From positions 329,001 through 393,000 of the forward strand of contig JACEFZ010025087.1 in NCBI GenBank assembly GCA_014155875.1: a stretch of 64,000 nucleotides of DNA, read 5' to 3'. This document shows positions 1 through 64,000 of this stretch, in pieces. Origin of the DNA: Cepaea nemoralis. Taxonomy: Eukaryota; Mollusca; Gastropoda; Stylommatophora; Helicidae. The notes under the pieces were generated by a model, which was given only the letters and a program-made list of their open reading frames with translations, ran no database searches and was not told where the DNA came from. The translations under genes were made by a program, and so were the position numbers. How positions within the stretch are numbered: the stretch's first letter is position 1; each line of letters opens with the position of its first letter.

Positions 1-1553
1 TGATGAGACTACATTGACCTAATAGTCATACATTGATGAGATTGCATTGACCAAATATTCATACATTGATGAGATTAAGTTGACCAGAAAATGATACATT
101 GAGATTAAGTTGACTTGATAGTCATACATTGAGATTAAGTTGACCTAATAGTCATACATTGATGAGACTACATTGTCCTAATAGTCATACATTGATGAGA
201 TTGCATTGACCAAATAGTCATACATTGATGAGATTAAGTTGACCAGAAAATGATACATTGAGATTAAGTTGACTTGATAGTCATACATTGAGATTAAGTT
301 GACCTGATAGTCATACATTGAGATTAAGTTGACATGATAGTCATACATTAGTGAGATTAAGTTGACATGATAGTCATACATTAGTGAGATTAAGTTGACA
401 TGATAGTCATACATTGATGAGATTAAGTTGACATGATAGTCGTACATTGATGAGATTAAGTTGACATGATAGTCATACATTGATGACATTACATTGACCA
501 AATAGTCATACATTGATGAGATTAAGTTGACATGATAGTCATACATTGATGAGATTAAGTTGACATGATAGTCATACATTGGTGAGATTAAGTTGACCAG
601 AAATTCATACATTGATGACATTACATTGACCAAATAGTCATACATTGATGAGATTACATTGACCAAATAGTCATACAATTATGAGATTACATTGACCAAA
701 TAGTCATACATTGATGAGATTAAGTTGACATGATAGTCATACATTGATGAGATTACATTGACCAAATAGTTATACATTGATGAGACTACATTGACCTAAT
801 AGTCATACATTGATGAGATTACATTGACCAAATAGTCATACATTGATGAGATTAAGTTGACATGATAGTCATACATTGATGAGATTAAGTTGACATGATA
901 GTCATACATTAATGAGATTAAGTTGACATGATAGTCATACATAAATGAAATTAAGTTGACATGATAGTCATACATTAATGAGATTAAGTTGACATGATAG
1001 TCATACATTGATGAGATTACATTGACCAAATAGTCATACATTGATGAGATTAAGTTGATATGATAGTCATACATTAATGAGATTAAGTGGACATGATAGT
1101 CATACATTGATGACATTACATTGACCAAATAGTCATACATTGATGAGATTAAGTTGACATGATAGTCACACATTGATGAGATTAAGTTGACATGATAGTC
1201 ATACATTGATGAGATTAAGTTGACATGATAGTCATACATTAATGAGATTAAGTTGACATGATAGTCATACATTGATGAGATTAAGTTGACATGATAGTCC
1301 ATACATTGATGAGATTAAGTTGACATGATAGTCATACATTGATGACATTACATTGACCAAATAGTCATACATTGATGAGATTAAGTTGACATGATAGCCA
1401 TACATTAGTGAGATTAAGTTGACATAATAGTCATACATTAGTGAGATTAAGTTGACATGATAGTCATACATTAATGAGATTAAGTTGACATGATGGTCAT
1501 ACATTAATGAGATTAAGTTGACATGATGGTCATACATTAATGAGATTAAGTTG
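1..1553. repeat. Minisatellite array, 33-bp unit (30-bp variants)
   Basis: Near-perfect tandem copies of a 33-bp unit containing 'gatagtcatacattgatgag' followed by a taagttgac or tacattgac segment; some copies lose three bases (30 bp). About 45 copies, running off the left edge. Because both unit lengths are multiples of three, the - strand stays open and reads a repetitive MYDYHVNLIS-type peptide. No non-repetitive coding flank, splice site or promoter supports a gene. The array resumes in degenerate form after a foreign block at 1554-2065. Confidence 0.95.
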
Positions 1554-2065
1554 TCAGGTCCTAGTTAGATATGACTGAGCTACTGTATGACAGTAGACGG
1601 TACTACCTGCTTCTGTTAGCGCTGAATGGTGGGCGACGCTGACCAAACCTGACACCCCACATTGTGCCAACGGCTTCGGGCAGAGGAGCGCAATTGGAAG
1701 GATACAAGCCTTATCCTAGTGCGAGAAAATGCATCCTAAAGACTAAATGTCATGGCAGGGCAGACCAGGCCCTAATCCTTGGTTGGCAACCGGTCTAGGA
1801 ATGAAGTTCCGACAGGCGGACAGTTAGAGCATTGCTTTGCTGATCCGGCAGCTTCTGCAGCTTGTCTTGTTCCAGACGTATTGGTGTTACCTTTCCTCTG
1901 GAATACACTAGACAGGCTGAGAGAGGGATCATGATGCATGTGCAACACATGATCTCTAAATTCAGTTCAGGCTTTGTGTTATGGAGAGGTATAACTCTAT
2001 TTTACAAACTATCGTCTGTCAAGACGGTAAGGTGCCAGTCAGTCGATGAGATAAGTTGTATAGAC
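1554..2065. other. Non-repetitive block interrupting the 33-bp array
   Basis: About 510 bp of complex sequence with no tandem structure, bounded on both sides by the 33-bp minisatellite. That layout is what an insertion into the array would give. I see no clear terminal repeats, tRNA-like promoter boxes or recognisable transposase/RT motifs, and the short open frames here are not convincing. Identity unknown; an old interspersed repeat is the most likely explanation. Confidence 0.45.
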
Positions 2066-2345
2066 AGACAGTCATACATTGATGACATAACGTGAACATG
2101 ATAGTCATACATTAATGAGATTAAGTTGACATGATAGTCATACATTAATAAGATTAAGTTGATGTGATAGTCATACATTAATGAGGTTAATTTGACATGA
2201 TAGTAGTGGATTAATGAGGTTACATTAATATGTTAGTCATACATTGATGAGATTACATTGACCTGATAGTAATAGATTAATGAGGTTACGTTAACATGAT
2301 AGTCATACATTGATCTGATTACGCTAATCTAACAGTCATACATGT
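2066..2345. repeat. Degenerate continuation of the 33-bp minisatellite
   Basis: Diverged copies of the first array's unit (gatagtcatacattaatgag and variants such as 'gaggttacattaatatg'). Copies here differ from each other far more than those at 1-1553, as expected for the older, less homogenised edge of an array. Confidence 0.85.
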
Positions 2346-2399
2346 TCGAACAAACTGCCTCATAAGAAAACTGCTTGCCAGTGATAGATCTGTCTGTGA

Positions 2400-2764
2400 C
2401 TTATGTGACTTTGCACTGCGAAACATCACTTAAGACACATACATTGCAAAACATTATCTAAAGCACATTGTGAAACATCACCCAAGACACTTACATTGTG
2501 AAATATCACCTAAAGCACTTTGTAAAACATCACCCAAGACATTTACATTATGAAATATCACCTAAAATATATTGTGAAACACTACCCATGACACATTGTG
2601 AAATATCACCTAAAGCACATTGTGAAACATCACCCAAGACATATTATTAAATATCACCTAAAATACATTGTGAAACATTGCCCAAGACACTTACATTATG
2701 AAATATCACCTAAAATCATTGTGAAACATTGCCCAAGGCATATTATGAAATATCACCTATAATA
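2400..2764. repeat. Degenerate ~50-bp tandem repeat, left part
   Basis: Tandem copies built from two related half units, 'cattgtgaaacatcacccaa' plus gacacttacattgtg, and 'aaatatcacctaaagcac'. Repeats continue with the same motifs at 4114-4440, so one array was split by the mariner element between them. Confidence 0.85.
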
Positions 2765-2766
2765 TA

Positions 2767-4113
2767 AGGGGTATTCATTTGAAACCCGTTCCAATGGCTT
2801 TATTACAAAAGCATGAAAGAAACATTAACGGGTGTGGTAGAATTAAACAAAGCATTCTTTTTGAATGAATTATGCACCATGGGTTGGTCAGAAGAAGTTG
2901 CGGTAGACATTCAGGCAAGCATCCCATTGCTTAGGTAGGCGGTGAATGCAGTCCGCAAAAAAGGATTGTGGTTGTTCACTGAACCAAGTGTTTATCGCGT
3001 TCATTACGTCTGCATCTGTGTGAAATCTTTGTGCCTGGAGAGCTTTTTTTTAGATGTCCGAACAAATGAAAATCACATGGTGACCAGTCAGGACTGTAGA
3101 CTGAATATTGCAGAATTTCCCATTTCTTCCTTGCTAATGCTTCCTGCACAACTTTTGTGATATGCGGACGAGCATTATCGTGCAACAAAATCACACTGTG
3201 AGAAAGCATGCCGGGTCATTTATTCTTGATGGCTTTTTGCAGCTTATCTAATGTTTGCAAGTAGTGGTTAGAGTTGATGTTGACACCAGGTTTTTTAAAG
3301 TTGGCCAACAATAGCCCTTCATGGTAAAAAAAAATGCGCTCAGCCTAACCTTACCAGCAGAAACCTGTAACTTAAATTGTTTGGCTTTTGGTGATCCAGC
3401 ATGCTTCAATTGCATGCTCTCTCTTTTGCTGCTCGGTTCAAAGTGGTGACACCATGATTCATCACCTGCCACTATGCGGAAGAGAAATGCATCACCCTCT
3501 ACTCTGTAACGCAGCAAGTGGTTCAAACACCATCCCATGATTTCCTGTTTTTGGTGGTCGGTCAACATCTGTGGTACCCACTGTGAACACACCTTCCGAT
3601 ATTGCAGTTTCTTACGAATGACCTTTTGAATTGTCCCAATTGACACATCAAATTCTTTCACTAGCGAACGTATGCTTCGAAAACGGTTCATCTGTACTGC
3701 TGCATCAATTTTGGCGATGGTTTTTTCTGTTGCAACAATATGCACTTGACCCGGCTGTCAAAGATCTGTCGTGAACTGACGTCCTTTCAGAAACATTCGT
3801 GCTCAGTCTGTCACTGTTGTCTTCAACACACATTTGTTACCGTACGCTGCCTGCATTCTTCAATGAATGTCCACTGGTCGACATCCTTTAAATGAAAGAA
3901 ACTGAATCACCGCTCTTTGAGCTTCTTTGGACAGATTTCGGATCAACCTGGCCATTTTCTCAATGGTCAGAAACAGAACCTATGCATCATGGGATGATAA
4001 GCACTTGCTCTTTTATTCATTGGGCAGTACTTATCACATGACTATGACATGATCATGTTCAACGTACGCAATTACGCGCGGTGTGGCACGAAGGGATTTC
4101 AAATGAACACCGC
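2767..4113 (-). mobile_element. mariner-family DNA transposon (degenerate copy)
   Basis: A 1347-bp element flanked by TA on both sides (2765-2766 and 4114-4115), the target duplication made by Tc1/mariner elements. Inverted termini match imperfectly: the left end reads ggggtattcatttgaaaccc and the right end, on the opposite strand, ggtgttcatttgaaatccc. The interior holds a broken transposase on the - strand. The flanks are the same tandem repeat, so the element landed inside an existing minisatellite. Length fits the family norm of about 1.3 kb. Confidence 0.93.
2976..3745 (-). pseudogene. mariner transposase remnant (SETMAR-like)
   Basis: Two - strand open segments together cover much of a mariner transposase. 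The upstream one (3248-3745) has a helix-turn-helix-like region (RSLVKEFDVSIGTIQKVIRK) and the first catalytic aspartate in AGDESWCHHFEP, followed by SPKAKQFKLQVSAGKV. The downstream one (2976-3209) has the second catalytic block, VILLHDNARPH, and the YSPDWSPCDFHLFGHLKK block with the third catalytic aspartate (DD34D type). The two are in different frames and the N-terminus is damaged, so no active enzyme is made. Family identity is secure; activity is excluded by the breaks. Confidence 0.92.
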
Positions 4114-4440
4114 TAATACATTGTGAAACATTGCCCAAGACGCTTACATTGTGAAATGTCACATAAGACACTTTGTGAAAGACCATTCAAGACACAATAT
4201 CAAACATAACCCAAGTCACTTGCTTTGTCAGAGATTACCTAAGCCACTTAAATTGTCAAACATCACCATAGACACATTATGCAACATCATCTAAGGTGCA
4301 TTATGTTACATCATCGAAGACACATTGTGATATTAAGACACTTACATTGTCAAACATCACCAGAGACATATTATGTAACAGCACTCGAGACATCATGTAA
4401 CATCTCCCAAGATACTTACATTGTCAAACATCACCAAAGT
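4114..4440. repeat. Degenerate ~50-bp tandem repeat, right part
   Basis: Continuation of the array at 2400-2764 beyond the mariner insertion, with the same 'cattgtgaaacat...cccaagac' motifs and then more diverged copies containing 'cttacattgtcaaacatcac'. Confidence 0.8.
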
Positions 4441-5175
4441 CACTTACATGTTTATAGACAGTGTTGTTGATTGTCAAATATTGAGCCCATCATGCAGTGA
4501 AGATGTATATTATCTTCTCATCTGCCTACAGCTGAAAGCATTCGAGTGTCCCCTGCTGGCCAACAATTTGCAGACTGTACAGAAGCAGCTGGCAGGTTGC
4601 CTTGCTCAGATAGGTTGGCCATTTTTCTCAAGTTGTTTATGTTTATACTGAGTTCCTGTTGTATGTTGAATTCACAAGAAATACTTCAGCAAAACTTTTA
4701 TATTAGTGGCGGATCATTAGACATGCTGTTTGGCCAGAAATGCCTTGTATGGTGAAACTTAGTGCTGAGAGGCGCCAAGTAATAATAGAATGTGCAATCC
4801 TTCACTGTAAATGGGCAGATTAAAGTTATAAACAACAAGCAGAAACACTTTTTTTAAAAACTATAAATGTGACACAGAGATAATTAAAATTATTCCATGC
4901 TTTCATATATTCAAGGGCTTGTTATTAAGAAATTTAGATAAACAAAATGAATCTTCTGTTGTGTAAAATCTAGGTAACGGCTAATAAAGTTTATTAAAGT
5001 AAACAATTCACATAATGGAGCACACACTAAGAATTACAGTGAAACAGTGTGTGAAACTACAAGGAGCTAGACAAAGTAGCAGGACATATGGCTACACAGT
5101 CTGATGGAAAACGGGCAAAAAAAAGCACTGGAATTGAATTCATAAAATAAAACAGGGAGATTGAAGATGCTGCTG
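4441..5175. other. Unannotated AT-rich sequence
   Basis: No tandem repeat, transposon domain or plausible exon recognised. Short open frames at 4421-4755 overlap the edge of the preceding repeat and show no coding signature. Confidence 0.4.
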
Positions 5176-5179
5176 ACAT

Positions 5180-5540
5180 TTTATGTTAGTGTAAATCTAA
5201 AAACTTCTAAAGAGTTCAAAGCTTGTATGGTGATAGTGAGAAAATGAGTGTTGAAATGCTGTATAGAACCCATACTGTTGTATGCATGTGAAACATGGAC
5301 ACTTGGCACTCAAGTTGAGGAATATCTAATGGCTTTGGAAATGTGATTTCTTAGGAAAATGCTAATAATAGCATGGGCAAACAGAAAAATTGAATGACAG
5401 AGTTCTATGAGAAACAAATGCAAACCATAAATTTATTAGAGAAATTAGACTTAGTCAAGATGTTTTTTGCACATAAGGAGAAATGAACTTGCAAATGTAG
5501 TGACAACTGGCAAACTTGATGGGAAAAAAGCAAGGGATGT
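5180..5540 (+). mobile_element. 5'-truncated RTE-like LINE fragment
   Basis: Diverged copy of the 3' part of the LINE at 7495-11402. Shared segments include the region encoding 'EPILLYACETWT', the 'FLRKM' block and the 'REIRLSQD...RRNELANVVTTGKLDGKK' stretch. It contains stops and indels (for example the TGA after GGAAATG) and is clearly dead. Orientation is + as in the longer copy. Confidence 0.8.
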
Positions 5541-5559
5541 GGCGAATTTTTGTTGTGAA

Positions 5560-7300
5560 GAACAATATTGCATTGTACACTGTAAATGCATTACTATATG
5601 CTTGAACACTTATAAGAGGAATTTCTCATAAGAATAACTATTTCTTGATTCCCAGGTGAGTTCACCTTATCAGGTCTGCACTGTACCTGGATAACATGGC
5701 CACATAGCATAAATAGGATGTTTGTAAGGCAAAGCAAAATGATAATAAATATAGATAAATTGTCACATATTTCAAAAAAGTGTTCCACTTTTTATATCTG
5801 GGTCACTAAAGAGGTAATCCTGACTTTCCAATGACTTCGAGATCTATGTGGATAGTAGCTATTAGCATTGTTTGCCAAGGCAGGCAGGTCAAGAGATAGG
5901 GGCCAGTCAAAAGGTAACATGCATCTGCTCCTTGCAGATGCTGTTGCAGGTTAGGAGAGGCAAATTAGACAGAAATGTCTGCCAACAGTTGATGTATTAA
6001 ACCAGAGACTTGAACAAACAATGTAAAATAACTTGTTTTATAATGATGTAAAAACAGAATCAGAGTAACAGTTTATAACATGAGTTCATCAGTAACAATA
6101 TCAGAGTTGCGTGCTTCCACTGAAGCAACTTCAACCAATAAGGAACTCCCATTTGTAGTGTCAGAAGTAAAAAAATAAAATAAAATAGCCTGGCATAAAC
6201 AGTATTGTATTAAAAAAAATACAGCATCTGATGTCTGTGCCAGATTCCTTGTAGCAACAGAAAAAATCAAGTCTGCACCCATTTCACAGAATAAGCAATA
6301 CAAACAGAAAGTACAGATAATTTTATAGCCAGGGAAGAACAGAGCATTGCAGGTTTTGGATCGGAGCACACAACACAGGACTGAAATATTAAGAAATACA
6401 AACAGGTATGTATAGCTACTGTGAAAATATGAGACACACTAAAGACGGACAGTGTACATACCTTACAATGGACTCCATAATGGTGAACATAAATCAGAGT
6501 GAAAATATCAAAAATAAAAAGAGAAAATCCAAAAAATATATAATAATAACATTAAAAATAAGTATTCTAGGACACAACAAACAACATTTTGATTATACAA
6601 ATCTTCATTAGTGATGGAACAACACAAACAGACCTAAAGAAAAACATGAAATAATAAAATAATATTAAAACACAACTCCTTTCTTGTCAAGAAGGCATAC
6701 AAGTTTAGTTCATTTCAGTTCTTAAAGGTGCTCATTTTCTACAAAAGTTGAGAACAGTAATAATGGGGTTTGAGGACAAATGATAGAATACGAGATAACA
6801 GAAAACTGAGAAAAATCATCTGATAGTGTTTGGGTTAGGCTTGTGCTCTGTCTGGAGAAGTGATAGTGTGTCACCTACACCAGATAATGTGACCCACCAG
6901 AGGATATGTTGATGGTATGTTCCGGAAGGATCTGTTTCTGACACATGCATTAGGATTTGTTTCTGACACCTTTGATAACATGTCTTGCACTAAGCATAAA
7001 TTATTACACAAATTAACACACTTGTTATTAGTGGTACATGGGTTTGCTAAGGTACATATTCATTATAACATCCGTAGTTTACTGAACCACATTGGAGAAG
7101 TGTTACTGAAAAATAAATAATAATTATTACTAATCCAGATTTTTTTACATTTGGGCCAGTCACAATGGTTAAAACTGTTTCATCTCGCTTTAAAACTATA
7201 TTGTTAGAATATCTGTTTGTGTCTAGAATTGTTCATTTTAAGCAGACTGTATCTAAATGGCATAGGGGGAATGTAATATAAAATTATTGTGTAGTCATAT
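5560..7300. other. AT-rich sequence with no recognised gene
   Basis: I see no transposon domains, tandem arrays or convincing exons. Open frames of 60-98 codons on both strands have ordinary AT-rich composition and no family motifs. It may be intron or intergenic DNA upstream of the first recognised host exon. Confidence 0.4.
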
Positions 7301-7317
7301 TCTATAGAATAATGTGC

Positions 7318-7469
7318 CGTCCGGGAAGGTTAACCCGGTCAACAAATGCCCACAGAAGTCGGATGTGTCGGCCTAACGGCGCATGAACGCAGCTCTGCTG
7401 TAAACAGGCACAACGCAGTCACATCCAAAAAAAGAAACTCCGGATGAACGCAGAAGAAGAAGAAGAAGA
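7318..7469 (+). mobile_element. Short retroposon family A (SINE-like) with (GAA)n tail
   Basis: A 152-bp element bounded by an exact 12-bp target-site duplication, agaataatgtgc, at 7306-7317 and 7470-7481. The body starts cgtccgggaaggttaacccg and ends in a gaagaagaa tract, the classical layout of a retroposed SINE. Related copies occur at about 21818-21960 (+), 51056-51275 (-), 53968-54114 (-) and 62134-62280 (-). I cannot identify a convincing pol III A/B box pair, so it may be a tail-derived or truncated SINE. Confidence 0.88.
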
Positions 7470-7813
7470 AGAATAATGTGCAGATAATCTACCAATAGGA
7501 ACTTCCGGTAAAATGGTGACGATGTGATGCGTTTATTCTTCGGGACGACGCTGTTTTAGTGTTTTCCTGTGGATTATGTGGTGTTATTTCGTATCCGTTT
7601 ATTGGAAGTGTTCAAAAGAAGCCACAGAAGGCAGGTGGTGGATGAAATTATGAGTGCAGTCGACAGATAGTTGTTGGTTATGGTTTCAAGTTTCGCGATG
7701 GTAGGCAGAAGATCTCTTTCATGAGACAGTGGCTGCGGTCACCCGGACAGTATGATCACTGCCAAGAAGGAAAGCAACGGCAAACTATCTTCTTTAAAAG
7801 TGTCTAGTTCATT

Positions 7814-9192
7814 ATGATTTGCTTAAAGACGGATCATCGCAAGACAAGGGCAGAGACATTAAAATTAGCAACATGGAATGTTAGGACATTAAATGACAAC
7901 AACAAATTAGATGACATCAAACAAGAAATGGAAAGAGAGAAAATTAATATTTTAGGATTGTGCGAAACGAGATGGACAGGAGCAGGCACCAAGATAGATG
8001 AGGATTTTAAGAAACACCAAAATCTGTTAAAGGATATTGGGCAGTGTCAGACAGAGATCTACGAGTTAAATTAAGTGGCAGACCTTTTGGCATAAATGTT
8101 ATTCAAGTATATGCCCCAACAGGAGAATCCAGTGAAGATAGTGTAGAAGAATTTTATAATGACATTGTCTGCTTTAGAGAAATGTAAAAATTCAGAAATA
8201 AACATCATAATTGGGGACTTCAATGCAAAAGTAAGAAATCAAGGTGATAGATACACAGTAGGAAACTATGGTTTAGGAGAGAGAAATGAAAGAGGATACA
8301 GACTCGTAGAGTGGGCAAAAGAACAGGAAATGATTGTAGGAAACACCTGGTTTAAGCAACACCCTAGAAGATTATGGACATGGAGGACTCCTGATAACAG
8401 GATTAGAAACCAGACTGATTATATTTTGAATAGCAGAAAATTTAGAAATGTGCTAACAATAGCAAAAACAGTTCCCAGTGCTGATTGTTATAGTGACCAC
8501 AGATTACTTACAGGAACATTGAGGATAAAGTTAAAGAAAGTCAAGTATAAAACAGGAAACGCTAAATATGATTTGTGTACATTGAGTAACGACAAGGAAA
8601 TACAAAACAAATTCATCACAGAAGTACAGAACAGATTTGATATATTATCTGATCTAGAGATCCTATTCCAGGATGTGGATGATCAATGAGAAATGTTGAA
8701 GAATTCAATCAGTTTGGCTGCAGACACAACTATTCCAAAATTAAAGAATGTGGGTCGTAAGAAATGGATGACTGAAGAAATTTTACAGCTAATGGAAACA
8801 AGAAGACTCAACAAAAATAATTCTGCCAAATATGAAGAAATTCACAGACAAGTCAGAATATTATGTAAGGAGGCAAAAGAAGCATGGCTTGAGAAAAATT
8901 GCTTAGAAATTGAAAAACAACACAGCAGTCAAAATACCAAATTAGTGCACAAAAGAATTCAGGAACTTACTAATAAAAGAACAATTACATCAGCAGGCTG
9001 TCTAAAAACTAAAGATGGCAAAATCCTAATAGAAAAAGATCAGATTCTACATGTATGGTCAGATTATGTGACAAACCTTTATGATGATAACAGAGATGAA
9101 CAGTATGATATTCAATTTAATAATGAAGGACTGCCAATTTTGAAGATGGAGGTTCGAAATGTTCTTAAACATTTGAATGAATCACCCCAAAA
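7814..9192 (+). pseudogene. LINE-1 endonuclease domain and linker (broken)
   Basis: The reading frame begins near 7814 and shows the AP-endonuclease start block LATWNVRTLND, then ILGLCETRWTGAG. After a frameshift near 8035 it continues VIQVYAPTGESSEDS, and after another near 8160 it reads IIIGDFNAKV, GLGERNERGYRLVEWA and the YSDHRLLTG terminal block with its catalytic Asp-His pair. An in-frame TGA lies at 8687-8689 and the frame resumes at once (MLKNSISLAAD) into the EN-RT linker, up to NESPQ at the edge of an insertion. At least two frameshifts and one stop make it non-functional. Confidence 0.9.
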
Positions 9193-9194
9193 AA

Positions 9195-9930
9195 AAACGA
9201 GAAGTAGATTGTGAGCTTTACTAAAACACGACTACAAGAGACAAATTGGACGTTGCGGCCAAAGCCTCCATCAGCACAGGACAAACAAATACAAACCAAC
9301 ACAAACCTACATGAAACACACTATGACAATATTAAACTATTAAACTAATTAAATGTACTCATCTGATTCTGTGTCCTTGCTTGGAAAGACTGACATGCGT
9401 AGGGCTCCAGTGGATTAATAGACCGGATGTATGGTATACGGGTCAAAGGTCAAGCGGGAGGGGAGTGGGGTGGAGAAGCACCCATGTGTGCGGAAAAGTG
9501 AAATTTAAGACCGGCAAAGATGTCGTGGACGCAGTTGACAATTAGCAATTCTCGTTAAGCGCTCGAAAAACCGCTGCGGAAAACTACATAGTGTTAGTCC
9601 ACACAGAGGGGCATGAATGGCGGTCGTTCAGAAAACGATGGCAAAACACCGAACGTAAACCTGCCAAGAAAGTTGACTGTGATGTCCTTTAAAGGACCTG
9701 CACGTACCTAGATGGTGGACTGTAAGCTAGGGGGTGGGAGGGGGTGGGGTAGGGAGTTAAATGAAGCTGTGTTGGACATTAAGGCCGTGAGGGGAGAGAG
9801 TGCCCAACTGGAAGATGAGATGGTGTTCCAATGTCTTCCGATCCCGTTCGTGGGATGCGCATGATTTGATGGCCGTGACCTGTATGTCGGCTGCGCCATG
9901 GTGGTCAGGACTGTTGAAATGCATGGATAC
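9195..9930 (+). mobile_element. Insertion in LINE-1 containing a SINE family C copy
   Basis: RT coding is interrupted between NESPQ (ending near 9192) and the APGSDNITTEM block that resumes near 9935. The roughly 740-bp insert includes, near 9600-9690, the family C signature 'cgttcagaaaacgatggcaa', later ttgactgtgatgtccttt. The rest is unidentified G-rich sequence. I found no clear target-site duplication, so the insert may be composite. A one-base slip in the C-run near 9946-9951 also shifts the frame. Confidence 0.75.
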
Positions 9931-11399
9931 TGGAAGCTGGCAAGGCCCCCCGGTTCAGATAACATCACAACAGAAATGATTAAAGCTTTAGAAGAACATG
10001 GAATAGATCAAATCACCAGACTGCTGAACTCATTATATGATACCGGACACATACCTTCTGAATTATGTAATTCTGAATTTATTGCAATCCCAAAGAAATC
10101 AGGAGCCTTGGAATGTGATCAACATAGAACAATTAGTATAATGAGTCACATCACAAAGATTTTGCTACGAATTATCATGCAAAGAGTGAAGAAGAAAATA
10201 CAACCTGAAATAGGGGAAGAACAATGTGGGTTTGTAGAAGGAAAGGGTACAGTAAATGCTGTGTCTATGTTGCGTTCAGTTATTGAACGTTCTATAGAAG
10301 TAAACAAAGATATACATCTTTGCTTTATTGACTACACAAAGGCTTTCGATAGAGTAAGACATGTCAACATGGTAGATATGCTTGCAGATCTACAAATTGA
10401 TGGGAAAGACATTAGACTTATAAAAAACATATATTGGAAACAACAAGCTGCCATAAGGATTGATAATGAAGTGGGACAATATCAGCTATTAAGAGAGGTG
10501 TTAGACAGGGATGTGTAATGTCTCCAGATCTTTTTTCCCTATACAGTGAAAATATTTTCAGAAATGTAGAAGATATAAATGGAATCAGCATTGGAGGATG
10601 AAACATCAATAACATTAGATATGCAGATGATACAGTATTGATTGCAGACAATGAGCAGGATCTGCAACAATTAGTAGATGCGGTTGTTGCACACAGTGAA
10701 CAATTGGGATTAGAATTAAATTGTAAAAAGACACAGATTATGGTCGTCACTAGGAAGAACGAAATACCACAATGTAATATACAAGTAAATGGGAATATTC
10801 TTCAACAAGTGAATCGGTACAATTATCTCAGAACAGTCATAACATCTGATGGGAGATGCCTTGTAGAGATTAGAACAAGAATCGCCATGGCGAAAGTAGC
10901 CTTTAGCAAGATGAAAAACATACTGACCAATAAAAAGATGTCAATTGAAACGAGAAAAAGAGTGTTGAGGTGCTACATAGAGCCTGTTCTTTTGTATGGA
11001 TGTGAAACTTGGACAATGAGCAGTCAAGCTGAAAAACATCTGATGGCTGCAGAAATGTGGTTTCTGAGGAAAATGCAAAGAATACCATGGACAGACAGAA
11101 AAACCAATGACCAAGTACTACAGGAGACAAATGAAAATCATAAATTGATTAGAGAAATTAGATGTAGACAGTCAAAATTTTTTGGACATGTTATGAGAAG
11201 AAATGGATTGGAGAACTTAGTGACAACTGGCAAGATTGAAGGGAACAGACCAAGGGGAAGACCGAGAAGTAAATACCTGGATGTCTTGGCCACATGGCAT
11301 GGTCGAGACAGGAACACTGAGCTGATCCACGACTCTGGTGATCGAGTGAAATGGCGAGTCATGACCGCTTACGCTTTCCGGCAGCACATGATTGATTGA
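9931..11399 (+). pseudogene. LINE-1 reverse transcriptase domain (broken)
   Basis: RT fingers and palm motifs are in order: PGSDNITTEMIKAL, FIAIPKK, CDQHRTISIMSH, GFVEGKGTVNAV, then motif A in LCFIDYTKAFDRV. A frameshift near 10495 splits off the GVRQGCVMSP block. A TGA near 10599 precedes the catalytic IRYADDTVLIAD box. Downstream come YLRTVITSDG, the LYGCETWTMSSQAEKHL thumb region and the KFFGHVMRRN...RGRPRSKYLD C-terminal block common in RTE elements. Most catalytic residues survive, but frame breaks make it non-functional. Confidence 0.92.
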
Positions 11400-11564
11400 T
11401 TGAATCTACCAGTAAGTATATGTGCTTGAGGCAATAAAATACAAGGGATGATGCTGCTACCTAGTGTATAAGATACATACATGTGTTATGGTATGTTATG
11501 TAAATATGACTGTGAAACTATTCTTGTTGGATACTGTTTAGTTGTGTGTGTTAGATGAGGCGGG

Positions 11565-11655
11565 ATGATGGTGTGTGTGTGTGTGTGTGTGTGTATGCAT
11601 GTGTGTGTGTATGCATGTGTGTGTGCTTCATGCGTGTGTGCGTGCATGCATATGC
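11565..11655. repeat. (TG)n-rich microsatellite
   Basis: Interrupted TG dinucleotide tract with ATGCA inserts. The + strand open frame here (MMVCVCVCV...) is purely a product of the repeat. Confidence 0.9.
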
Positions 11656-12111
11656 AAACTTGTACACATCCTCCATGTCTAGTGAGCCAGCAATGGTTTC
11701 TTGTTTCGGCTAGAATCTCTTGTATACATTGTATGCAAATGTACCAGCATGTAGCCTAGTTGTCTCCCTTGTTTTAAGCAGGAAGTATGTCAGAGATAAT
11801 GTACACATTTTCTAAGTGTTGAACTATATGATCTAGAAAATACATGCTTTATAGTATATAATAAATCTATGATTGTTTGGCTGTATTCTGTAAACCAAAT
11901 AATGTGCATACAGAAATGCATATATAGAAGTATATATATAGAAGATGGTATACATAGAACTGGCAGTGAAACTGTTTTAAAATATATGTGTGTTAGCATG
12001 CATTATAAACTCTATCTTTCCACAAGGTCACCTAATTTGTCACTTAAATTTATTTACAGTAGTTAATTCCAGAAAGCAGTTTCATATTTCTTATTTCCTG
12101 AATCTCCACAG

Positions 12112-12333
12112 CTGATCTCAACTGCCAGAAGGATACACTTGAGAACAACATTACTCAAATCATGCAGGAGAAAGACGAAGCAACAAGGAGAGCAGATGAG
12201 GCATGTAACACAATAGACAAGGAGCGAGAAGAGCACAGGAAAATCACTCAGGAAATGGACGACACTCACAATGCAGCACTCACTGCACAAAGGGATGAAC
12301 TTACATCCAAGCATGATGAAAATGTGAAAAAAT
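12112..12333 (+). CDS. MTUS1-like: MTUS-like exon a (coiled coil)
   Basis: Acceptor ...aatctccacag precedes 12112 and donor gtacgtg starts at 12334. The exon begins with two bases completing a split codon and ends one base into the next, giving 73 whole codons. The peptide (DLNCQKDTLENNITQIMQEK..., later KEREEHRKITQEMDD) is highly charged, without prolines, and typical of a parallel coiled coil. The other two + frames hit stops. An upstream exon is required by the phase but I did not find it in this window. It joins to 18951 to read VKK-L-TQFHDRQ. Confidence 0.85.
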
Positions 12334-12529
12334 GTACGTGATTTTCTTTAAAATATGTTATTTGAAGTTGGTGTGAGCAATCAGTGTTTGCTGAAATGGA
12401 TAGATGGCTGATGCCATGCATAGAAAGGATGTTTGTGAAACTTGATTGATTGAAAAGTCTGCATATTGAACGAATGTGCATGATCATCTTGTGTTGCAGA
12501 ATGCCACTCTACAACTAGCCTCACAGTTT

Positions 12530-15500
12530 TGTTCTACTTCTCCCAACTCATGCCCAAAGTGTCTACATTATCTTGTGATGGTATTCATAGAGTTCTACTT
12601 CTCCCAACTCATGCCCCAAAGTGTCTACATTATCTTGTGACTGTATTCATGCTAGTTCTACTTCTCCCAACTCATGCCCCAAAGTGTCTACATTGTGACT
12701 GTATTCATGCTAGTTCTACTTCTCCCAACTCATGCCCCAAAGTGTCTACATTATCTTGTGACTGTATTCATGCTAGTTCTACTTCTCCCAACTCATGCCC
12801 CAAAGTGTCTACATTATCTTGTGACTGTATTCATGCTAGTTCTACTTCTCCCAACTCATGCCCCAAAGTGTCTACATTATCTTGTGACTGTATTCATGCT
12901 AGTTCTACTTCTCCCAACTCATGCCCCAAAGTGTCTACATTATCTTGTGACTGTATTCATGCTAGTTCTACTTCTCCCAACTCATGCCCCAAAGTGTCTA
13001 CATTATCTTGTGACTGTATTCATGCTAGTTCTACTTCTCCCAACTCATGCCCCAAAGTGTCTACATTATCTTGTGACTGTATTCATGCTAGTTCTACTTC
13101 TCCCAACTCATGCCCCAAAGTGTCTACATTATCTTGTGACTGTATTCATGCTAGTTCTACTTCTCCCAACTCATGCCCCAAAGTGTCTACATTATCTTGT
13201 GACTGTATTCATGCTAGTTCTACTTCTCCCAACTCATGCCCCAAAGTGTCTACATTATCATGTGACTGTATTCATGCTAGTTCTACTTCTCCCAACTCAT
13301 GCCCCAAAGTGTCTACATTATCTTGTGACTGTATTCATGCTAGTTCTACTTCTCCCAACTCATGCCCCAAAGTGTCTACATTATCTTGTTATGGTATTCA
13401 TGCTAGTTCTACTTCTCCCAACTCATGCCCCAAAGTGTCTACATTATCTTGTGACTATATTCATGCTAGTTCTACTTCTCCCAACTCATGCCCCAAAGTG
13501 TCTGCGTTATCTTGTGACTGTATTCATGCTAGTTCTACTTCTCCCAACTCATGCCCCAAAGTGTCTACATTATCTTGTGACTGTATTCGTGCTAGTTCTA
13601 CTTCTCCCAACTCATGCCCCAAAGTGTCTACATTATCTTGTGACTGTATTCATGCTAGTTCTACTTCTCCCAACTCATGCCCCAAAGTGTCTACATTATC
13701 TTGTGACTGTATTCGTGCTAGTTCTACTTCTCCCAACGCGTCAAAGTGTCTACATTATCTTGTGACTGTATTCATGCTAGTTCTACTTCTCCCAACTCAT
13801 GCCCCAAGTGTCTACATTATCTTGTGACTGTATTCATGCTAGTTCTACTTCTCCCAACTCATGCCCCAAAGTGTCTACATTATCTTGTGACTGTATTCAT
13901 GCTAGTTCTACTTCTCCCAACTCATGCCCCAAAGTGTCTACATTATCTTGTGATGGTATTCATGCTAGTTCTACTTCTCCCAACTCATGCCCCAAAGTGT
14001 CTACATTATCTTGTGACTGTATTCATGCTAGTTCTACTTCTCCCAACTCATGCCCCAAAGTGTCTACATTATCTTGTGACTGTATTCATGCTAGTTCTAC
14101 TTCTCCCAACTCATGCCCCAAAGTGTCTACATTATCTTGTGACTGTATTCATGCTAGTTCTACTTCTCCCAACTCATGCCCCAAAAGTGTCTACATTATC
14201 TTGTGACTGTATTCATGCTAGTTCTACTTCTCCCAACTCATGCCCCAAAGTGTCTACATTATCTTGTGACTGTATTCATGCTAGTTCTACTTCTCCCAAC
14301 TCATGCCCCAAAGTGTCTACATTATCTTGTGACTGTATTCATGCTAGTTCTACTTCTCCCAACTCATGCCCCAAAGTGTCTACATTATCTTGTGACTGTA
14401 TTCATGCTAGTTCTACTTCTCCCAACTCATGCCCCAAAGTGTCTACATTATCTTGTGACTGTATTCATGCTAGTTCTACTTCTCCCAACTCATGCCCCAA
14501 AGTGTCTACATTATCTTGTGACTGTATTCATGCTAGTTCTACTTCTCCCAACTCATGCCCCAAAGTGTCTACATTATCTTGTGACTGTATTCATGCTAGT
14601 TCTACTTCTCCCAACTCATGCCCCAAAGTGTCTACATTATCTTGTGACTGTATTCATGCTAGTTCTACTTCTCCCAACTCATGCCCCAAAGTGTCTACAT
14701 TATCTTGTGACTGTATTCATGCTAGTTCTACTTCTCCCAACTCATGCCCCAAAGTGTCTACATTATCTTGTTACTGGTATTCATGCTAGTTCTACTTCTC
14801 CCAACTCATGCCCCAAAGTGTCTACATTATCTTGTGACTGTATTCATGCTAGTTCTACTTCTCCCAACTCATGCCCCAAAGTGTCTGCGTTATCTTGTGA
14901 CTGTATTCATGCTAGTTCTACTTCTCCCAACTCATGCCCCAAAGTGTCTACATTATCTTGTGACTGTATTCGTGCTAGTTCTACTTCTCCCAACTCATGC
15001 CCCAAAGTGTCTACATTATCTTGTGACTGTATTCATGCTAGTTCTACTTCTCCCAACTCATGCCCCAAAGTGTCTACATTATCTTGTGACTGTATTCGTG
15101 CTAGTTCTACTTCTCCCAACGCGTCAAAGTGTCTACATTATCTTGTGACTGTATTCATGCTAGTTCTACTTCTCCCAACTCATGCCCCAAGTGTCTACAT
15201 TATCTTGTGACTGTATTCATGCTAGTTCTACTTCTCCCAACTCATGCCCCAAAGTGTCTACATTATCTTGTGACTGTATTCATGCTAGTTCTACTTCTCC
15301 CAACTCATGCCCCAAAGTGTCTACATTATCTTGTGACTGTATTCATGCTAGTTCTACTTCTCCCAACTCATGCCCCAAAGTGTCTACATTATCTTGTGAC
15401 TGTATTCATGCTAGTTCTACTTCTCCCAACTCATGCCCCAAGTGTCTACATTATCTTGTGACTGTATTCATGCTAGTTCTACTTCTCCCAACTCATGCCC

Positions 15501-17103
15501 CAAAGTGTCTACATTATCTTGTGACTGTATTCATGCTAGTTCTACTTCTCCCAACTCATGCCCCAAAGTGTCTACATTATCTTGTGACTGTATTCATGCT
15601 AGTTCTACTTCTCCCAACTCATGCCCCAAAGTGTCTACATTATCTTGTGACTGTATTCGTGCTAGTTCTACTTCTCCCAACGCGTCAAAGTGTCTACATT
15701 ATCTTGTGACTGTATTCATGCTAGTTCTACTTCTCCCAACTCATGCCCCAAAGTGTCTACATTATCTTGTGACTGTATTCATGCTAGTTCTACTTCTCCC
15801 AACTCATGCCCCAAAGTGTCTACATTATCTTGTGACTATATTCATGCTAGTTCTACTTCTCCCAACTCATGCCCCAAAGTGTCTACATTATCTTGTGACT
15901 ATATTCATGCTAGTTCTACTTCTCCCAACTCATGCCCCAAAGTGTCTACATTATCTTGTGACTGTATTCGTGCTAGTTCTACTTCTCCAACTCATGCCCC
16001 AAAGTGTCTACATTATCTTGTGACTGTATTCATGCTAGTTCTACTTCTTTCAACTCATGCCCCAAAGTGTCTACATTATCTTGTGACTATATTCATGCTA
16101 GTTCTACTTCTCCCAACTCATGCCCCAAAGTGTCTACATTATCTTGTGACTGTATTCGTGCTAGTTCTACTTCTCCCAACACGTCAAAGTGTCTACATTA
16201 TCTTGTGACTGTATTCATGCTAGTTCTACTTCTCCCAACTCATGCCCCAAAGTGTCTACATTATCTTGTGACTGTATTCATGCTAGTTCTACTTCTCCCA
16301 ACTCATGCCCAAAGTGTCTACATTATCTTGTGACTGTATTCATGCTAGTTCTACTTCTCCCAACTCATGCCCCAAAGTGTCTACATTATCTTGTGACTGT
16401 ATTCATGCTAGTTCTACTTCTCCCAACTCATGCCCCAAAGTGTCTACATTATCTTGTGACTGTATTCATGCTAGTTCTACTTCTCCAACTCATGCCCCAA
16501 AGTGTCTACATTGTCATGTGACTGTATTCATGCTAGTTCTACTTCTCCCAACTCATGCCCCAAAGTGTCTACATTATCTTGTGACTGTATTCATGCTAGT
16601 TCTACTTCTCCCAACTCATGCCCCAAAGTGTCTACATTATCATGTGACTGTATTCATGCTAGTTCTACTTCTCCCAACTCATGCCCCAAAGTGTCTACAT
16701 TATCTTGTGACTATATTCATGCTAGTTCTACTTCTCCCAACTCATGCCCCAAAGTGTCTACATTATCTTGTGACTGTATTCATGCTAGTTCTACTTCTCC
16801 CAACACATGCCCAAAGTGACAGCATTATCTTGTGACTGTATTCATGCTAGTTCTACTTCTCCCAACTCATGCCCCAAAGTGTCTACATTATCTTGTGACC
16901 GTATTCATGCTAGTTCTACTTCTCCCAACTCATGCCCCAAAGTGTCTACATTATCTTGTGACCGTATTCATGCTAGTTCTACTTCTCCCAACTCATGCCC
17001 AAAGTGTCTACATTATCTTGTGATGGTATTCATGCTAGTTCTACTTCTCCCAACTCATGCCCAAAGTGTCTGCGTTATCTTGTGACTGTATTCATGCTAG
17101 CTG
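12530..17103. repeat. Minisatellite array, 63-bp unit, about 72 copies
   Basis: Highly homogeneous tandem repeat with 63-bp period, containing 'tattcatgctagttctactt' then ctcccaactcatgccccaaag and tgtctacattatcttgtgac. It occupies most of the first host intron, starting about 200 bp after exon a. The unit is a multiple of three, so all + frames can stay open for hundreds of codons (CIHASSTSPNSCPKVSTLS and the shifted FMLVLLLPTHAPKCLHYLV). Variant copies are arranged in longer blocks: the same variants recur 1383 bp apart. Confidence 0.97.
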
Positions 17104-17189
17104 ACCCCTGCCCCTTGTTCCAGGAACCATGCCTTCCATGACGCTTCTGTCCAAACCATTGTGACATGTAATATGGGCACAGTAGTTTA

Positions 17190-17520
17190 GTTTCTATGAA
17201 AGGATATTGCTTACGAGCCAGTTTTCTTCAATGTTCAGATCTTTTACAATTTCAGTATATTTCTGCTTCTTGGTCCACACTATTCTGTGTTTCTGTGACA
17301 TTTGAGCTCTAAAGCCTCAATTTTCTTCTTTAGTGATTGCCAAATGGTCCATGACTGACATTCATATAACCCACAGGAAGGATGCATGTTCTCACACATT
17401 TGACTGTCATGTGTTTGCTGGTGTTGTGTCATATTTTCTCAATACTGTCTAATCTGTGCACTGCTGTGGTCAGTCTTCTTATGTCTTCTTTTGGACAGTC
17501 CCATTGCTTATGATTATTGA
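17190..17520 (-). mobile_element. Degenerate LINE reverse-transcriptase 3' fragment
   Basis: Read on the - strand with frame changes, this stretch resembles the region after the RT catalytic core of LINEs: a YEYLHS.I.SNGDCPKEDIRR-like block, TTAVHRLDSIEKI, then LYECQSWTIWQSLKKKIEALEL. Many breaks. Clade cannot be fixed. Confidence 0.5.
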
Positions 17521-17671
17521 GTGAAGATATTCACAATTTCTGACAATTTTCTATTTTATCATGGCCTTTGGTTGGTATGTAGTGTTCATACATCACACAA
17601 TTCTGCCACTGAAACAGTCAAGGCATGGTATGGGGTATAGGGTTAGACTGATCATTTCTGTGACAAGACAG

Positions 17672-17822
17672 TATAATAGTGGTCAAACACAAGTCCATGT
17701 GATACTGGTTACACCCAACCCATATGATACTGACCAAACAGAAGTACATGTGATACTTAAAGTCGCTAAGTGTCAACTTTTAAGTGACTTTAAATATCAC
17801 ATGTACTTCTGTTTGGCCAGTA
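17672..17822. repeat. Inverted repeat / hairpin at the head of the 50-bp array
   Basis: Arms of about 42 bp, 17728-17769 and 17779-17822, are nearly perfect reverse complements; each contains caaacagaagtacatgtgat or its complement, around a loop of about 9 bases. Immediately upstream (17672-17727) lies a diverged inverted unit of the array that follows. The array therefore begins with a head-to-head copy. Confidence 0.88.
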
Positions 17823-18672
17823 TCACATGTTTGACCACTATCATATGGGCTGTGTGTAATCATATCACATGGGCTTGTGTTTGCCCACTTTCATATGGGC
17901 TGTGTGTAATCATATCACATGGGCTTGTGTTTGCCCACTATCATATGGGATGTGTGTAATCATATCACATGGGCTTGTGTTTGCCCACTATCATATGGGC
18001 TATGTGTAATCATATCACATGGGCTTGTGTTTGCCCACTATCATATAGGATGTGTGTAATCATATCACATGGGCTTGTGTTTGACCACTATCATATGGGC
18101 TGTGTGTAATCATATCACATGGACTTGTGTTTGACCACTATCATATGGGCTGTGTGTAATTATATCACATGGGCTTGTGTTTGACCACTATCATATGGGC
18201 TGTGTGTAATCATATCACATGGACTTGTGTTTGACCACTATCATATGGGCTGTGTGTAATCATATCACATGGGCTTGTGTTTGAACACTATCATATGGGC
18301 TGTGTGTAATCATATCACATGGGCTTGTGTTTGACTTCTATCATATGGGCTGTGTGGCTGTGTGTAATCATATCACATGGACTTGTGTTTAACCACTATC
18401 ATATGGGATGTGTGTAATCATATCACATGGGCTTGTGTTTGACCACTATCATATGGGCTGTGTGTAATCATATCACATGGGCTTGTGTTTGACCACTATC
18501 ATATGGGCTGTGTGTAATCATATCACATGGGCTTGTGTTTGACCACTATCATATGGGCTGTGTTTGACTACTATCATATGGGATGTGTGTAATCATATCA
18601 CATGGACTTGTGTTTGACCACTATCATATGGGATGTGTGTAATATCACATGGGCTTGTGTTTGACCACTATC
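17823..18672. repeat. Minisatellite array, 50-bp unit, about 17 copies
   Basis: Period 50 bp, containing 'tcatatgggctgtgtgtaat' then catatcacatgggcttgtgt and ttgaccacta. A few copies carry small insertions (near 18350) or a partial unit (near 18560). Intronic, between host exons a and b. Confidence 0.95.
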
Positions 18673-18722
18673 AGCTGCATTACTTATGATTTTTATACTT
18701 GTACTTTTATACTTCTTTTTAT

Positions 18723-18950
18723 ACTGGTACTTTCATACTTTATACTTCTATATTTGATACTTATGAATTACTTATGATCACTGATTCTTCTCTTTCAGTG
18801 ACCCAGTTCCATGATAGACAGATTGACTGTGTTACAATTACTGTAATTTATGATCACTGATTCTTGTCTTTCAGTGACCCAGTTCCATGATAGACAGATT
18901 GACTGTGTTACAATTACTGTAATTTATGATCACTGATTCTTCTCTTTCAG
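18723..18950 (+). repeat. 76-bp tandem duplicates of a splice acceptor and exon start
   Basis: Three tandem copies of a 76-bp segment contain the polypyrimidine tract, the AG and the first about 30 bases of the next exon. AGs end at 18798, 18874 and 18950. Only the last copy continues into the full exon. The first two diverge after cagattgact into gtgttacaattactgtaatt, which leads back to the next acceptor. Using either upstream AG would add 76 or 152 bases (not multiples of three) and run into a TGA. Copy 2 has a G in the pyrimidine tract. The array probably arose by local slippage or duplication. Confidence 0.9.
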
Positions 18951-19006
18951 TGACCCAGTTCCACGATAGACAGATTGACTTGTTGCGGTTGGCCCATGAG
19001 AGACAG
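18951..19006 (+). CDS. MTUS1-like: MTUS-like exon b (56 nt)
   Basis: Acceptor ttctctttcag ends at 18950 and the donor gtaata starts at 19007. It has two bases completing the previous codon plus 18 codons (TQFHDRQIDLLRLAHERQ), ending in phase 0. The helical, charged composition continues the coiled coil. It joins in frame to the exon at 21141 (ISDMKNENKLDM). The exon is tiny and its acceptor is triplicated, so choice of the 3' splice site here is unusually constrained. Confidence 0.85.
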
Positions 19007-19169
19007 GTAATATGATGTCAACAATGATTGTGATTGACTTTTGTTAAGGTTGCTGTTGTTAGCCTGAAGCACTATGTCGAAGCCTGACAGATAAAGACTG
19101 TGTATGCCTGTCTGATCTCTGAAATGTAAAAATGCCAGGCCATACTAGTGATTAGAACCTGAATGGCAT

Positions 19170-19982
19170 ATTCAAAGGATTTCTGCAAGATAGGTTCCAC
19201 AAACTCTCACAAATAAGCACATATTTTAAAGGAACATAATTTGTTCTGAAATGTTGGAGCATTTTTATGCCGAGGGAGAGAACTTTTTGTCAAAGATCGT
19301 TACAGGTGACTAAACCTGGACACATCGTTTTGAGCCTGTGACAGAAATGTAGTCAATGGAGTGGCAGCATTCACAATCACCAAAAAGACAGAAACTCAAG
19401 ACAACTCGGCCAGCTGGAAAAGTTATCATCACTGTCTTGTGGGCAGCATTGATGGTGTGACTCTCGTGGTAGTGATGCCAAGAGTTGAGACAATCAGTTC
19501 TGAAACTTACATCAAAACTCTAACAAAACCCAACAAGTGGCTCCTCAGAGCTCGGCCTAACAAGAATCCAGCAGAACTGTTGCTCCAACACGACAATGCA
19601 TGCTCTCACACGTCAGAAAACACAGGAGGCAGTTGCCAAACTGAGCTCCATCATATACCCTTTTGTCTCAATCTGGATTCCTCTGATTGTCATCTTTTGG
19701 TGCACTAAAAATGCACTTCGTGGGGTAAGGTTTCATGATGATTAGGTTGCCTCATGCAGTGAATAAATGCTACATGAGCAGGACAAAACTTGGAACAGTC
19801 AAAACATGCATACATGTGTTTTGAACTGGCGTCACACGTACAGATTGATGAGGATTCACTAGAAGAATAGTATGTTTACAGGAAATGCTCATGTATATTG
19901 TTTGTAAATTTAATTCATTTTGAACAAATAGTTTCCACACACACAAAATTATGGTGGTTTACTTTCTGAATGTCCCTTGTAT
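19170..19982 (+). mobile_element. Second mariner-family element, degenerate
   Basis: A + strand mariner remnant inside a host intron. It can be read, with stops and frame changes, as IVTGD..TWTHRFEPVTEM, SMEWQHSQSPKRQKLKTTRPAGKV, then (from 19440) VGSIDGVTLVVVMPRVETIS, LRARPNKNPAELLLQHDNA, and LDSSDCHLL. The right end reads ggtttactttctgaatgtcc near 19955, a typical mariner terminus; the left end was not located. It belongs to a different mariner lineage from the copy at 2767. Confidence 0.82.
19291..19708 (+). pseudogene. mariner transposase catalytic-domain remnant
   Basis: The first catalytic block VTGD is at about 19300, followed immediately by a stop in place of the usual Glu. The second block, LLLQHDNACSHTS, is near 19580-19620. 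The third aspartate region reads NLDSSDCHLL. At least one frame change (near 19440) and several stops rule out function. Confidence 0.8.
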
Positions 19983-20044
19983 AATGTTGTCACATGTACT
20001 GGTTAAAATCTAATCCTTTACCCAGAATTCAGAGTGTAATGGCA

Positions 20045-20905
20045 TAGTATTAGTTGACACATCATTGGTTGTCACATCATTGGTTGTCACATCATTGATT
20101 GCCATACCATAGGTTTTCACATCATTAGTTGTCACATCATTGGTTGTCACATCATTGGTTGTCACATCATTGGTTGTCACATCATTGGTTGTCACATTAT
20201 TGGTTGTCACATCATTGGTTGTCACATCATTGATTGTCACATCATTGGTTGTCACATCATTGGTTGTCACATTATTGGTTGTCACATCATTGGTTGTCAC
20301 ATCATTGATTGTCACATCATTGGTTGTCACATCATTGGTTGTCACATCATTGATTGTCACATCATTGGTTGTCACATCATTGGTTGTCACATCATTGGTT
20401 GTCACATCATTGGTTGCCACATCATTGGTTGTCACATCATTGATTGTCACATCATTGGTTGTCACATCATTGGTTGTCACATCATTGATTGCCATACCAT
20501 AGGTTGTCACATCATTGGTTGTCACATCATTGGTTGTCACATCATTGGCTGTCACATCATTGGATGTCACACCATAGGTTGTCACATCATTGGTTGTCAC
20601 ACCATAAATTTGTCACATTGTTGATTGTCACATCATTGGTTGTCACATCATTGGTTGACACATCATTGGTTGTCACATCATTGGTTGTCACATCATTGAT
20701 TGTCACACCATAGGTTATCACATCATTGGTTGTCACACCATAGGTTATCACATCATTGGATGTCACACCATAGATTTGTCACATTGTTGATTGTCACATC
20801 ATTGGTTGTCACATCATTGGTTGTCACATCATTGATTGTCACATCATTGGTTGTCACATCATTGGATGTCACACCATAGGTTGTCACATCATTGGTTGCA
20901 TGAAA
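20045..20905. repeat. Minisatellite array, 15-bp unit, about 57 copies
   Basis: Tandem 15-bp unit 'ttgtcacatcattgg' with variants (attg, accataggt). It reads as (VTTND)n on - and (VVTSL)n on +, again because 15 is a multiple of three. The array lies in the intron between exons b and c. Confidence 0.96.
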
Positions 20906-21140
20906 AACAAACTGTCCTGGAAATATTGTCCTGAACTGGATTTGAACCACAAACTGTTGAAGATTTAGGCAGATTCCATAGTTCTATGCCACTCCTAGCC
21001 TCCAGTATGTATTCAAGTGCCTAGTTAAGTTTGCCTGTTATCCACTGTAAAAGATTAATGTGAATAACTGTACTTAGACTCAGTTACTTTATCTCTATTA
21101 GAAGTGTGATCATCTGTTTGAAAGAATATTGTTTTGACAG

Positions 21141-21246
21141 ATTTCAGATATGAAAAATGAGAACAAGTTAGACATGAATGCACTCAAGATTTCCCATCTA
21201 GAAGAGATTCAAGAACTAAGGAATAAACATGACAGTCAAATGGAAG
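21141..21246 (+). CDS. MTUS1-like: MTUS-like exon c (coiled coil)
   Basis: Acceptor gttttgacag ends at 21140; strong donor gtaagt starts at 21247. The exon has 35 codons plus one base (phase 1), with peptide ISDMKNENKLDMNALKISHL then EEIQELRNKHDSQME. Heptad-like leucines and charged residues continue the coiled coil. The phase-1 end matches the exon at 49715, giving the join ME-ELHKQHRNK. The following intron is about 28.5 kb, the longest in the window. Confidence 0.87.
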
Positions 21247-21377
21247 GTAAGTAAAGTTGTGGCTGGTGTAGATAAGTTGAATACAGAATACATAATCAAC
21301 GCTTTTACTGGTAAGCAAGGACAAGCAGGCAACACACTTTCTTCAGACATGGAATTCAGTTAATGTTTTTTCCTTTT

Positions 21378-21500
21378 TTTAAGTTGCATATCCCTTACAA
21401 GACACTGCAGTCAACACCAGCATTTTTCAGCTGTTGTTGATGTTCTTGGCAAGATTACACTCAGTAGTCTGCCATTGCTTTAACTCAGAACATCTGAAAA
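21378..21500 (-). mobile_element. SINE family C copy (partial)
   Basis: Reverse-oriented copy of the family defined at 62484-62717. It shares the segments corresponding to 'tttgccattgcttt', cttggcaagattac and tgcagtcaacaccagcattt. No target-site duplication identified. Confidence 0.7.
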
Positions 21501-21817
21501 TAGCAACAACAACAAACAAAAAAAAGAATTATTTTAAAATCTGAAGATAGCAGAAAGTGAGCAGTGAAACAAACACTGAGTAACATAAAATATGACTTGT
21601 GTGTATGAAATAAAGGTAAGTAATGCATACTGAAATTAAGAGATGTAGATAGTAATCAATAGATATTAGATAATTAGTTATGGTCTGTCTCTGCCTTCGT
21701 TGCAAGGTTGACCGACCTGCATCCGGCTGTTCTTTGCGGGCTTGTTGGGGGGTTTCACCTGTAGATGGAGGGACAGAGACATCTAACACCAAGATCCTGG
21801 AATGTCCTATGAAACAC

Positions 21818-21962
21818 TAGGGAAGGTTAACCCGGTCATCAAATGCCCAAAGGAGTCGGATGTGTCGGGTGAAAGTCACAAATATCCCAGCTCTGCTGTA
21901 AACAGACACAATGCAGTTATGTCTGAAAACAAAAAGTTTTGGATCAAGAAGAAGAAGAAGAT
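21818..21962 (+). mobile_element. Retroposon family A copy
   Basis: Diverged copy of 7318-7469. It begins agggaaggttaacccggtca, has cccagctctgctgtaaacag in the middle and ends in gaagaagaagaag. The head and tail are the same and the orientation is the same as the host gene. Confidence 0.82.
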
Positions 21963-22599
21963 AATTATTTGTTTTTGTCAGCGTCTAGCGGTATTTGAAA
22001 GTGAAGGGTTCAAGACAGGTAAATAGTACGAGCATAGATGAAACATAACTTCATGCGTCAATAACATATGATTTATTATTCTGAAATACAATTACATAAT
22101 CTGTCTCATCACTCGCTAACAGTGTTCATTCTCGCACTAGTCAATATACAGTAATAATGAGGCAATGCAATATTATGATACTAATTACTCCACTCTCGTA
22201 TCACAGCCCCACACACACACACACAAGTCACACGGCTCAGCTATTCAATAGCTCTGAAGTACTAAGTAAAGTCTATCCTGTCACACTCAGTCATGCATCC
22301 TCTCTCCGTCATGTCCAAAGCCCATCTGGCTTTCCTTCCACTGCCCAGTGGTCACGAGGTGTTTGCCCCTCATGCAACTCGTGGGAAGTCAGCTGCCTCG
22401 CATATGCCGGGTTGAGACTAGGCGTAATGCGTAGTTCAATTTCTGTTGACCTGTTCTTCACGGGTACAGTCCGGTCTTTCAGCATCTAGATTCTTCTAAT
22501 TCCCCCTTACTCACTCCATGTCCCTATCTCTAACATTTATCCTTTCTTACATCCCCTATAGGACCTTGACAGTTTTAATTGTTGCTATTGGTAAAAATT

Positions 22600-22735
22600 T
22601 GTTGCGTATCCCTTATGGGACGTTGCAGTCAACACCATCATTTTCAGCTGCTGTTGATGTACTAGGCAAGTGTTACGTTCAGTAGTTTGCCATTGCTTTC
22701 TGAACGACCGGCCCCTATACCTTTTTTCGAAAAAA
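22600..22735 (-). mobile_element. SINE family C copy (partial)
   Basis: Reverse-oriented copy carrying gggacgttgcagtcaacacc, ttttcagctgctgttgatgt and agtttgccattgctttctga. It sits just left of the 36-bp array. Confidence 0.75.
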
Positions 22736-22769
22736 CCAGCACCGCTGGTAAAGGGGTGCTTTCACTGCA

Positions 22770-25700
22770 CGTTGAGATCTCTATAAGTTCTTAGTCTGCT
22801 CACACATTGAGATCTCCATAAGTGCTTCAGTCTACTCACACATTGAGATCTCCATAAGTGCTTCAGTCTACTCACACATTGAGATCTCCATAAGTGCTTC
22901 AGTCTGCTCACACATTGAGATCTCCATAAGTGCTTCAGTCTGCTCACACATTGAGATCTCCATAAGTGCTTCAGTCTACTCACACATTGAGATCTCCATA
23001 AGTGCTTCAGTCTGCTCACACATTGAGATCTCCATAAGTGCTTCAGTCTACTCACACATTGAGATCTCCATAAGTGCTTCAGTCTACTCACACATTGAGA
23101 TCTCCATAAGTGCTTCAGTCTACTCACACATTGAGATCTCTATAAGTGCTTCAGTCTACTCACACATTGAGATCTCCATAAGTGCTTCAGTCTACTCACA
23201 CACTGAGATCTCTATAAGTGCTTCAGTCTACTCACACATTGAGATCTCCATAAGTGCTTCAGTCTGCTCACAAATTGAGATCTCCATAAGTGCTTCAGTC
23301 TACTCACACACTGAGATCTCTATAAGTGCTTCAGTCTACTCACACATTGAGATCTCTATAAGTGCTTCAGTCTACTCACACATTGAGATCTCTATAAGTG
23401 CTTCAGTCTACTCACACATTGAGATCTCTATAAGTGCTTCAGTCTACTCACACGTTGAGATCTCTATAAGTGCTTCTGTCTACTCACACACTGAGATCTC
23501 TGTAAGTGCTTCAGTCTACTCACACATTGAGATCTCTATAAGTGCTTCAGTCTACTCACACATTGAGATCTCCATAAGTGCTTCAGTCTACTCACACATT
23601 GAGATCTCTATAAGTGCTTCAGTCTACTCACACATTGAGATCTCTATAAGTGCTTCAGTCTACTCACACGTTGAGATCTCTATAAGTGCTTCAGTCTACT
23701 CACACACTGAGATCTCTATAAGTGCTTCAGTCTACTCACACATTGAGATCTCTATAAGTGCTTCAGTCTACTCACACATTGAGATCTCTATAAGTGCTTC
23801 AGTCTACTCACACATTGAGATCTCTATAAGTGCTTCAGTCTACTCACACACTGAGATCTCTATAAGTGCTTCAGTCTACTCACACACTGACATCTCTATA
23901 AGTGCTTCAGTCTACTCACACACTGAGATCTCTATAAGTGCTTCAGTCTACTCACACATTGAGATCTCTATAAGTGCTTCAGTCTACTCACACATTGAGA
24001 TCTCTATAAGTGCTTCAGTCTACTCACACATTGAGATCTCCATAAGTGCTTCAGTCTACTCACACATTGAGATCTCTATAAGTGCTTCAGTCTACTCACA
24101 CGTTGAGATCTCTATAAGTGCTTCAGTCTACTCACACATTGAGATCTCCATAAGTGCTTCAGTCTACTCACACACTGAGATCTCTATAAGTGCTTCAGTC
24201 TACTCACACACTGACGATCTCTATAAGTGCTTCAGTCTACCTCACACACTGAGATCTCCATAAGTGCTTTCAGTCTACTCACACATTGAGATCTCCATAA
24301 GTGCTTCAGTCTAACTCACACATTGAGATCTCCATAAGTGCTTCAGTCTGCTCACACATTGAGATCTCCATAAGTGCTTCAGTCTGCTCACACACTGAGA
24401 TCTCCATAAGTGCTTCAGTCTACTCACACATTGAGATCTCCATAAGTGCTTCAGTCTGCTCACACATTGAGATCTCTATAAGTGCTTCAGTCTACTCACA
24501 CATTGAGATCTCTATAAGTGCTTCAGTCTACTCCACACATTGATGATCTCTATAAGTGCTTCAGTCTACTCAACACACTGAGATCTCTATAAGTGCTTCA
24601 GTCTACTCACACGTTGAGATCTCTATAAGTGCTTCAGTTTACTCACACATTGAGATCTCTATAAGTGCTTCAGTCTACTCACACACTGAGATCTCTATAA
24701 GTGCTTCAGTCTACTCACACATGAGATCTCTATAAGTGCTTCAGTCTACTCACACATTGAGATCTCCATAGTGCTTCAGTCTACTCACACATTGAGATCT
24801 CCATAAGTGCTTCAGTCTACTCACACACTGAGATCTCTATAAGTGCTTCAGTCTACTCACACATTCAGATCTCCATAAGTGCTTCAGTATGCTCACACAC
24901 TGAGATCTCTATAAGTGCTTCAGTCTACTCACACATTGAGATCTCCTAAGTGCTTCAGTCTACTCACACATTGAGATCTCCATAAGTGCTTCAGTCTACT
25001 CACACATTGAGATCTCTATAAGTGCTTCAGTCTACTCACACACTGGAGATCTTATAAGTGCTTCAGTTCACTCACACATTGAGATCTCTGTAGTGCTTCA
25101 GTCTACTCACACATTGAGATCTCCATAAGTGCTTCAGTCTACTCACACACTGAGATCTCTATAAGTGCTTCAGTCTACTCCACACATTGAGATCTCCATA
25201 AGTGCTTCAGTCTGCTCACAAATTGAGTATCTCCATAAGTGCTTCAGTCTACTCACACATTGAGATCTCTATAAGTGCTTCAGTCTACTCACACAACATT
25301 GAGATCTCTATAAGTGCTTCAGTCTACTCACACATTGAGATCTCTATAAGTGCTTCAGTCTACTCCACACATTGAGATCTCTATAAGTGCTTCAGTCTAC
25401 TCACTACGTTGAGATCTTCATAAGTGCTTCTGTCTACTCACACACTGAGATCTCTGTAAGTGCTTCAGTCTACTCACACATTGAGATCTCCATAAGTGCT
25501 TCAGTCTACTCACACATTGAGATCTCTATAAGTGCTTCAGTCTACTCACACATTGAGATCTCTATAAGTGCTTCAGTCTACTCACACGTTGAGATCTCTA
25601 TAAGTGCTTCAGTCTACTCACACACTGAGATCTCTATAAGTGCTTCAGTCTACTCACACATTGAGATCTCTATAAGTGCTTCAGTCTACTCACACACTGA

Positions 25701-28505
25701 GATCTCTATAAGTGCTTCAGTCTACTCACACATTGAGATCTCTATAAGTGCTTCAGTCTACTCACACACTGAGATCTCTATAAGTGCTTCAGTCTACTCA
25801 CACACTGAGATCTCTATAAGTGCTTCAGTCTACTCACACATTGAGATCTCTATAAGTGCTTCAGTCTACTCACACGTTGAGATCTCTATAAGTGCTTCTG
25901 TCTACTCACACACTGAGATCTCTGTAAGTGCTTCAGTCTACTCACACATTGAGATCTCCATAAGTGCTTCAGTCTACTCACACATTGAGATCTCTATAAG
26001 TGCTTCAGTCTACTCACACATTGAGATCTCTATAAGTGCTTCAGTCTACTCACACGTTGAGATCTCTATAAGTGCTTCAGTCTACTCACACACTGAGATC
26101 TCTATAAGTGCTTCAGTCTACTCACACATTGAGATCTCTATAAGTGCTTCAGTCTACTCACACACTGAGATCTCTATAAGTGCTTCAGTCTACTCACACA
26201 TTGAGATCTCTATAAGTGCTTCAGTCTACTCACACACTGAGATCTCTATAAGTGCTTCAGTCTACTCACACACTGAGATCTCTATAAGGCTTCAGTCTAC
26301 TCCACACATTGAGATCTCTATAAGTGCTTCAGTCTACTCACACATTGAGATCTCTATAAGTGCTTCAGTCTACTCACACATTGAGATCTCCATAAGTGCT
26401 TCAGTCTACTCACACGTTGAGATCTCTATAAGTGCTTCAGTCTACTCACACATTGAGATCTCTATAAGTGCTTCAGTCTACTCACACACTGAGATCTCTA
26501 TAAGTGCTTCAGTCTACTCACACACTGATATCTCTATAAGTGCTTCAGTCTACTCACACACTGAGATCTCCATAAGTGCTTCAGTCTACTCACACATTGA
26601 GATCTCCATAAGTGCTTCAGTCTACTCACACATTGAGATCTCCATAAGTGCTTCAGTCTGCTCACACATTGAGATCTCCATAAGTGCTTCAGTCTGCTCA
26701 CACACTGAGATCTCCATAAGTGCTTCAGTCTACTCACACATTGAGATCTCCATAAGTGCTTCAGTCTGCTCACACATTGAGATCTCTATAAGTGCTTCAG
26801 TCTACTCACACATTGAGATCTCTATAAGTGCTTCAGTCTACTCACACATTGAGATCTCTATAAGTGCTTCAGTCTACTCACACACTGAGATCTCTATAAG
26901 TGCTTCAGTCTACTCACACGTTGAGATCTCCATAAGTGCTTCAGTTTACTCACACATTGAGATCTCTATAAGTGCTTCAGTCTACTCACACACTGAGATC
27001 TCTATAAGTGCTTCAGTCTACTCACACATTGAGATCTCCATAAGTGCTTCAGTATGCTCACACATTGAGATCTCCATAAGTGCTTCAGTCTACTCACACA
27101 TTGAGATCTCCATAAGTGCTTCAGTCCACTCACACACTGAGATCTCTATAAGTGCTTCAGTCTACTCACACATTCAGATCTCCATAAGTGCTTCAGTATG
27201 CTCACACACTGAGATCTCTATAAGTGCTTCAGTCTACTCACACATTGAGATCTCCATAAGTGCTTCAGTCTACTCACACATTGAGATCTCCATAAGTGCT
27301 TCAGTCTACTCACACATTGAGATCTCTATAAGTGCTTCAGTCTACTCACACACTGAGATCTCTATAAGTGCTTCAGTCTACTCACACACTGAGATCTCTA
27401 TAAGTGCTTCAGTCTACTCACACATTGAGATCTCCATAAGTGCTTCAGTCTACTCACACACGTGAGATCTCTATAAGTGCTTCAGTCTACTCACACATTG
27501 AGATCTCTATAAGTGCTTCAGTCTACTCACACATTGAGATCTCTGTAAGTGCTTCAGTCTACTCACACACTGAGATCTCTATAAGTGCTTCAGTCTACTC
27601 ACACGTTGAGATCTCTATAAGTGCTTCAGTCTACTCACACATTGAGATCTCTATAAGTGCTTCAGTCTACTCACACATTGAGATCTCTATAAGTGCCTAA
27701 GTCTACTCACACATTGAGATCTCTATAAGTGCTTCAGTCTACTCACACGTTGAGATCTCTATAAGTGCTTCAGTCTACTCACACGTTGAGATCTCTATAA
27801 GTGCTTCAGTCTACTCACACATTGAGATCTCTATAAGTGCTTCAGTCTACTCACACATTGAGATCTCTGTAAGTGCTTCAGTCTACTCACACACTGAGAT
27901 CTCTATAAGTGCTTCAGTCTACTCACACGTTGAGATCTCTATAAGTGCTTCAGTCTACTCACACGTTGAGATCTCTATAAGTGCTTCAGTCTACTCACAC
28001 ACTGAGATCTCTATAAGTGCTTCAGTCTACTCACACATTGAGATCTCTATAAGTGCTTCAGTCTACTCACACATTGAGATCTCCATAAGTGCTTCAGTCT
28101 GCTCACACATTGAGATCTCCATAAGTGCTTCAGTCTGCTCACACATTGAGATCTCCATAAGTGCTTCAGTCTACTCACACATTGAGATCTCCATAAGTGC
28201 TTCAGTCTGCTCACACATTGAGATCTCTATAAGTGCTTCAGTCTACTCACACAAAGAGATCTCTATAAGTGCTTCAGTCTACTCACACACTGAGATCTCT
28301 ATAAGTGCTTCAGTCTACTCACACAACTGAGATCTCTATAAGTGCTTCAGTCTACTCACACATTGAGATCTCTATAAGTGCTTCAGTCTACTCACACATT
28401 GAGATCTCCATAAGTGCTTCAGTCTGCTCACACACTGAGATCTCTATAAGTGCTTCAGTCTACTCACACATTGAGATCTCTATAACTGCTTCAGTCTACT
28501 GACAC
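22770..28505. repeat. Minisatellite array, 36-bp unit, about 159 copies
   Basis: Tandem 36-bp unit reading 'cacacattgagatctctata' then agtgcttcagtctact. Every unit carries an agatct (BglII-type) site, so a BglII digest would reduce it to a ladder. The + frame reads SHIEISISASVY repeatedly, open for 692 codons at 25387-27465; this is an artefact of the 36-base unit. Copies at 22770-24200 and 25425-28500 differ by substitutions, whereas 24200-25420 is full of single-base gains and losses. Substitution patterns around 24300-25100 repeat those at about 26640-27400 (offset about 2.3 kb). Confidence 0.97.
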
Positions 28506-28509
28506 AAGG

Positions 28510-28765
28510 AGAATCCCAGTACAGTGCATGAACCCCACAACAGTGCTTAGGATATGGATACAAATGTGTGTGATTCAACATGATTCATGCTAAATATTCA
28601 ATTGTGGGTGGGTTTTCTATGTAAAAATGTAACTTAGCCAGTGCCAATTCAGCTGGCTCCTTTTGAAGTATAACTCTTGATGGAGTTTAACCTGCATAAC
28701 ATGCACACTGGTGCTCTAGAAGTCTAAACGCCCCATTCACTACCCAAGGATTGGGGAGGGAAGAT
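28510..28765. other. Spacer between minisatellite arrays
   Basis: About 255 bp of non-repetitive sequence between the 36-bp and 35-bp arrays. No gene, transposon or structured motif recognised. Confidence 0.4.
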
Positions 28766-28767
28766 TG

Positions 28768-29047
28768 AGTGCACCAAGCTTTTCTTATTGTTAAATTCAC
28801 ACAGTGCACCATGCTTTTCTTATTGTTAAATTCACACAGTGCACCATGCTTTTCTTATTGTTAAATTCACACAGTGCACCATGCTTTTCTTATTGTTAAA
28901 TTCACACAGTGCACCATGCTTTTCTTATTGTTAAATTCACACAGTGCACCATGCTTTTCTTATTGTTAAATTCACACAGTGCACCATGCTTTTCTTATTG
29001 TTAAATTCACACAGTGCACCATGCTTTTCTTATTGTTAAATTCACAC
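28768..29047. repeat. Minisatellite array, 35-bp unit, 8 copies
   Basis: Nearly identical copies of 'gtgcaccatgcttttcttat' plus tgttaaattcacaca. Homogeneity suggests recent expansion. Confidence 0.95.
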
Positions 29048-29097
29048 AATCTACACCATGAATTCAACCAGGCAGATCAGCTTCCGTTAGTGACACA

Positions 29098-29925
29098 CGC
29101 TGTACACCTCTCAGTAAGTGCATGTACACCTCTCAGTAAGTGCATGTACACCTCTCAGTAAGTGCATGTACACCTCTCAGTAAGTGCATGTACACCTCTC
29201 AGTAAGTGCATGTACACCTCTCAGTAAGTGCATGTACACCTCTCAGTAAGTGCATGTACACCTCTCAGTAGAGTGCATGTACACCTACTCAGAGTAAGTG
29301 CATGTACACCTCTCAGTAGTGCATGTACAACCTCTCAGTAAGTGCATGTACACCTCTCAGTAAGTGCATGGACACCTCTCAGTAAGTGCATGTACACCTC
29401 ATCAGTAAGTGCATGTACACCTCTCAGTAAGTGCATGTACACCTCTCTCAGTAAGTGCATGTACACCTACTCAGTAAGTGCATGTACACCTCTCAGTCAG
29501 TGCATGTACACCTCTCAGTAAGTGCATGTACACCTCTCAGTAAGTGCATGTACACCATCTCAGTAGTGCATGTACACCTCTCAGTAAGTGCATGTACACC
29601 GTCTCAGTAAGTGCATGTACACCTCTCAGTAAGTGCATGTACACCTCTCAGTAGTGCATGTACACCTCTCAGTAAGTGCATGTACACCTCTCAGTAAGTG
29701 CATGTACACCTCTCAGTAAGTGCATGTACACCTCTCAGTAAGTGCATGTACACCTCTCAGTAAGTGCATGTACACCTCTCAGTAAGTGCATGTACACCTC
29801 TCAGTAAGTGCATGTACACCTCTCAGTAAGTGCATGTACACCTCTCAGTAAGTGCATGTACACCTCTCAGTAAGTGCATGTACACCTCTCAGTAAGTGCA
29901 TGTACACCTCTCAGTAAGTGCACCT
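29098..29925. repeat. Minisatellite array, 22-bp unit, about 37 copies
   Basis: Unit tgtacacctctcagtaag plus tgca. Between about 29265 and 29650 copies have scattered single-base indels, whereas 29660-29925 is uniform, a pattern also seen in the 36-bp array. Confidence 0.95.
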
Positions 29926-30009
29926 ACCTTGCTTCATTGAAATCTGAAGTACAACACCAGAATAAACACACACAATGACAAGAAACAAAATAAATATACA
30001 TAACTTAAA

Positions 30010-30260
30010 CTGAGGTAGACATGATGATGTAGTGGTTAACATGCTTGCTTATCAACACAGTGGTCTGTGGTGCATCCCCAGCAATGACAGGAGTTATTCC
30101 TCAGCCAGTACTGCTCAGCGTTCTGGCTCAGTTTTCAGTAGTTTTTTTTCTTTTTGTATGAATCTAACAGTCTTTTTTAGTTCACTCAGTGGTCCATAGA
30201 GTTTACCTTCCACTGTTGTCTCTCTAAGCCAGAAGGAGTTCTCAGTAGTTATAGTTATTC
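30010..30260 (+). mobile_element. Possible degenerate tRNA-derived SINE
   Basis: The sequence gatgtagtggttaacatgct resembles a pol III A box with downstream sequence, and gtggtgcatcccc about 30 bases later could be a decayed B box. The layout matches tRNA-headed SINEs, but no TSD or second copy was identified here. The right side merges into the 44-bp array. Confidence 0.45.
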
Positions 30261-30261
30261 C

Positions 30262-33150
30262 CCAACCAGTACTGCTCTTATACTGCGTCTAGTCACTAGA
30301 CTACCGGGGCTCTCACTTCTCTTATACTGCGTCTAGTCACTAGACTACCGGGGCTCTCACTTCTCTTATACTGCGTCTAGTCACTAGATTACCACTTCTC
30401 TCACTTCTCTTATACTGCGTCTAGTCACTAGACTACCGGGGCTCTCACTTCTCTTATACTGCATCTAGTCGCTAGACTGCCGCTTCTCTCACTTCTCTTA
30501 TACTGCACCTAGTCACTAGACTACCTGGCTCTCACTTCTCTTATACTGCATCTAGTCACTAGACTACCGGGCTCTCACTTCTCTTATACTGCATCTAGTC
30601 ACTAGACTACTGCGCCTCTCACTTCTCTTATACTGCATCTAGTCACTAGACTACCGCTTCTGTCACTTCTCTTATACTGCGTCTAGTCACTAGACTACCG
30701 CTTCTCTCACTTCTCTTATACTGCGTCTAGTCACTAGACTACCACGGCTCTCTTCTCTTATACTGCATATAGTCACTAGACTACGGCGGCTCTCACTTCT
30801 CTTATACTGCGTCTAGTCACTAGACTACTGCTTCTCTCACTGCTCTTATACTGCGTCTAGTCACTAGACTACCGCTTCTCTCACTGCTCTTATACTGCGT
30901 CTAGTCACTAGACTACCGCGCCTCTCACTTCTCTTATATTGCGTCTAGTCACTAGAATACCGCTTCTCTCACTTCTCTTATACTGCGTCTAGTCACTAGA
31001 CTACCACGCCTCTCACTTCTCTTATACTACATCTAGTCACTAGACTACTGCTTCTCCCACTTCTCTTATACTGCATCTAGTCACTAGACTACTGCTTCTC
31101 TCACTTCTCTTATACTGCATCTAGTCACTAGACTACCGCGGCTCTCACTTCTCTTATACTGTGTCTAGTCACTAGACTACTGCTTCTCTCACTTCTCTTA
31201 TACTGCATCTAGTCACTAGACTACTGCTTCTCCCACTTCTCTTATACTGCATCTAGTCACTAGACTACCGCGGCTCACACTTCTCTTATACTGCATCTAG
31301 TCACTAGACTACCGCTTCTCTCACTTCTCTTATACTGCGTCTAGTCACTAGACTACCGCGCCTCTCACTTCTCTTATATTGTGTCTAGTCATTAGACTGC
31401 CGCGGCTCCCACTTCTCTTATACTGCGTCTAGTCACTAGACTACTGCTTCTCTCACTTTTCTTATACTGCGTCTAGTCACTAGACTACCGCTTCTCTCAC
31501 TGCTCTTATACTGCGTCTAGTCACTAGACTACCGCTTCTCTCACTTCTCTTATACTGCGTCTAGTCACTAGACTACCGCTTCTCTCACTTCTCTTATACT
31601 GCGTATAGTCACTAGACTACCGCTTCTCTCACTTCTCTTATTCTGCGTCTGGCCACTAGACTACAGAGGCTCTCAATTCTCTTATACTGCGTCTAGTCAC
31701 TAGACTGCCGCTTCTCTCACTTCTCTTATACTGCATCTAGTCACTAGACTACCACTTCTCTCACTTCTCTTATACTGCGTCTAGTCACTAGACTACCGCT
31801 TCTCTAACTTCTCTTATACTGCGTCTAGTCACTAGACTACCGCTTTTCTCACTTCTCTTATACTGCGTCTAGTCACTAGACTACCGCTTCTCTCACTTCT
31901 CTTATACTGTGTCTAGTCACTAGACTGCCGCTTCTCTCACTTCTCTTATACTGCGTCTAGTCACTAGACTACCGCAGCTCTCATTATCTTATACTGCGTC
32001 TAGTCACTAGTCTACCGAGGCTCTCAATTCTCTTATACTGCGTCTAGTCACTAGACTACTGCTTCTCTCACTTCTCTTATACTGCGTCTAGTCACTAGAC
32101 TACCGCTTCTCTCACTTCTCTTATACTGCGTCTAGTCACTAGACTACCGCTTCTCTCACTGCTCTTATACTGCGTCTAGTCACTAGACTACCGCTTATCT
32201 CACTTCTCTTATACTGCGTCTAGTCACTAGACTACCGCTTCTCTCACTTCTCTTATACTGTGTCTAGTCACTAGACTACCACTTCTCTCACTTCTCTTAT
32301 ACTGCATCTAGTCACTAGACTACCGCTTCTCTCACTTCTCTTATACTACGTCTAGTCACTAGACTGCCGCTTCTCTCACTTCTCTTATGCTGCGTCTAGT
32401 CACTAGACTGCCGCTTCTCTCACTTCTCTTATACTGCGTCTAGTCACTAGACTACCACGTCTCTCACTTCTCTTATACTGCGTCTAGTCACTAGACTACC
32501 GCTTCTCTCACTTCTCTTATACTGCGTCTAGTCACTAGACTACCTCTTCTCTCACTTCTCTTATACTGCGTCTAGTCACTAGACTACCGCTTCTCTCACT
32601 TCTCTTATACTGTGTCTAGTCACTAGACTACCGCTTCTCTCACTTCTCTTATACTGCGTCTAGTCACTAGACTACCGCTTCTCTCACTTCTCTTATACTG
32701 CATCTAGTCACTAGACTAACGTGTCTCTCACTTCTCTTTATACTGCGTCTAGTCACTAGACTACCGCTTCTCTCACTTCTCTTATACTGCACCTAGTCAC
32801 TAGACTACCACGTCTCTCACTTCTCTTATACTGCGTCTAGTCACTAGACTACCGCTTCTCTCACTTCTCTTATACTGCGTCTAGTCACTAGACTACCGCT
32901 TCTCTCACTTCTCTTATACTGCGTCTAGTCACTAGACTACCGCTTCTCTCACTTCTCTTATACTGCGTCTAGTCAATAGACTACCGATTCTCTCACTTCT
33001 CTTATACTGCGTCTAGTCACTAGACTAATACGTCTCTCACTTCTCTTTATACTGAGTCTAGTCATTAGACTACCGCCGCTCCCACTTTTCTTATTCTGCG
33101 TCTGGTCACTAGACTACCGGGGCTCTCACTTCTGTGATACTGCTGCTAAA
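30262..33150. repeat. Minisatellite array, 44-bp unit, about 65 copies
   Basis: Unit 'cacttctcttatactgcgtc' plus tagtcactagactaccgcttctct. Each copy contains the odd palindrome ctagtcactag (CTAGT/ACTAG around one base), so single strands could fold into many short hairpins. The segment after the palindrome is the most variable part (cgcttctct, cggggctct, cacgcctct). Confidence 0.96.
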
Positions 33151-33159
33151 ACTGTAGAT

Positions 33160-33428
33160 GCATTAGTATTACTTTAGATTGCGAACAATATTATCCGGCT
33201 GTTTTTCAAATGCATCATCGCTGAGGAACTGTATCTGAACGAAATGTTACCTAAGATCATATCACGCGGTCCTGACCGTGCTATCAACCTGCCACACCAA
33301 GCGTCTCACTTTAGCGTTTCCCACTGGTACATTGATGAATGGAGTTGGAGGCAGTCACAGAGCATGCTGTGAAGACATACATGCTTCGTGCAGAATGACA
33401 TGCTTCAATTAAAAAAAAAAAAAAATTA
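33160..33428. other. Unannotated sequence with poly-A
   Basis: Non-repetitive, with an A-run at 33412-33424 just before LINE coding sequence. Nothing recognised. Confidence 0.35.
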
Positions 33429-34030
33429 ATGATAGGGAGCATCTGGTGGATCTTTTCCCCAGGTCATGCTGGTGTGTGGGACAAGGAGCATGCGGATAAA
33501 TGGACGGGGTCTACAACGTTAGGTGGAGTATTGGTGCATACCGCTGACGTGGTCACAGCACGTTGGGATCATGTTTATAGTGTGGAGGACTGCTGCTTTG
33601 GTACAGACCAAATAGAACCAGAAGAGGCCGACTATGTAAACAATAGACAGAGAGAATCACAGTATATGGACATCTGGATATATGAAGCCCACAAACGGGC
33701 TCTCTCCCGCTGTCTATGCTTCACCTCGACACTGCAAGGTCCGAGAGGAACAATATGAGATGAGATTGCTGCTTTCCGTGCATTTATTTGTACCGACGTC
33801 TCAATGTGGACGAAACAGTGTGAAGGAACAGATGCATCATCGTTGCCTGGAGAGATTTGTTCGCCAGAAAGTGATCAGAGGATCAGGCCGACGCTTAGTA
33901 CTTCGTGGAAACGCCAGACTACAACTAGTATCATTAGTATTGAGACACTTCGCTGGCTGTTGAAGACATGACTGAGCACGTATTGGAATGTCTCCAGTAC
34001 TTCAGGTCGGTTCTTGGCTCAGCTCATTGA
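33429..34030 (+). mobile_element. RNase H-bearing LINE 3' end, split by another LINE
   Basis: The first piece (33429-33599) encodes an RNase H-like tail: IFSPGHAGVWDKEHADKWTG and GGVLVHTADVVTARWDHV. It is interrupted by a 167-bp piece of a different LINE (33600-33766) flanked by tgctgcttt repeats. It resumes after 33775 with MHHRCLERFVRQKVIRGSGR and, with one frame change, a terminal block like TTTSIISIETLRWLL. This C-terminal pattern is known in I-clade-type LINEs with RNase H. Two other 3' ends of the same family lie at 44480-44670 and 45800-45960. All copies are 5' truncated. Confidence 0.75.
33600..33766 (+). mobile_element. 5'-truncated copy of the 58.7-62 kb LINE
   Basis: It encodes the final residues of that LINE (EADYVNNRQ, IYEAHKRALSRCLCFTST) and ends in atgagatgagat, its 3' tail. 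A 9-bp target-site duplication tgctgcttt lies at 33591-33599 and 33767-33775. It landed inside the RNase H-type LINE remnant. Confidence 0.88.
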
Positions 34031-34034
34031 AACC

Positions 34035-34568
34035 CCCACTTGTTTCAAACAGTTTGCAGCCACACTACACTTACTGCTACAATGTGTTACTTCATTCCAC
34101 AGTTTTACCCGTGTTACCCGTGGTTTTCATTCCACAGTTTTACCCGTGTTCTCATTGTGGTTGTGGTGTGGTTCTCTCTTCTCTCCCCCTTCCCTTTTCA
34201 CCTGTTCCAGAATCTGGTTTCGGGTGTTCAGGGCCAACAATTTCCACCTGATCTCTGGAGAATCTTGGACCTTATCCGTGGGTTGTCACCTGACTCTGAG
34301 GATAAACAAAGAGAAGGATGGCCTTTATCTACATAGCTGTCTGCTTTCTATTTTCTGTCTGTCTATTTCTAGAACTTTTATCTTGCCTGGGGTAGGGATG
34401 GCGGATCTCTGTGGATATCACAGTTTCGTTGATAATGTGGCCTGCTTACTGGAGTTCATTGTGTGTTGTCCGTATGTTTGTTACATCAGAGTGATTTTTC
34501 TTGTCACCATCCGCAGTTATTGACTCTTATGTAGCGTCTGCCATCAAGATAAGTAGTGTTTCCTTTCT
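34035..34568. other. Unannotated sequence
   Basis: No recognised gene. A short duplicated segment, cattccacagttttacccgt, occurs near 34095 and 34130. Open frames on + up to 169 codons lack family motifs and have low-complexity C/F/L-rich content. Confidence 0.35.
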
Positions 34569-34569
34569 G

Positions 34570-34986
34570 CTTTTCGTCATCATCATGTGTCAAGCCGATA
34601 AGCTTGGGCTGTCATATTTCGCCATCTCACTCGATCACCAGTCATAGATCAGCTCTGTGTTCTGGTCTCCACCATGCCATGTGGTCAAACCATCCAGATA
34701 GTTACCTCTCTGCCTTCCCATTATTTTCCCACCAATCTTGTCAATTGTCACCCAGTTCTCTAGTTTATTTCTTCTCATAACGTGTCCGAAAATTATGACT
34801 TCATGTGTGTCATGTATCCAATTAGTTTACGGTTTTTATTTGTTTCTTGTAGGACTTGCTCGTTGGCTTTTCTGTCTGTCCATGGTATTCTTTGCATTTT
34901 CTTCAGAAACCATATTTTCATAGCCATCAGATATTTTTCAGCTTGTCTGCTCATTGTCCACACTTCACGTCCATACAAACATATAG
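34570..34986 (-). mobile_element. 5'-truncated RTE-like LINE fragment
   Basis: Reverse-oriented copy of the last about 400 bp of the LINE at 7495-11402. On - it reads YGREVWTMSRQAEKYLMAMK then KMQRIPWTDRKANEQVLQET, further on the RRNKLEN and IGGK blocks, and its 3' end has a cat/atg-rich tail (tcatcatcatgtg). Confidence 0.85.
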
Positions 34987-34989
34987 GTT

Positions 34990-35081
34990 ACACGAACACC
35001 GTAAACTGATTAGAGAAATTAGACATAGATAGTCACAAATTTTTGGACACGTTGTGAGAAGAAATTAATTGGAGAACTTGG
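34990..35081 (+). mobile_element. Short inverted RTE-like LINE piece
   Basis: About 90 bp homologous to 11140-11220, encoding LIREIRHR.SQIFGHVVRRN, in + orientation directly abutting the - oriented copy at 34570-34986. It overlaps the part of the LINE already present in the neighbour, so this is not a simple twin-priming inversion. Confidence 0.75.
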
Positions 35082-35087
35082 GTGTAC

Positions 35088-35697
35088 AATACTGTTACAA
35101 ATTCTGGATGTGCTATTTCACATTTTGGATGTGCTATTTCACATTCTGGATGTGGTATTTGGTTATATTCTGGATGTTTGGTTACATTCTGGATATTTGG
35201 TTACATTCTGGGTGTACTATACTGTTACATTGTGAATGTAGTATACTGTTACACATTCTCGAGGTAGTATACTGTTATACAGTATGAAAGTGCTAAACAG
35301 TTACATTATGGATGTGCTATACTGTTACATTGTGGATGTGCTATACTGTTACATTATGGATACGCTGTACTGTTACATTATAGATGTGCTATACTGTTAC
35401 ATTATGGATACGCTGTACTGTTACATTATGGATGTGCTATACTGTTACATTATGGATACACTGTACTGTTACATTATGGATGTACTGTACTGTTTCATTA
35501 TGATGTGCTGTACTGTTACATTCTGGATGTGCTGTACTGTTACATTATGGATGTGATGTAATGTTACATTATGGATGTGATGTAATGTTACATTATGGAT
35601 GCGATGTACTGTTACATTCTGGATGCGCTGTACTGTTACATTATATATGTGATACTGGTACATTCTTGATGTGCTGTACTGTTGCATTCTGGGACAC
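35088..35697. repeat. Minisatellite array, ~24-bp degenerate unit
   Basis: Copies of tactgttacattatggatgt plus gcta, with changes such as tctgg for tatgg. More diverged at the left end. Confidence 0.9.
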
Positions 35698-35759
35698 TTC
35701 TTGTCGTCGTAACTGCCATTGGTTCTAGTTTTCCCCTATTAGGACAAATATGTTGATGA

Positions 35760-35885
35760 TATATTGATATAGAATGGGTTGTTGAAATGTTGGTATACAT
35801 GTCGGGCTATTGGAATGTTGGTATACATGTCGGGCTATTGGAATGTTGGTATACATGTCGGGCTATTAGAATGTTGGCACAATAT
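35760..35885. repeat. Short 28-bp tandem repeat
   Basis: About four copies of 'gttggtatacatgtcgggct' plus attggaat, followed by a T-run at 35894-35906. Confidence 0.85.
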
Positions 35886-36069
35886 GAATTGGGTTTTTTT
35901 TTTTTTCAATGTTGGCACAGAACGGGTTGTTGACATGTTGGTATAAATGGCAGTTGTTGATGACCAGAGTTTGAAACTTCTACATCAAGCGAAGTGAGTG
36001 AAGGACCTTCAGCGCACCTGCCACACCGTCTGTGTGCATGACGCACACCTACACACTCATAAGTGTACA

Positions 36070-36070
36070 C

Positions 36071-36107
<37 letters not shown>

Positions 36108-36112
36108 AAAAA
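36070..36112. repeat. (CA)n microsatellite
   Basis: A CA tract of about 15 repeats. The - frame reading (CVCVCV) is a repeat artefact. Confidence 0.9.
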
Positions 36113-36275
36113 CACATTTACTCAGTAAATTGTTTTCGCCTGCTGTGAAGATGGTTCATGATTGCTCACCGTAAGACGCGAAAGGTCAGAAATGCGAAAA
36201 CCAGGTAAAAGCTGCGGTCTCGAAAGTCTTCACCGTATGGTTCTTATTACTTTAAGTTACTGTCATTTTGCTTTT

Positions 36276-36276
<1 letters not shown>

Positions 36277-36361
<85 letters not shown>

Positions 36362-36385
36362 TTCTTTCTTTCTTTCTTTCTTTCA
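36277..36385. repeat. (CT)n tract followed by (CTTT)n
   Basis: Uninterrupted CT repeat of about 80 bp, then ctttctttctttc. Polypurine/polypyrimidine tracts of this size can adopt triplex structures. The RE-rich and SL-rich open frames over it are artefacts. Confidence 0.95.
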
Positions 36386-36399
36386 GAGGTAGTACAGAT

Positions 36400-36752
36400 T
36401 TGTGCCAGTCCTTCCCTTCTCCTGACAGATGCCATAGTAGCACAACCTCCCAGTCGCGGTCAATATTGTTTTATGTTAACATCATTTAGCTATCTCTTTT
36501 TGAATAGCAATTCTCCCCCTCTCTTCCCCATGTAATGTTGTATTTTAGTTATTCTGCGACCAAGTAACTTGAATATAAGGCAATAGCACGGATATTTGTT
36601 CCCCAAGGTTAGCCAGCGCTTGTCGTATATTATCCCCTGCCTGCACGTAGCTAGTATGCCCGCTTCAATCAGATTCAGATCGGTTTATGTGAACGGCTAA
36701 TAAGACATATAATACTAGTACAAAGACATAGATTAGGACAAGACTTGATTAT
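36400..36752. other. Spacer between microsatellites
   Basis: Non-repetitive; nothing recognised. Confidence 0.35.
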
Positions 36753-36761
36753 ATATTAGTC

Positions 36762-36973
<212 letters not shown>

Positions 36974-36974
36974 G

Positions 36975-37560
36975 AGAAAGAGTAAGTGAGTGAGACGATG
37001 GAGAGAATCGTGCTAAAGTATTTATTGAACGCGTACTAAGACAGACGGATAGCGACAACACGTCTGAATCAGCGTGGGCACGGCTTGTTGAACAGAGCAA
37101 GGGATTTCTGTGCTGCTGTATTTACTGGGATTTATTTTTTCGTGGGAAAGTTGGAGTTTCCTTCATTGTTAGATTTGGGTACCGTAACAGCGGAGTGCAC
37201 CCGTGATATTTTGTTAGTCTCCGCTGGTCGTATTTATATGTAAATAGTGTAGTATGCCAGCTCAAATCAGTCTCAGAGATGCGTTTTTATTCCCAGTGAT
37301 GCGTGTTTGTTTACGTACTGCTATGCACAGACAGCTTTAAATAGACAGGAGCTAGAGGGGCGCCTCATACTGGAGTGTAGGAGATGGATGGGAGTGTTTT
37401 GTTTCTTGATACGGAGTTTATGAATGGCGGTGTAGCATAGCAGTGCATGGTGTGTAGTGTATCTTAAGTGCGTGTTTATAAGAGAAGCGGTGTCTGAGAG
37501 TTAAGCCATCGTTAATGTCACGCTGTTTCCTATACATAGACAATTTGAATCTTGCTGGCA
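36975..37560. other. Unannotated sequence
   Basis: No recognised coding, repeat or RNA feature. Open frames here are short and without motifs. Confidence 0.35.
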
Positions 37561-37564
37561 TCAA

Positions 37565-38115
37565 GCTTCCTAGGGTTATCATCATCATGTGCCATGCCGG
37601 CAAGCGTGGGCAGGCATGTTATGCCAACTCACTCGATTATCAGAGTCGTGGATCAGCTCAGTGTTCTTGTCTCGACCATACAACTCTGTGGCGAAGTGGT
37701 CAAGTCGTTTGACTCGTGCTCCGAAGGTTGTGGGTTCGATTCCGGGCCGCACTGGGTTTACGAGTTAAATGTTTCGGAGACTCATGCGGGTCGTCGCTAA
37801 AAGCTACGGAGTTCGTGCTTTGCGCGACGCTTTCTGTGCTGCGGAAAGAGACCGAGCCATATGGGATAAAACCCGGTGCAATGAAGTCGATCCTGTTGAC
37901 TTTTAAGCGACTTTTTGTTTTAACGTCATCCATATATTTACTTATCTGCCCTCCCCTTGTTCTCATCCCCTCGATCTTGCCACCAATGTTCTCCAATTTA
38001 TTTCTTCTCATAACGTGACCAAATAATTTGTGACTGTCTACGCCTAATTTTTCTAAACAAGTTTGCGGTTTTCATTGGTTTCTTGTAGGACCTGATCACT
38101 GGTTTTCTCCTAGGG
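37565..38115 (-). mobile_element. 5'-truncated RTE-like LINE fragment carrying a SINE
   Basis: Reverse-oriented relative of the 3' end of LINE 7495-11402. The right part encodes RRNKLENIGGKIEGMRTRGG and the TKSDQ-like upstream block; the left part carries the complement of the terminal segment (ccacgactctgataatcgag on -). A tRNA-headed SINE (37685-37905) splits the two parts. Confidence 0.85.
37685..37905 (+). mobile_element. tRNA-derived SINE (family D)
   Basis: The head carries a textbook pol III internal promoter: A box tggcgaagtgg at 37689-37699 and B box ggttcgattcc at 37733-37743, 33 bases apart. A non-tRNA body follows (ctacggagttcgtgctttgc, later aagagaccgagccatatggg). It is inserted in a LINE fragment. 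A reverse-oriented relative of the body lies at about 54713-54790. Being + oriented, its internal promoter points with the host gene. Confidence 0.85.
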
Positions 38116-38382
38116 TAGATGTAACGGGTCATGCCTGTGTTTGTGATTTGTATTGTGTTGTTTACATGAAACAAGACAGTGCGTGTACATGGGTGCACCC
38201 ATGAGACTACAGGGTGATACGTGCACTTCGAGTGCACACACAGGCAATATCTGTGCAGTCTGCCTCGTGGTGATTGCAGCATTAACCAATACTCGATCGT
38301 TAATTGTCGATTCTTGTTTATTGTGACGTTCTAGTTTGACAGGACAACCTCGACACACCGGGGAAAGCAGGCGATAACGTAG

Positions 38383-38540
38383 AAGTATTTCTTGGCTGTC
38401 CAGGAAAGTGTGTTATGCACTCACAGGTCAGGTGAAGTATTTCTTGGCTGTCCAGGAAAGTGTGTTATGCACTCACAGGTCAGCGTGAAGTATTTCTTGG
38501 CTGTCCAGGAAAGTGTGTTATGCACTCACAGGTCAGCGTG
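38383..38540. repeat. 53-bp tandem repeat, 3 copies
   Basis: Three near-identical copies of 'gaagtatttcttggctgtcc' through aggaaagtgtgttatgcact to cacaggtcagcgt. Confidence 0.93.
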
Positions 38541-38544
38541 CCCG

Positions 38545-38880
38545 ACTTGGACATGCACGTGTGTCTGGTCGGGTTTGCTGCCCCTAGGACAACTTGGTAA
38601 ATCGACATCACAATATAACTGTGATCGATGCATGAATGACTCTTGTATTATACAGCATATATGGTAACGCTAAAGAGGGCTTGGTTCATACACATGTTCT
38701 TTACTCAAACATATGTCAGTTGTTTCTAATCATACATATGTCACTGGTTTCTGTTGTTATACATATGTCAGTGGTTAAAGTAGTCATTGGTAAAATGGAA
38801 GATTCCATTAACTGTACTGAAAACTGGTGCGATTCTTCAGCCACCTTTGAAACTATAGGTTGCTCTGACCGCATCCGAAA
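38545..38880. other. Unannotated sequence with small repeats
   Basis: Contains three loose copies of an acatatgtcagtgg-type segment (38708-38775). No gene recognised. Confidence 0.4.
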
Positions 38881-38884
38881 CTAG

Positions 38885-40595
38885 AGATGTTCTTGGGCAC
38901 ATTTAAACTAGAGGTGTGTTTAGTTAGGTATGTGATCTGTTAAGTCAGGTATGAGATCTGTTTAGCCGAGGTATGAGATCTGTTTAGTCAGGTATGACAT
39001 CTGTTTAGTCAGGTATGGGATCTGTTAAGTCAAGTATGGGATCTGTTTAGTCAGGTATGGGTCTGTTAAGTCAGGTATGAGATCTGTTTAGCCGAGGTAT
39101 GGGTCTGTTAAGTCAGGTATGAGATAGGTTTAGTCGGGGTATGAGACCTGTTTAGCAGGGGTGGGAGATATGTTTAGCCGAGATATGAGATCTTTTTAGT
39201 CAGGTATGAGATGTCTTTAGTCGGGTATGGAATCTGTTTAGTCAGGTATGAAATCGGTTTAGCCGAGGTATGAGATCTATTTAGCCTAGCTATGAGATCT
39301 GTTTAGTCGACGTATGAGATCGTTTAGTCATGTATGAGATCTGTTTAGTCAAGTATGGGATATGTTTAGCCGAGGTATGAGATCTGTTTAGTCAGGTATG
39401 GGATCTGTTTTTTCGGGGTATGAGATCTGTTTAGTTATATATGTTTAGGTTTAGGTTATGAGATATGTTTAATTATATCTGTTATAGGTAGGAATTATAT
39501 CTGTTTAAGTAGGTATGAGGTCTGTTTATGTATGTATGAGATCTGTTTAGCCGAGGTAAAAGATCTATTTAATCGAGGTATGAGGTATCTTTAATCGAGG
39601 TATGGTATCTTTTTAGTCGTGGTATGAGATCTGTTTAGTCAGATATGAACGAACGAACGAATTATATCTGTTCAGGTAGGTATGACAACAGAAATGAGGT
39701 TCCTTAGAAGAATACTCAACGTATCAAGAAGAGATAAGATCAGAAATGAAGAAATCAGGACTAAAGTGGGGGTTAAAGCTGCTCTAGATTTTATTAGAAA
39801 GCAGCAAGTCAAATGGTTTGGCCATGCAATGATGTACAGACCAGATGGAAACAGAGGAAGAGGCCGACCACGTAAACGTTTGACGGAGGGAATAACAGAA
39901 TCCATGGGAATGTCGATATACGAAGCCCATAACCGGGCACTCTCACGAAGTTTATACTTCACCTCGACACCGCAAGGTACAAGAGGAACATGATGAGATG
40001 AGGTAGGTATGAGGTCTGTTTAGCCGTGGTAAGAGATCTGTTTAATCGAGGTTTGAGTTCTGTTTAATCGAAGTATGAGGTCTGTTTAGTCAGGTATGAG
40101 GTATGTTTAGTCGATGTATGAGATCTAGATATGAGGACTGTTTAGTCAGTAATCAGGTCTGTTTAACCGAGTTTTGAGACATTTTAGCCGAGGTATGAGA
40201 TCTTTTAGCCGAGATATAGGATCTTTTAGCCGAGATATGGGATCTGTTTATCCAAGGTATGAGATACTTTACATAGGTATGATATCTCTTTAGTCAGGTA
40301 TGAGGTCTGTTTAGTCAGGTATGAGGTCTGTTTAGTCAAATATGAGGTCAGTTTAGTCAGTTACGAGGTCGGTTTAGCCAGACATGACGTTCGTTTAGTT
40401 AGGTACGAGGTTTCTTTAGTCAGGTATGAGGTTTGCTTAGTTAGGTGTGAGAATGTTTAGTCGAGGGATGAGATCTAGATATGATAACTGTTTAGTCACG
40501 TATCAGGTCTGTTGAGTCGAATTATTTGGTCTCTTAGTCAGGTATGAGATCTGTTTAGTCAGGTGTGACATTTGTTTAATCGAGGCTGGAGGGCC
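38885..40595. repeat. Degenerate minisatellite, ~21-bp unit, interrupted by a LINE
   Basis: Unit gtatgagatctgtttagtca with changes in most copies (ccgagg, tcgggg). Much more diverged than the arrays at 12-33 kb. A 315-bp LINE fragment (39686-40000) sits inside it. Confidence 0.9.
39686..40000 (+). mobile_element. 5'-truncated copy of the 58.7-62 kb LINE
   Basis: Very similar to the end of the - strand LINE. It encodes MRFLRRILNVSRRDKIRNEE, AALDFIRKQQVKWFGHA and the YEAHNRALSRSLYFTSTPQG end, with the tgatgagatgag tail. It is flanked by aggtaggtatga at 39674-39685 and 40001-40012, a 12-bp target-site duplication. Relative to the longer copy it lacks 36 bp after GHA; the deletion boundaries share the bases gcaa. 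The high identity indicates recent insertion. Confidence 0.9.
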
Positions 40596-40849
40596 AAGTA
40601 CACAAACATGTTACATCTCCATTTGTCATATTTGATAACGCTAGAGCTTGGACATCAATGCCATTAGTATTCGGTGTGGGTTAAGTCTCATGTGTATTGT
40701 CAGCTCTTACCCGTAAATTTGTTTCCCTTGTAGTCAAACCTTTTGCATTTTCACACTTTTACGGGAATCCCCTCAGCTGTGATAGAGCGGCGTTAGTTCA
40801 CGCCCCCTGCTTGCATAAAGCGAGGAGAAAAGACTGAAAACACAAATTC

Positions 40850-40862
40850 CCCCTCCCTCCCT

Positions 40863-40943
<81 letters not shown>
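40850..40943. repeat. (CCCT)n then (CT)n microsatellite
   Basis: cctccctccctccctccct followed by about 75 bp of pure ct. Confidence 0.95.
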
Positions 40944-40947
<4 letters not shown>

Positions 40948-41254
40948 CTGTCTCACCAGGTATACAGCAGCCTTGTCAGCACTCTCCGCTGTACCTAGCG
41001 TCAGCGTATTTATGTTGGTACTTTCCCGGGTTGGTTAGTCAGCTGTTCTACTCTCACTACTTTACTTGCCTGTGCAAGCACGGCAGGATCACTAGCTATT
41101 CCGTGTGTCTGGTTGCCAGCGTCTACATTACCGTTTGTCCTATCCGGTAATATCAGCTGAATCCTGGTTTCTCCTTAACTGCTCTGTTGATGTATTATTA
41201 TCTTCAGTTATTGATGCGAGCCTCAACTCATAGTCCACATTTGCCATAAAGTGT

Positions 41255-42500
41255 AACAGAGAGAAAAAATGAATCTAACCATGGAAATACGACCTTCCTC
41301 TACACCTCATCCCAGTAGAATCTATCCATGGGAATATCGTGGCCTCCTCCATATCCCGACGGAATCTATCCATGGGAATATCGTGATGTGTCCCACCTGA
41401 TATAATCTATCTGCGGGAATACCGTGACATGTGCCACTTGATATAATCTATCCGCGGGAATACCATGACATGTCCCACCTGATATAATCTATCCGCGGGA
41501 ATACCATGACATGTCCCACCTGATATAATCTATCCGCATGAATACCGTGATATGTCCCACCTGATATAATCTATCCATGGGAATACCGTGATGTGTCCCA
41601 CCTGATATAATCTATCCATGGGAATACCGTGATGTGTCCCACCTGATATAATCTATCCATGGGAATACCGTGACGTGTCCCACCTGATATAATCTATCCG
41701 TGGGAATACCGTGATGTGTCCCACCTGATATAATCTATCCATGGGAATACCGTGATGTGTCCCACCTGATATAATCTATCCATGGGAATATGGTCAAATG
41801 TCCCACCTGATATAATCTATCCGCGGGAATACGGTTATGTGTCCCACCTGATATAATCTTTCAGTGCTAATACAGTGATATGTTCCACCTGATATAATCT
41901 ATCCACGGGAATACGGTTATGTGTCCCACCTGATATAATCTATCAGTGGGAATACCGTGATGTGTCCCACCTGATATAATCTGTCCATGGGAATACCGTG
42001 ATGTGTCCCACATGATATAATCTATCCGCGGGAATACGGTTATGTGTCCCACCTGATATAATCTATCAGTGAGAATACCGTGATGTGTCCCACCTGATAT
42101 AATCTGTCCATGGGAATACCGTGATGTGTCCCACCTGATATAATCTATCCATGGGAATACCGTGATGTGTACCACCTGATATAATCTATCAGTGGGAATA
42201 CCGTAATGTGTCTCGCTTGATATAATCTATCCGCGGGAATACCGTGATGTGTCCCACCTGATATAATCTATGAATGGGAATACCGTGATATGTCCCGCTT
42301 GATATAATCTATTCACGGGAATACCGTGATGTGTCCCACCTGATATAATCTGTCAATGAGAACACCGTGACACCCCCTCCCCCTCTCCTCACAATAGAAT
42401 CTGATCATGGAATACCATGACCTTTTCTCCTTGAATGAATCTAACCATGGGGACACCGCAAAACCGGTAGAATCTATTCATGGGACTACCGTTACCGTTG
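41255..42500. repeat. Minisatellite array, 41-bp unit, about 28 copies
   Basis: Unit 'aatctatccatgggaatacc' plus gtgatgtgtcccacctgatat, period 41 bp. Copies vary mainly in the ccatggg/ccgcggg/cagtggg and gtgatgtg/ggttatgtg positions. Edges are degenerate. Confidence 0.95.
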
Positions 42501-42504
42501 CTCC

Positions 42505-43200
42505 TCTGTGTAATCTATCCATCTAATCCTTGGTCGTCCTCTAACTGTGTAGCTTGATCTTGTTTGACACACAACGACAGCTGATGGGCCTCATTCTCAC
42601 AAGATTTCCGAACAGATTTATGTCTTGGTTCTCTACAAATTCATTCAGGAAGAAGTACTGGTGATAATTCTAAGGTCGTCATTTTCACTCTATCTCCTCT
42701 AGTTAAGCCATTGATTCTCTACCATTTTGTGTAATCCATAATGAGTTGCCTCTTTTGTAATTTAGCTAGCGTCTGTGTTTGGCGCTGGTGACAGTACCGA
42801 TAGAAATGTGCATTGCATTTCTGTCATCCGCACTAAAATAGACATTCACCGAAATATATTACATTAGAAAATTTTTAATCTACTCCTGCGCTCCATAATG
42901 CATCATTGCATAAAAGGAGCTGATTATGCGTATACTTATGTAGGGCAATGAGCGGGAATATAACATGGGCTCACGATTTCCAGATTAGTTCCATTTGAAT
43001 GTTTTGTTGTATACAGAAAAAAGGTCAGTAGCAATGCAGCAAAGCACTTGACTTGAACACTGGCTCCGTGTAAAGCGCCGGTAACAGAGGTTCAGCATCT
43101 GTCTGTGCAAAAGTATTCCTTTGTGGTGGAACTTCTCCCTTGATTTATGTCGAGGAAACGTTCTTTAAGTATCAGCTGCCCTCCGCAACATTCATGACAT
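42505..43200. other. Unannotated intronic sequence
   Basis: Complex sequence with no recognised gene, repeat or transposon. Confidence 0.35.
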
Positions 43201-43204
43201 GCGA

Positions 43205-43420
43205 ATCTCGTCTACAAATTCTGCATTCATGAACACACGATGGACTCAACTATAAATTCTGCATTCATGAACACACGATGGACTCGACTATAAATTCTGC
43301 ATTCATGAACACACGATGGACTCGACTATAAATTCTGCATTCATGAACACACGATGGACTCGACTATAAATTCTAAATTCACAAGCACACGTAAACCTCG
43401 TCTATAAATTCTGCAAGACG
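43205..43420. repeat. 38-bp tandem repeat, about 5 copies
   Basis: Copies of 'ctataaattctgcattcatg' plus aacacacgatggactcga, with a degenerate last copy. Confidence 0.92.
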
Positions 43421-43429
43421 TTTCTAGTT

Positions 43430-44063
43430 GCCCTTTGCGCGTTCTTAAGTTAGAGCGCGTGCCTGCGTGTAGGCATTTGTTTCTCTTAAGTCATGTTGAC
43501 ATTATTACCGAAGAGCAAAGCGTGGTGTATCGTAACTCATTGTATCGCGTGTAGTTACTACTTTAGAGTAATAACTGTCTGCCAAAGAATACGTTATAAT
43601 AACAACTGCCTGGGGTAAACAGAATATATGAAATACTACACAGATGCATTTTGTGGATTTTACCAAGCTTTAGGGCAGAATAGCTAACCTGGATTATGCA
43701 ATTGTCACGTTAATATTTTATTTTAAATCCCGTTCCCAAGGATGTTATCTGGAGCCCTTAAAAAAAAACAACCCTGATCTCTGTGTGGGGAGAATAACAC
43801 ATATCACGCTGAGAATCACAAACACCACACCCAGACTCAAATGTGGCGATATGTTTTTGAATGTTTGCATGTCTACCAGTGTTCTTGTTTTGTGACTTCT
43901 TTAGTATATGTAGTTGTTTCTAAACAGTCTTTCTGAGCTGCCATATGCGATCTTCATTAGCTGTTAGTTGTCCAATTTATTAGTTCAAATGTTTCTGGTA
44001 AAGTACGAACGTGCAGTGCCCTTGCACGCAGCAGTCATCCCTGGCTTGACACCATCAGAACAT
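43430..44063 (+). promoter_or_regulatory. Candidate upstream region of the alternative first exon
   Basis: Non-repetitive sequence directly upstream of the ATG exon at 44144, bordered by minisatellites. It is the only place a promoter for the short isoform could lie if that exon is first. I see no clear TATA box or other core element, so this is positional inference only. Confidence 0.3.
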
Positions 44064-44111
44064 ATGCTGCTCGTTTCGTGGTGGCTGGTGTATTCTTGCA
44101 AAAATCGCTAG
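44064..44111 (+). CDS. Possible 15-codon upstream ORF
   Basis: ATG at 44064 opens a frame reading MLLVSWWLVYSCKNR and stops at TAG 44109-44111, 32 bases before the ATG at 44144. If transcription starts upstream of 44064 it would act as a short uORF ahead of the alternative first coding exon. The start site is unknown. Confidence 0.3.
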   Translation: MLLVSWWLVYSCKNR

Positions 44112-44143
44112 AGTTGTGGTTGGTTAGTTTGTGTTTCTTTAAA

Positions 44144-44270
44144 ATGCCCAGTGATAAGGGAGACCCATTACCTCCGTCCTTGTTGACAACGAATATAACA
44201 TCAACAACCATGACTCACAATCAGAGTAAAGGAAAGGCAATCTTTAAAGACATCAGGAACACAATGAAAG
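44144..44270 (+). CDS. MTUS1-like: MTUS-like alternative first coding exon
   Basis: ATG at 44144 in the context aaaATGc (A at -3) opens 42 codons (MPSDKGDPLPPSLL..., later KGKAIFKDIRNTMK) and one extra base, ending at a perfect donor gtaagt (44271). The phase-1 end is identical to exon c at 21246, so both can splice to 49715 and give the same ELHKQHRNK continuation. The frame extends upstream only to non-ATG codons, hence 44144 as start. Vertebrate MTUS1 has such internal promoters giving short isoforms with private N-termini and the shared coiled coil. Not seen: a promoter, or an acceptor that would make it internal. Confidence 0.7.
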
Positions 44271-44479
44271 GTAAGTTGCCATCATTTAATGCTAATGGCA
44301 TTGTGTGTTGTTTTTGTTGTAGCCACAACATAGGCATATAATTATAATAACACTTAACCGTGTTGTAAGAGCAACAAAAGTAACTCTCGTGCATGCGATT
44401 CCGTACAGAAGATCAGTGGTTCTCAACCTTTTCCCCACCATAGCCCCATTTAAGCATAATTTAACCTATGGCCCTCATA

Positions 44480-44670
44480 AACTTATAGTCAGTTTGATAT
44501 CTCAGTAGATTCTGGTAGAACCTCAAAACGGAGAGGGAAGACCAGGAGAACTTTCAAAAAGATACCGGTGGGAACGATAAGTCGTGTGACTCTTCACTGG
44601 CTGTTGAACGAGGGGATGGGGCGCATATGGGAATGTCCTGAGTGCAGTGATTACGGTTCTTAGCTCAGCT
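44480..44670 (+). mobile_element. RNase H-type LINE 3' end
   Basis: It encodes GKTRRTFKKIPVGTISRVTL and HWLLNEGMGRIWECPECSD, then TAG. This matches the C-terminal block of the family seen at 33429-34030 and 45800-45960. Extreme 5' truncation. Confidence 0.75.
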
Positions 44671-44674
44671 CAGC

Positions 44675-45480
44675 TCTCAGTAGATACTTTACCATGAGTA
44701 CTCGTTAATCTAATCAGGAAAAAAACATGTGAGGACAACATATATTGTTTAAAAAAAAAAAAAAGGAATGTCGATGTTTAGATATATGTAATCTTGGGTT
44801 CGTAAACACTTTAACGTATATGATTTGTAACAAAAGAAAACAAGACTGTCAAAATGGATCTCCAAGACTATCTCCCCCCTCCCTCCCCTCATGATGATAT
44901 TCTGGCTCTTGCTCTTCCTATTAGTATTTCTTTCAACAGGCAGCAATGTCTTTCTATATACACGAAATATTTTAACTGTTTGCCTTTGATTTCATTCAGC
45001 GTTTTCCTAAGGCCCAATTTTTGTAAGACTTCTTTCTTTTATGTTTTCCTCTTCCACGAATCTTCTCAAAATCATTGACAGAACTACATTTCTATAAATT
45101 TAGTTTTCGCCCCCGACTGTTTGATCATTATCCATGTTTTAGTACCGCACATACAGTAATGTGTTCATTATGCATGTTTCATTACCAAGAATACAAAAAT
45201 GAAGAGTCTTACATTCGTCAACAAAATAAACCGTTAACATTAATGCTTGCTGTAGCTGTCAATAAGTACTACTTCTGCTTACCTAATTATATATATCTCA
45301 GTGGGACAAGACAGTTCATTGGAAATATTCAAAGGAATCGCCAAAGTTGGGCTTGGCAAATTATTTGCTTCTCCAAATGATGGCAGTTTTTGCTCTTGGT
45401 TTCTAAAATAGATATCTGTATTTATTACACAATGCCTGTTCTAATCAGCTGATCTTGATGAGTTATTTGATCAGGATAAC
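44675..45480. other. Unannotated intronic sequence
   Basis: Includes an A-run (44752-44764). Open frames of 65-101 codons on both strands show no family features. Confidence 0.35.
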
Positions 45481-45799
45481 TTGTCACATCACTCAGAGAG
45501 CATGCACATGTGTGCCCCGTCTTCGTCAGAAGGTGAAGGTCTAGTGAGTGGCTAGTCGGCTACGTGCGTCTACTTTGTCCTCTGCCACATGCTATCTTGC
45601 TTGCTAGCGCCAAATTAGATTCACGACCCTATCAACCATCTGTGGTCATCGATTTGTGTTTCCTCGTGAAACAGGCTGTCATTTATAGACAGCATCTTGT
45701 CTCTCTGGCTAAATCTTGGTGTTATACCTGGATGTGCTCTGGAGGGATATCATCCCTGTCCACATCCACCAGTATAGTCTGGACAGTACATGCACTTTA

Positions 45800-45985
45800 T
45801 ATCTCACAAGTGCCGACGCTCGGCGCTCAGAGGAAAGGAGAGACGGACATATAATCAGATTGCTACTGGTACTATTGGTGTTGGAACTCTTCGATGGCTG
45901 CTGAGGATGGGGACGGAGCGCCTATGGGAATGCTCCGAATGCTGTGATGTCGGTTCCTAGATCAATCAATCAATCAATCATCTCA
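45800..45985 (+). mobile_element. RNase H-type LINE 3' end with (AATC)n tail
   Basis: It encodes TYNQIATGTIGVGTLRWLLR then MGTERLWECSECCDVGS and TAG, followed by atcaatcaatcaatcaatca, a simple-repeat LINE tail. This is the best preserved of the three 3' ends of this family. Sequence upstream (45480-45800) may belong to it but shows no clear motifs. Confidence 0.78.
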
Positions 45986-46069
45986 CAAGTGTGATGATTC
46001 CATATGTCCATTCATGACAGAGATATCCGGACTGAAACTTTCGGAATATTAGCTGATATTAATTCAGAT

Positions 46070-47015
46070 GTTTAAAGTCAGTTATGATGTTGAGAGTCAG
46101 TTATGATGTTGAGTCATTTATGACGATGATAGTCAGTTAATATGCTGAGAGTCAGTCGTGATGTTGAGTCAGTCATGATGTTAAAAATCAGTTATGATGC
46201 TGAGAGTCAGTTATGATGTTGAGAGTCAGTTATGATGTTGAGCATCAGTTATGATGCTGAGAGTCAGTTATGATGTTGAGCATCAGTTTTGATGCCGAGA
46301 GTCAGTTATGATGTTGAGAGTCAGTTATGATGTTGAGCATCAGTTATGATGCTGAGAGTCAGTTATGATGTTGAGTGTCAGTTATGATGTTGAGAGTCAG
46401 TTATGATGATGAGAGTCAGTTTACTGTTGAGAGTCAGTTATGATGCTGAGAGTCAGTTATACTGTTGAGAGTAAGTTATGATGCCGAGAGTCAGTTATGA
46501 TGCCGAGAGTCAGTTATGATGCCGAGACTCAGTTATGATGCCGAGAGTCAGTTATGATGCCGAGAGTCAGTTATGATGCCGAGAGTCAGCTATGATGCCG
46601 AGAGTCAGTTATGATGCCGAGAGTCACTTATGATGCTGAGAGTCAGTTATGATGCCGAGAGTCAGTTATGATGCCGAGAGTCAGTTATGATGCTGAGAGT
46701 CAGTTATGATGTTGAGAGTCAGTTATGATGTTGAGAGTCAGTTGTGATGTTGAGAATCAGTTATGATGCCGAGAGTCAGTTATGATGCTGAGAGTCAGTT
46801 ATGATGAGAGTCAGTTATGATGCCGAGGGTCAGTTATGATGCCGAGAGTCAGTTATGATGCCGAGAGTCAGTTATGATGCCGAGAGTCAGTTATGATGCC
46901 GAGAGTCAGTTATGATGTTGAGAGTCAGTTATGATGCAGAGAGTCAGTTATGATGCAGAGAGTCAGTTATGATGCCGAGAGTCAGTTATGATGCTGAGAG
47001 TTAGTCATGATTCTT
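46070..47015. repeat. Minisatellite array, 19-bp unit, about 49 copies
   Basis: Unit cagttatgatgctgagagt with variants gccgag, gttgag and gcagag. Because 19 is not a multiple of three, no long open frame results, unlike the neighbouring arrays. Confidence 0.95.
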
Positions 47016-47362
47016 AGGAAAAGTTACGATGACCACCTTATTTAAAGACAGTATGAGCTCTCAGAAAGTAATCTCACAGCTGCATTGACCCCTTTTCCCA
47101 CTGCCACTCTCCTGCTAGATGCCATGCTTCAACATGCTCGGTTCGCTCTTCGATAGCGTTGCCACTCCATCTAGCTATGAAGCCCCACCCCGATCTCTTA
47201 CCTCACCCATCAATCCGCCACTTACTTCTAGCCCACTCTCTTATTGCACCACCTCCTACAATCTCTGCCATGTCCTTTGAGATCTTGGTGATATACTTGT
47301 TCTTGTCTCTGCACGCGTGTATCCACCTCTGTCTCATAGCTTTATTTTCTACTTGCATGATT

Positions 47363-47495
47363 ATCCTCTCTGTCCGGTCATCAACATCCGTTATTATCCT
47401 CTCTGTCCGGTCATTAACACCCGTGATTATCCCCTCTGTCCGGTCATTAACATCCGTGATTATCCCCTCTGTCCTGTCATCAACATCCGTGAAAA
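47363..47495. repeat. 33-bp tandem repeat, 4 copies
   Basis: Copies of 'tctgtccggtcattaacatc' plus cgtgattatcccc. The 152-codon + frame and 105-codon - frame over this stretch are carried mainly by the repeat. Confidence 0.9.
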
Positions 47496-47799
47496 TTCCC
47501 GTCTGCTGCTTTTGCACCACACAAGCGGTTACTTATGTCCAATTATGCCACTTCTGCCCTGTGCTTGTGATACTTGTAATTACATCATTGTTTCATATGT
47601 GTCGAATGTTACATTAATATGTGGGGAAAACTAAAGAATATAAAACTGTGCCATGTCTAACCTAGGATATAACAAAATTGGTGTGTAAAAAAAAATATGC
47701 AAAGTTTAACCCAGAATATTCCTTGGCGAAGGGTTTACGGACGCGTTCGAAACATAGCTGCACGCGATTTGCCAGCAGACCGCGTTGCGTTGGTTTTTT

Positions 47800-47935
47800 A
47801 CGAAATGGTATGGGTGTCGGTTGTTCAGAAAGCAATGACAAACTACTCAACGTAAACTTGCCAAGAGTTCACAACAGCAAAACATGCTGGCGTTGACTGC
47901 AATGTCCTGTAAAGGATATATACAACTAACTTTTT
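47800..47935 (+). mobile_element. SINE family C copy (partial)
   Basis: It carries tcagaaagcaatgacaaact, cgtaaacttgccaagagttc and gttgactgcaatgtcctgta, the family C tail. Moderately diverged. Confidence 0.75.
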
Positions 47936-47939
47936 ATTT

Positions 47940-48454
47940 TTAAAAACCCAGGTTATAACAAACTTGGTGTGTAAAGAGAAGGTACCACATCTACCCCAGG
48001 ATATAGGAAACTGGCAAACAAATTATCTAACCTACGTTTATTAGCTTTTCCCTATAAGAACAACACTATTTTCAGTTTTATTCAGAATAGTGTGTTGTGC
48101 ACGAAATGACCAAAATGGCTTGGTTTAGAATGCATGGTTTAGTTTGACATGTGATGCATTGGATATAAACATGGGTTAAGAAAGAGCGTGAATATGTAAC
48201 ACATGCATTTTCTCGCAGTCTGCTTGTTGACAGGTTTTATTTGAGACTCCCAAGTTCTCATGTATATCTCTTCTATATATGTCCTTCTCAGTGTTGCATC
48301 GATCTGCATTCAGTCCGCAGAGACCGATTGTATTTTTGTATTTACCAGTAATAAGTTTCCCACGCAAACAGAGGTCAGATTGATTGTTACAGGATTTGAT
48401 TTGCGTGTTCATTAGCGATTCATTGTTTTAAAAAGAAATCAGTTATCACGTAAT
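47940..48454. other. Unannotated intronic sequence
   Basis: Nothing recognised. The boundary with the Merlin element is defined by its target duplication at 48455. Confidence 0.35.
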
Positions 48455-48462
48455 CAAATGTT

Positions 48463-49042
48463 GGCACTGTTCCGACAGACTGGTCTAAATGGGGAGATAA
48501 CTCTTAGGTGTAAAACAGGGCCTCATTGGGTGATGATACAATACGAAACACAGCAGAATGTTGGTTAATATATCAGCTTTAGTAATAATCTTGAAGAAAT
48601 AAAAAACAACCAGTAACACATTTTAAAATCTGTCAGAACATTCGACCCGCGAAACTAATGACATCGGACGTTGGCAACGTGAACATTCTGCTGTGTTTCG
48701 TATTAATCTGTGTGTAGCAAGCCATTGCAGCCACTGTAGTTTATTGTTAATTAATGTATATAAGTCACCAGGTCTGACATCTACAGCTGCCAGTTGATCA
48801 ATTGCTAGAACATTATTGCTGATCTGTGTCGGAGCTGATGGTCTGCCTGCCATAATAAAAATTTGTGTATTTATCCGTATTTATTTATATCAAATCAAAT
48901 GTGTATATCCGCTGGAAATGGGGAAATAACTCCTGAATTAGCACATCGCCCCGGAATCAATCACCCAATGAGGCCCTGTAAGGGAGACCGTTTACACCTA
49001 ATAGTTACCTCCCGATTTAGACCCGTCTGTCGGAAGAGTGCC
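48463..49042 (-). mobile_element. Merlin-family DNA transposon, internally deleted
   Basis: A 580-bp element with an 8-bp target-site duplication caaatgtt at 48455-48462 and 49043-49050. Terminal inverted repeats run about 80 bp; the left starts ggcactgttccgacagac and the right complement ggcactcttccgacagac. An 8-9-bp TSD is the Merlin (IS1016-related) signature, and the interior encodes a Merlin-like N-terminal domain. The catalytic domain is missing. An additional internal inverted pair (aatacgaaacacagcagaat near 48541 and its complement near 48685) makes the element foldback-like. Confidence 0.85.
48623..48853 (-). pseudogene. Merlin transposase N-terminal fragment
   Basis: A 76-codon - strand frame starting at ATG 48853 reads MAGRPSAPTQISNNVLAIDQ, then LQWLATHRLIRNTAECSRCQ and RPMSLVSRVECSDRF. 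The WLxxHRLI and CxxC zinc-ribbon arrangement followed by a Ser-rich segment resembles the N-terminus of Merlin/IS1595-type transposases. It stops before any DDE-type catalytic core, so it is an N-terminal remnant only. Confidence 0.72.
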
Positions 49043-49156
49043 CAAATGTTTATAATATAATTTACTCCCTACATGACCAACCCACCTTCAATTTCTGCAT
49101 GAAATGCATGGCATTAGTAATAGTAAACTATTGTACATGTCACAATCATTATGATT

Positions 49157-49643
49157 AGTTTAGTCGACGGATCAACATCACGGCACACGGGTGTAACTCC
49201 GTTCTACTCCTAACTCAAGCCTGAGTCGGAAGAATCTCAGCTCAGTGCACGAACTCCGTAGCCCGCAAGGTTTCTGAAAATACTTTGGGTAGATTTTTAA
49301 CTCGAAATATTTCCCGGGCAGCGCCGTTAGGCTACTCTTTTTTTTTTCATTTTCCAAATGCCAAGGGATTTTTTACGTGCGCAACAATACACACATGCGT
49401 CCGATTTCACTGCCAGAAACCATGGGCAATTTTGTTACTAGAAGTCCACGTGAAAAAATCCTGGCCCTCACCGAGGCAAAATTTAGAGTTAAAAATTTAC
49501 CCATAGTATTTCAGGATCCTCGCCGGTGCTACGGAGTTTGTGCACTGAGCTGAGAATCTCCGGACTCAGACATGAGTTAGGAGTAGAACAGAGCACTTAT
49601 GGGTTACACCCGTGTGCCGTGATGTCGATCCGTCGACTAAACT
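49157..49643. mobile_element. Two SINE family B 3' regions in inverted orientation
   Basis: Outer arms 49157-49262 and 49528-49643 are reverse complements over about 110 bp. The left contains tagtcgacggatcaacatca; the right contains gatgtcgatccgtcgactaa. Between them the SINE body occurs first in - (aactcgaaatatttcccggg) then in + orientation (ggcaaaatttagagttaaaa), meeting near 49430-49460. The pair ends 71 bases before the acceptor of exon 49715. Confidence 0.85.
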
Positions 49644-49714
49644 AAACGAAACTATGTCTTTTGATATGAATTAGTGTCACAAATCTAAAAATCTGTTGTT
49701 TATTTTCTCCACAG

Positions 49715-49788
49715 AATTACACAAACAGCACAGGAACAAACTGGAAGACATTACACACAGATTTGAGGCAATAAAGCTGACACTTTCG
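49715..49788 (+). CDS. MTUS1-like: MTUS-like exon d
   Basis: Acceptor tattttctccacag ends at 49714; donor gtaaac starts at 49789. Two bases complete the split Glu codon contributed by either exon c or the alternative first exon, then 24 codons read LHKQHRNKLEDITHRFEAIK and LTLS. It ends in phase 0 and joins to EKLESLRGECDELARR. Strongly helical. This is the first exon common to both predicted isoforms. Confidence 0.88.
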
Positions 49789-50099
49789 GTAAACATTTTG
49801 AGTTTTACTACATCTAACTTCTAGTTGTATGTCTAACTACTATATCTAAGATTGTAAAAATGTCAGCTTGTGCACTCCCTACATTTAAGGTTTTTGAAGC
49901 ATTTTAATTTTTGTGTACTGTATGGATACAATACCATATTTTAATACAACACCATTTTGAAATAATGATGAATTTCATTGACAGTTAAACATGGGTTTTA
50001 ATGTAAACATGTTTTGTAAATTGATAGTGCCGCCCAGAAAACTGTTTTAGAACCGCTTTATTAACATCGAAAACTACTGTCTCAATATAATTTTCCAAA

Positions 50100-50335
50100 C
50101 ATAACATATTCCTGTGTAAATGATTCTTACTTTGTGGTAGGATATTTCTTATAGATCCCATGTGAATGATTCTTACTTTTTGGTAGATTATTTCTTATAG
50201 TCCTCATGTGGATGATTCTTACTTTGTGGTAGTTTATTTTTTATAGACCTCATGTGAATGATGTTTATTTTGTGGTATATTATTTCCTAATGTCCCCATA
50301 TGAAAGATTCTTACTTTGCAGTAGGTAATTTCTTA
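50100..50335. repeat. Degenerate ~58-bp tandem repeat, 4-5 copies
   Basis: Copies of gaatgattcttactttgtgg followed by tagnntatttcttatag and ccycatgt, moderately diverged, in the short intron between exons d and e. Confidence 0.8.
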
Positions 50336-50401
50336 AGGGAAAAATTGTTTACTGGTGTGATTAAGATACAGATGTCATTTTAAAATGTTTGTCTTTGCCA
50401 G

Positions 50402-50500
50402 GAAAAACTTGAATCTTTACGTGGAGAGTGTGATGAACTGGCCCGTAGAGCAAGGAACAGTGAAGATGCTTTACAGAGAGATGCAGATGCCAAAGTACAG
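50402..50500 (+). CDS. MTUS1-like: MTUS-like exon e (33 codons)
   Basis: Acceptor gtctttgccag ends at 50401; donor gtaggc starts at 50501; 99 bases in phase 0/0. The peptide EKLESLRGECDELARRARNS then EDALQRDADAKVQ keeps the coiled-coil heptads. Because it is a symmetric exon, skipping it would keep the frame. Confidence 0.88.
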
Positions 50501-50504
50501 GTAG

Positions 50505-51050
50505 GCTGTCGGAGCAGATATTACCAGCACTTGTTGACACTTTTTCTGACTTCTTCATTATTTCCAGAGTTTTTAAAACTGATTTCAATGACTTATTTGG
50601 TCCATTGCTTTCTATCTTGAGTAATAAATAAGCTATGATCAGTTAGTCTAACTTTCTATGTCTAGCTGTTTGTTATTGAGCAATTTCCATGCCCAGATTT
50701 GTCTTGGTAGATCTTTATATTGGCCTTATATGCATCTGTTTATTCGTCTGCTGAACTTCACTTGTTAGACATTGCCTTACCATCTTAACCTGTTTCATAC
50801 CTCATATCTCAGTTCTCAGTTGCAATGTTAACTAGTTTTTAAAGATCTGTTGAAAAATAAAACAATCCCTGAGACAGATTACATTTTCACTTTCAGTTGA
50901 GTGTTGAAGAATACTGTGAGTACGGTTATGTACGCTCTTTATAGACCTAAAGATTTTGATAAAAGATATGACAGCTTTCACATGATTAGTTATAGAACAA
51001 TATAAGTGTAAAGACAAGAACTACCTACTAGCATCATTAAATCCAACACA
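50505..51050. other. Unannotated intronic sequence
   Basis: AT-rich; no repeat or gene recognised. Confidence 0.35.
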
Positions 51051-51055
51051 TTGCG

Positions 51056-51275
51056 GTAGCTTCTTATTCTTCTGCGTTCATCCGGAGTGTATTTTCAAAT
51101 GTAATTGCAGTGTGTCCATTATGCACCCTTGGGCCAAAACCCTTAGGCCAACACATCCGACTTTATCTGGAGTGTATTTTCAAACATAAATGCGGTGTGT
51201 CCGTTATGCACCCTTGGGCCAAAACCCTTAGGCCAACACATCCAACTTTTGTGTTCGTGTTTTAACCAGGTTAGC
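51056..51275 (-). mobile_element. Retroposon family A copy with internal tandem duplication
   Basis: Reverse-oriented copy: it begins attcttctgcgttcatccgg and ends near aaccaggttagcattcctgg. A middle segment of about 106 bp, from tggagtgtattttcaaa through gcccaaaacccttaggccaaca to catccga, is present twice, making this copy longer than the usual ~150 bp. Confidence 0.8.
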
Positions 51276-51279
51276 ATTC

Positions 51280-52380
51280 CTGGGGGACTCTCGCTGTTGT
51301 GGTGCCATCCACATCCCATCTGGTCAAGTTAGAACGGTCGAAGACTTAACGGTCAGCCCTCAAGGGAAGGCAGGGGCAGCCCATGGCATTTTCCGCCATC
51401 CAAGGAGGCTTCCATAATTGTAGAGCTGGCACATAGCACTCTGAGACTGGGTTCACCCAAGGAATCGCCACGTCCTGCTCATGGCTGCTTTAATTCCTGA
51501 CTTCCATGTATTGGGAATTTCGTTCGCTACTGGCTGCTCCCCGCACAGACCAGGAATGGTCAGTCTGCAGACGACATCCACTCAGCAAGCTTTCACTTCG
51601 GACTTCCACGGAATGGATTCGCTAGCCAAATGTTCCATTTCGTGTTTATGAGACGTTTCTCCACCTTAGCTTGCATACAACATCCACTCAGCAAGCTTTC
51701 GCTTTGGACTTCCACATAATGGATTCGCTAGCCAAGCATTCCATTTCGTGTTAATGAGACGTTTTTTCCACCTTTGACTATGCTTACTCTATGAGTATAG
51801 ATACAGACTTTCATCGTAACCATTGCTTGCATCTGGGTCGCTTTTTCCACCTTTGGTAACGCTCACGAGCTAGGCTACATGTGCTGCCGGCTCAGCACCT
51901 TACCTCCATGCATCAGAGAGCGAGTAACGCCAGGCCCTCTCATCCTGGGGATCCCTCATATCCCTTGGCTGAGAGCCTTCGAACAAGTGTCTGGACCAAG
52001 CATGTAGCCTGCTCAGCATCTCACCTCCAGTTTGCAGTGGGTGAGTATTGGCCTGGCCCTCACATCTGGGAGATATTGGCTTAGAGGTGTTCAGCCATAT
52101 CCCTCAGCTGAGAACCGTAGAATATGTGTTTGGACCAAGGATGTAATGATTCGGACTTTGTCTGCTATCCTCAGTCTACCTGCAAGGCAGCAGGTTGTGT
52201 CTCTCTTGGTCTGGTCCCTATCCCAAGAACTTTCTGACATGTAGTTGCGCTTCCGTCGGCGTAGCTCTTGGGGTCATTGGGACACGGCAAGGTGGAGCCA
52301 CATCAGAGGGGTTGCGGTAGCTAGGGTATGTTGAATAGTTGAACCCTAGCAGAAAGAAGGCAAATACTCCAAGACATATC
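51280..52380. other. Unidentified repetitive-looking block
   Basis: GC-richer than its surroundings, with internal duplicated segments: actcagcaagctttcacttc near 51580 and 51685, and gaccaagcatgtagcctgct / gaccaaggatgtaatgattc near 51990 and 52135. No protein motifs, TIRs or LTR pair recognised. Probably an interspersed element of unknown class. Confidence 0.45.
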
Positions 52381-52654
52381 TAGGAGTGGCAGAAAGAAGA
52401 AGAAAGAAATACATGGACAGTATTTGTATTTGTTACCTCTCAAATTATCACTTGTATCTCTTATGGAGTTGGCAGTCTGTTATAGGCTTCTCTTATCACC
52501 AGATTATTTGTTTCACTACAGGTGGGGAAAAGTAATGGTCTCTATACTATGAAATAAATTCTTTTTTCAATTTTTCAGGAAGCTTTTAATATAAGACCTA
52601 CCCTTAAAATAAACTCTAGTTAAGATGGTCAGCTAGAATAAAGTTATTAAACGT

Positions 52655-52840
52655 GCACTTGCATTCAAGTACTTTGTTGATGGCATCAACTTTTCTAAAT
52701 ACCAACTCCCTAATATGATTGCCATTGATGAAACTGCAATGTTTATAGGCCTAGGATCTCAAACGACAGAATTTGGGATTTGGAGAGTTATGACGATGTT
52801 TCAGAAGAAGATGATATAACTGTATTTGAAGAAATGTAGA
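52655..52840 (+). pseudogene. Possible pogo/Tigger-like transposase fragment
   Basis: A + frame reads KYFVDGINFSKYQLPNMIAI then DETAMFIGLGSQTTEFGI. An 'NxDET' followed by hydrophobics is typical for the first catalytic region of pogo-type DDE proteins. After a frame change an acidic end, DVSEEDDITVFEEM, precedes a TAG, as in many C-termini of this group. Most of the catalytic domain is absent. Assignment is tentative. Confidence 0.4.
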
Positions 52841-52914
52841 ATTTTGTACATGAATAAATGTAGATATTTGTATCTGAAAACAAACAAATAATAAGACCCC
52901 TAAGCAGCCTAAAA

Positions 52915-53262
52915 TCCAACCAGCTGTGAACTAGACTATACAGGACTGGGCTGTGTGGTTATGGGGCCTATACTCCATGGAGATCCAACCAGCTGTGAAC
53001 TAGACTATACAGGACTGGGCTGTGTGGTTGTGGGCCTATACTCCATGGAGATCCAATCAGCTGTGAACTAGACTATACAGGACTGGGCTGTGTGGTTGTG
53101 GGCCTATACTCCAATGGAGATCCAATCAGCTGTGAACTAGACTATACAGGACTGGACTGTGTGGTTGTGGGCCTATTCTCCATGGAGATCCAACCAGCTG
53201 TGAACTAGACTATACAGGACTGGGCTGTGTGGTTGTGGGCCTATACTCCATTGAGAGCCTGA
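52915..53262. repeat. ~68-bp tandem repeat, 5 copies
   Basis: Copies of 'gatccaaccagctgtgaact' through agactatacaggactgggct and gtgtggttgtgggcctatac to tccatgga. Very similar to each other. Confidence 0.93.
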
Positions 53263-53309
53263 CATGTAGAGGAATAAGTAGGGGAAGGCTGGGTGGGTTA
53301 CTCACATCA

Positions 53310-53620
53310 TCTTGTTGTATGTCCCAGTTGTATGTCCCAGCTGTATGTAGGACCAAGTCTGAGCAGTGGAGAACTCATGCCCCAGTTGTGCAGGACCAAG
53401 TCTGAGCAGTGGGTAACTGATGTCCCACTTTGTGTGGACTAAGTTTTAGTGGTGGGGTACTGATATCCCAGTTGTATGTGGGACAAATTCTGAGCAGTGG
53501 AGAACTGATGTCCCGCTAGTGTAAGAGAACAAGTCTGAACAGTAGAGAACTGGTGACCCGACTGTATGTGAAATCAAATTTGAGCAGCTGAGAACTGTTG
53601 TCTGAAGCAGGGAAAAACAT
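53310..53620. repeat. Degenerate tandem repeat, ~60-bp unit
   Basis: Loose copies containing gtatgt(g/a)ggaccaag, tctgagcagtgg and agaactgatgtccc. Diverged. Confidence 0.7.
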
Positions 53621-53789
53621 AACAGTGAAATCATTGACAGAAACGTTTTGCTTTTTAATAAATATTTGGAGGGTCTTTCATCTTATTAAAATGTTGCTAA
53701 TTACTTGGCAGATTTTTACTTGTTTTAATTATAATTGTTTCCCACCAGAAAGATTGCTTGCTAAAATAGTTTCTTTATTTTCTGGAAAG

Positions 53790-53909
53790 ATTGCACTAGC
53801 CCCATATTTGAGTCTTCCTAAGGAGATAGAAAGTCTGAAGACTGTTCTGGAGATGAGAAATGAAGAGGTTCAGAAACTGCGAAGCAAAAATATGGACTTT
53901 GAGAAACAG
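53790..53909 (+). CDS. MTUS1-like: MTUS-like exon f (40 codons, conserved core)
   Basis: Acceptor ttattttctggaaag ends at 53789; donor gtaggc starts at 53910; 120 bases, phase 0/0. The peptide IALAPYLSLPKEIESLKTVL then EMRNEEVQKLRSKNMDFEKQ aligns with the vertebrate MTUS block around 'ELESLKAVLEIKNEKL' (recalled family sequence). The acceptor tract is weak because AAAG rather than CAG precedes the exon. Confidence 0.88.
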
Positions 53910-53967
53910 GTAGGCCTAGTGTCATTTAATTAGTTTGTTATTCTGTTACTGTTTTTATGGTTAATTT

Positions 53968-54114
53968 CTTCTTCTTCTCTGCATTCATCCTGGAGTTTTT
54001 TTTTCCGGACGTGATTGCGTTGTGCCCGTTTACAGCAGAGCTGCGTTCTTGTGCCGTTAGGCCGACACATCCGACTTCTGCGGGCATTTGTTGACCGGGT
54101 TAATCTTCCCGGGG
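53968..54114 (-). mobile_element. Retroposon family A, complete copy
   Basis: 147 bp, flanked by a 10-bp target-site duplication tggttaattt at 53958-53967 and 54115-54124. In - orientation it starts ccccgggaagattaaccc and ends in gaagaagaag. With 7318-7469 and 62134-62280 it defines the full-length family. Confidence 0.9.
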
Positions 54115-54411
54115 TGGTTAATTTGATTAGTTCTAAATGTTTGTAGAGAAAAATAGGTGTTTTCTTAGTGTTGTTGAAATATAATCATCTTTCATTTGGC
54201 AAGGGACTTTTTAAAAATGTGATTTATTTTTCTAAGGCTTTGTGAGATTATATCATTTAAGATTTTATTGAGAGTGTATATTCCACATCATATTATTAAG
54301 AGAGTATATTGCTTATTATTTTATTTGTTCTCTTAGCTTTTCAGATTTTGTTTACACAATGCTTGTGATGTGGTGATTACTTGATCCCCATACTTTATGT
54401 GTTACTAGCAT

Positions 54412-55032
54412 GAGTTGGTTAGTTAGTCGCAGTTTCCAACTTCACGGCAACGGGTCGTCCCCATTATGCTCCGTTCATGTGCCAGTGAATATCGCAAAAA
54501 TGCTCCTCACTGCTCAATGTGAATAGTGGAACAGACAGGAATCTCATCAAGCCAACAGCTTGCACAGGTACACTATGCATAATGCAGCCGCCAGAATGCC
54601 AACACAGAAGTCCTCCATGAAAATTACAGTTCATCATCGATGGAATTCGGCAGTCACCAGAAAGACTTCATTGACCCAGTCTCTGTCCACAGGGTGACCC
54701 ACTGAAAGTGCCGCACAAAGCACAAACTCCTTAGCTCCAGCGACGACTCCCAGGAGTCTCCTGAAAAATGCACTCGTGAACTGAAAAGGTAAACCAGTCA
54801 ATTCAGCAACAGTCGGCCGCCATCATTCTGAACATGCAGTTATTACTATAAACAACCATGGACAGATGTAAAAGCATTCCTCACGAAATTCACAGCTCAC
54901 AGTGTCGTGCCACACACTCAGTAGCAGGGCGACGTAACCATGCACTACCAGTCCAACATGAGGAAAATGTGAATGTAAACCATGGCCACAAGCGTAAACA
55001 CTCCAGAGGCCTTAACGGTTCAAATGCCTATC
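54412..55032. mobile_element. Interspersed repeat family E, copy 1
   Basis: About 600 bp, homologous to 56316-56928. Shared parts: aacgggtcgtccccattatg, ctccgttc-tgtgccagtgaa, acactatgcataatgc, gaacatgcagt and cacagctcacagtgtcg. It contains an extra piece (about 54713-54790) related to the reverse complement of SINE family D. No coding capacity recognised. Confidence 0.8.
54713..54790 (-). mobile_element. SINE family D fragment inside family E copy
   Basis: Complement of the body of the SINE at 37685-37905: gcacaaagcacaaactcctt, gcgacgactcccaggagtct and gcactcgtgaactg correspond to its gtttacgag...agactcatgcgggtcgtcgc...ggagttcgtgctttgc stretch. Head and tail are not preserved. Confidence 0.7.
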
Positions 55033-55149
55033 TGCCATGAAACAAAAATGAATATTTTCTAATAATTAATTTCAATGAATGTTATTTTTTTGTGTGATGA
55101 TGTTATCGTTTTGGTTTCATTTTGGAGATGATATTTCTCATTTTGTGTT

Positions 55150-55245
55150 TATTTTTTTGGCGCTTGAAGGACATCAACCTGAAGGTTGTTTTACTAGACA
55201 ATCTTGTGTTCAGTAGTTTGCCATTACTTTCTGAATGAGAAGTAA
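55150..55245 (-). mobile_element. SINE family C fragment
   Basis: Reverse-oriented remnant with cttgtgttcagtagtttgcc and attactttctgaatg. Diverged and short. Confidence 0.6.
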
Positions 55246-55767
55246 ATGTTGAGGTTCAAGTGACTGATGTAGGGAATGGATCCCGTACTCTGCCATCAGC
55301 ACGTTGGAAGTTTAATCACAAGAGCATTAAGGCCCACTGGCCACGCTGACTGCCAGTGTAATATGTGTAGATCTGAGGCAGATGTGCAACACAATATTCA
55401 GCTTTCTCATATGCCTGTGCCAAATTTGGGCTCAATATCAACTTGGAGAAGACGGTAGTTATGTACCAGCCAGCTCCAGGGAATAATCACACTGTGCCGA
55501 ATATCAAAGTGAATGATCATAGACTAAGTGTTGTGGACAAATTCACCTATCTTGGCAGCACTGTGTCACAAGCTGCCACAATTGATGATGAAGTGAATGC
55601 AAGAATCACCAAGGCCAGCGTGGCCTTTGGCAGACTACAAAAATGTGTGGGACAGAAATGAAATAAGCTTGCAAACAAAGCTGAAAGTCCATAAAGCAAT
55701 TGCATTATACACATTGCTATATGCTTGTGAAACCTGGACTGTTTATCAGCGACACGCGGATAGGGAA

Positions 55768-56174
55768 AGGGGGCTGCATGGTCTCGAGGTATGGTGTCCG
55801 CCTCGAGGGCTGGAGGTCCCGGGTTCAAGCCCCGGTAAGGATCAGGATTTATTCACATGGACTTCTAGTAAAAATTTCCCCTGGTCTCTGGGTAGTGAGA
55901 TCGGACGCCCGTGTGTATTGTTGCGCACATAAAAAATCCCTTGGCAGTTGGAAATTGAAAAAGAGTAGCCTAACGGCGCTGCCTGGGCAAAATTTCGAGT
56001 TAAAAATGTACCCAAAGTATTTCAGGATCCTCACCGGTGCTACAGAGTTCGTGCGTTGAGCTGAGTTTCTCCAGACTCAGGTTTGAGTTAGGAGGAGAAC
56101 GGAGCACTTATGGGTTGCACCCGTGTGCCATGATGTTGATCCGTCGACTAAACAAACAAACAAACATAAACAAA
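55768..56174 (+). mobile_element. tRNA-derived SINE family B, near full length
   Basis: The tRNA-like head gggctgcatggtctcgaggt has a B box ggttcaagccc at 55822-55832. The body includes agatcggacgcccgtgtgta, gccgttaggcta (as complement agcctaacggcgc) and aaaatttcgagttaaaaatg; the 3' part includes gatgttgatccgtcgactaa and a (caaa)n tail. Remnants of a duplication (acgc..tagg.aaa) occur on both sides in the LINE. Related sequences form the inverted pair at 49157-49643. Confidence 0.87.
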
Positions 56175-56315
56175 CGCTAGGAAATTAAACCACTTCCACA
56201 CAGTCTGCCTTAGGAAGCTATTGAAGATTTAATGGCAAGACAAGATCCCAGACACTGAATTCCTAGAAAGAGCATCCATGCCCAGTATCCACACTCCACT
56301 AATGAAGAATCAGAT

Positions 56316-56928
56316 AGTTAGTTAGTTAGTTAGTTAGCCACGATTCCAACTTCACAGCAACGGGTCGTCCCCATTATGCTCCGTTCCTGTGCCAGTGAAT
56401 ATCACATAAAACGCTGCCCAATGTGAAAAGTGGAAAAGACAGGAGTCTCGACAAACAACAGCCCGCACAGATACACTGTGCATAATGCCGCCGCCAGAAT
56501 GTCAACACAATAGTCCGCCACGAAACATCCAGTTTATCTCTGATGGAATCGGCAGTCATTTTCCCATCTGGATGTTTCCTAGATGTTCACCCACACAGTC
56601 CACGAAAATACAGTTCATCGTCGATGGCAGTGGCAGTCAACCAGAAGCCCAGCAGCCACGCATTTCTGCATAAGGCAAAAGCCGGTCAACTCTGGGACAT
56701 AGCCAGCTGCCATCGCTCCGAACATGCAGTCACGTTCCAAAAAACCTTGGGCAGATTCAAAAGCATTTCACACGAAACTCACAGCTCACAGTGTCGCGCC
56801 ACGCACGCACTCAGTAGCAGGGCGACGGAACCATAGCCTCCTTAGTCGCCTCTTACGACATGCGTGGTAGGCTACAGTGTTGCTATTCTTTGCTTCCCTT
56901 ATGGGCCCCGGCAACACATGGGAGGAAG
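56316..56928. mobile_element. Interspersed repeat family E, copy 2 with TSD
   Basis: 613 bp, flanked by an exact 11-bp duplication aagaatcagat at 56305-56315 and 56929-56939. Removing the insert and one duplicate restores LINE coding in frame (MKNQI-WWAGHLTHM). It starts with agttagttagttagttag and ends near cccggcaacacatgggagga. It has no coding region and no obvious inverted termini. The 11-bp TSD suggests a retroposon, but the class is unresolved. Confidence 0.85.
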
Positions 56929-57375
56929 AAGAATCAGATTTGGTGGGCTGGTCACTTGACTCACATGACAGATCACAGGCTTCCTAAACAAATTTTTTTA
57001 TGGCGAGCTGTGTTATGGTAAATGCTCTCAAGGTGGCCAGATGAAACGCTTTAAAGACACTGAAGATCTCACTAAAAGCTTTTGAAATTCATTATGACAC
57101 CTGTGAGACTGCTGCCAAATACCAAAATTCATGGTGTACATCATTATGCAAGGGTGCAGTCACTTGTGAAGCAACTAGGACTGCAAGAGCTGTGAAGAAA
57201 AGGCTGGACAGAAAAACCACTGCAGGAGATCCTCCTACTGGAAAGTCAAGCATTCTTTGCCCATATTGTCAAAGAACATTTCAAGCCAAAATAGGCCATA
57301 TCAGCCATCTTAGAACTCACGGCTCCATACTTTCAACCCCACTGGATGAAATGAATGGTCATCATCATTCTTGAT

Positions 57376-57709
57376 GGACAAACAACATGTGTAGATCTAC
57401 ATTATTGGTTGATTGTCTTACGTTTGTGTTTGTACTGTATGTAGCAGTTAATGGGTATTTGATGATTACAGTTTTTTTTCATGTTGTCATTCTCATGGTA
57501 TTATTTATGACTGTGACTATCTGTCAGAATGTTTAGGTATGTTTAAATGTGAGTATTTAAGTAACAGCTTTTTGTACTGAGTGTACAGTTTAGATTCTGA
57601 ATATATCCCCCCCCCCCAATTATGTTGATCAAGTTGTGCTTGGTAAATAATGAGTTGCATGTGATTCATTTTCAAGTGAGATATGTTAAAGAGAAAACTA
57701 ATATTTCAG
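57376..57709. other. Intronic sequence with acceptor for exon g
   Basis: No recognised repeat except a C-run at 57608-57617. It ends in the polypyrimidine-poor acceptor ctaatatttcag. Confidence 0.45.
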
Positions 57710-57807
57710 CTGGAAGAAATGCCCATAGCCAGAGAAAAGATTATCTCATTACAGCAGAAAGTGGAAAACCTGGAAGCTATCATCAACATCAAAACTGACC
57801 ATGAAAA
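57710..57807 (+). CDS. MTUS1-like: MTUS-like exon g
   Basis: Acceptor atatttcag ends at 57709; donor gtgagt starts at 57808. 32 codons plus two bases: LEEMPIAREKIISLQQKVEN then LEAIINIKTDHE and a split Lys. The phase-2 end fits the exon at 63110 beginning with one base. Coiled-coil composition. Confidence 0.87.
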
Positions 57808-57989
57808 GTGAGTATATAGATCAAGTACTGCAGAATTCACACATACATGGGTAGATTTATAGAGGTGGGATGACCAGCCCCTTTCCTTAACTCTTCACAG
57901 ACTGTGAATATAGAATATTTATATTTGGTGTATTAGAGCAACTCTGCAGTATGGTTTGAAACAAGACATATATCTATTTATCAGTGTGT

Positions 57990-58091
57990 CATTTAAAACA
58001 ACATCCCGGATGAATGCAACTGAAGAAGAACTTCATATGTGGAAGAATTATGAAATCCATGAACATAACACAAAATCTCAATCACAGTCAC
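57990..58091 (+). repeat. Left arm of a 4-kb-spaced inverted repeat
   Basis: About 100 bp, reverse-complementary to 62069-62175 with few differences. It includes the 3' tail of a family A retroposon (cccggatgaatgcaactgaa) and the host flank beyond it (gaacttcatatgtggaagaa, ccatgaacataacacaaaat). It therefore arose by inverted duplication after that retroposon inserted. Confidence 0.88.
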
Positions 58092-58095
58092 AGAA

Positions 58096-58440
58096 ATAAA
58101 CTGGTTTCAAGTTGTTATCATATATGATAACTTGAAACCAGTTTATTTTTATACATACATTGACGCTTTATTTCTCATGGTTATTTCCACCAACATTGAT
58201 GCACTTATCCCATCGTTTTATCAGTCCTCCCAAACCGGCTGCATAGACCTGCGTGCTTTGTTTTCATTTACCTACCATCCCACAGAACTGTGTGACTTAC
58301 TTATTGACTCGCCACGGTAACTTTTTCTACCCAGCTATGCACTGCTTTACGGGTTAAACTTTTTTCAGCATAAACACTGAAAACCCACCTTGGCAGAAGA
58401 CATTTCGTGAATGACGCTGAAGTTGAATGCGAAGTGAAAA
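58096..58440 (-). mobile_element. Degenerate mariner-like fragment with palindromic end
   Basis: It begins with a palindrome at about 58097-58152 (aataaactggtttcaagtt and its complement around atcatatatgat). Read on - it gives FSVYAEKSLTRKAVHSWVEK and later LIKRWDKCINVGGNN, matching an N-terminal helix-turn-helix part and the C-terminal end of mariner-type transposases, with the middle missing. Strongly deleted. Confidence 0.65.
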
Positions 58441-58674
58441 CGTGTGTATGTGTGTGTCTTTGTATGTATATGTGTATGTATATCTCAGTGTGGCTTTTTA
58501 CCTGTGTATGTTTCTTTGTCTCTCTCTATCTCTCTCTCTGTGCTTGAGTCTTCTGTGTCTCTGTGTATCTATCTGTTTGTCTCAATATATCTGTCTCAGT
58601 GTATGTACGTTTGTATGCAGCCATGCATGTTTGTGTTTTAAATTGTGTATGTATGCTTCAATTTGTGATTTGTG
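58440..58674. repeat. Low-complexity TG/TCTC-rich stretch
   Basis: Interrupted tgtgtatgtatg and tctctctc runs. The + frames (MYVCVFVCICV...) are repeat-driven. Confidence 0.7.
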
Positions 58675-58700
58675 GTAGCATCTCATCTCATCTCATCTCA

Positions 58701-60686
58701 TCATGTTCCTCTTGTACCTTGCGGTGTCGAGGTGAAGTATAAACTTCGTGAGAGTGCCCGATTATGTGCTTCATATATCGATATTCCCATGGACTCTGCT
58801 ATTCCCTCCGTCCAACGTTTACGTGGTCGGCCTCTTCCTCTGTTTCCATCTGGTCTGTACATCATTGCTTGTTGTGGTATGCTGTTGACTGGTAACCTAC
58901 TTGCATGGCCAAACCATTTGACTTGCTGCTTTCTAATAAAATCTAGTGCTGCTTTAACCCCCACTTTAGTCCTGATTTCTTCATTTCTGATCTTATCTCT
59001 TCTTGATACGTTGAGTATTCTTCTCAGGAACCTCATTTCTGTTGTGATTTTTCTTTTCTCTTTTTCTGTCATTGTCCAGGTTTGGCATTGGTAGCATAGA
59101 GTTGGTAGGAAGATTGTGTTGTAAAGTGCTTTCTTAGTAGTTACTGATACATGTTTGTTCTTTAGTATTGGTGCCATTTGTCCAATGAGTTGATTTGCCT
59201 TATTGCACCTATTTTCGATCTCGTCTTCTGATCTGCCATTTGATGATATTATACTTCCCAGGTACTTGAAACTCTTCACCTGTTTCAAGGGATGTTCGTT
59301 TAGGTGAATTGTTGTTGTTTGTTCTTCTTTAGTTATAGTCATTACCTCTGTTTTGCTTGTGCTAATTTTCATGTTATGTTCCCTACACATTTCATTTAGA
59401 CTATTCATGTGGTCTTGTAATTCAGCTTCTGATTTTGCTATTAGTGCTTGGTCGTCTGCAAACAGGAGTTCTCTAATGGTTAGATTTGCAGATGGTTCTT
59501 CTTCTGTGTTCTCGTCATGCGGTATTCTTGCTGTCTCTGCTTGGCTGGTTTCTTTACATATGTTGTCTATATATGTTATGAACAAGAGAGGGGACAGGAC
59601 ACAACCTTGTCGTACTCCAGATCTTATGGTGAAGGGTTCTGAGTGTCCTCCAGTTGCTCTCACTATGCATTCACTGTTGTTGTATAAACTTCTACATAGG
59701 TTTGTTAGATGTGTACTCACTCCATATTGTTTAAGGATTTGCCACAACTTGTTTCTATCTACTCTATCGAATGCCTTTTCTTGGTCGACAAAGGCTAAGT
59801 AGAGTGTTTCATTGAATTCAATTGATTTTTCTATAAGTTGTCTAAGAGCAAAAATTGCATCTGTGCATCCTTTGTTTTTCCTAAATCCAAGTTGTGTTTC
59901 GCTTAGCTGGGGTTCTAAAGTAGTTCGTAATCTTTTTTCAAGAATTTTGCAAACTATTTTCCCAGTATGACTCAACAGTGAAATGCCTCTGTATTGTGTG
60001 CAGTCTCTTTTGCTGCCTTTGTTTTTCCAAATTGGGATAATTATGGCATTTCCCCAATCTCGTGGTGTCTGTTGTTCTACCCAAACATGATTGAATAGTC
60101 TATGTAGCCAAGCTGTTCCTACTTCTCTTGCTGCTTTAATTAGTTCATTTGGTATTTCATCCTGTCCTGGTGATTTGTTCAATGGGGCTAATCTGATGGC
60201 TTCTATAATTTCTTCTTTTAGTATGTCTGGTTCTAGTTCTTCGGTGACATCTGTATAGGTCTCTTGAATTCCTGTGACATCTGATGGGATGTTGAGAAGT
60301 TGTTCGAAATACTGCTTCCATCTTATTAGGATTTGTTTTTGTTCACTTATTGGTTCTCCATTTTCGCTGTTAATTATTTCAGTTGGATCAAAGGGTTCTC
60401 CTCTGGCTCGCATTGCACCTATCTTTTTGTAGAAGTTTCTAGTTGCCTCCTTGTAGTTTTTATTTAGGGTTTCTCCATAATCTTCCCAGTCTTTTTGTTT
60501 TTCCCTCTTTACTATTCTATTCACATGTCTTCTCGCTATTCTATATTCTATGCGATCACATTCCTGTTTGCTCTTCAACCACTTTTTATATTTTTCCTTT
60601 TTGTCTTTTACCGCTTTCTTTACTTCTGCGTTCCACCAACTTGTTATTTTCTTTATTCCGTGTTTTGCGTTTTTTCGTGGTCCCAC
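58701..60686 (-). CDS. LINE reverse transcriptase, open 661-codon frame
   Basis: An uninterrupted frame on - encodes the RT half of the polyprotein. Seen in order: linker WWNAEVKKAVKDKKEKYKKW; APLNKSPGQDEIPNELIKAA; IIIPIWKNKGSKRDCTQYRG; RT motif A in LAFVDQEKAFDRVDRNKLW; SGVRQGCVLSPLLFITY; the catalytic LLFADDQALIA (FADD); KYLGSIISSNGRSEDEI; LPTLCYQCQTWTMTEKEKRK; and the terminal RILNVSRRDKIRNEE ... QQVKWFGHASRLP ... GRPRKRW blocks. The frame's first codon here is a GTG just after the junction with the endonuclease frame, so it is not a true start; the domain is part of a longer EN-RT protein separated by one base. Confidence 0.92.
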   Translation of the reverse strand: MGPRKNAKHGIKKITSWWNAEVKKAVKDKKEKYKKWLKSKQECDRIEYRIARRHVNRIVKREKQKDWEDYGETLNKNYKEATRNFYKKIGAMRARGEPFDPTEIINSENGEPISEQKQILIRWKQYFEQLLNIPSDVTGIQETYTDVTEELEPDILKEEIIEAIRLAPLNKSPGQDEIPNELIKAAREVGTAWLHRLFNHVWVEQQTPRDWGNAIIIPIWKNKGSKRDCTQYRGISLLSHTGKIVCKILEKRLRTTLEPQLSETQLGFRKNKGCTDAIFALRQLIEKSIEFNETLYLAFVDQEKAFDRVDRNKLWQILKQYGVSTHLTNLCRSLYNNSECIVRATGGHSEPFTIRSGVRQGCVLSPLLFITYIDNICKETSQAETARIPHDENTEEEPSANLTIRELLFADDQALIAKSEAELQDHMNSLNEMCREHNMKISTSKTEVMTITKEEQTTTIHLNEHPLKQVKSFKYLGSIISSNGRSEDEIENRCNKANQLIGQMAPILKNKHVSVTTKKALYNTIFLPTLCYQCQTWTMTEKEKRKITTEMRFLRRILNVSRRDKIRNEEIRTKVGVKAALDFIRKQQVKWFGHASRLPVNSIPQQAMMYRPDGNRGRGRPRKRWTEGIAESMGISIYEAHNRALSRSLYFTSTPQGTRGT

Positions 60687-61647
60687 ATGTTATTTTTGCA
60701 GTATTTAAAATGCTTGATTTGAACATCTCCCATTCTTCTTCCACTGTTTTTCTCTCTGTAGGTAATTTTTCAAAGAGTTCAGTTAGTTCTTTCTCATAAT
60801 TTTCCCTTACTGCCTCGTCTTTAAGGTTTTTTAAGTTTACTGATTCGCATGGCATGTATTTTCCTGCTCTTTGTTTTCTTCTTCTGATTGTTCTTATTGT
60901 GGCAACGACTGCTTTATGATCTGTGTTTATACTGAAATTGGGCACTGCCCTTGCATCTAATATATTTCTCTTTCTGTTATTTCTTGTTAATATAAAATCA
61001 ATTTGGCTTTTAGTATCTAGATCGTTCCATTTATACCATGTGTATACTTGTGAATCTTTATGTTTATAGAATGTGTTTGTTATATAGAGGTCGTGTTGGC
61101 TGCAAAACTCTAATAGTCTACTTCCGTTATCATTCCTTTCATTATGCTGATCTCCAAATGCTCCCAGATGTTTTTCTATGCCCATTCTGTTATGTCCTAG
61201 TCTTGCATTGAAGTCTCCCATAACTATGATGTTGTCCTGCTTGTCTATTTTATTTAGCATGTCATGTATGTCTTCGTAGAAGTCCTCGCATTCTTGCTCA
61301 TTATTGTTTGCATTACATGGTGCGTATATTTGTACATATGTTGTAATTGTTTGTTCTTTTATTCTCACTGTTATGATTCTTTCTGATATATATTTTATTT
61401 CTAGTATTCCTCTTGCTAGCCATGGTTCGATGACTATTCCCACACCGTGTTTTGCCCTTTCTTGCTGTTCTACTCCAGAGTAAACAAATGTGTAACTGTG
61501 GTGGAGCTCCTTGCATCCTTTCCCCTTTGTTCTGGTGTCCGCTATTCCCATCAGTCCAATTTTCCTCTCTTCCATTGTTTCTATAAGCTCCTCTTCTTTA
61601 CTATTGAAACCACAGACGTTGATTGTGCCTATTTTTTGAGTCGCTGG
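60586..61647 (-). pseudogene. LINE AP-endonuclease half, frame broken from RT
   Basis: On - the frame reads IGTINVCGFNSKEEELIETM, then MEERKIGLMGIADTRTKGKG, VQIYAPCNANNNEQECEDFY, NIIVMGDFNARLGHNRMGIE, YTWYKWNDLDTKSQIDFIL and NTDHKAVVATI (terminal Asp-His). The catalytic blocks are present. The frame overruns into out-of-frame sequence and ends at 60586, while RT coding begins in another frame at about 60686; an extra base in the run ccc (60682-60685 region) explains this. The upstream leader has further stops. One indel separates this copy from a continuous EN-RT frame. Confidence 0.85.
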
Positions 61648-62068
61648 TCTATCTCTTAGTCCATTAACATTGCCGGGTCGATATCCGTTTGGGTCAGTCC
61701 GTTTATACTTCTTAGTTTTTCTACGAGCAGTATGAAGATCCCTTGCCGGCTTGCTAGGCCAGTCGCAGGTTTAGGACACAAATCTGACCACAGGGAGTCC
61801 ATCCCCTATGGCGAGCCATAGCCCCGTTAGCCCATGACCTCGCGGTCATGGTTGCCCGGTCTGCACCACGTGGAGGTGGGGGTTGGCTTGTGTAGTCTGC
61901 GGGTCATCGGCAGGCTACTAATTTTCGCTCTTCACCCCTCCTGGGAGAGGCTAGCCGATCCTAACCCTGCTGGCTGCAGGGCCAGGCGCATTCCACACCT
62001 TGCGGTAGCAAACCCATTTATTATATGTAAAGCATAGGATATATACTATACAAATGACAACATTTCAG

Positions 62069-62175
62069 TGACTGTGATTGAGATATTTTTGTGTTATGTT
62101 CATGGATGTCATAATTCTTCCACATATGAAGTTCTTCTACTTCAGTTGCATTCATCCGGGATGTTGTTTTAAATG
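62069..62175 (-). repeat. Right arm of the inverted repeat
   Basis: Reverse complement of 57990-58091 (see that entry). It consists of host sequence with the target site of the family A retroposon and the tail of that retroposon. Confidence 0.88.
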
Positions 62176-62280
62176 TAATTGCATCGTGCCAGTTTACAGC
62201 AGAGCTGCAATACTTGTGCTTTTTGGCTGACACATCTGACTTCTGCAGGCATTTGTTGACCAGGTTAACCTTCCCGGGTG
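62134..62280 (-). mobile_element. Retroposon family A, complete copy with TSD
   Basis: 147 bp in - orientation, flanked by catatgaagtt at 62123-62133 and 62281-62291 (11-bp target duplication). It starts, on -, cccgggaaggttaacctggt and ends gcaactgaagtagaag. Part of it is duplicated in the left inverted arm. Confidence 0.9.
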
Positions 62281-62483
62281 CATATGAAGTTGATGCTCTT
62301 GAGTATTTGTCCAGGGAGCATATGTATGTCACTGCAGGCATACAAGGGCTAGTAGTTATTGGATTTTTGTAATCAATCAGCTGACATCAAATAGTATAAC
62401 AGTAATGTTGCTGAATGAGTCATGAACAACGCAGCAGTTGTCAGAGCAGCTGTGTAATTAAAAATCTGGTTTAATGTGCAAAG

Positions 62484-62717
62484 CCGGCCTCTCTGACCTA
62501 GGAGTTAACGTCTTTCTCCGTAATACCGTATATTCTCTTGAGTAACATAACCTGTGCAAGAATCGTTAGCGGTTCTCGCCGCGTTGGTAACTTACGGGGA
62601 ATGTGAGCCAGTCGCTCAGAAACAATGGCAAACTACTGAGCGTAATCTTGCCTAGTACATCAACAGCAGCTGAAAAATACTGATGTTGACTGCAACGTCC
62701 TGTATATGCCCCAAAAC
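62484..62717 (+). mobile_element. SINE family C, full-length copy with TSD
   Basis: 234 bp with an exact 12-bp target duplication taatgtgcaaag at 62472-62483 and 62718-62729. The head ctctctgacctaggagttaa resembles a pol III A box region and gcggttctcgcc a diverged B box. The tail part contains cgctcagaaacaatggcaaa, ctactgagcgtaatcttgcc, agcagctgaaaaatactgat and gttgactgcaacgtcctgta. Partial relatives: 9600-9690, 21378-21500, 22600-22735, 47800-47935 and 55150-55245. Confidence 0.88.
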
Positions 62718-62729
62718 TAATGTGCAAAG

Positions 62730-63109
62730 AGGATTAAGACAGGGCTTTAACAATACAACACAATTGCATCCTCATATCACCCAAGTGGCACAGATTGAAG
62801 TGGGTAGGAAAGTAAATGAGGAGGTTTTACACATGATTGTACATAATTCAACCAATAACTTCATGATTTACTTTAAGGAATTCCAGAAGAACTGCCATGA
62901 ACATATAAAAAATGTAAATGTAGTATTTGGTTTTCTACAATATGCATGAAGGTAGCTGTGAGCTTAGTTACTAGTTTTCTTTTATGAAACATTGAATGTA
63001 CCTACAAATGCTTAAGCGTATTTGAAGTAAACAATGTTGAATTTATGTATCAGCATTGATCTTACACATATGTTAATTGTATCGGTAATTATCATTGAAC
63101 TGTTCACAG
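62730..63109. other. Intronic sequence upstream of last exon
   Basis: An 88-codon + frame (62683-62949) overlaps SINE sequence and shows no family motifs. The rest is AT-rich intron ending in the acceptor gaactgttcacag. Confidence 0.4.
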
Positions 63110-64000
63110 GCAACTGCATGAGAAATGTCAGATCCTGATGCGCAAGTATGATCGTGAGTCACGTGCCAACAAGCGCCTGTCAATGGATTATGAGCAGGTT
63201 GTCTGGCGGATGTCACAGAGTTCAGAGTTTGGGTCATCTGAGAGCCTGACAAAGAGACACTTCAGTCGGTCTCCTCCACGCAGTAAGGAAGGATCCCCTG
63301 ACACTCGACAGCGAGCTGCATCACCAGTCTGTGGCCAGTCCGATGTGATTATGCGTGTGAAAAAGCGAAGCAGTCATAGCATCAGTGAAGGTGACAGAAA
63401 GTTGAGATCAAGGTCAGAAACGTTTGTAGTGGAGAAAACAGAAAGCAGTGACAGTCACTCTCCATCATTGAGCCCACAGCTGAAACTAAAACGATGGAGG
63501 AAGAAATCCCAGGCCGATGAGGCTGCTGATAAATGCAAAGATCTTGACCAAATGTGCCATTCTGCAGGTGCGGAGATCTTGCCTGACCCTTGTAGGCAGC
63601 AAATGCAAAGTATCAGTTTGAGTTTGAATGATGTCAATAACTCCAACATGGAGTCATCTGATCTGGCTGACTCTTATGGTAGGTCTTCATCTGGGGTCAG
63701 CGACTCTGGGATGTGTGATAGTATTAGCCGGTCAGATGTTCTGGATTGCTCCATTGTTAGTACAGATTCTGAATGGGGGACCTCAGTTAACCTTTCCAGG
63801 AATTGTGACTCCACTTTAGAAGATCTTGAGTCAGGCCCAGAGGCCGGAGACTACCATTCCCTGAACAACATCACAATGATTGAGGTGACAGGGTCATCCT
63901 GCAACACTGGCATTGGTAATGTTTGTATGAACACTGTCAGCAGTGCTGTTCCCACAAGTTATGAAAACAGAGCTCAGTATCAACATGAAGATCACGAACA
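63110..64000 (+). CDS. MTUS1-like: MTUS-like last exon in window: end of coiled coil and Ser-rich tail
   Basis: Acceptor tgttcacag ends at 63109. One base completes the split Lys, then the frame stays open to the right edge (296 codons, no stop). It starts QLHEKCQILMRKYDRESRAN then NKRLSMDYEQVVWRMSQSSE, the hallmark C-terminal MTUS block (vertebrate NKRLSMENEELLWKL as recalled). After it comes a low-complexity region rich in Ser/Asp with SP sites (HFSRSPPRSKEGSP, SDSHSPSLSPQLK) and basic patches (RVKKRSSHS, LKRWRKKSQ). Vertebrate MTUS1 ends soon after the WKL block with a short SPRRSP-type tail, so this tail of more than 250 residues is unusually long. The stop codon is outside the window. 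Confidence 0.9.

What the first reader, a model, noticed from the sequence alone, without database searches (positions are those of the whole stretch)
12112..64000. MTUS1/ATIP-like gene hidden between repeats, with no long ORFs of its own
Eight small exons with consistent phases (1, 0, 1, 0, 0, 0, 2 at their ends) join into one coiled-coil protein ending in the MTUS hallmark block. Each exon is overshadowed by repeat-derived ORFs of up to 692 codons. An ORF-based reading would call the minisatellites as genes and miss this one completely.
Basis: partly seen in the sequence, partly recalled or inferred. Interest (0 to 1): 0.75.

Follow-up and report, generated by a model that had tools for sequence, protein, structure and literature searches.

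The report
Snail MTUS-family microtubule gene, split exons
This is an ordinary protein-coding gene of a land snail, a relative of the vertebrate microtubule-associated MTUS genes, whose mostly short exons are spread through long introns rich in tandem repeats and transposons.

Summary
The exon chain is real. All eight exons and their end phases (1,0,1,0,0,0,2) are borne out by proteins of other snails. The closest homologue, from Candidula unifasciata, is 81% identical over the 181 residues searched; Biomphalaria and Dreissena relatives are named MTUS1 and MTUS2 homolog. The window's assembly (3.47 Gb, unnamed; size fits Cepaea nemoralis) holds the stop codon 91 bases past the window, an upstream exon, and a second copy with the same exon order. 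Exons of the two copies show purifying selection (pN/pS 0.26). The orthologue is predicted as long helices plus a disordered tail; an MTUS-like microtubule scaffold is the likeliest role, inferred. Corrections: the last exon has its own 300-codon ORF, no ORF of 150 or more codons overlaps an exon, two of the longest ORFs are LINE genes, and MTUS1 in particular is not shown. No RNA reads were available. Side find: a 76-bp tandem triplicates one splice acceptor. Real, ordinary, low interest.

The parts
   Evidence: tblastn P0001 E 3.8e-9, acceptor ctacag, donor gttggc; 22 of 27 residues identical
   Evidence: 64 of 74 residues identical to P0001
18951..19006 (+). exon e3, 56 nt, phase 1 in, 0 out; its first 30 nt are repeated upstream by the 76-bp tandem
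   Evidence: 18 of 19 residues identical to P0001
21141..21246 (+). exon e4, 106 nt, phase 0 in, 1 out
   Evidence: 33 of 35 residues identical to P0001
49715..49788 (+). exon e5, 74 nt, phase 1 in, 0 out; ELHKQHRNKLEDITHRFEAIKLTLS
   Evidence: 24 of 25 residues identical to P0001
50402..50500 (+). exon e6, 99 nt, phase 0 in, 0 out
   Evidence: 33 of 33 residues identical to P0001
53790..53909 (+). exon e7, 120 nt, phase 0 in, 0 out; its Dreissena equivalent is absent from isoform X2
   Evidence: 37 of 40 residues identical to P0001; P0026 versus P0027
57710..57807 (+). exon e8, 98 nt, phase 0 in, 2 out
   Evidence: 31 of 33 residues identical to P0001
63110..64000 (+). exon e9, last coding exon, runs off the window; TAG stop ends 91 bases past the window end; holds the RANKRLSMDYEQVVWRMSQS block and the tail
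   Evidence: 239 of 292 aligned residues identical to P0001; stop read in L009
18772..18984 (+). 76-bp tandem, 2.8 copies: acceptor plus first 30 nt of exon e3 (one base different); copies 1 and 2 are potential decoy acceptors (exon side would start at 18799 and 18875)
12531..17100 (.). 63-bp minisatellite in intron e2-e3, source of ORFs of 350-447 codons
22768..28506 (.). 36-bp minisatellite in intron e4-e5, source of the 692- and 495-codon ORFs
58704..61770 (-). LINE ORFs (reverse transcriptase PF00078 and endonuclease PF14529) in intron e8-e9

Best explanation
A protein-coding gene of the MTUS family in a stylommatophoran land snail (clade inferred from the closest homologue), and, of two copies in this genome, the one nearer to Candidula P0001. 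Nine exons in the window, at least one exon upstream of it and the stop codon just past it encode an almost unbroken helical stretch of about 310 residues, expected to pair as a coiled coil, and a tail of about 290 residues predicted disordered. Shown: exon chain, phases, homology, selection on the exons, predicted helix of the orthologue. Inferred from vertebrate relatives: the coiled coil self-associates and an N-terminal disordered region (outside the window) binds microtubules, so the protein stabilises or organises microtubules and the spindle. The minisatellites, LINEs and mariner pieces are intron filling and take no part in the protein.
For: P0001 Candidula, E 9.1e-87, 81% identity over the searched 181 residues. 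All nine window exons hit by tblastn of P0001. Of 17 homologues examined, 10 align without gaps across all eight junctions, 1 (P0009) has a gap at one junction, 6 do not cover or do not align at one or more junctions. P0022 Biomphalaria is named microtubule-associated tumor suppressor 1, P0026 Dreissena MTUS candidate 2 homolog. Own genome: 16 matches at E <= 1e-3 on two contigs; stop codon and an upstream exon found. Copy A versus copy B over 313 codons: pS 0.71, pN 0.19, ratio 0.26 (bootstrap 0.21-0.33), 155 of 275 differences at third positions. AlphaFold2 of P0001 on 9 sequences: helices 30-243, 245-278, 280-345, 10-residue blocks up to pLDDT 97, then disorder; mean pLDDT 62, pTM 0.26. ATIP isoforms share a C-terminal region with coiled-coil motifs and ATIP3 binds microtubules (PMC8147298, passages).
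Against: No RNA reads seen. No vertebrate sequence was reached, so the link to vertebrate MTUS rests on names given to two molluscan relatives and on my recall of the vertebrate block. The session's Pfam copy gives no family at E <= 0.01 for the 518-residue joined protein; what PF27558.1, precomputed on homologues, describes is not told by any search. Some splice sites are weak: on my rough score the acceptor before 57710 has -3.1 and the donor after 12333 has 2.2, and the acceptor aaag before 53790 and the donor gttggc after 4613 look unusual by eye. The PDB searches gave only weak hits to helical proteins (occludin, E 0.0059; apolipoprotein A-IV, E 1.5e-4 with the profile), which I take as composition. 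Microtubule binding is untested.
Confidence: 0.93

Rival explanations
1. A refinement rather than a contradiction: the gene is the molluscan counterpart of CCDC69, or the single counterpart of MTUS1, MTUS2 and CCDC69 together, rather than of MTUS1 in particular.
For: CCDC69 is stated to belong to the MTUS family (PMC12311101, Discussion passage). The two named molluscan relatives are called MTUS1 and MTUS2 homolog.
Against: The Biomphalaria and limpet relatives are 739-961 residues with long N-terminal regions, unlike a short CCDC69 (its length is recalled).
Confidence: 0.4
2. The exons are remnants of a dead copy: a pseudogene after the land-snail genome duplication.
For: Copy B in the same genome has frame breaks in the counterparts of exons e7 and e9, so decay or assembly indels occur in this pair; copy A carries a tandem duplication over an exon start.
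Against: Copy A has no stop or frame break in 582 codons in the window or in the rest of the last exon; pN/pS 0.26 between copies; 33 of 33 residues identical to Candidula in exon e6.
Confidence: 0.03
3. The long minisatellite ORFs are genes and the exon chain is chance.
For: ORFs of up to 692 codons. In the 36-bp array the open frame has more synonymous changes than expected, 63 against 46.9.
Against: A frame of the same array with a stop in its consensus unit shows the same excess (64 against 46.9), so I read it as positional mutation bias, not coding. The exon chain matches proteins from ten named mollusc genera.
Confidence: 0.01

Closest known systems
Candidula unifasciata unnamed protein P0001 (633 aa)
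   Same: Same exon chain from e1 to the end, no gap at any of the eight junctions, 81% identity over the searched core
   Different: P0001 begins at a Met that in this genome is internal to an exon continuing upstream with homology to Biomphalaria, so its start may be annotated too late
Biomphalaria glabrata microtubule-associated tumor suppressor 1 (P0022, 961 aa)
   Same: Whole helical core with all eight junctions ungapped
   Different: 54% identity in the last-exon tail; most of its long N-terminal region was not found in the window or in the 87 kb upstream that were searched
Candidula P0004 and copy B of the same genome (contig C21543)
   Same: Same exon order, and the same exon borders where I read them
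   Different: 51% identity in the tail for P0004; copy B has frame breaks in two exons, by assembly error or decay
Vertebrate MTUS1/ATIP, MTUS2/TIP150, CCDC69
   Same: C-terminal coiled-coil region; family statements in PMC8147298 and PMC12311101 (passages)
   Different: Not compared by sequence here; the ATIPs are said to share 396 C-terminal residues, while here a tail of about 290 residues follows the coil

Membership tests
MTUS family (MTUS1/MTUS2/CCDC69) | Homology to proteins named MTUS by an independent annotator | tested here: met
   P0022 Biomphalaria 'microtubule-associated tumor suppressor 1', E 2.0e-151; P0026 Dreissena 'microtubule-associated tumor suppressor candidate 2 homolog', E 2.3e-83, both with the A2 profile
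MTUS family (MTUS1/MTUS2/CCDC69) | Long C-terminal coiled coil | tested here: met
   Orthologue P0001 predicted helical from 30 to 345, 9 sequences, blocks up to pLDDT 97, pTM 0.26; self-association not modelled
MTUS family (MTUS1/MTUS2/CCDC69) | Conserved block near the end of the coil (NKRLSM-like) | tested here: met
   Met among molluscs: N329, K330, R331, S333, M334 of P0001 are invariant in A1 (9 rows) and A2 (6 rows); outside those rows P0003 has NKTLSM and P0016 KKRMSM. That vertebrates share the block is recalled; a paper search for one such string found 0
MTUS1 in particular (ATIP) | Closer to vertebrate MTUS1 than to MTUS2 and CCDC69 | not testable with these tools
   No row named as vertebrate was listed by the three protein searches
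MTUS1 in particular (ATIP) | Disordered N-terminal microtubule-binding region | tested here: inconclusive
   Lies outside the window; one upstream exon read at L010:4585-4811 and a weak hit (E 0.051) about 47 kb further upstream; no SxIP motif in the 582 window codons
MTUS family (MTUS1/MTUS2/CCDC69) | Binds or stabilises microtubules | not testable with these tools
   Needs an experiment

The most novel reading that the evidence does not exclude
Land snails kept two MTUS copies after their genome duplication. In copy A of this species a recent 76-bp tandem has put two extra complete acceptors, each with the first 30 nt of exon e3, in front of the true one. Reading on from either meets a stop after 20 codons, so the tandem could act as a splice switch that lowers or truncates the protein.
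Probability: 0.1. Interest if true: 0.4.

Novelty: new member of a known kind. Interest (0 to 1): 0.15.

Why it matters
It is a clean example of a conserved gene of mostly short exons inside introns that are up to 85% tandem repeat, so it is useful as a test case for reading raw eukaryotic sequence. It also adds a gene pair that fits the duplication at the base of land snails and slugs. It does not change the picture of the MTUS family.

Tried and rejected
Splice-site scanning alone put 18951-19006 first of two candidates for one missing exon, but did not list 49715-49788 among its 21 candidates for the other; homology found it. I first took 53823 as the start of exon e7; homologues showed 53790. 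The 518-residue joined query was built before exons e1 and e5 and the true start of e7 were known, so it lacked them.

Pfam gave nothing at E <= 0.01 for the joined protein, P0001, P0008 or P0012, and a SHE3 hit below its cut-off for P0002. PDB searches gave no hit that I take as meaningful. Rfam at gathering scores and the tRNA scan were empty. The third protein search, aimed at vertebrates, gave 6 proteins among 330 candidates, none named as vertebrate. A paper search for 'microtubule-associated tumor suppressor' with 'snail' listed nine papers, none on molluscs by title; one for a recalled vertebrate string found 0. No fold search was run, because coiled-coil models match any long helix.

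Minisatellite ORFs as genes were rejected by the frame test of the 36-bp array; counts in the 63-bp and 15-bp arrays are small. Synonymous differences between the copies are near saturation, so only pN/pS is given; a first run with one block out of register is not used. Rows dropped: the tree used 23 rows, those in which I recognised the start of the last-exon block, out of 37 proteins plus the window, with P0036 left out though recognised; the junction table used 17 of 37 proteins; the codon test left out the parts of copy B after its frame breaks and the tail. The tandem total uses 30 merged intervals made from the 44 rows.

Full report
What is there. The joined query found 21 proteins at E <= 1e-3 among 545 candidates, the best from the land snail Candidula unifasciata (P0001, 81% identity over the 181 residues searched). 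P0001 also has a non-exon match at 8447-9202 with E 0.004, inside a degenerate LINE, and its reversed sequence reaches E 0.020, on the coiled-coil exon 12112-12333, so the weakest true exon at E 4.4e-6 stands clear of noise.

Junctions. Of 17 homologues examined, 10 are ungapped across all eight junctions, P0009 has a gap at one, and 6 do not cover or do not align at one or more. P0009, P0010, P0023 and P0024 come from contigs whose longest is 1.6-4.0 kb and which encode 397-743 residues in one piece; I read these as spliced transcripts of other species, which the sources do not say. In Dreissena, isoform X2 lacks exactly the 40 residues matching exon e7 (P0026 against P0027), so this phase 0-0 exon is skipped there. 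The Candidula annotation used mapped RNA-seq introns (PMC8496239, passages), but whether this gene had reads is not stated in what I saw.

The genome. The assembly holding the window has 3.47 Gb in 26,579 contigs and is unnamed; the window is C23283:329001-393000. The size fits the about 3.5 Gb draft of Cepaea nemoralis (PMC11177401, passage); the species name is inference. The last exon reads 326 codons to a TAG that ends 91 bases past the window. An exon upstream of the window (read by eye as L010:4585-4811) ends in phase 0 as exon e1 requires and matches Biomphalaria beyond the Candidula start. A further N-terminal piece some 47 kb upstream is only a weak hit, E 0.051.

Second copy. The same search found seven matches on contig C21543 in the same order, two of them pieces of the last exon; tblastn added counterparts of exons e1, e3 and e5. 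A tree of 23 last-exon tails puts window, P0012 and P0001 together (100/100) and P0004 with Arion P0031, P0011 and P0035 (100/98). P0015 joins the first set at 92/89 and the two sets are sisters at 93/93, both under the program's mark for firm support. This fits the whole-genome duplication at the base of Stylommatophora reported from Arion (PMC9392753, abstract and passages), but only Candidula and Arion are named species in these sets. Between copies A and B, 313 codons in nine blocks give pS 0.71, pN 0.19, ratio 0.26 (bootstrap 0.21-0.33), with 73, 47 and 155 differences at codon positions 1, 2 and 3: the exons have been under purifying selection. Copy B has frame breaks in the counterparts of exons e7 and e9; decay and assembly indels cannot be told apart here.

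Repeats and ORFs. Tandem arrays cover 24,383 of 64,000 bases, 85% of the intron before exon e3 and 51% of the 28-kb intron before exon e5; three of the eight introns hold none of the listed arrays. The 692-codon ORF is wholly minisatellite; the frame test of its array shows no coding signal. The 662- and 394-codon ORFs are a LINE on the minus strand. No ORF of 250 codons or more overlaps an exon except the 300-codon ORF of the last exon itself.

How it works. The orthologue P0001 is predicted as helices 30-243, 245-278 and 280-345 with a disordered tail from about residue 346. The vertebrate ATIPs are said to share a C-terminal region with coiled-coil motifs, and ATIP3 to lie along microtubules and to restrain EB1 (PMC8147298, passages). 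The best guess is a self-associating microtubule-associated scaffold; every step beyond the helix is inference.

Splice decoys. A 76-bp tandem at 18772-18984 repeats the polypyrimidine tract, the acceptor and the first 30 nt of exon e3, with one base different in the exon part. Reading on from the first or second copy meets a stop after 20 codons. The copy B stretch around its e3 counterpart shows one such acceptor in the 111 bases read. Whether the decoys are used is unknown.

Noticed in passing
window 18772-18984: 76-bp tandem repeats the acceptor and first 30 nt of exon e3; two upstream copies look like usable decoy acceptors that lead to a stop.
   Followed up: partly
   Followed up: yes
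window 53790-53909: Phase 0-0 exon whose Dreissena counterpart is skipped in isoform X2; in copy B of this genome the counterpart has a frame break.
   Followed up: partly
L011, L012, L013 (contig C21543): Second MTUS copy in the same genome with the same exon order and frame breaks in two exons.
   Followed up: partly
window 58704-61770 (-): LINE with reverse transcriptase and endonuclease ORFs in the last intron.
   Followed up: partly
window 7823-11399 (+): Degenerate LINE, by eye over this span; reverse-transcriptase match (PF00078, 6.5e-14) in 9865-10515, in the intron e1-e2.
   Followed up: no
window 2979-3979 (-) and about 19250-19870 (+): Mariner-like transposase fragments, named by eye: the first has a weak HTH_41 match in 3251-3757; the second, tested over 19334-19705, had no Pfam match.
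   Followed up: no
P0001 (Candidula): Annotated start Met is internal to an exon that continues upstream in this genome; the start may be annotated too late.
   Followed up: partly
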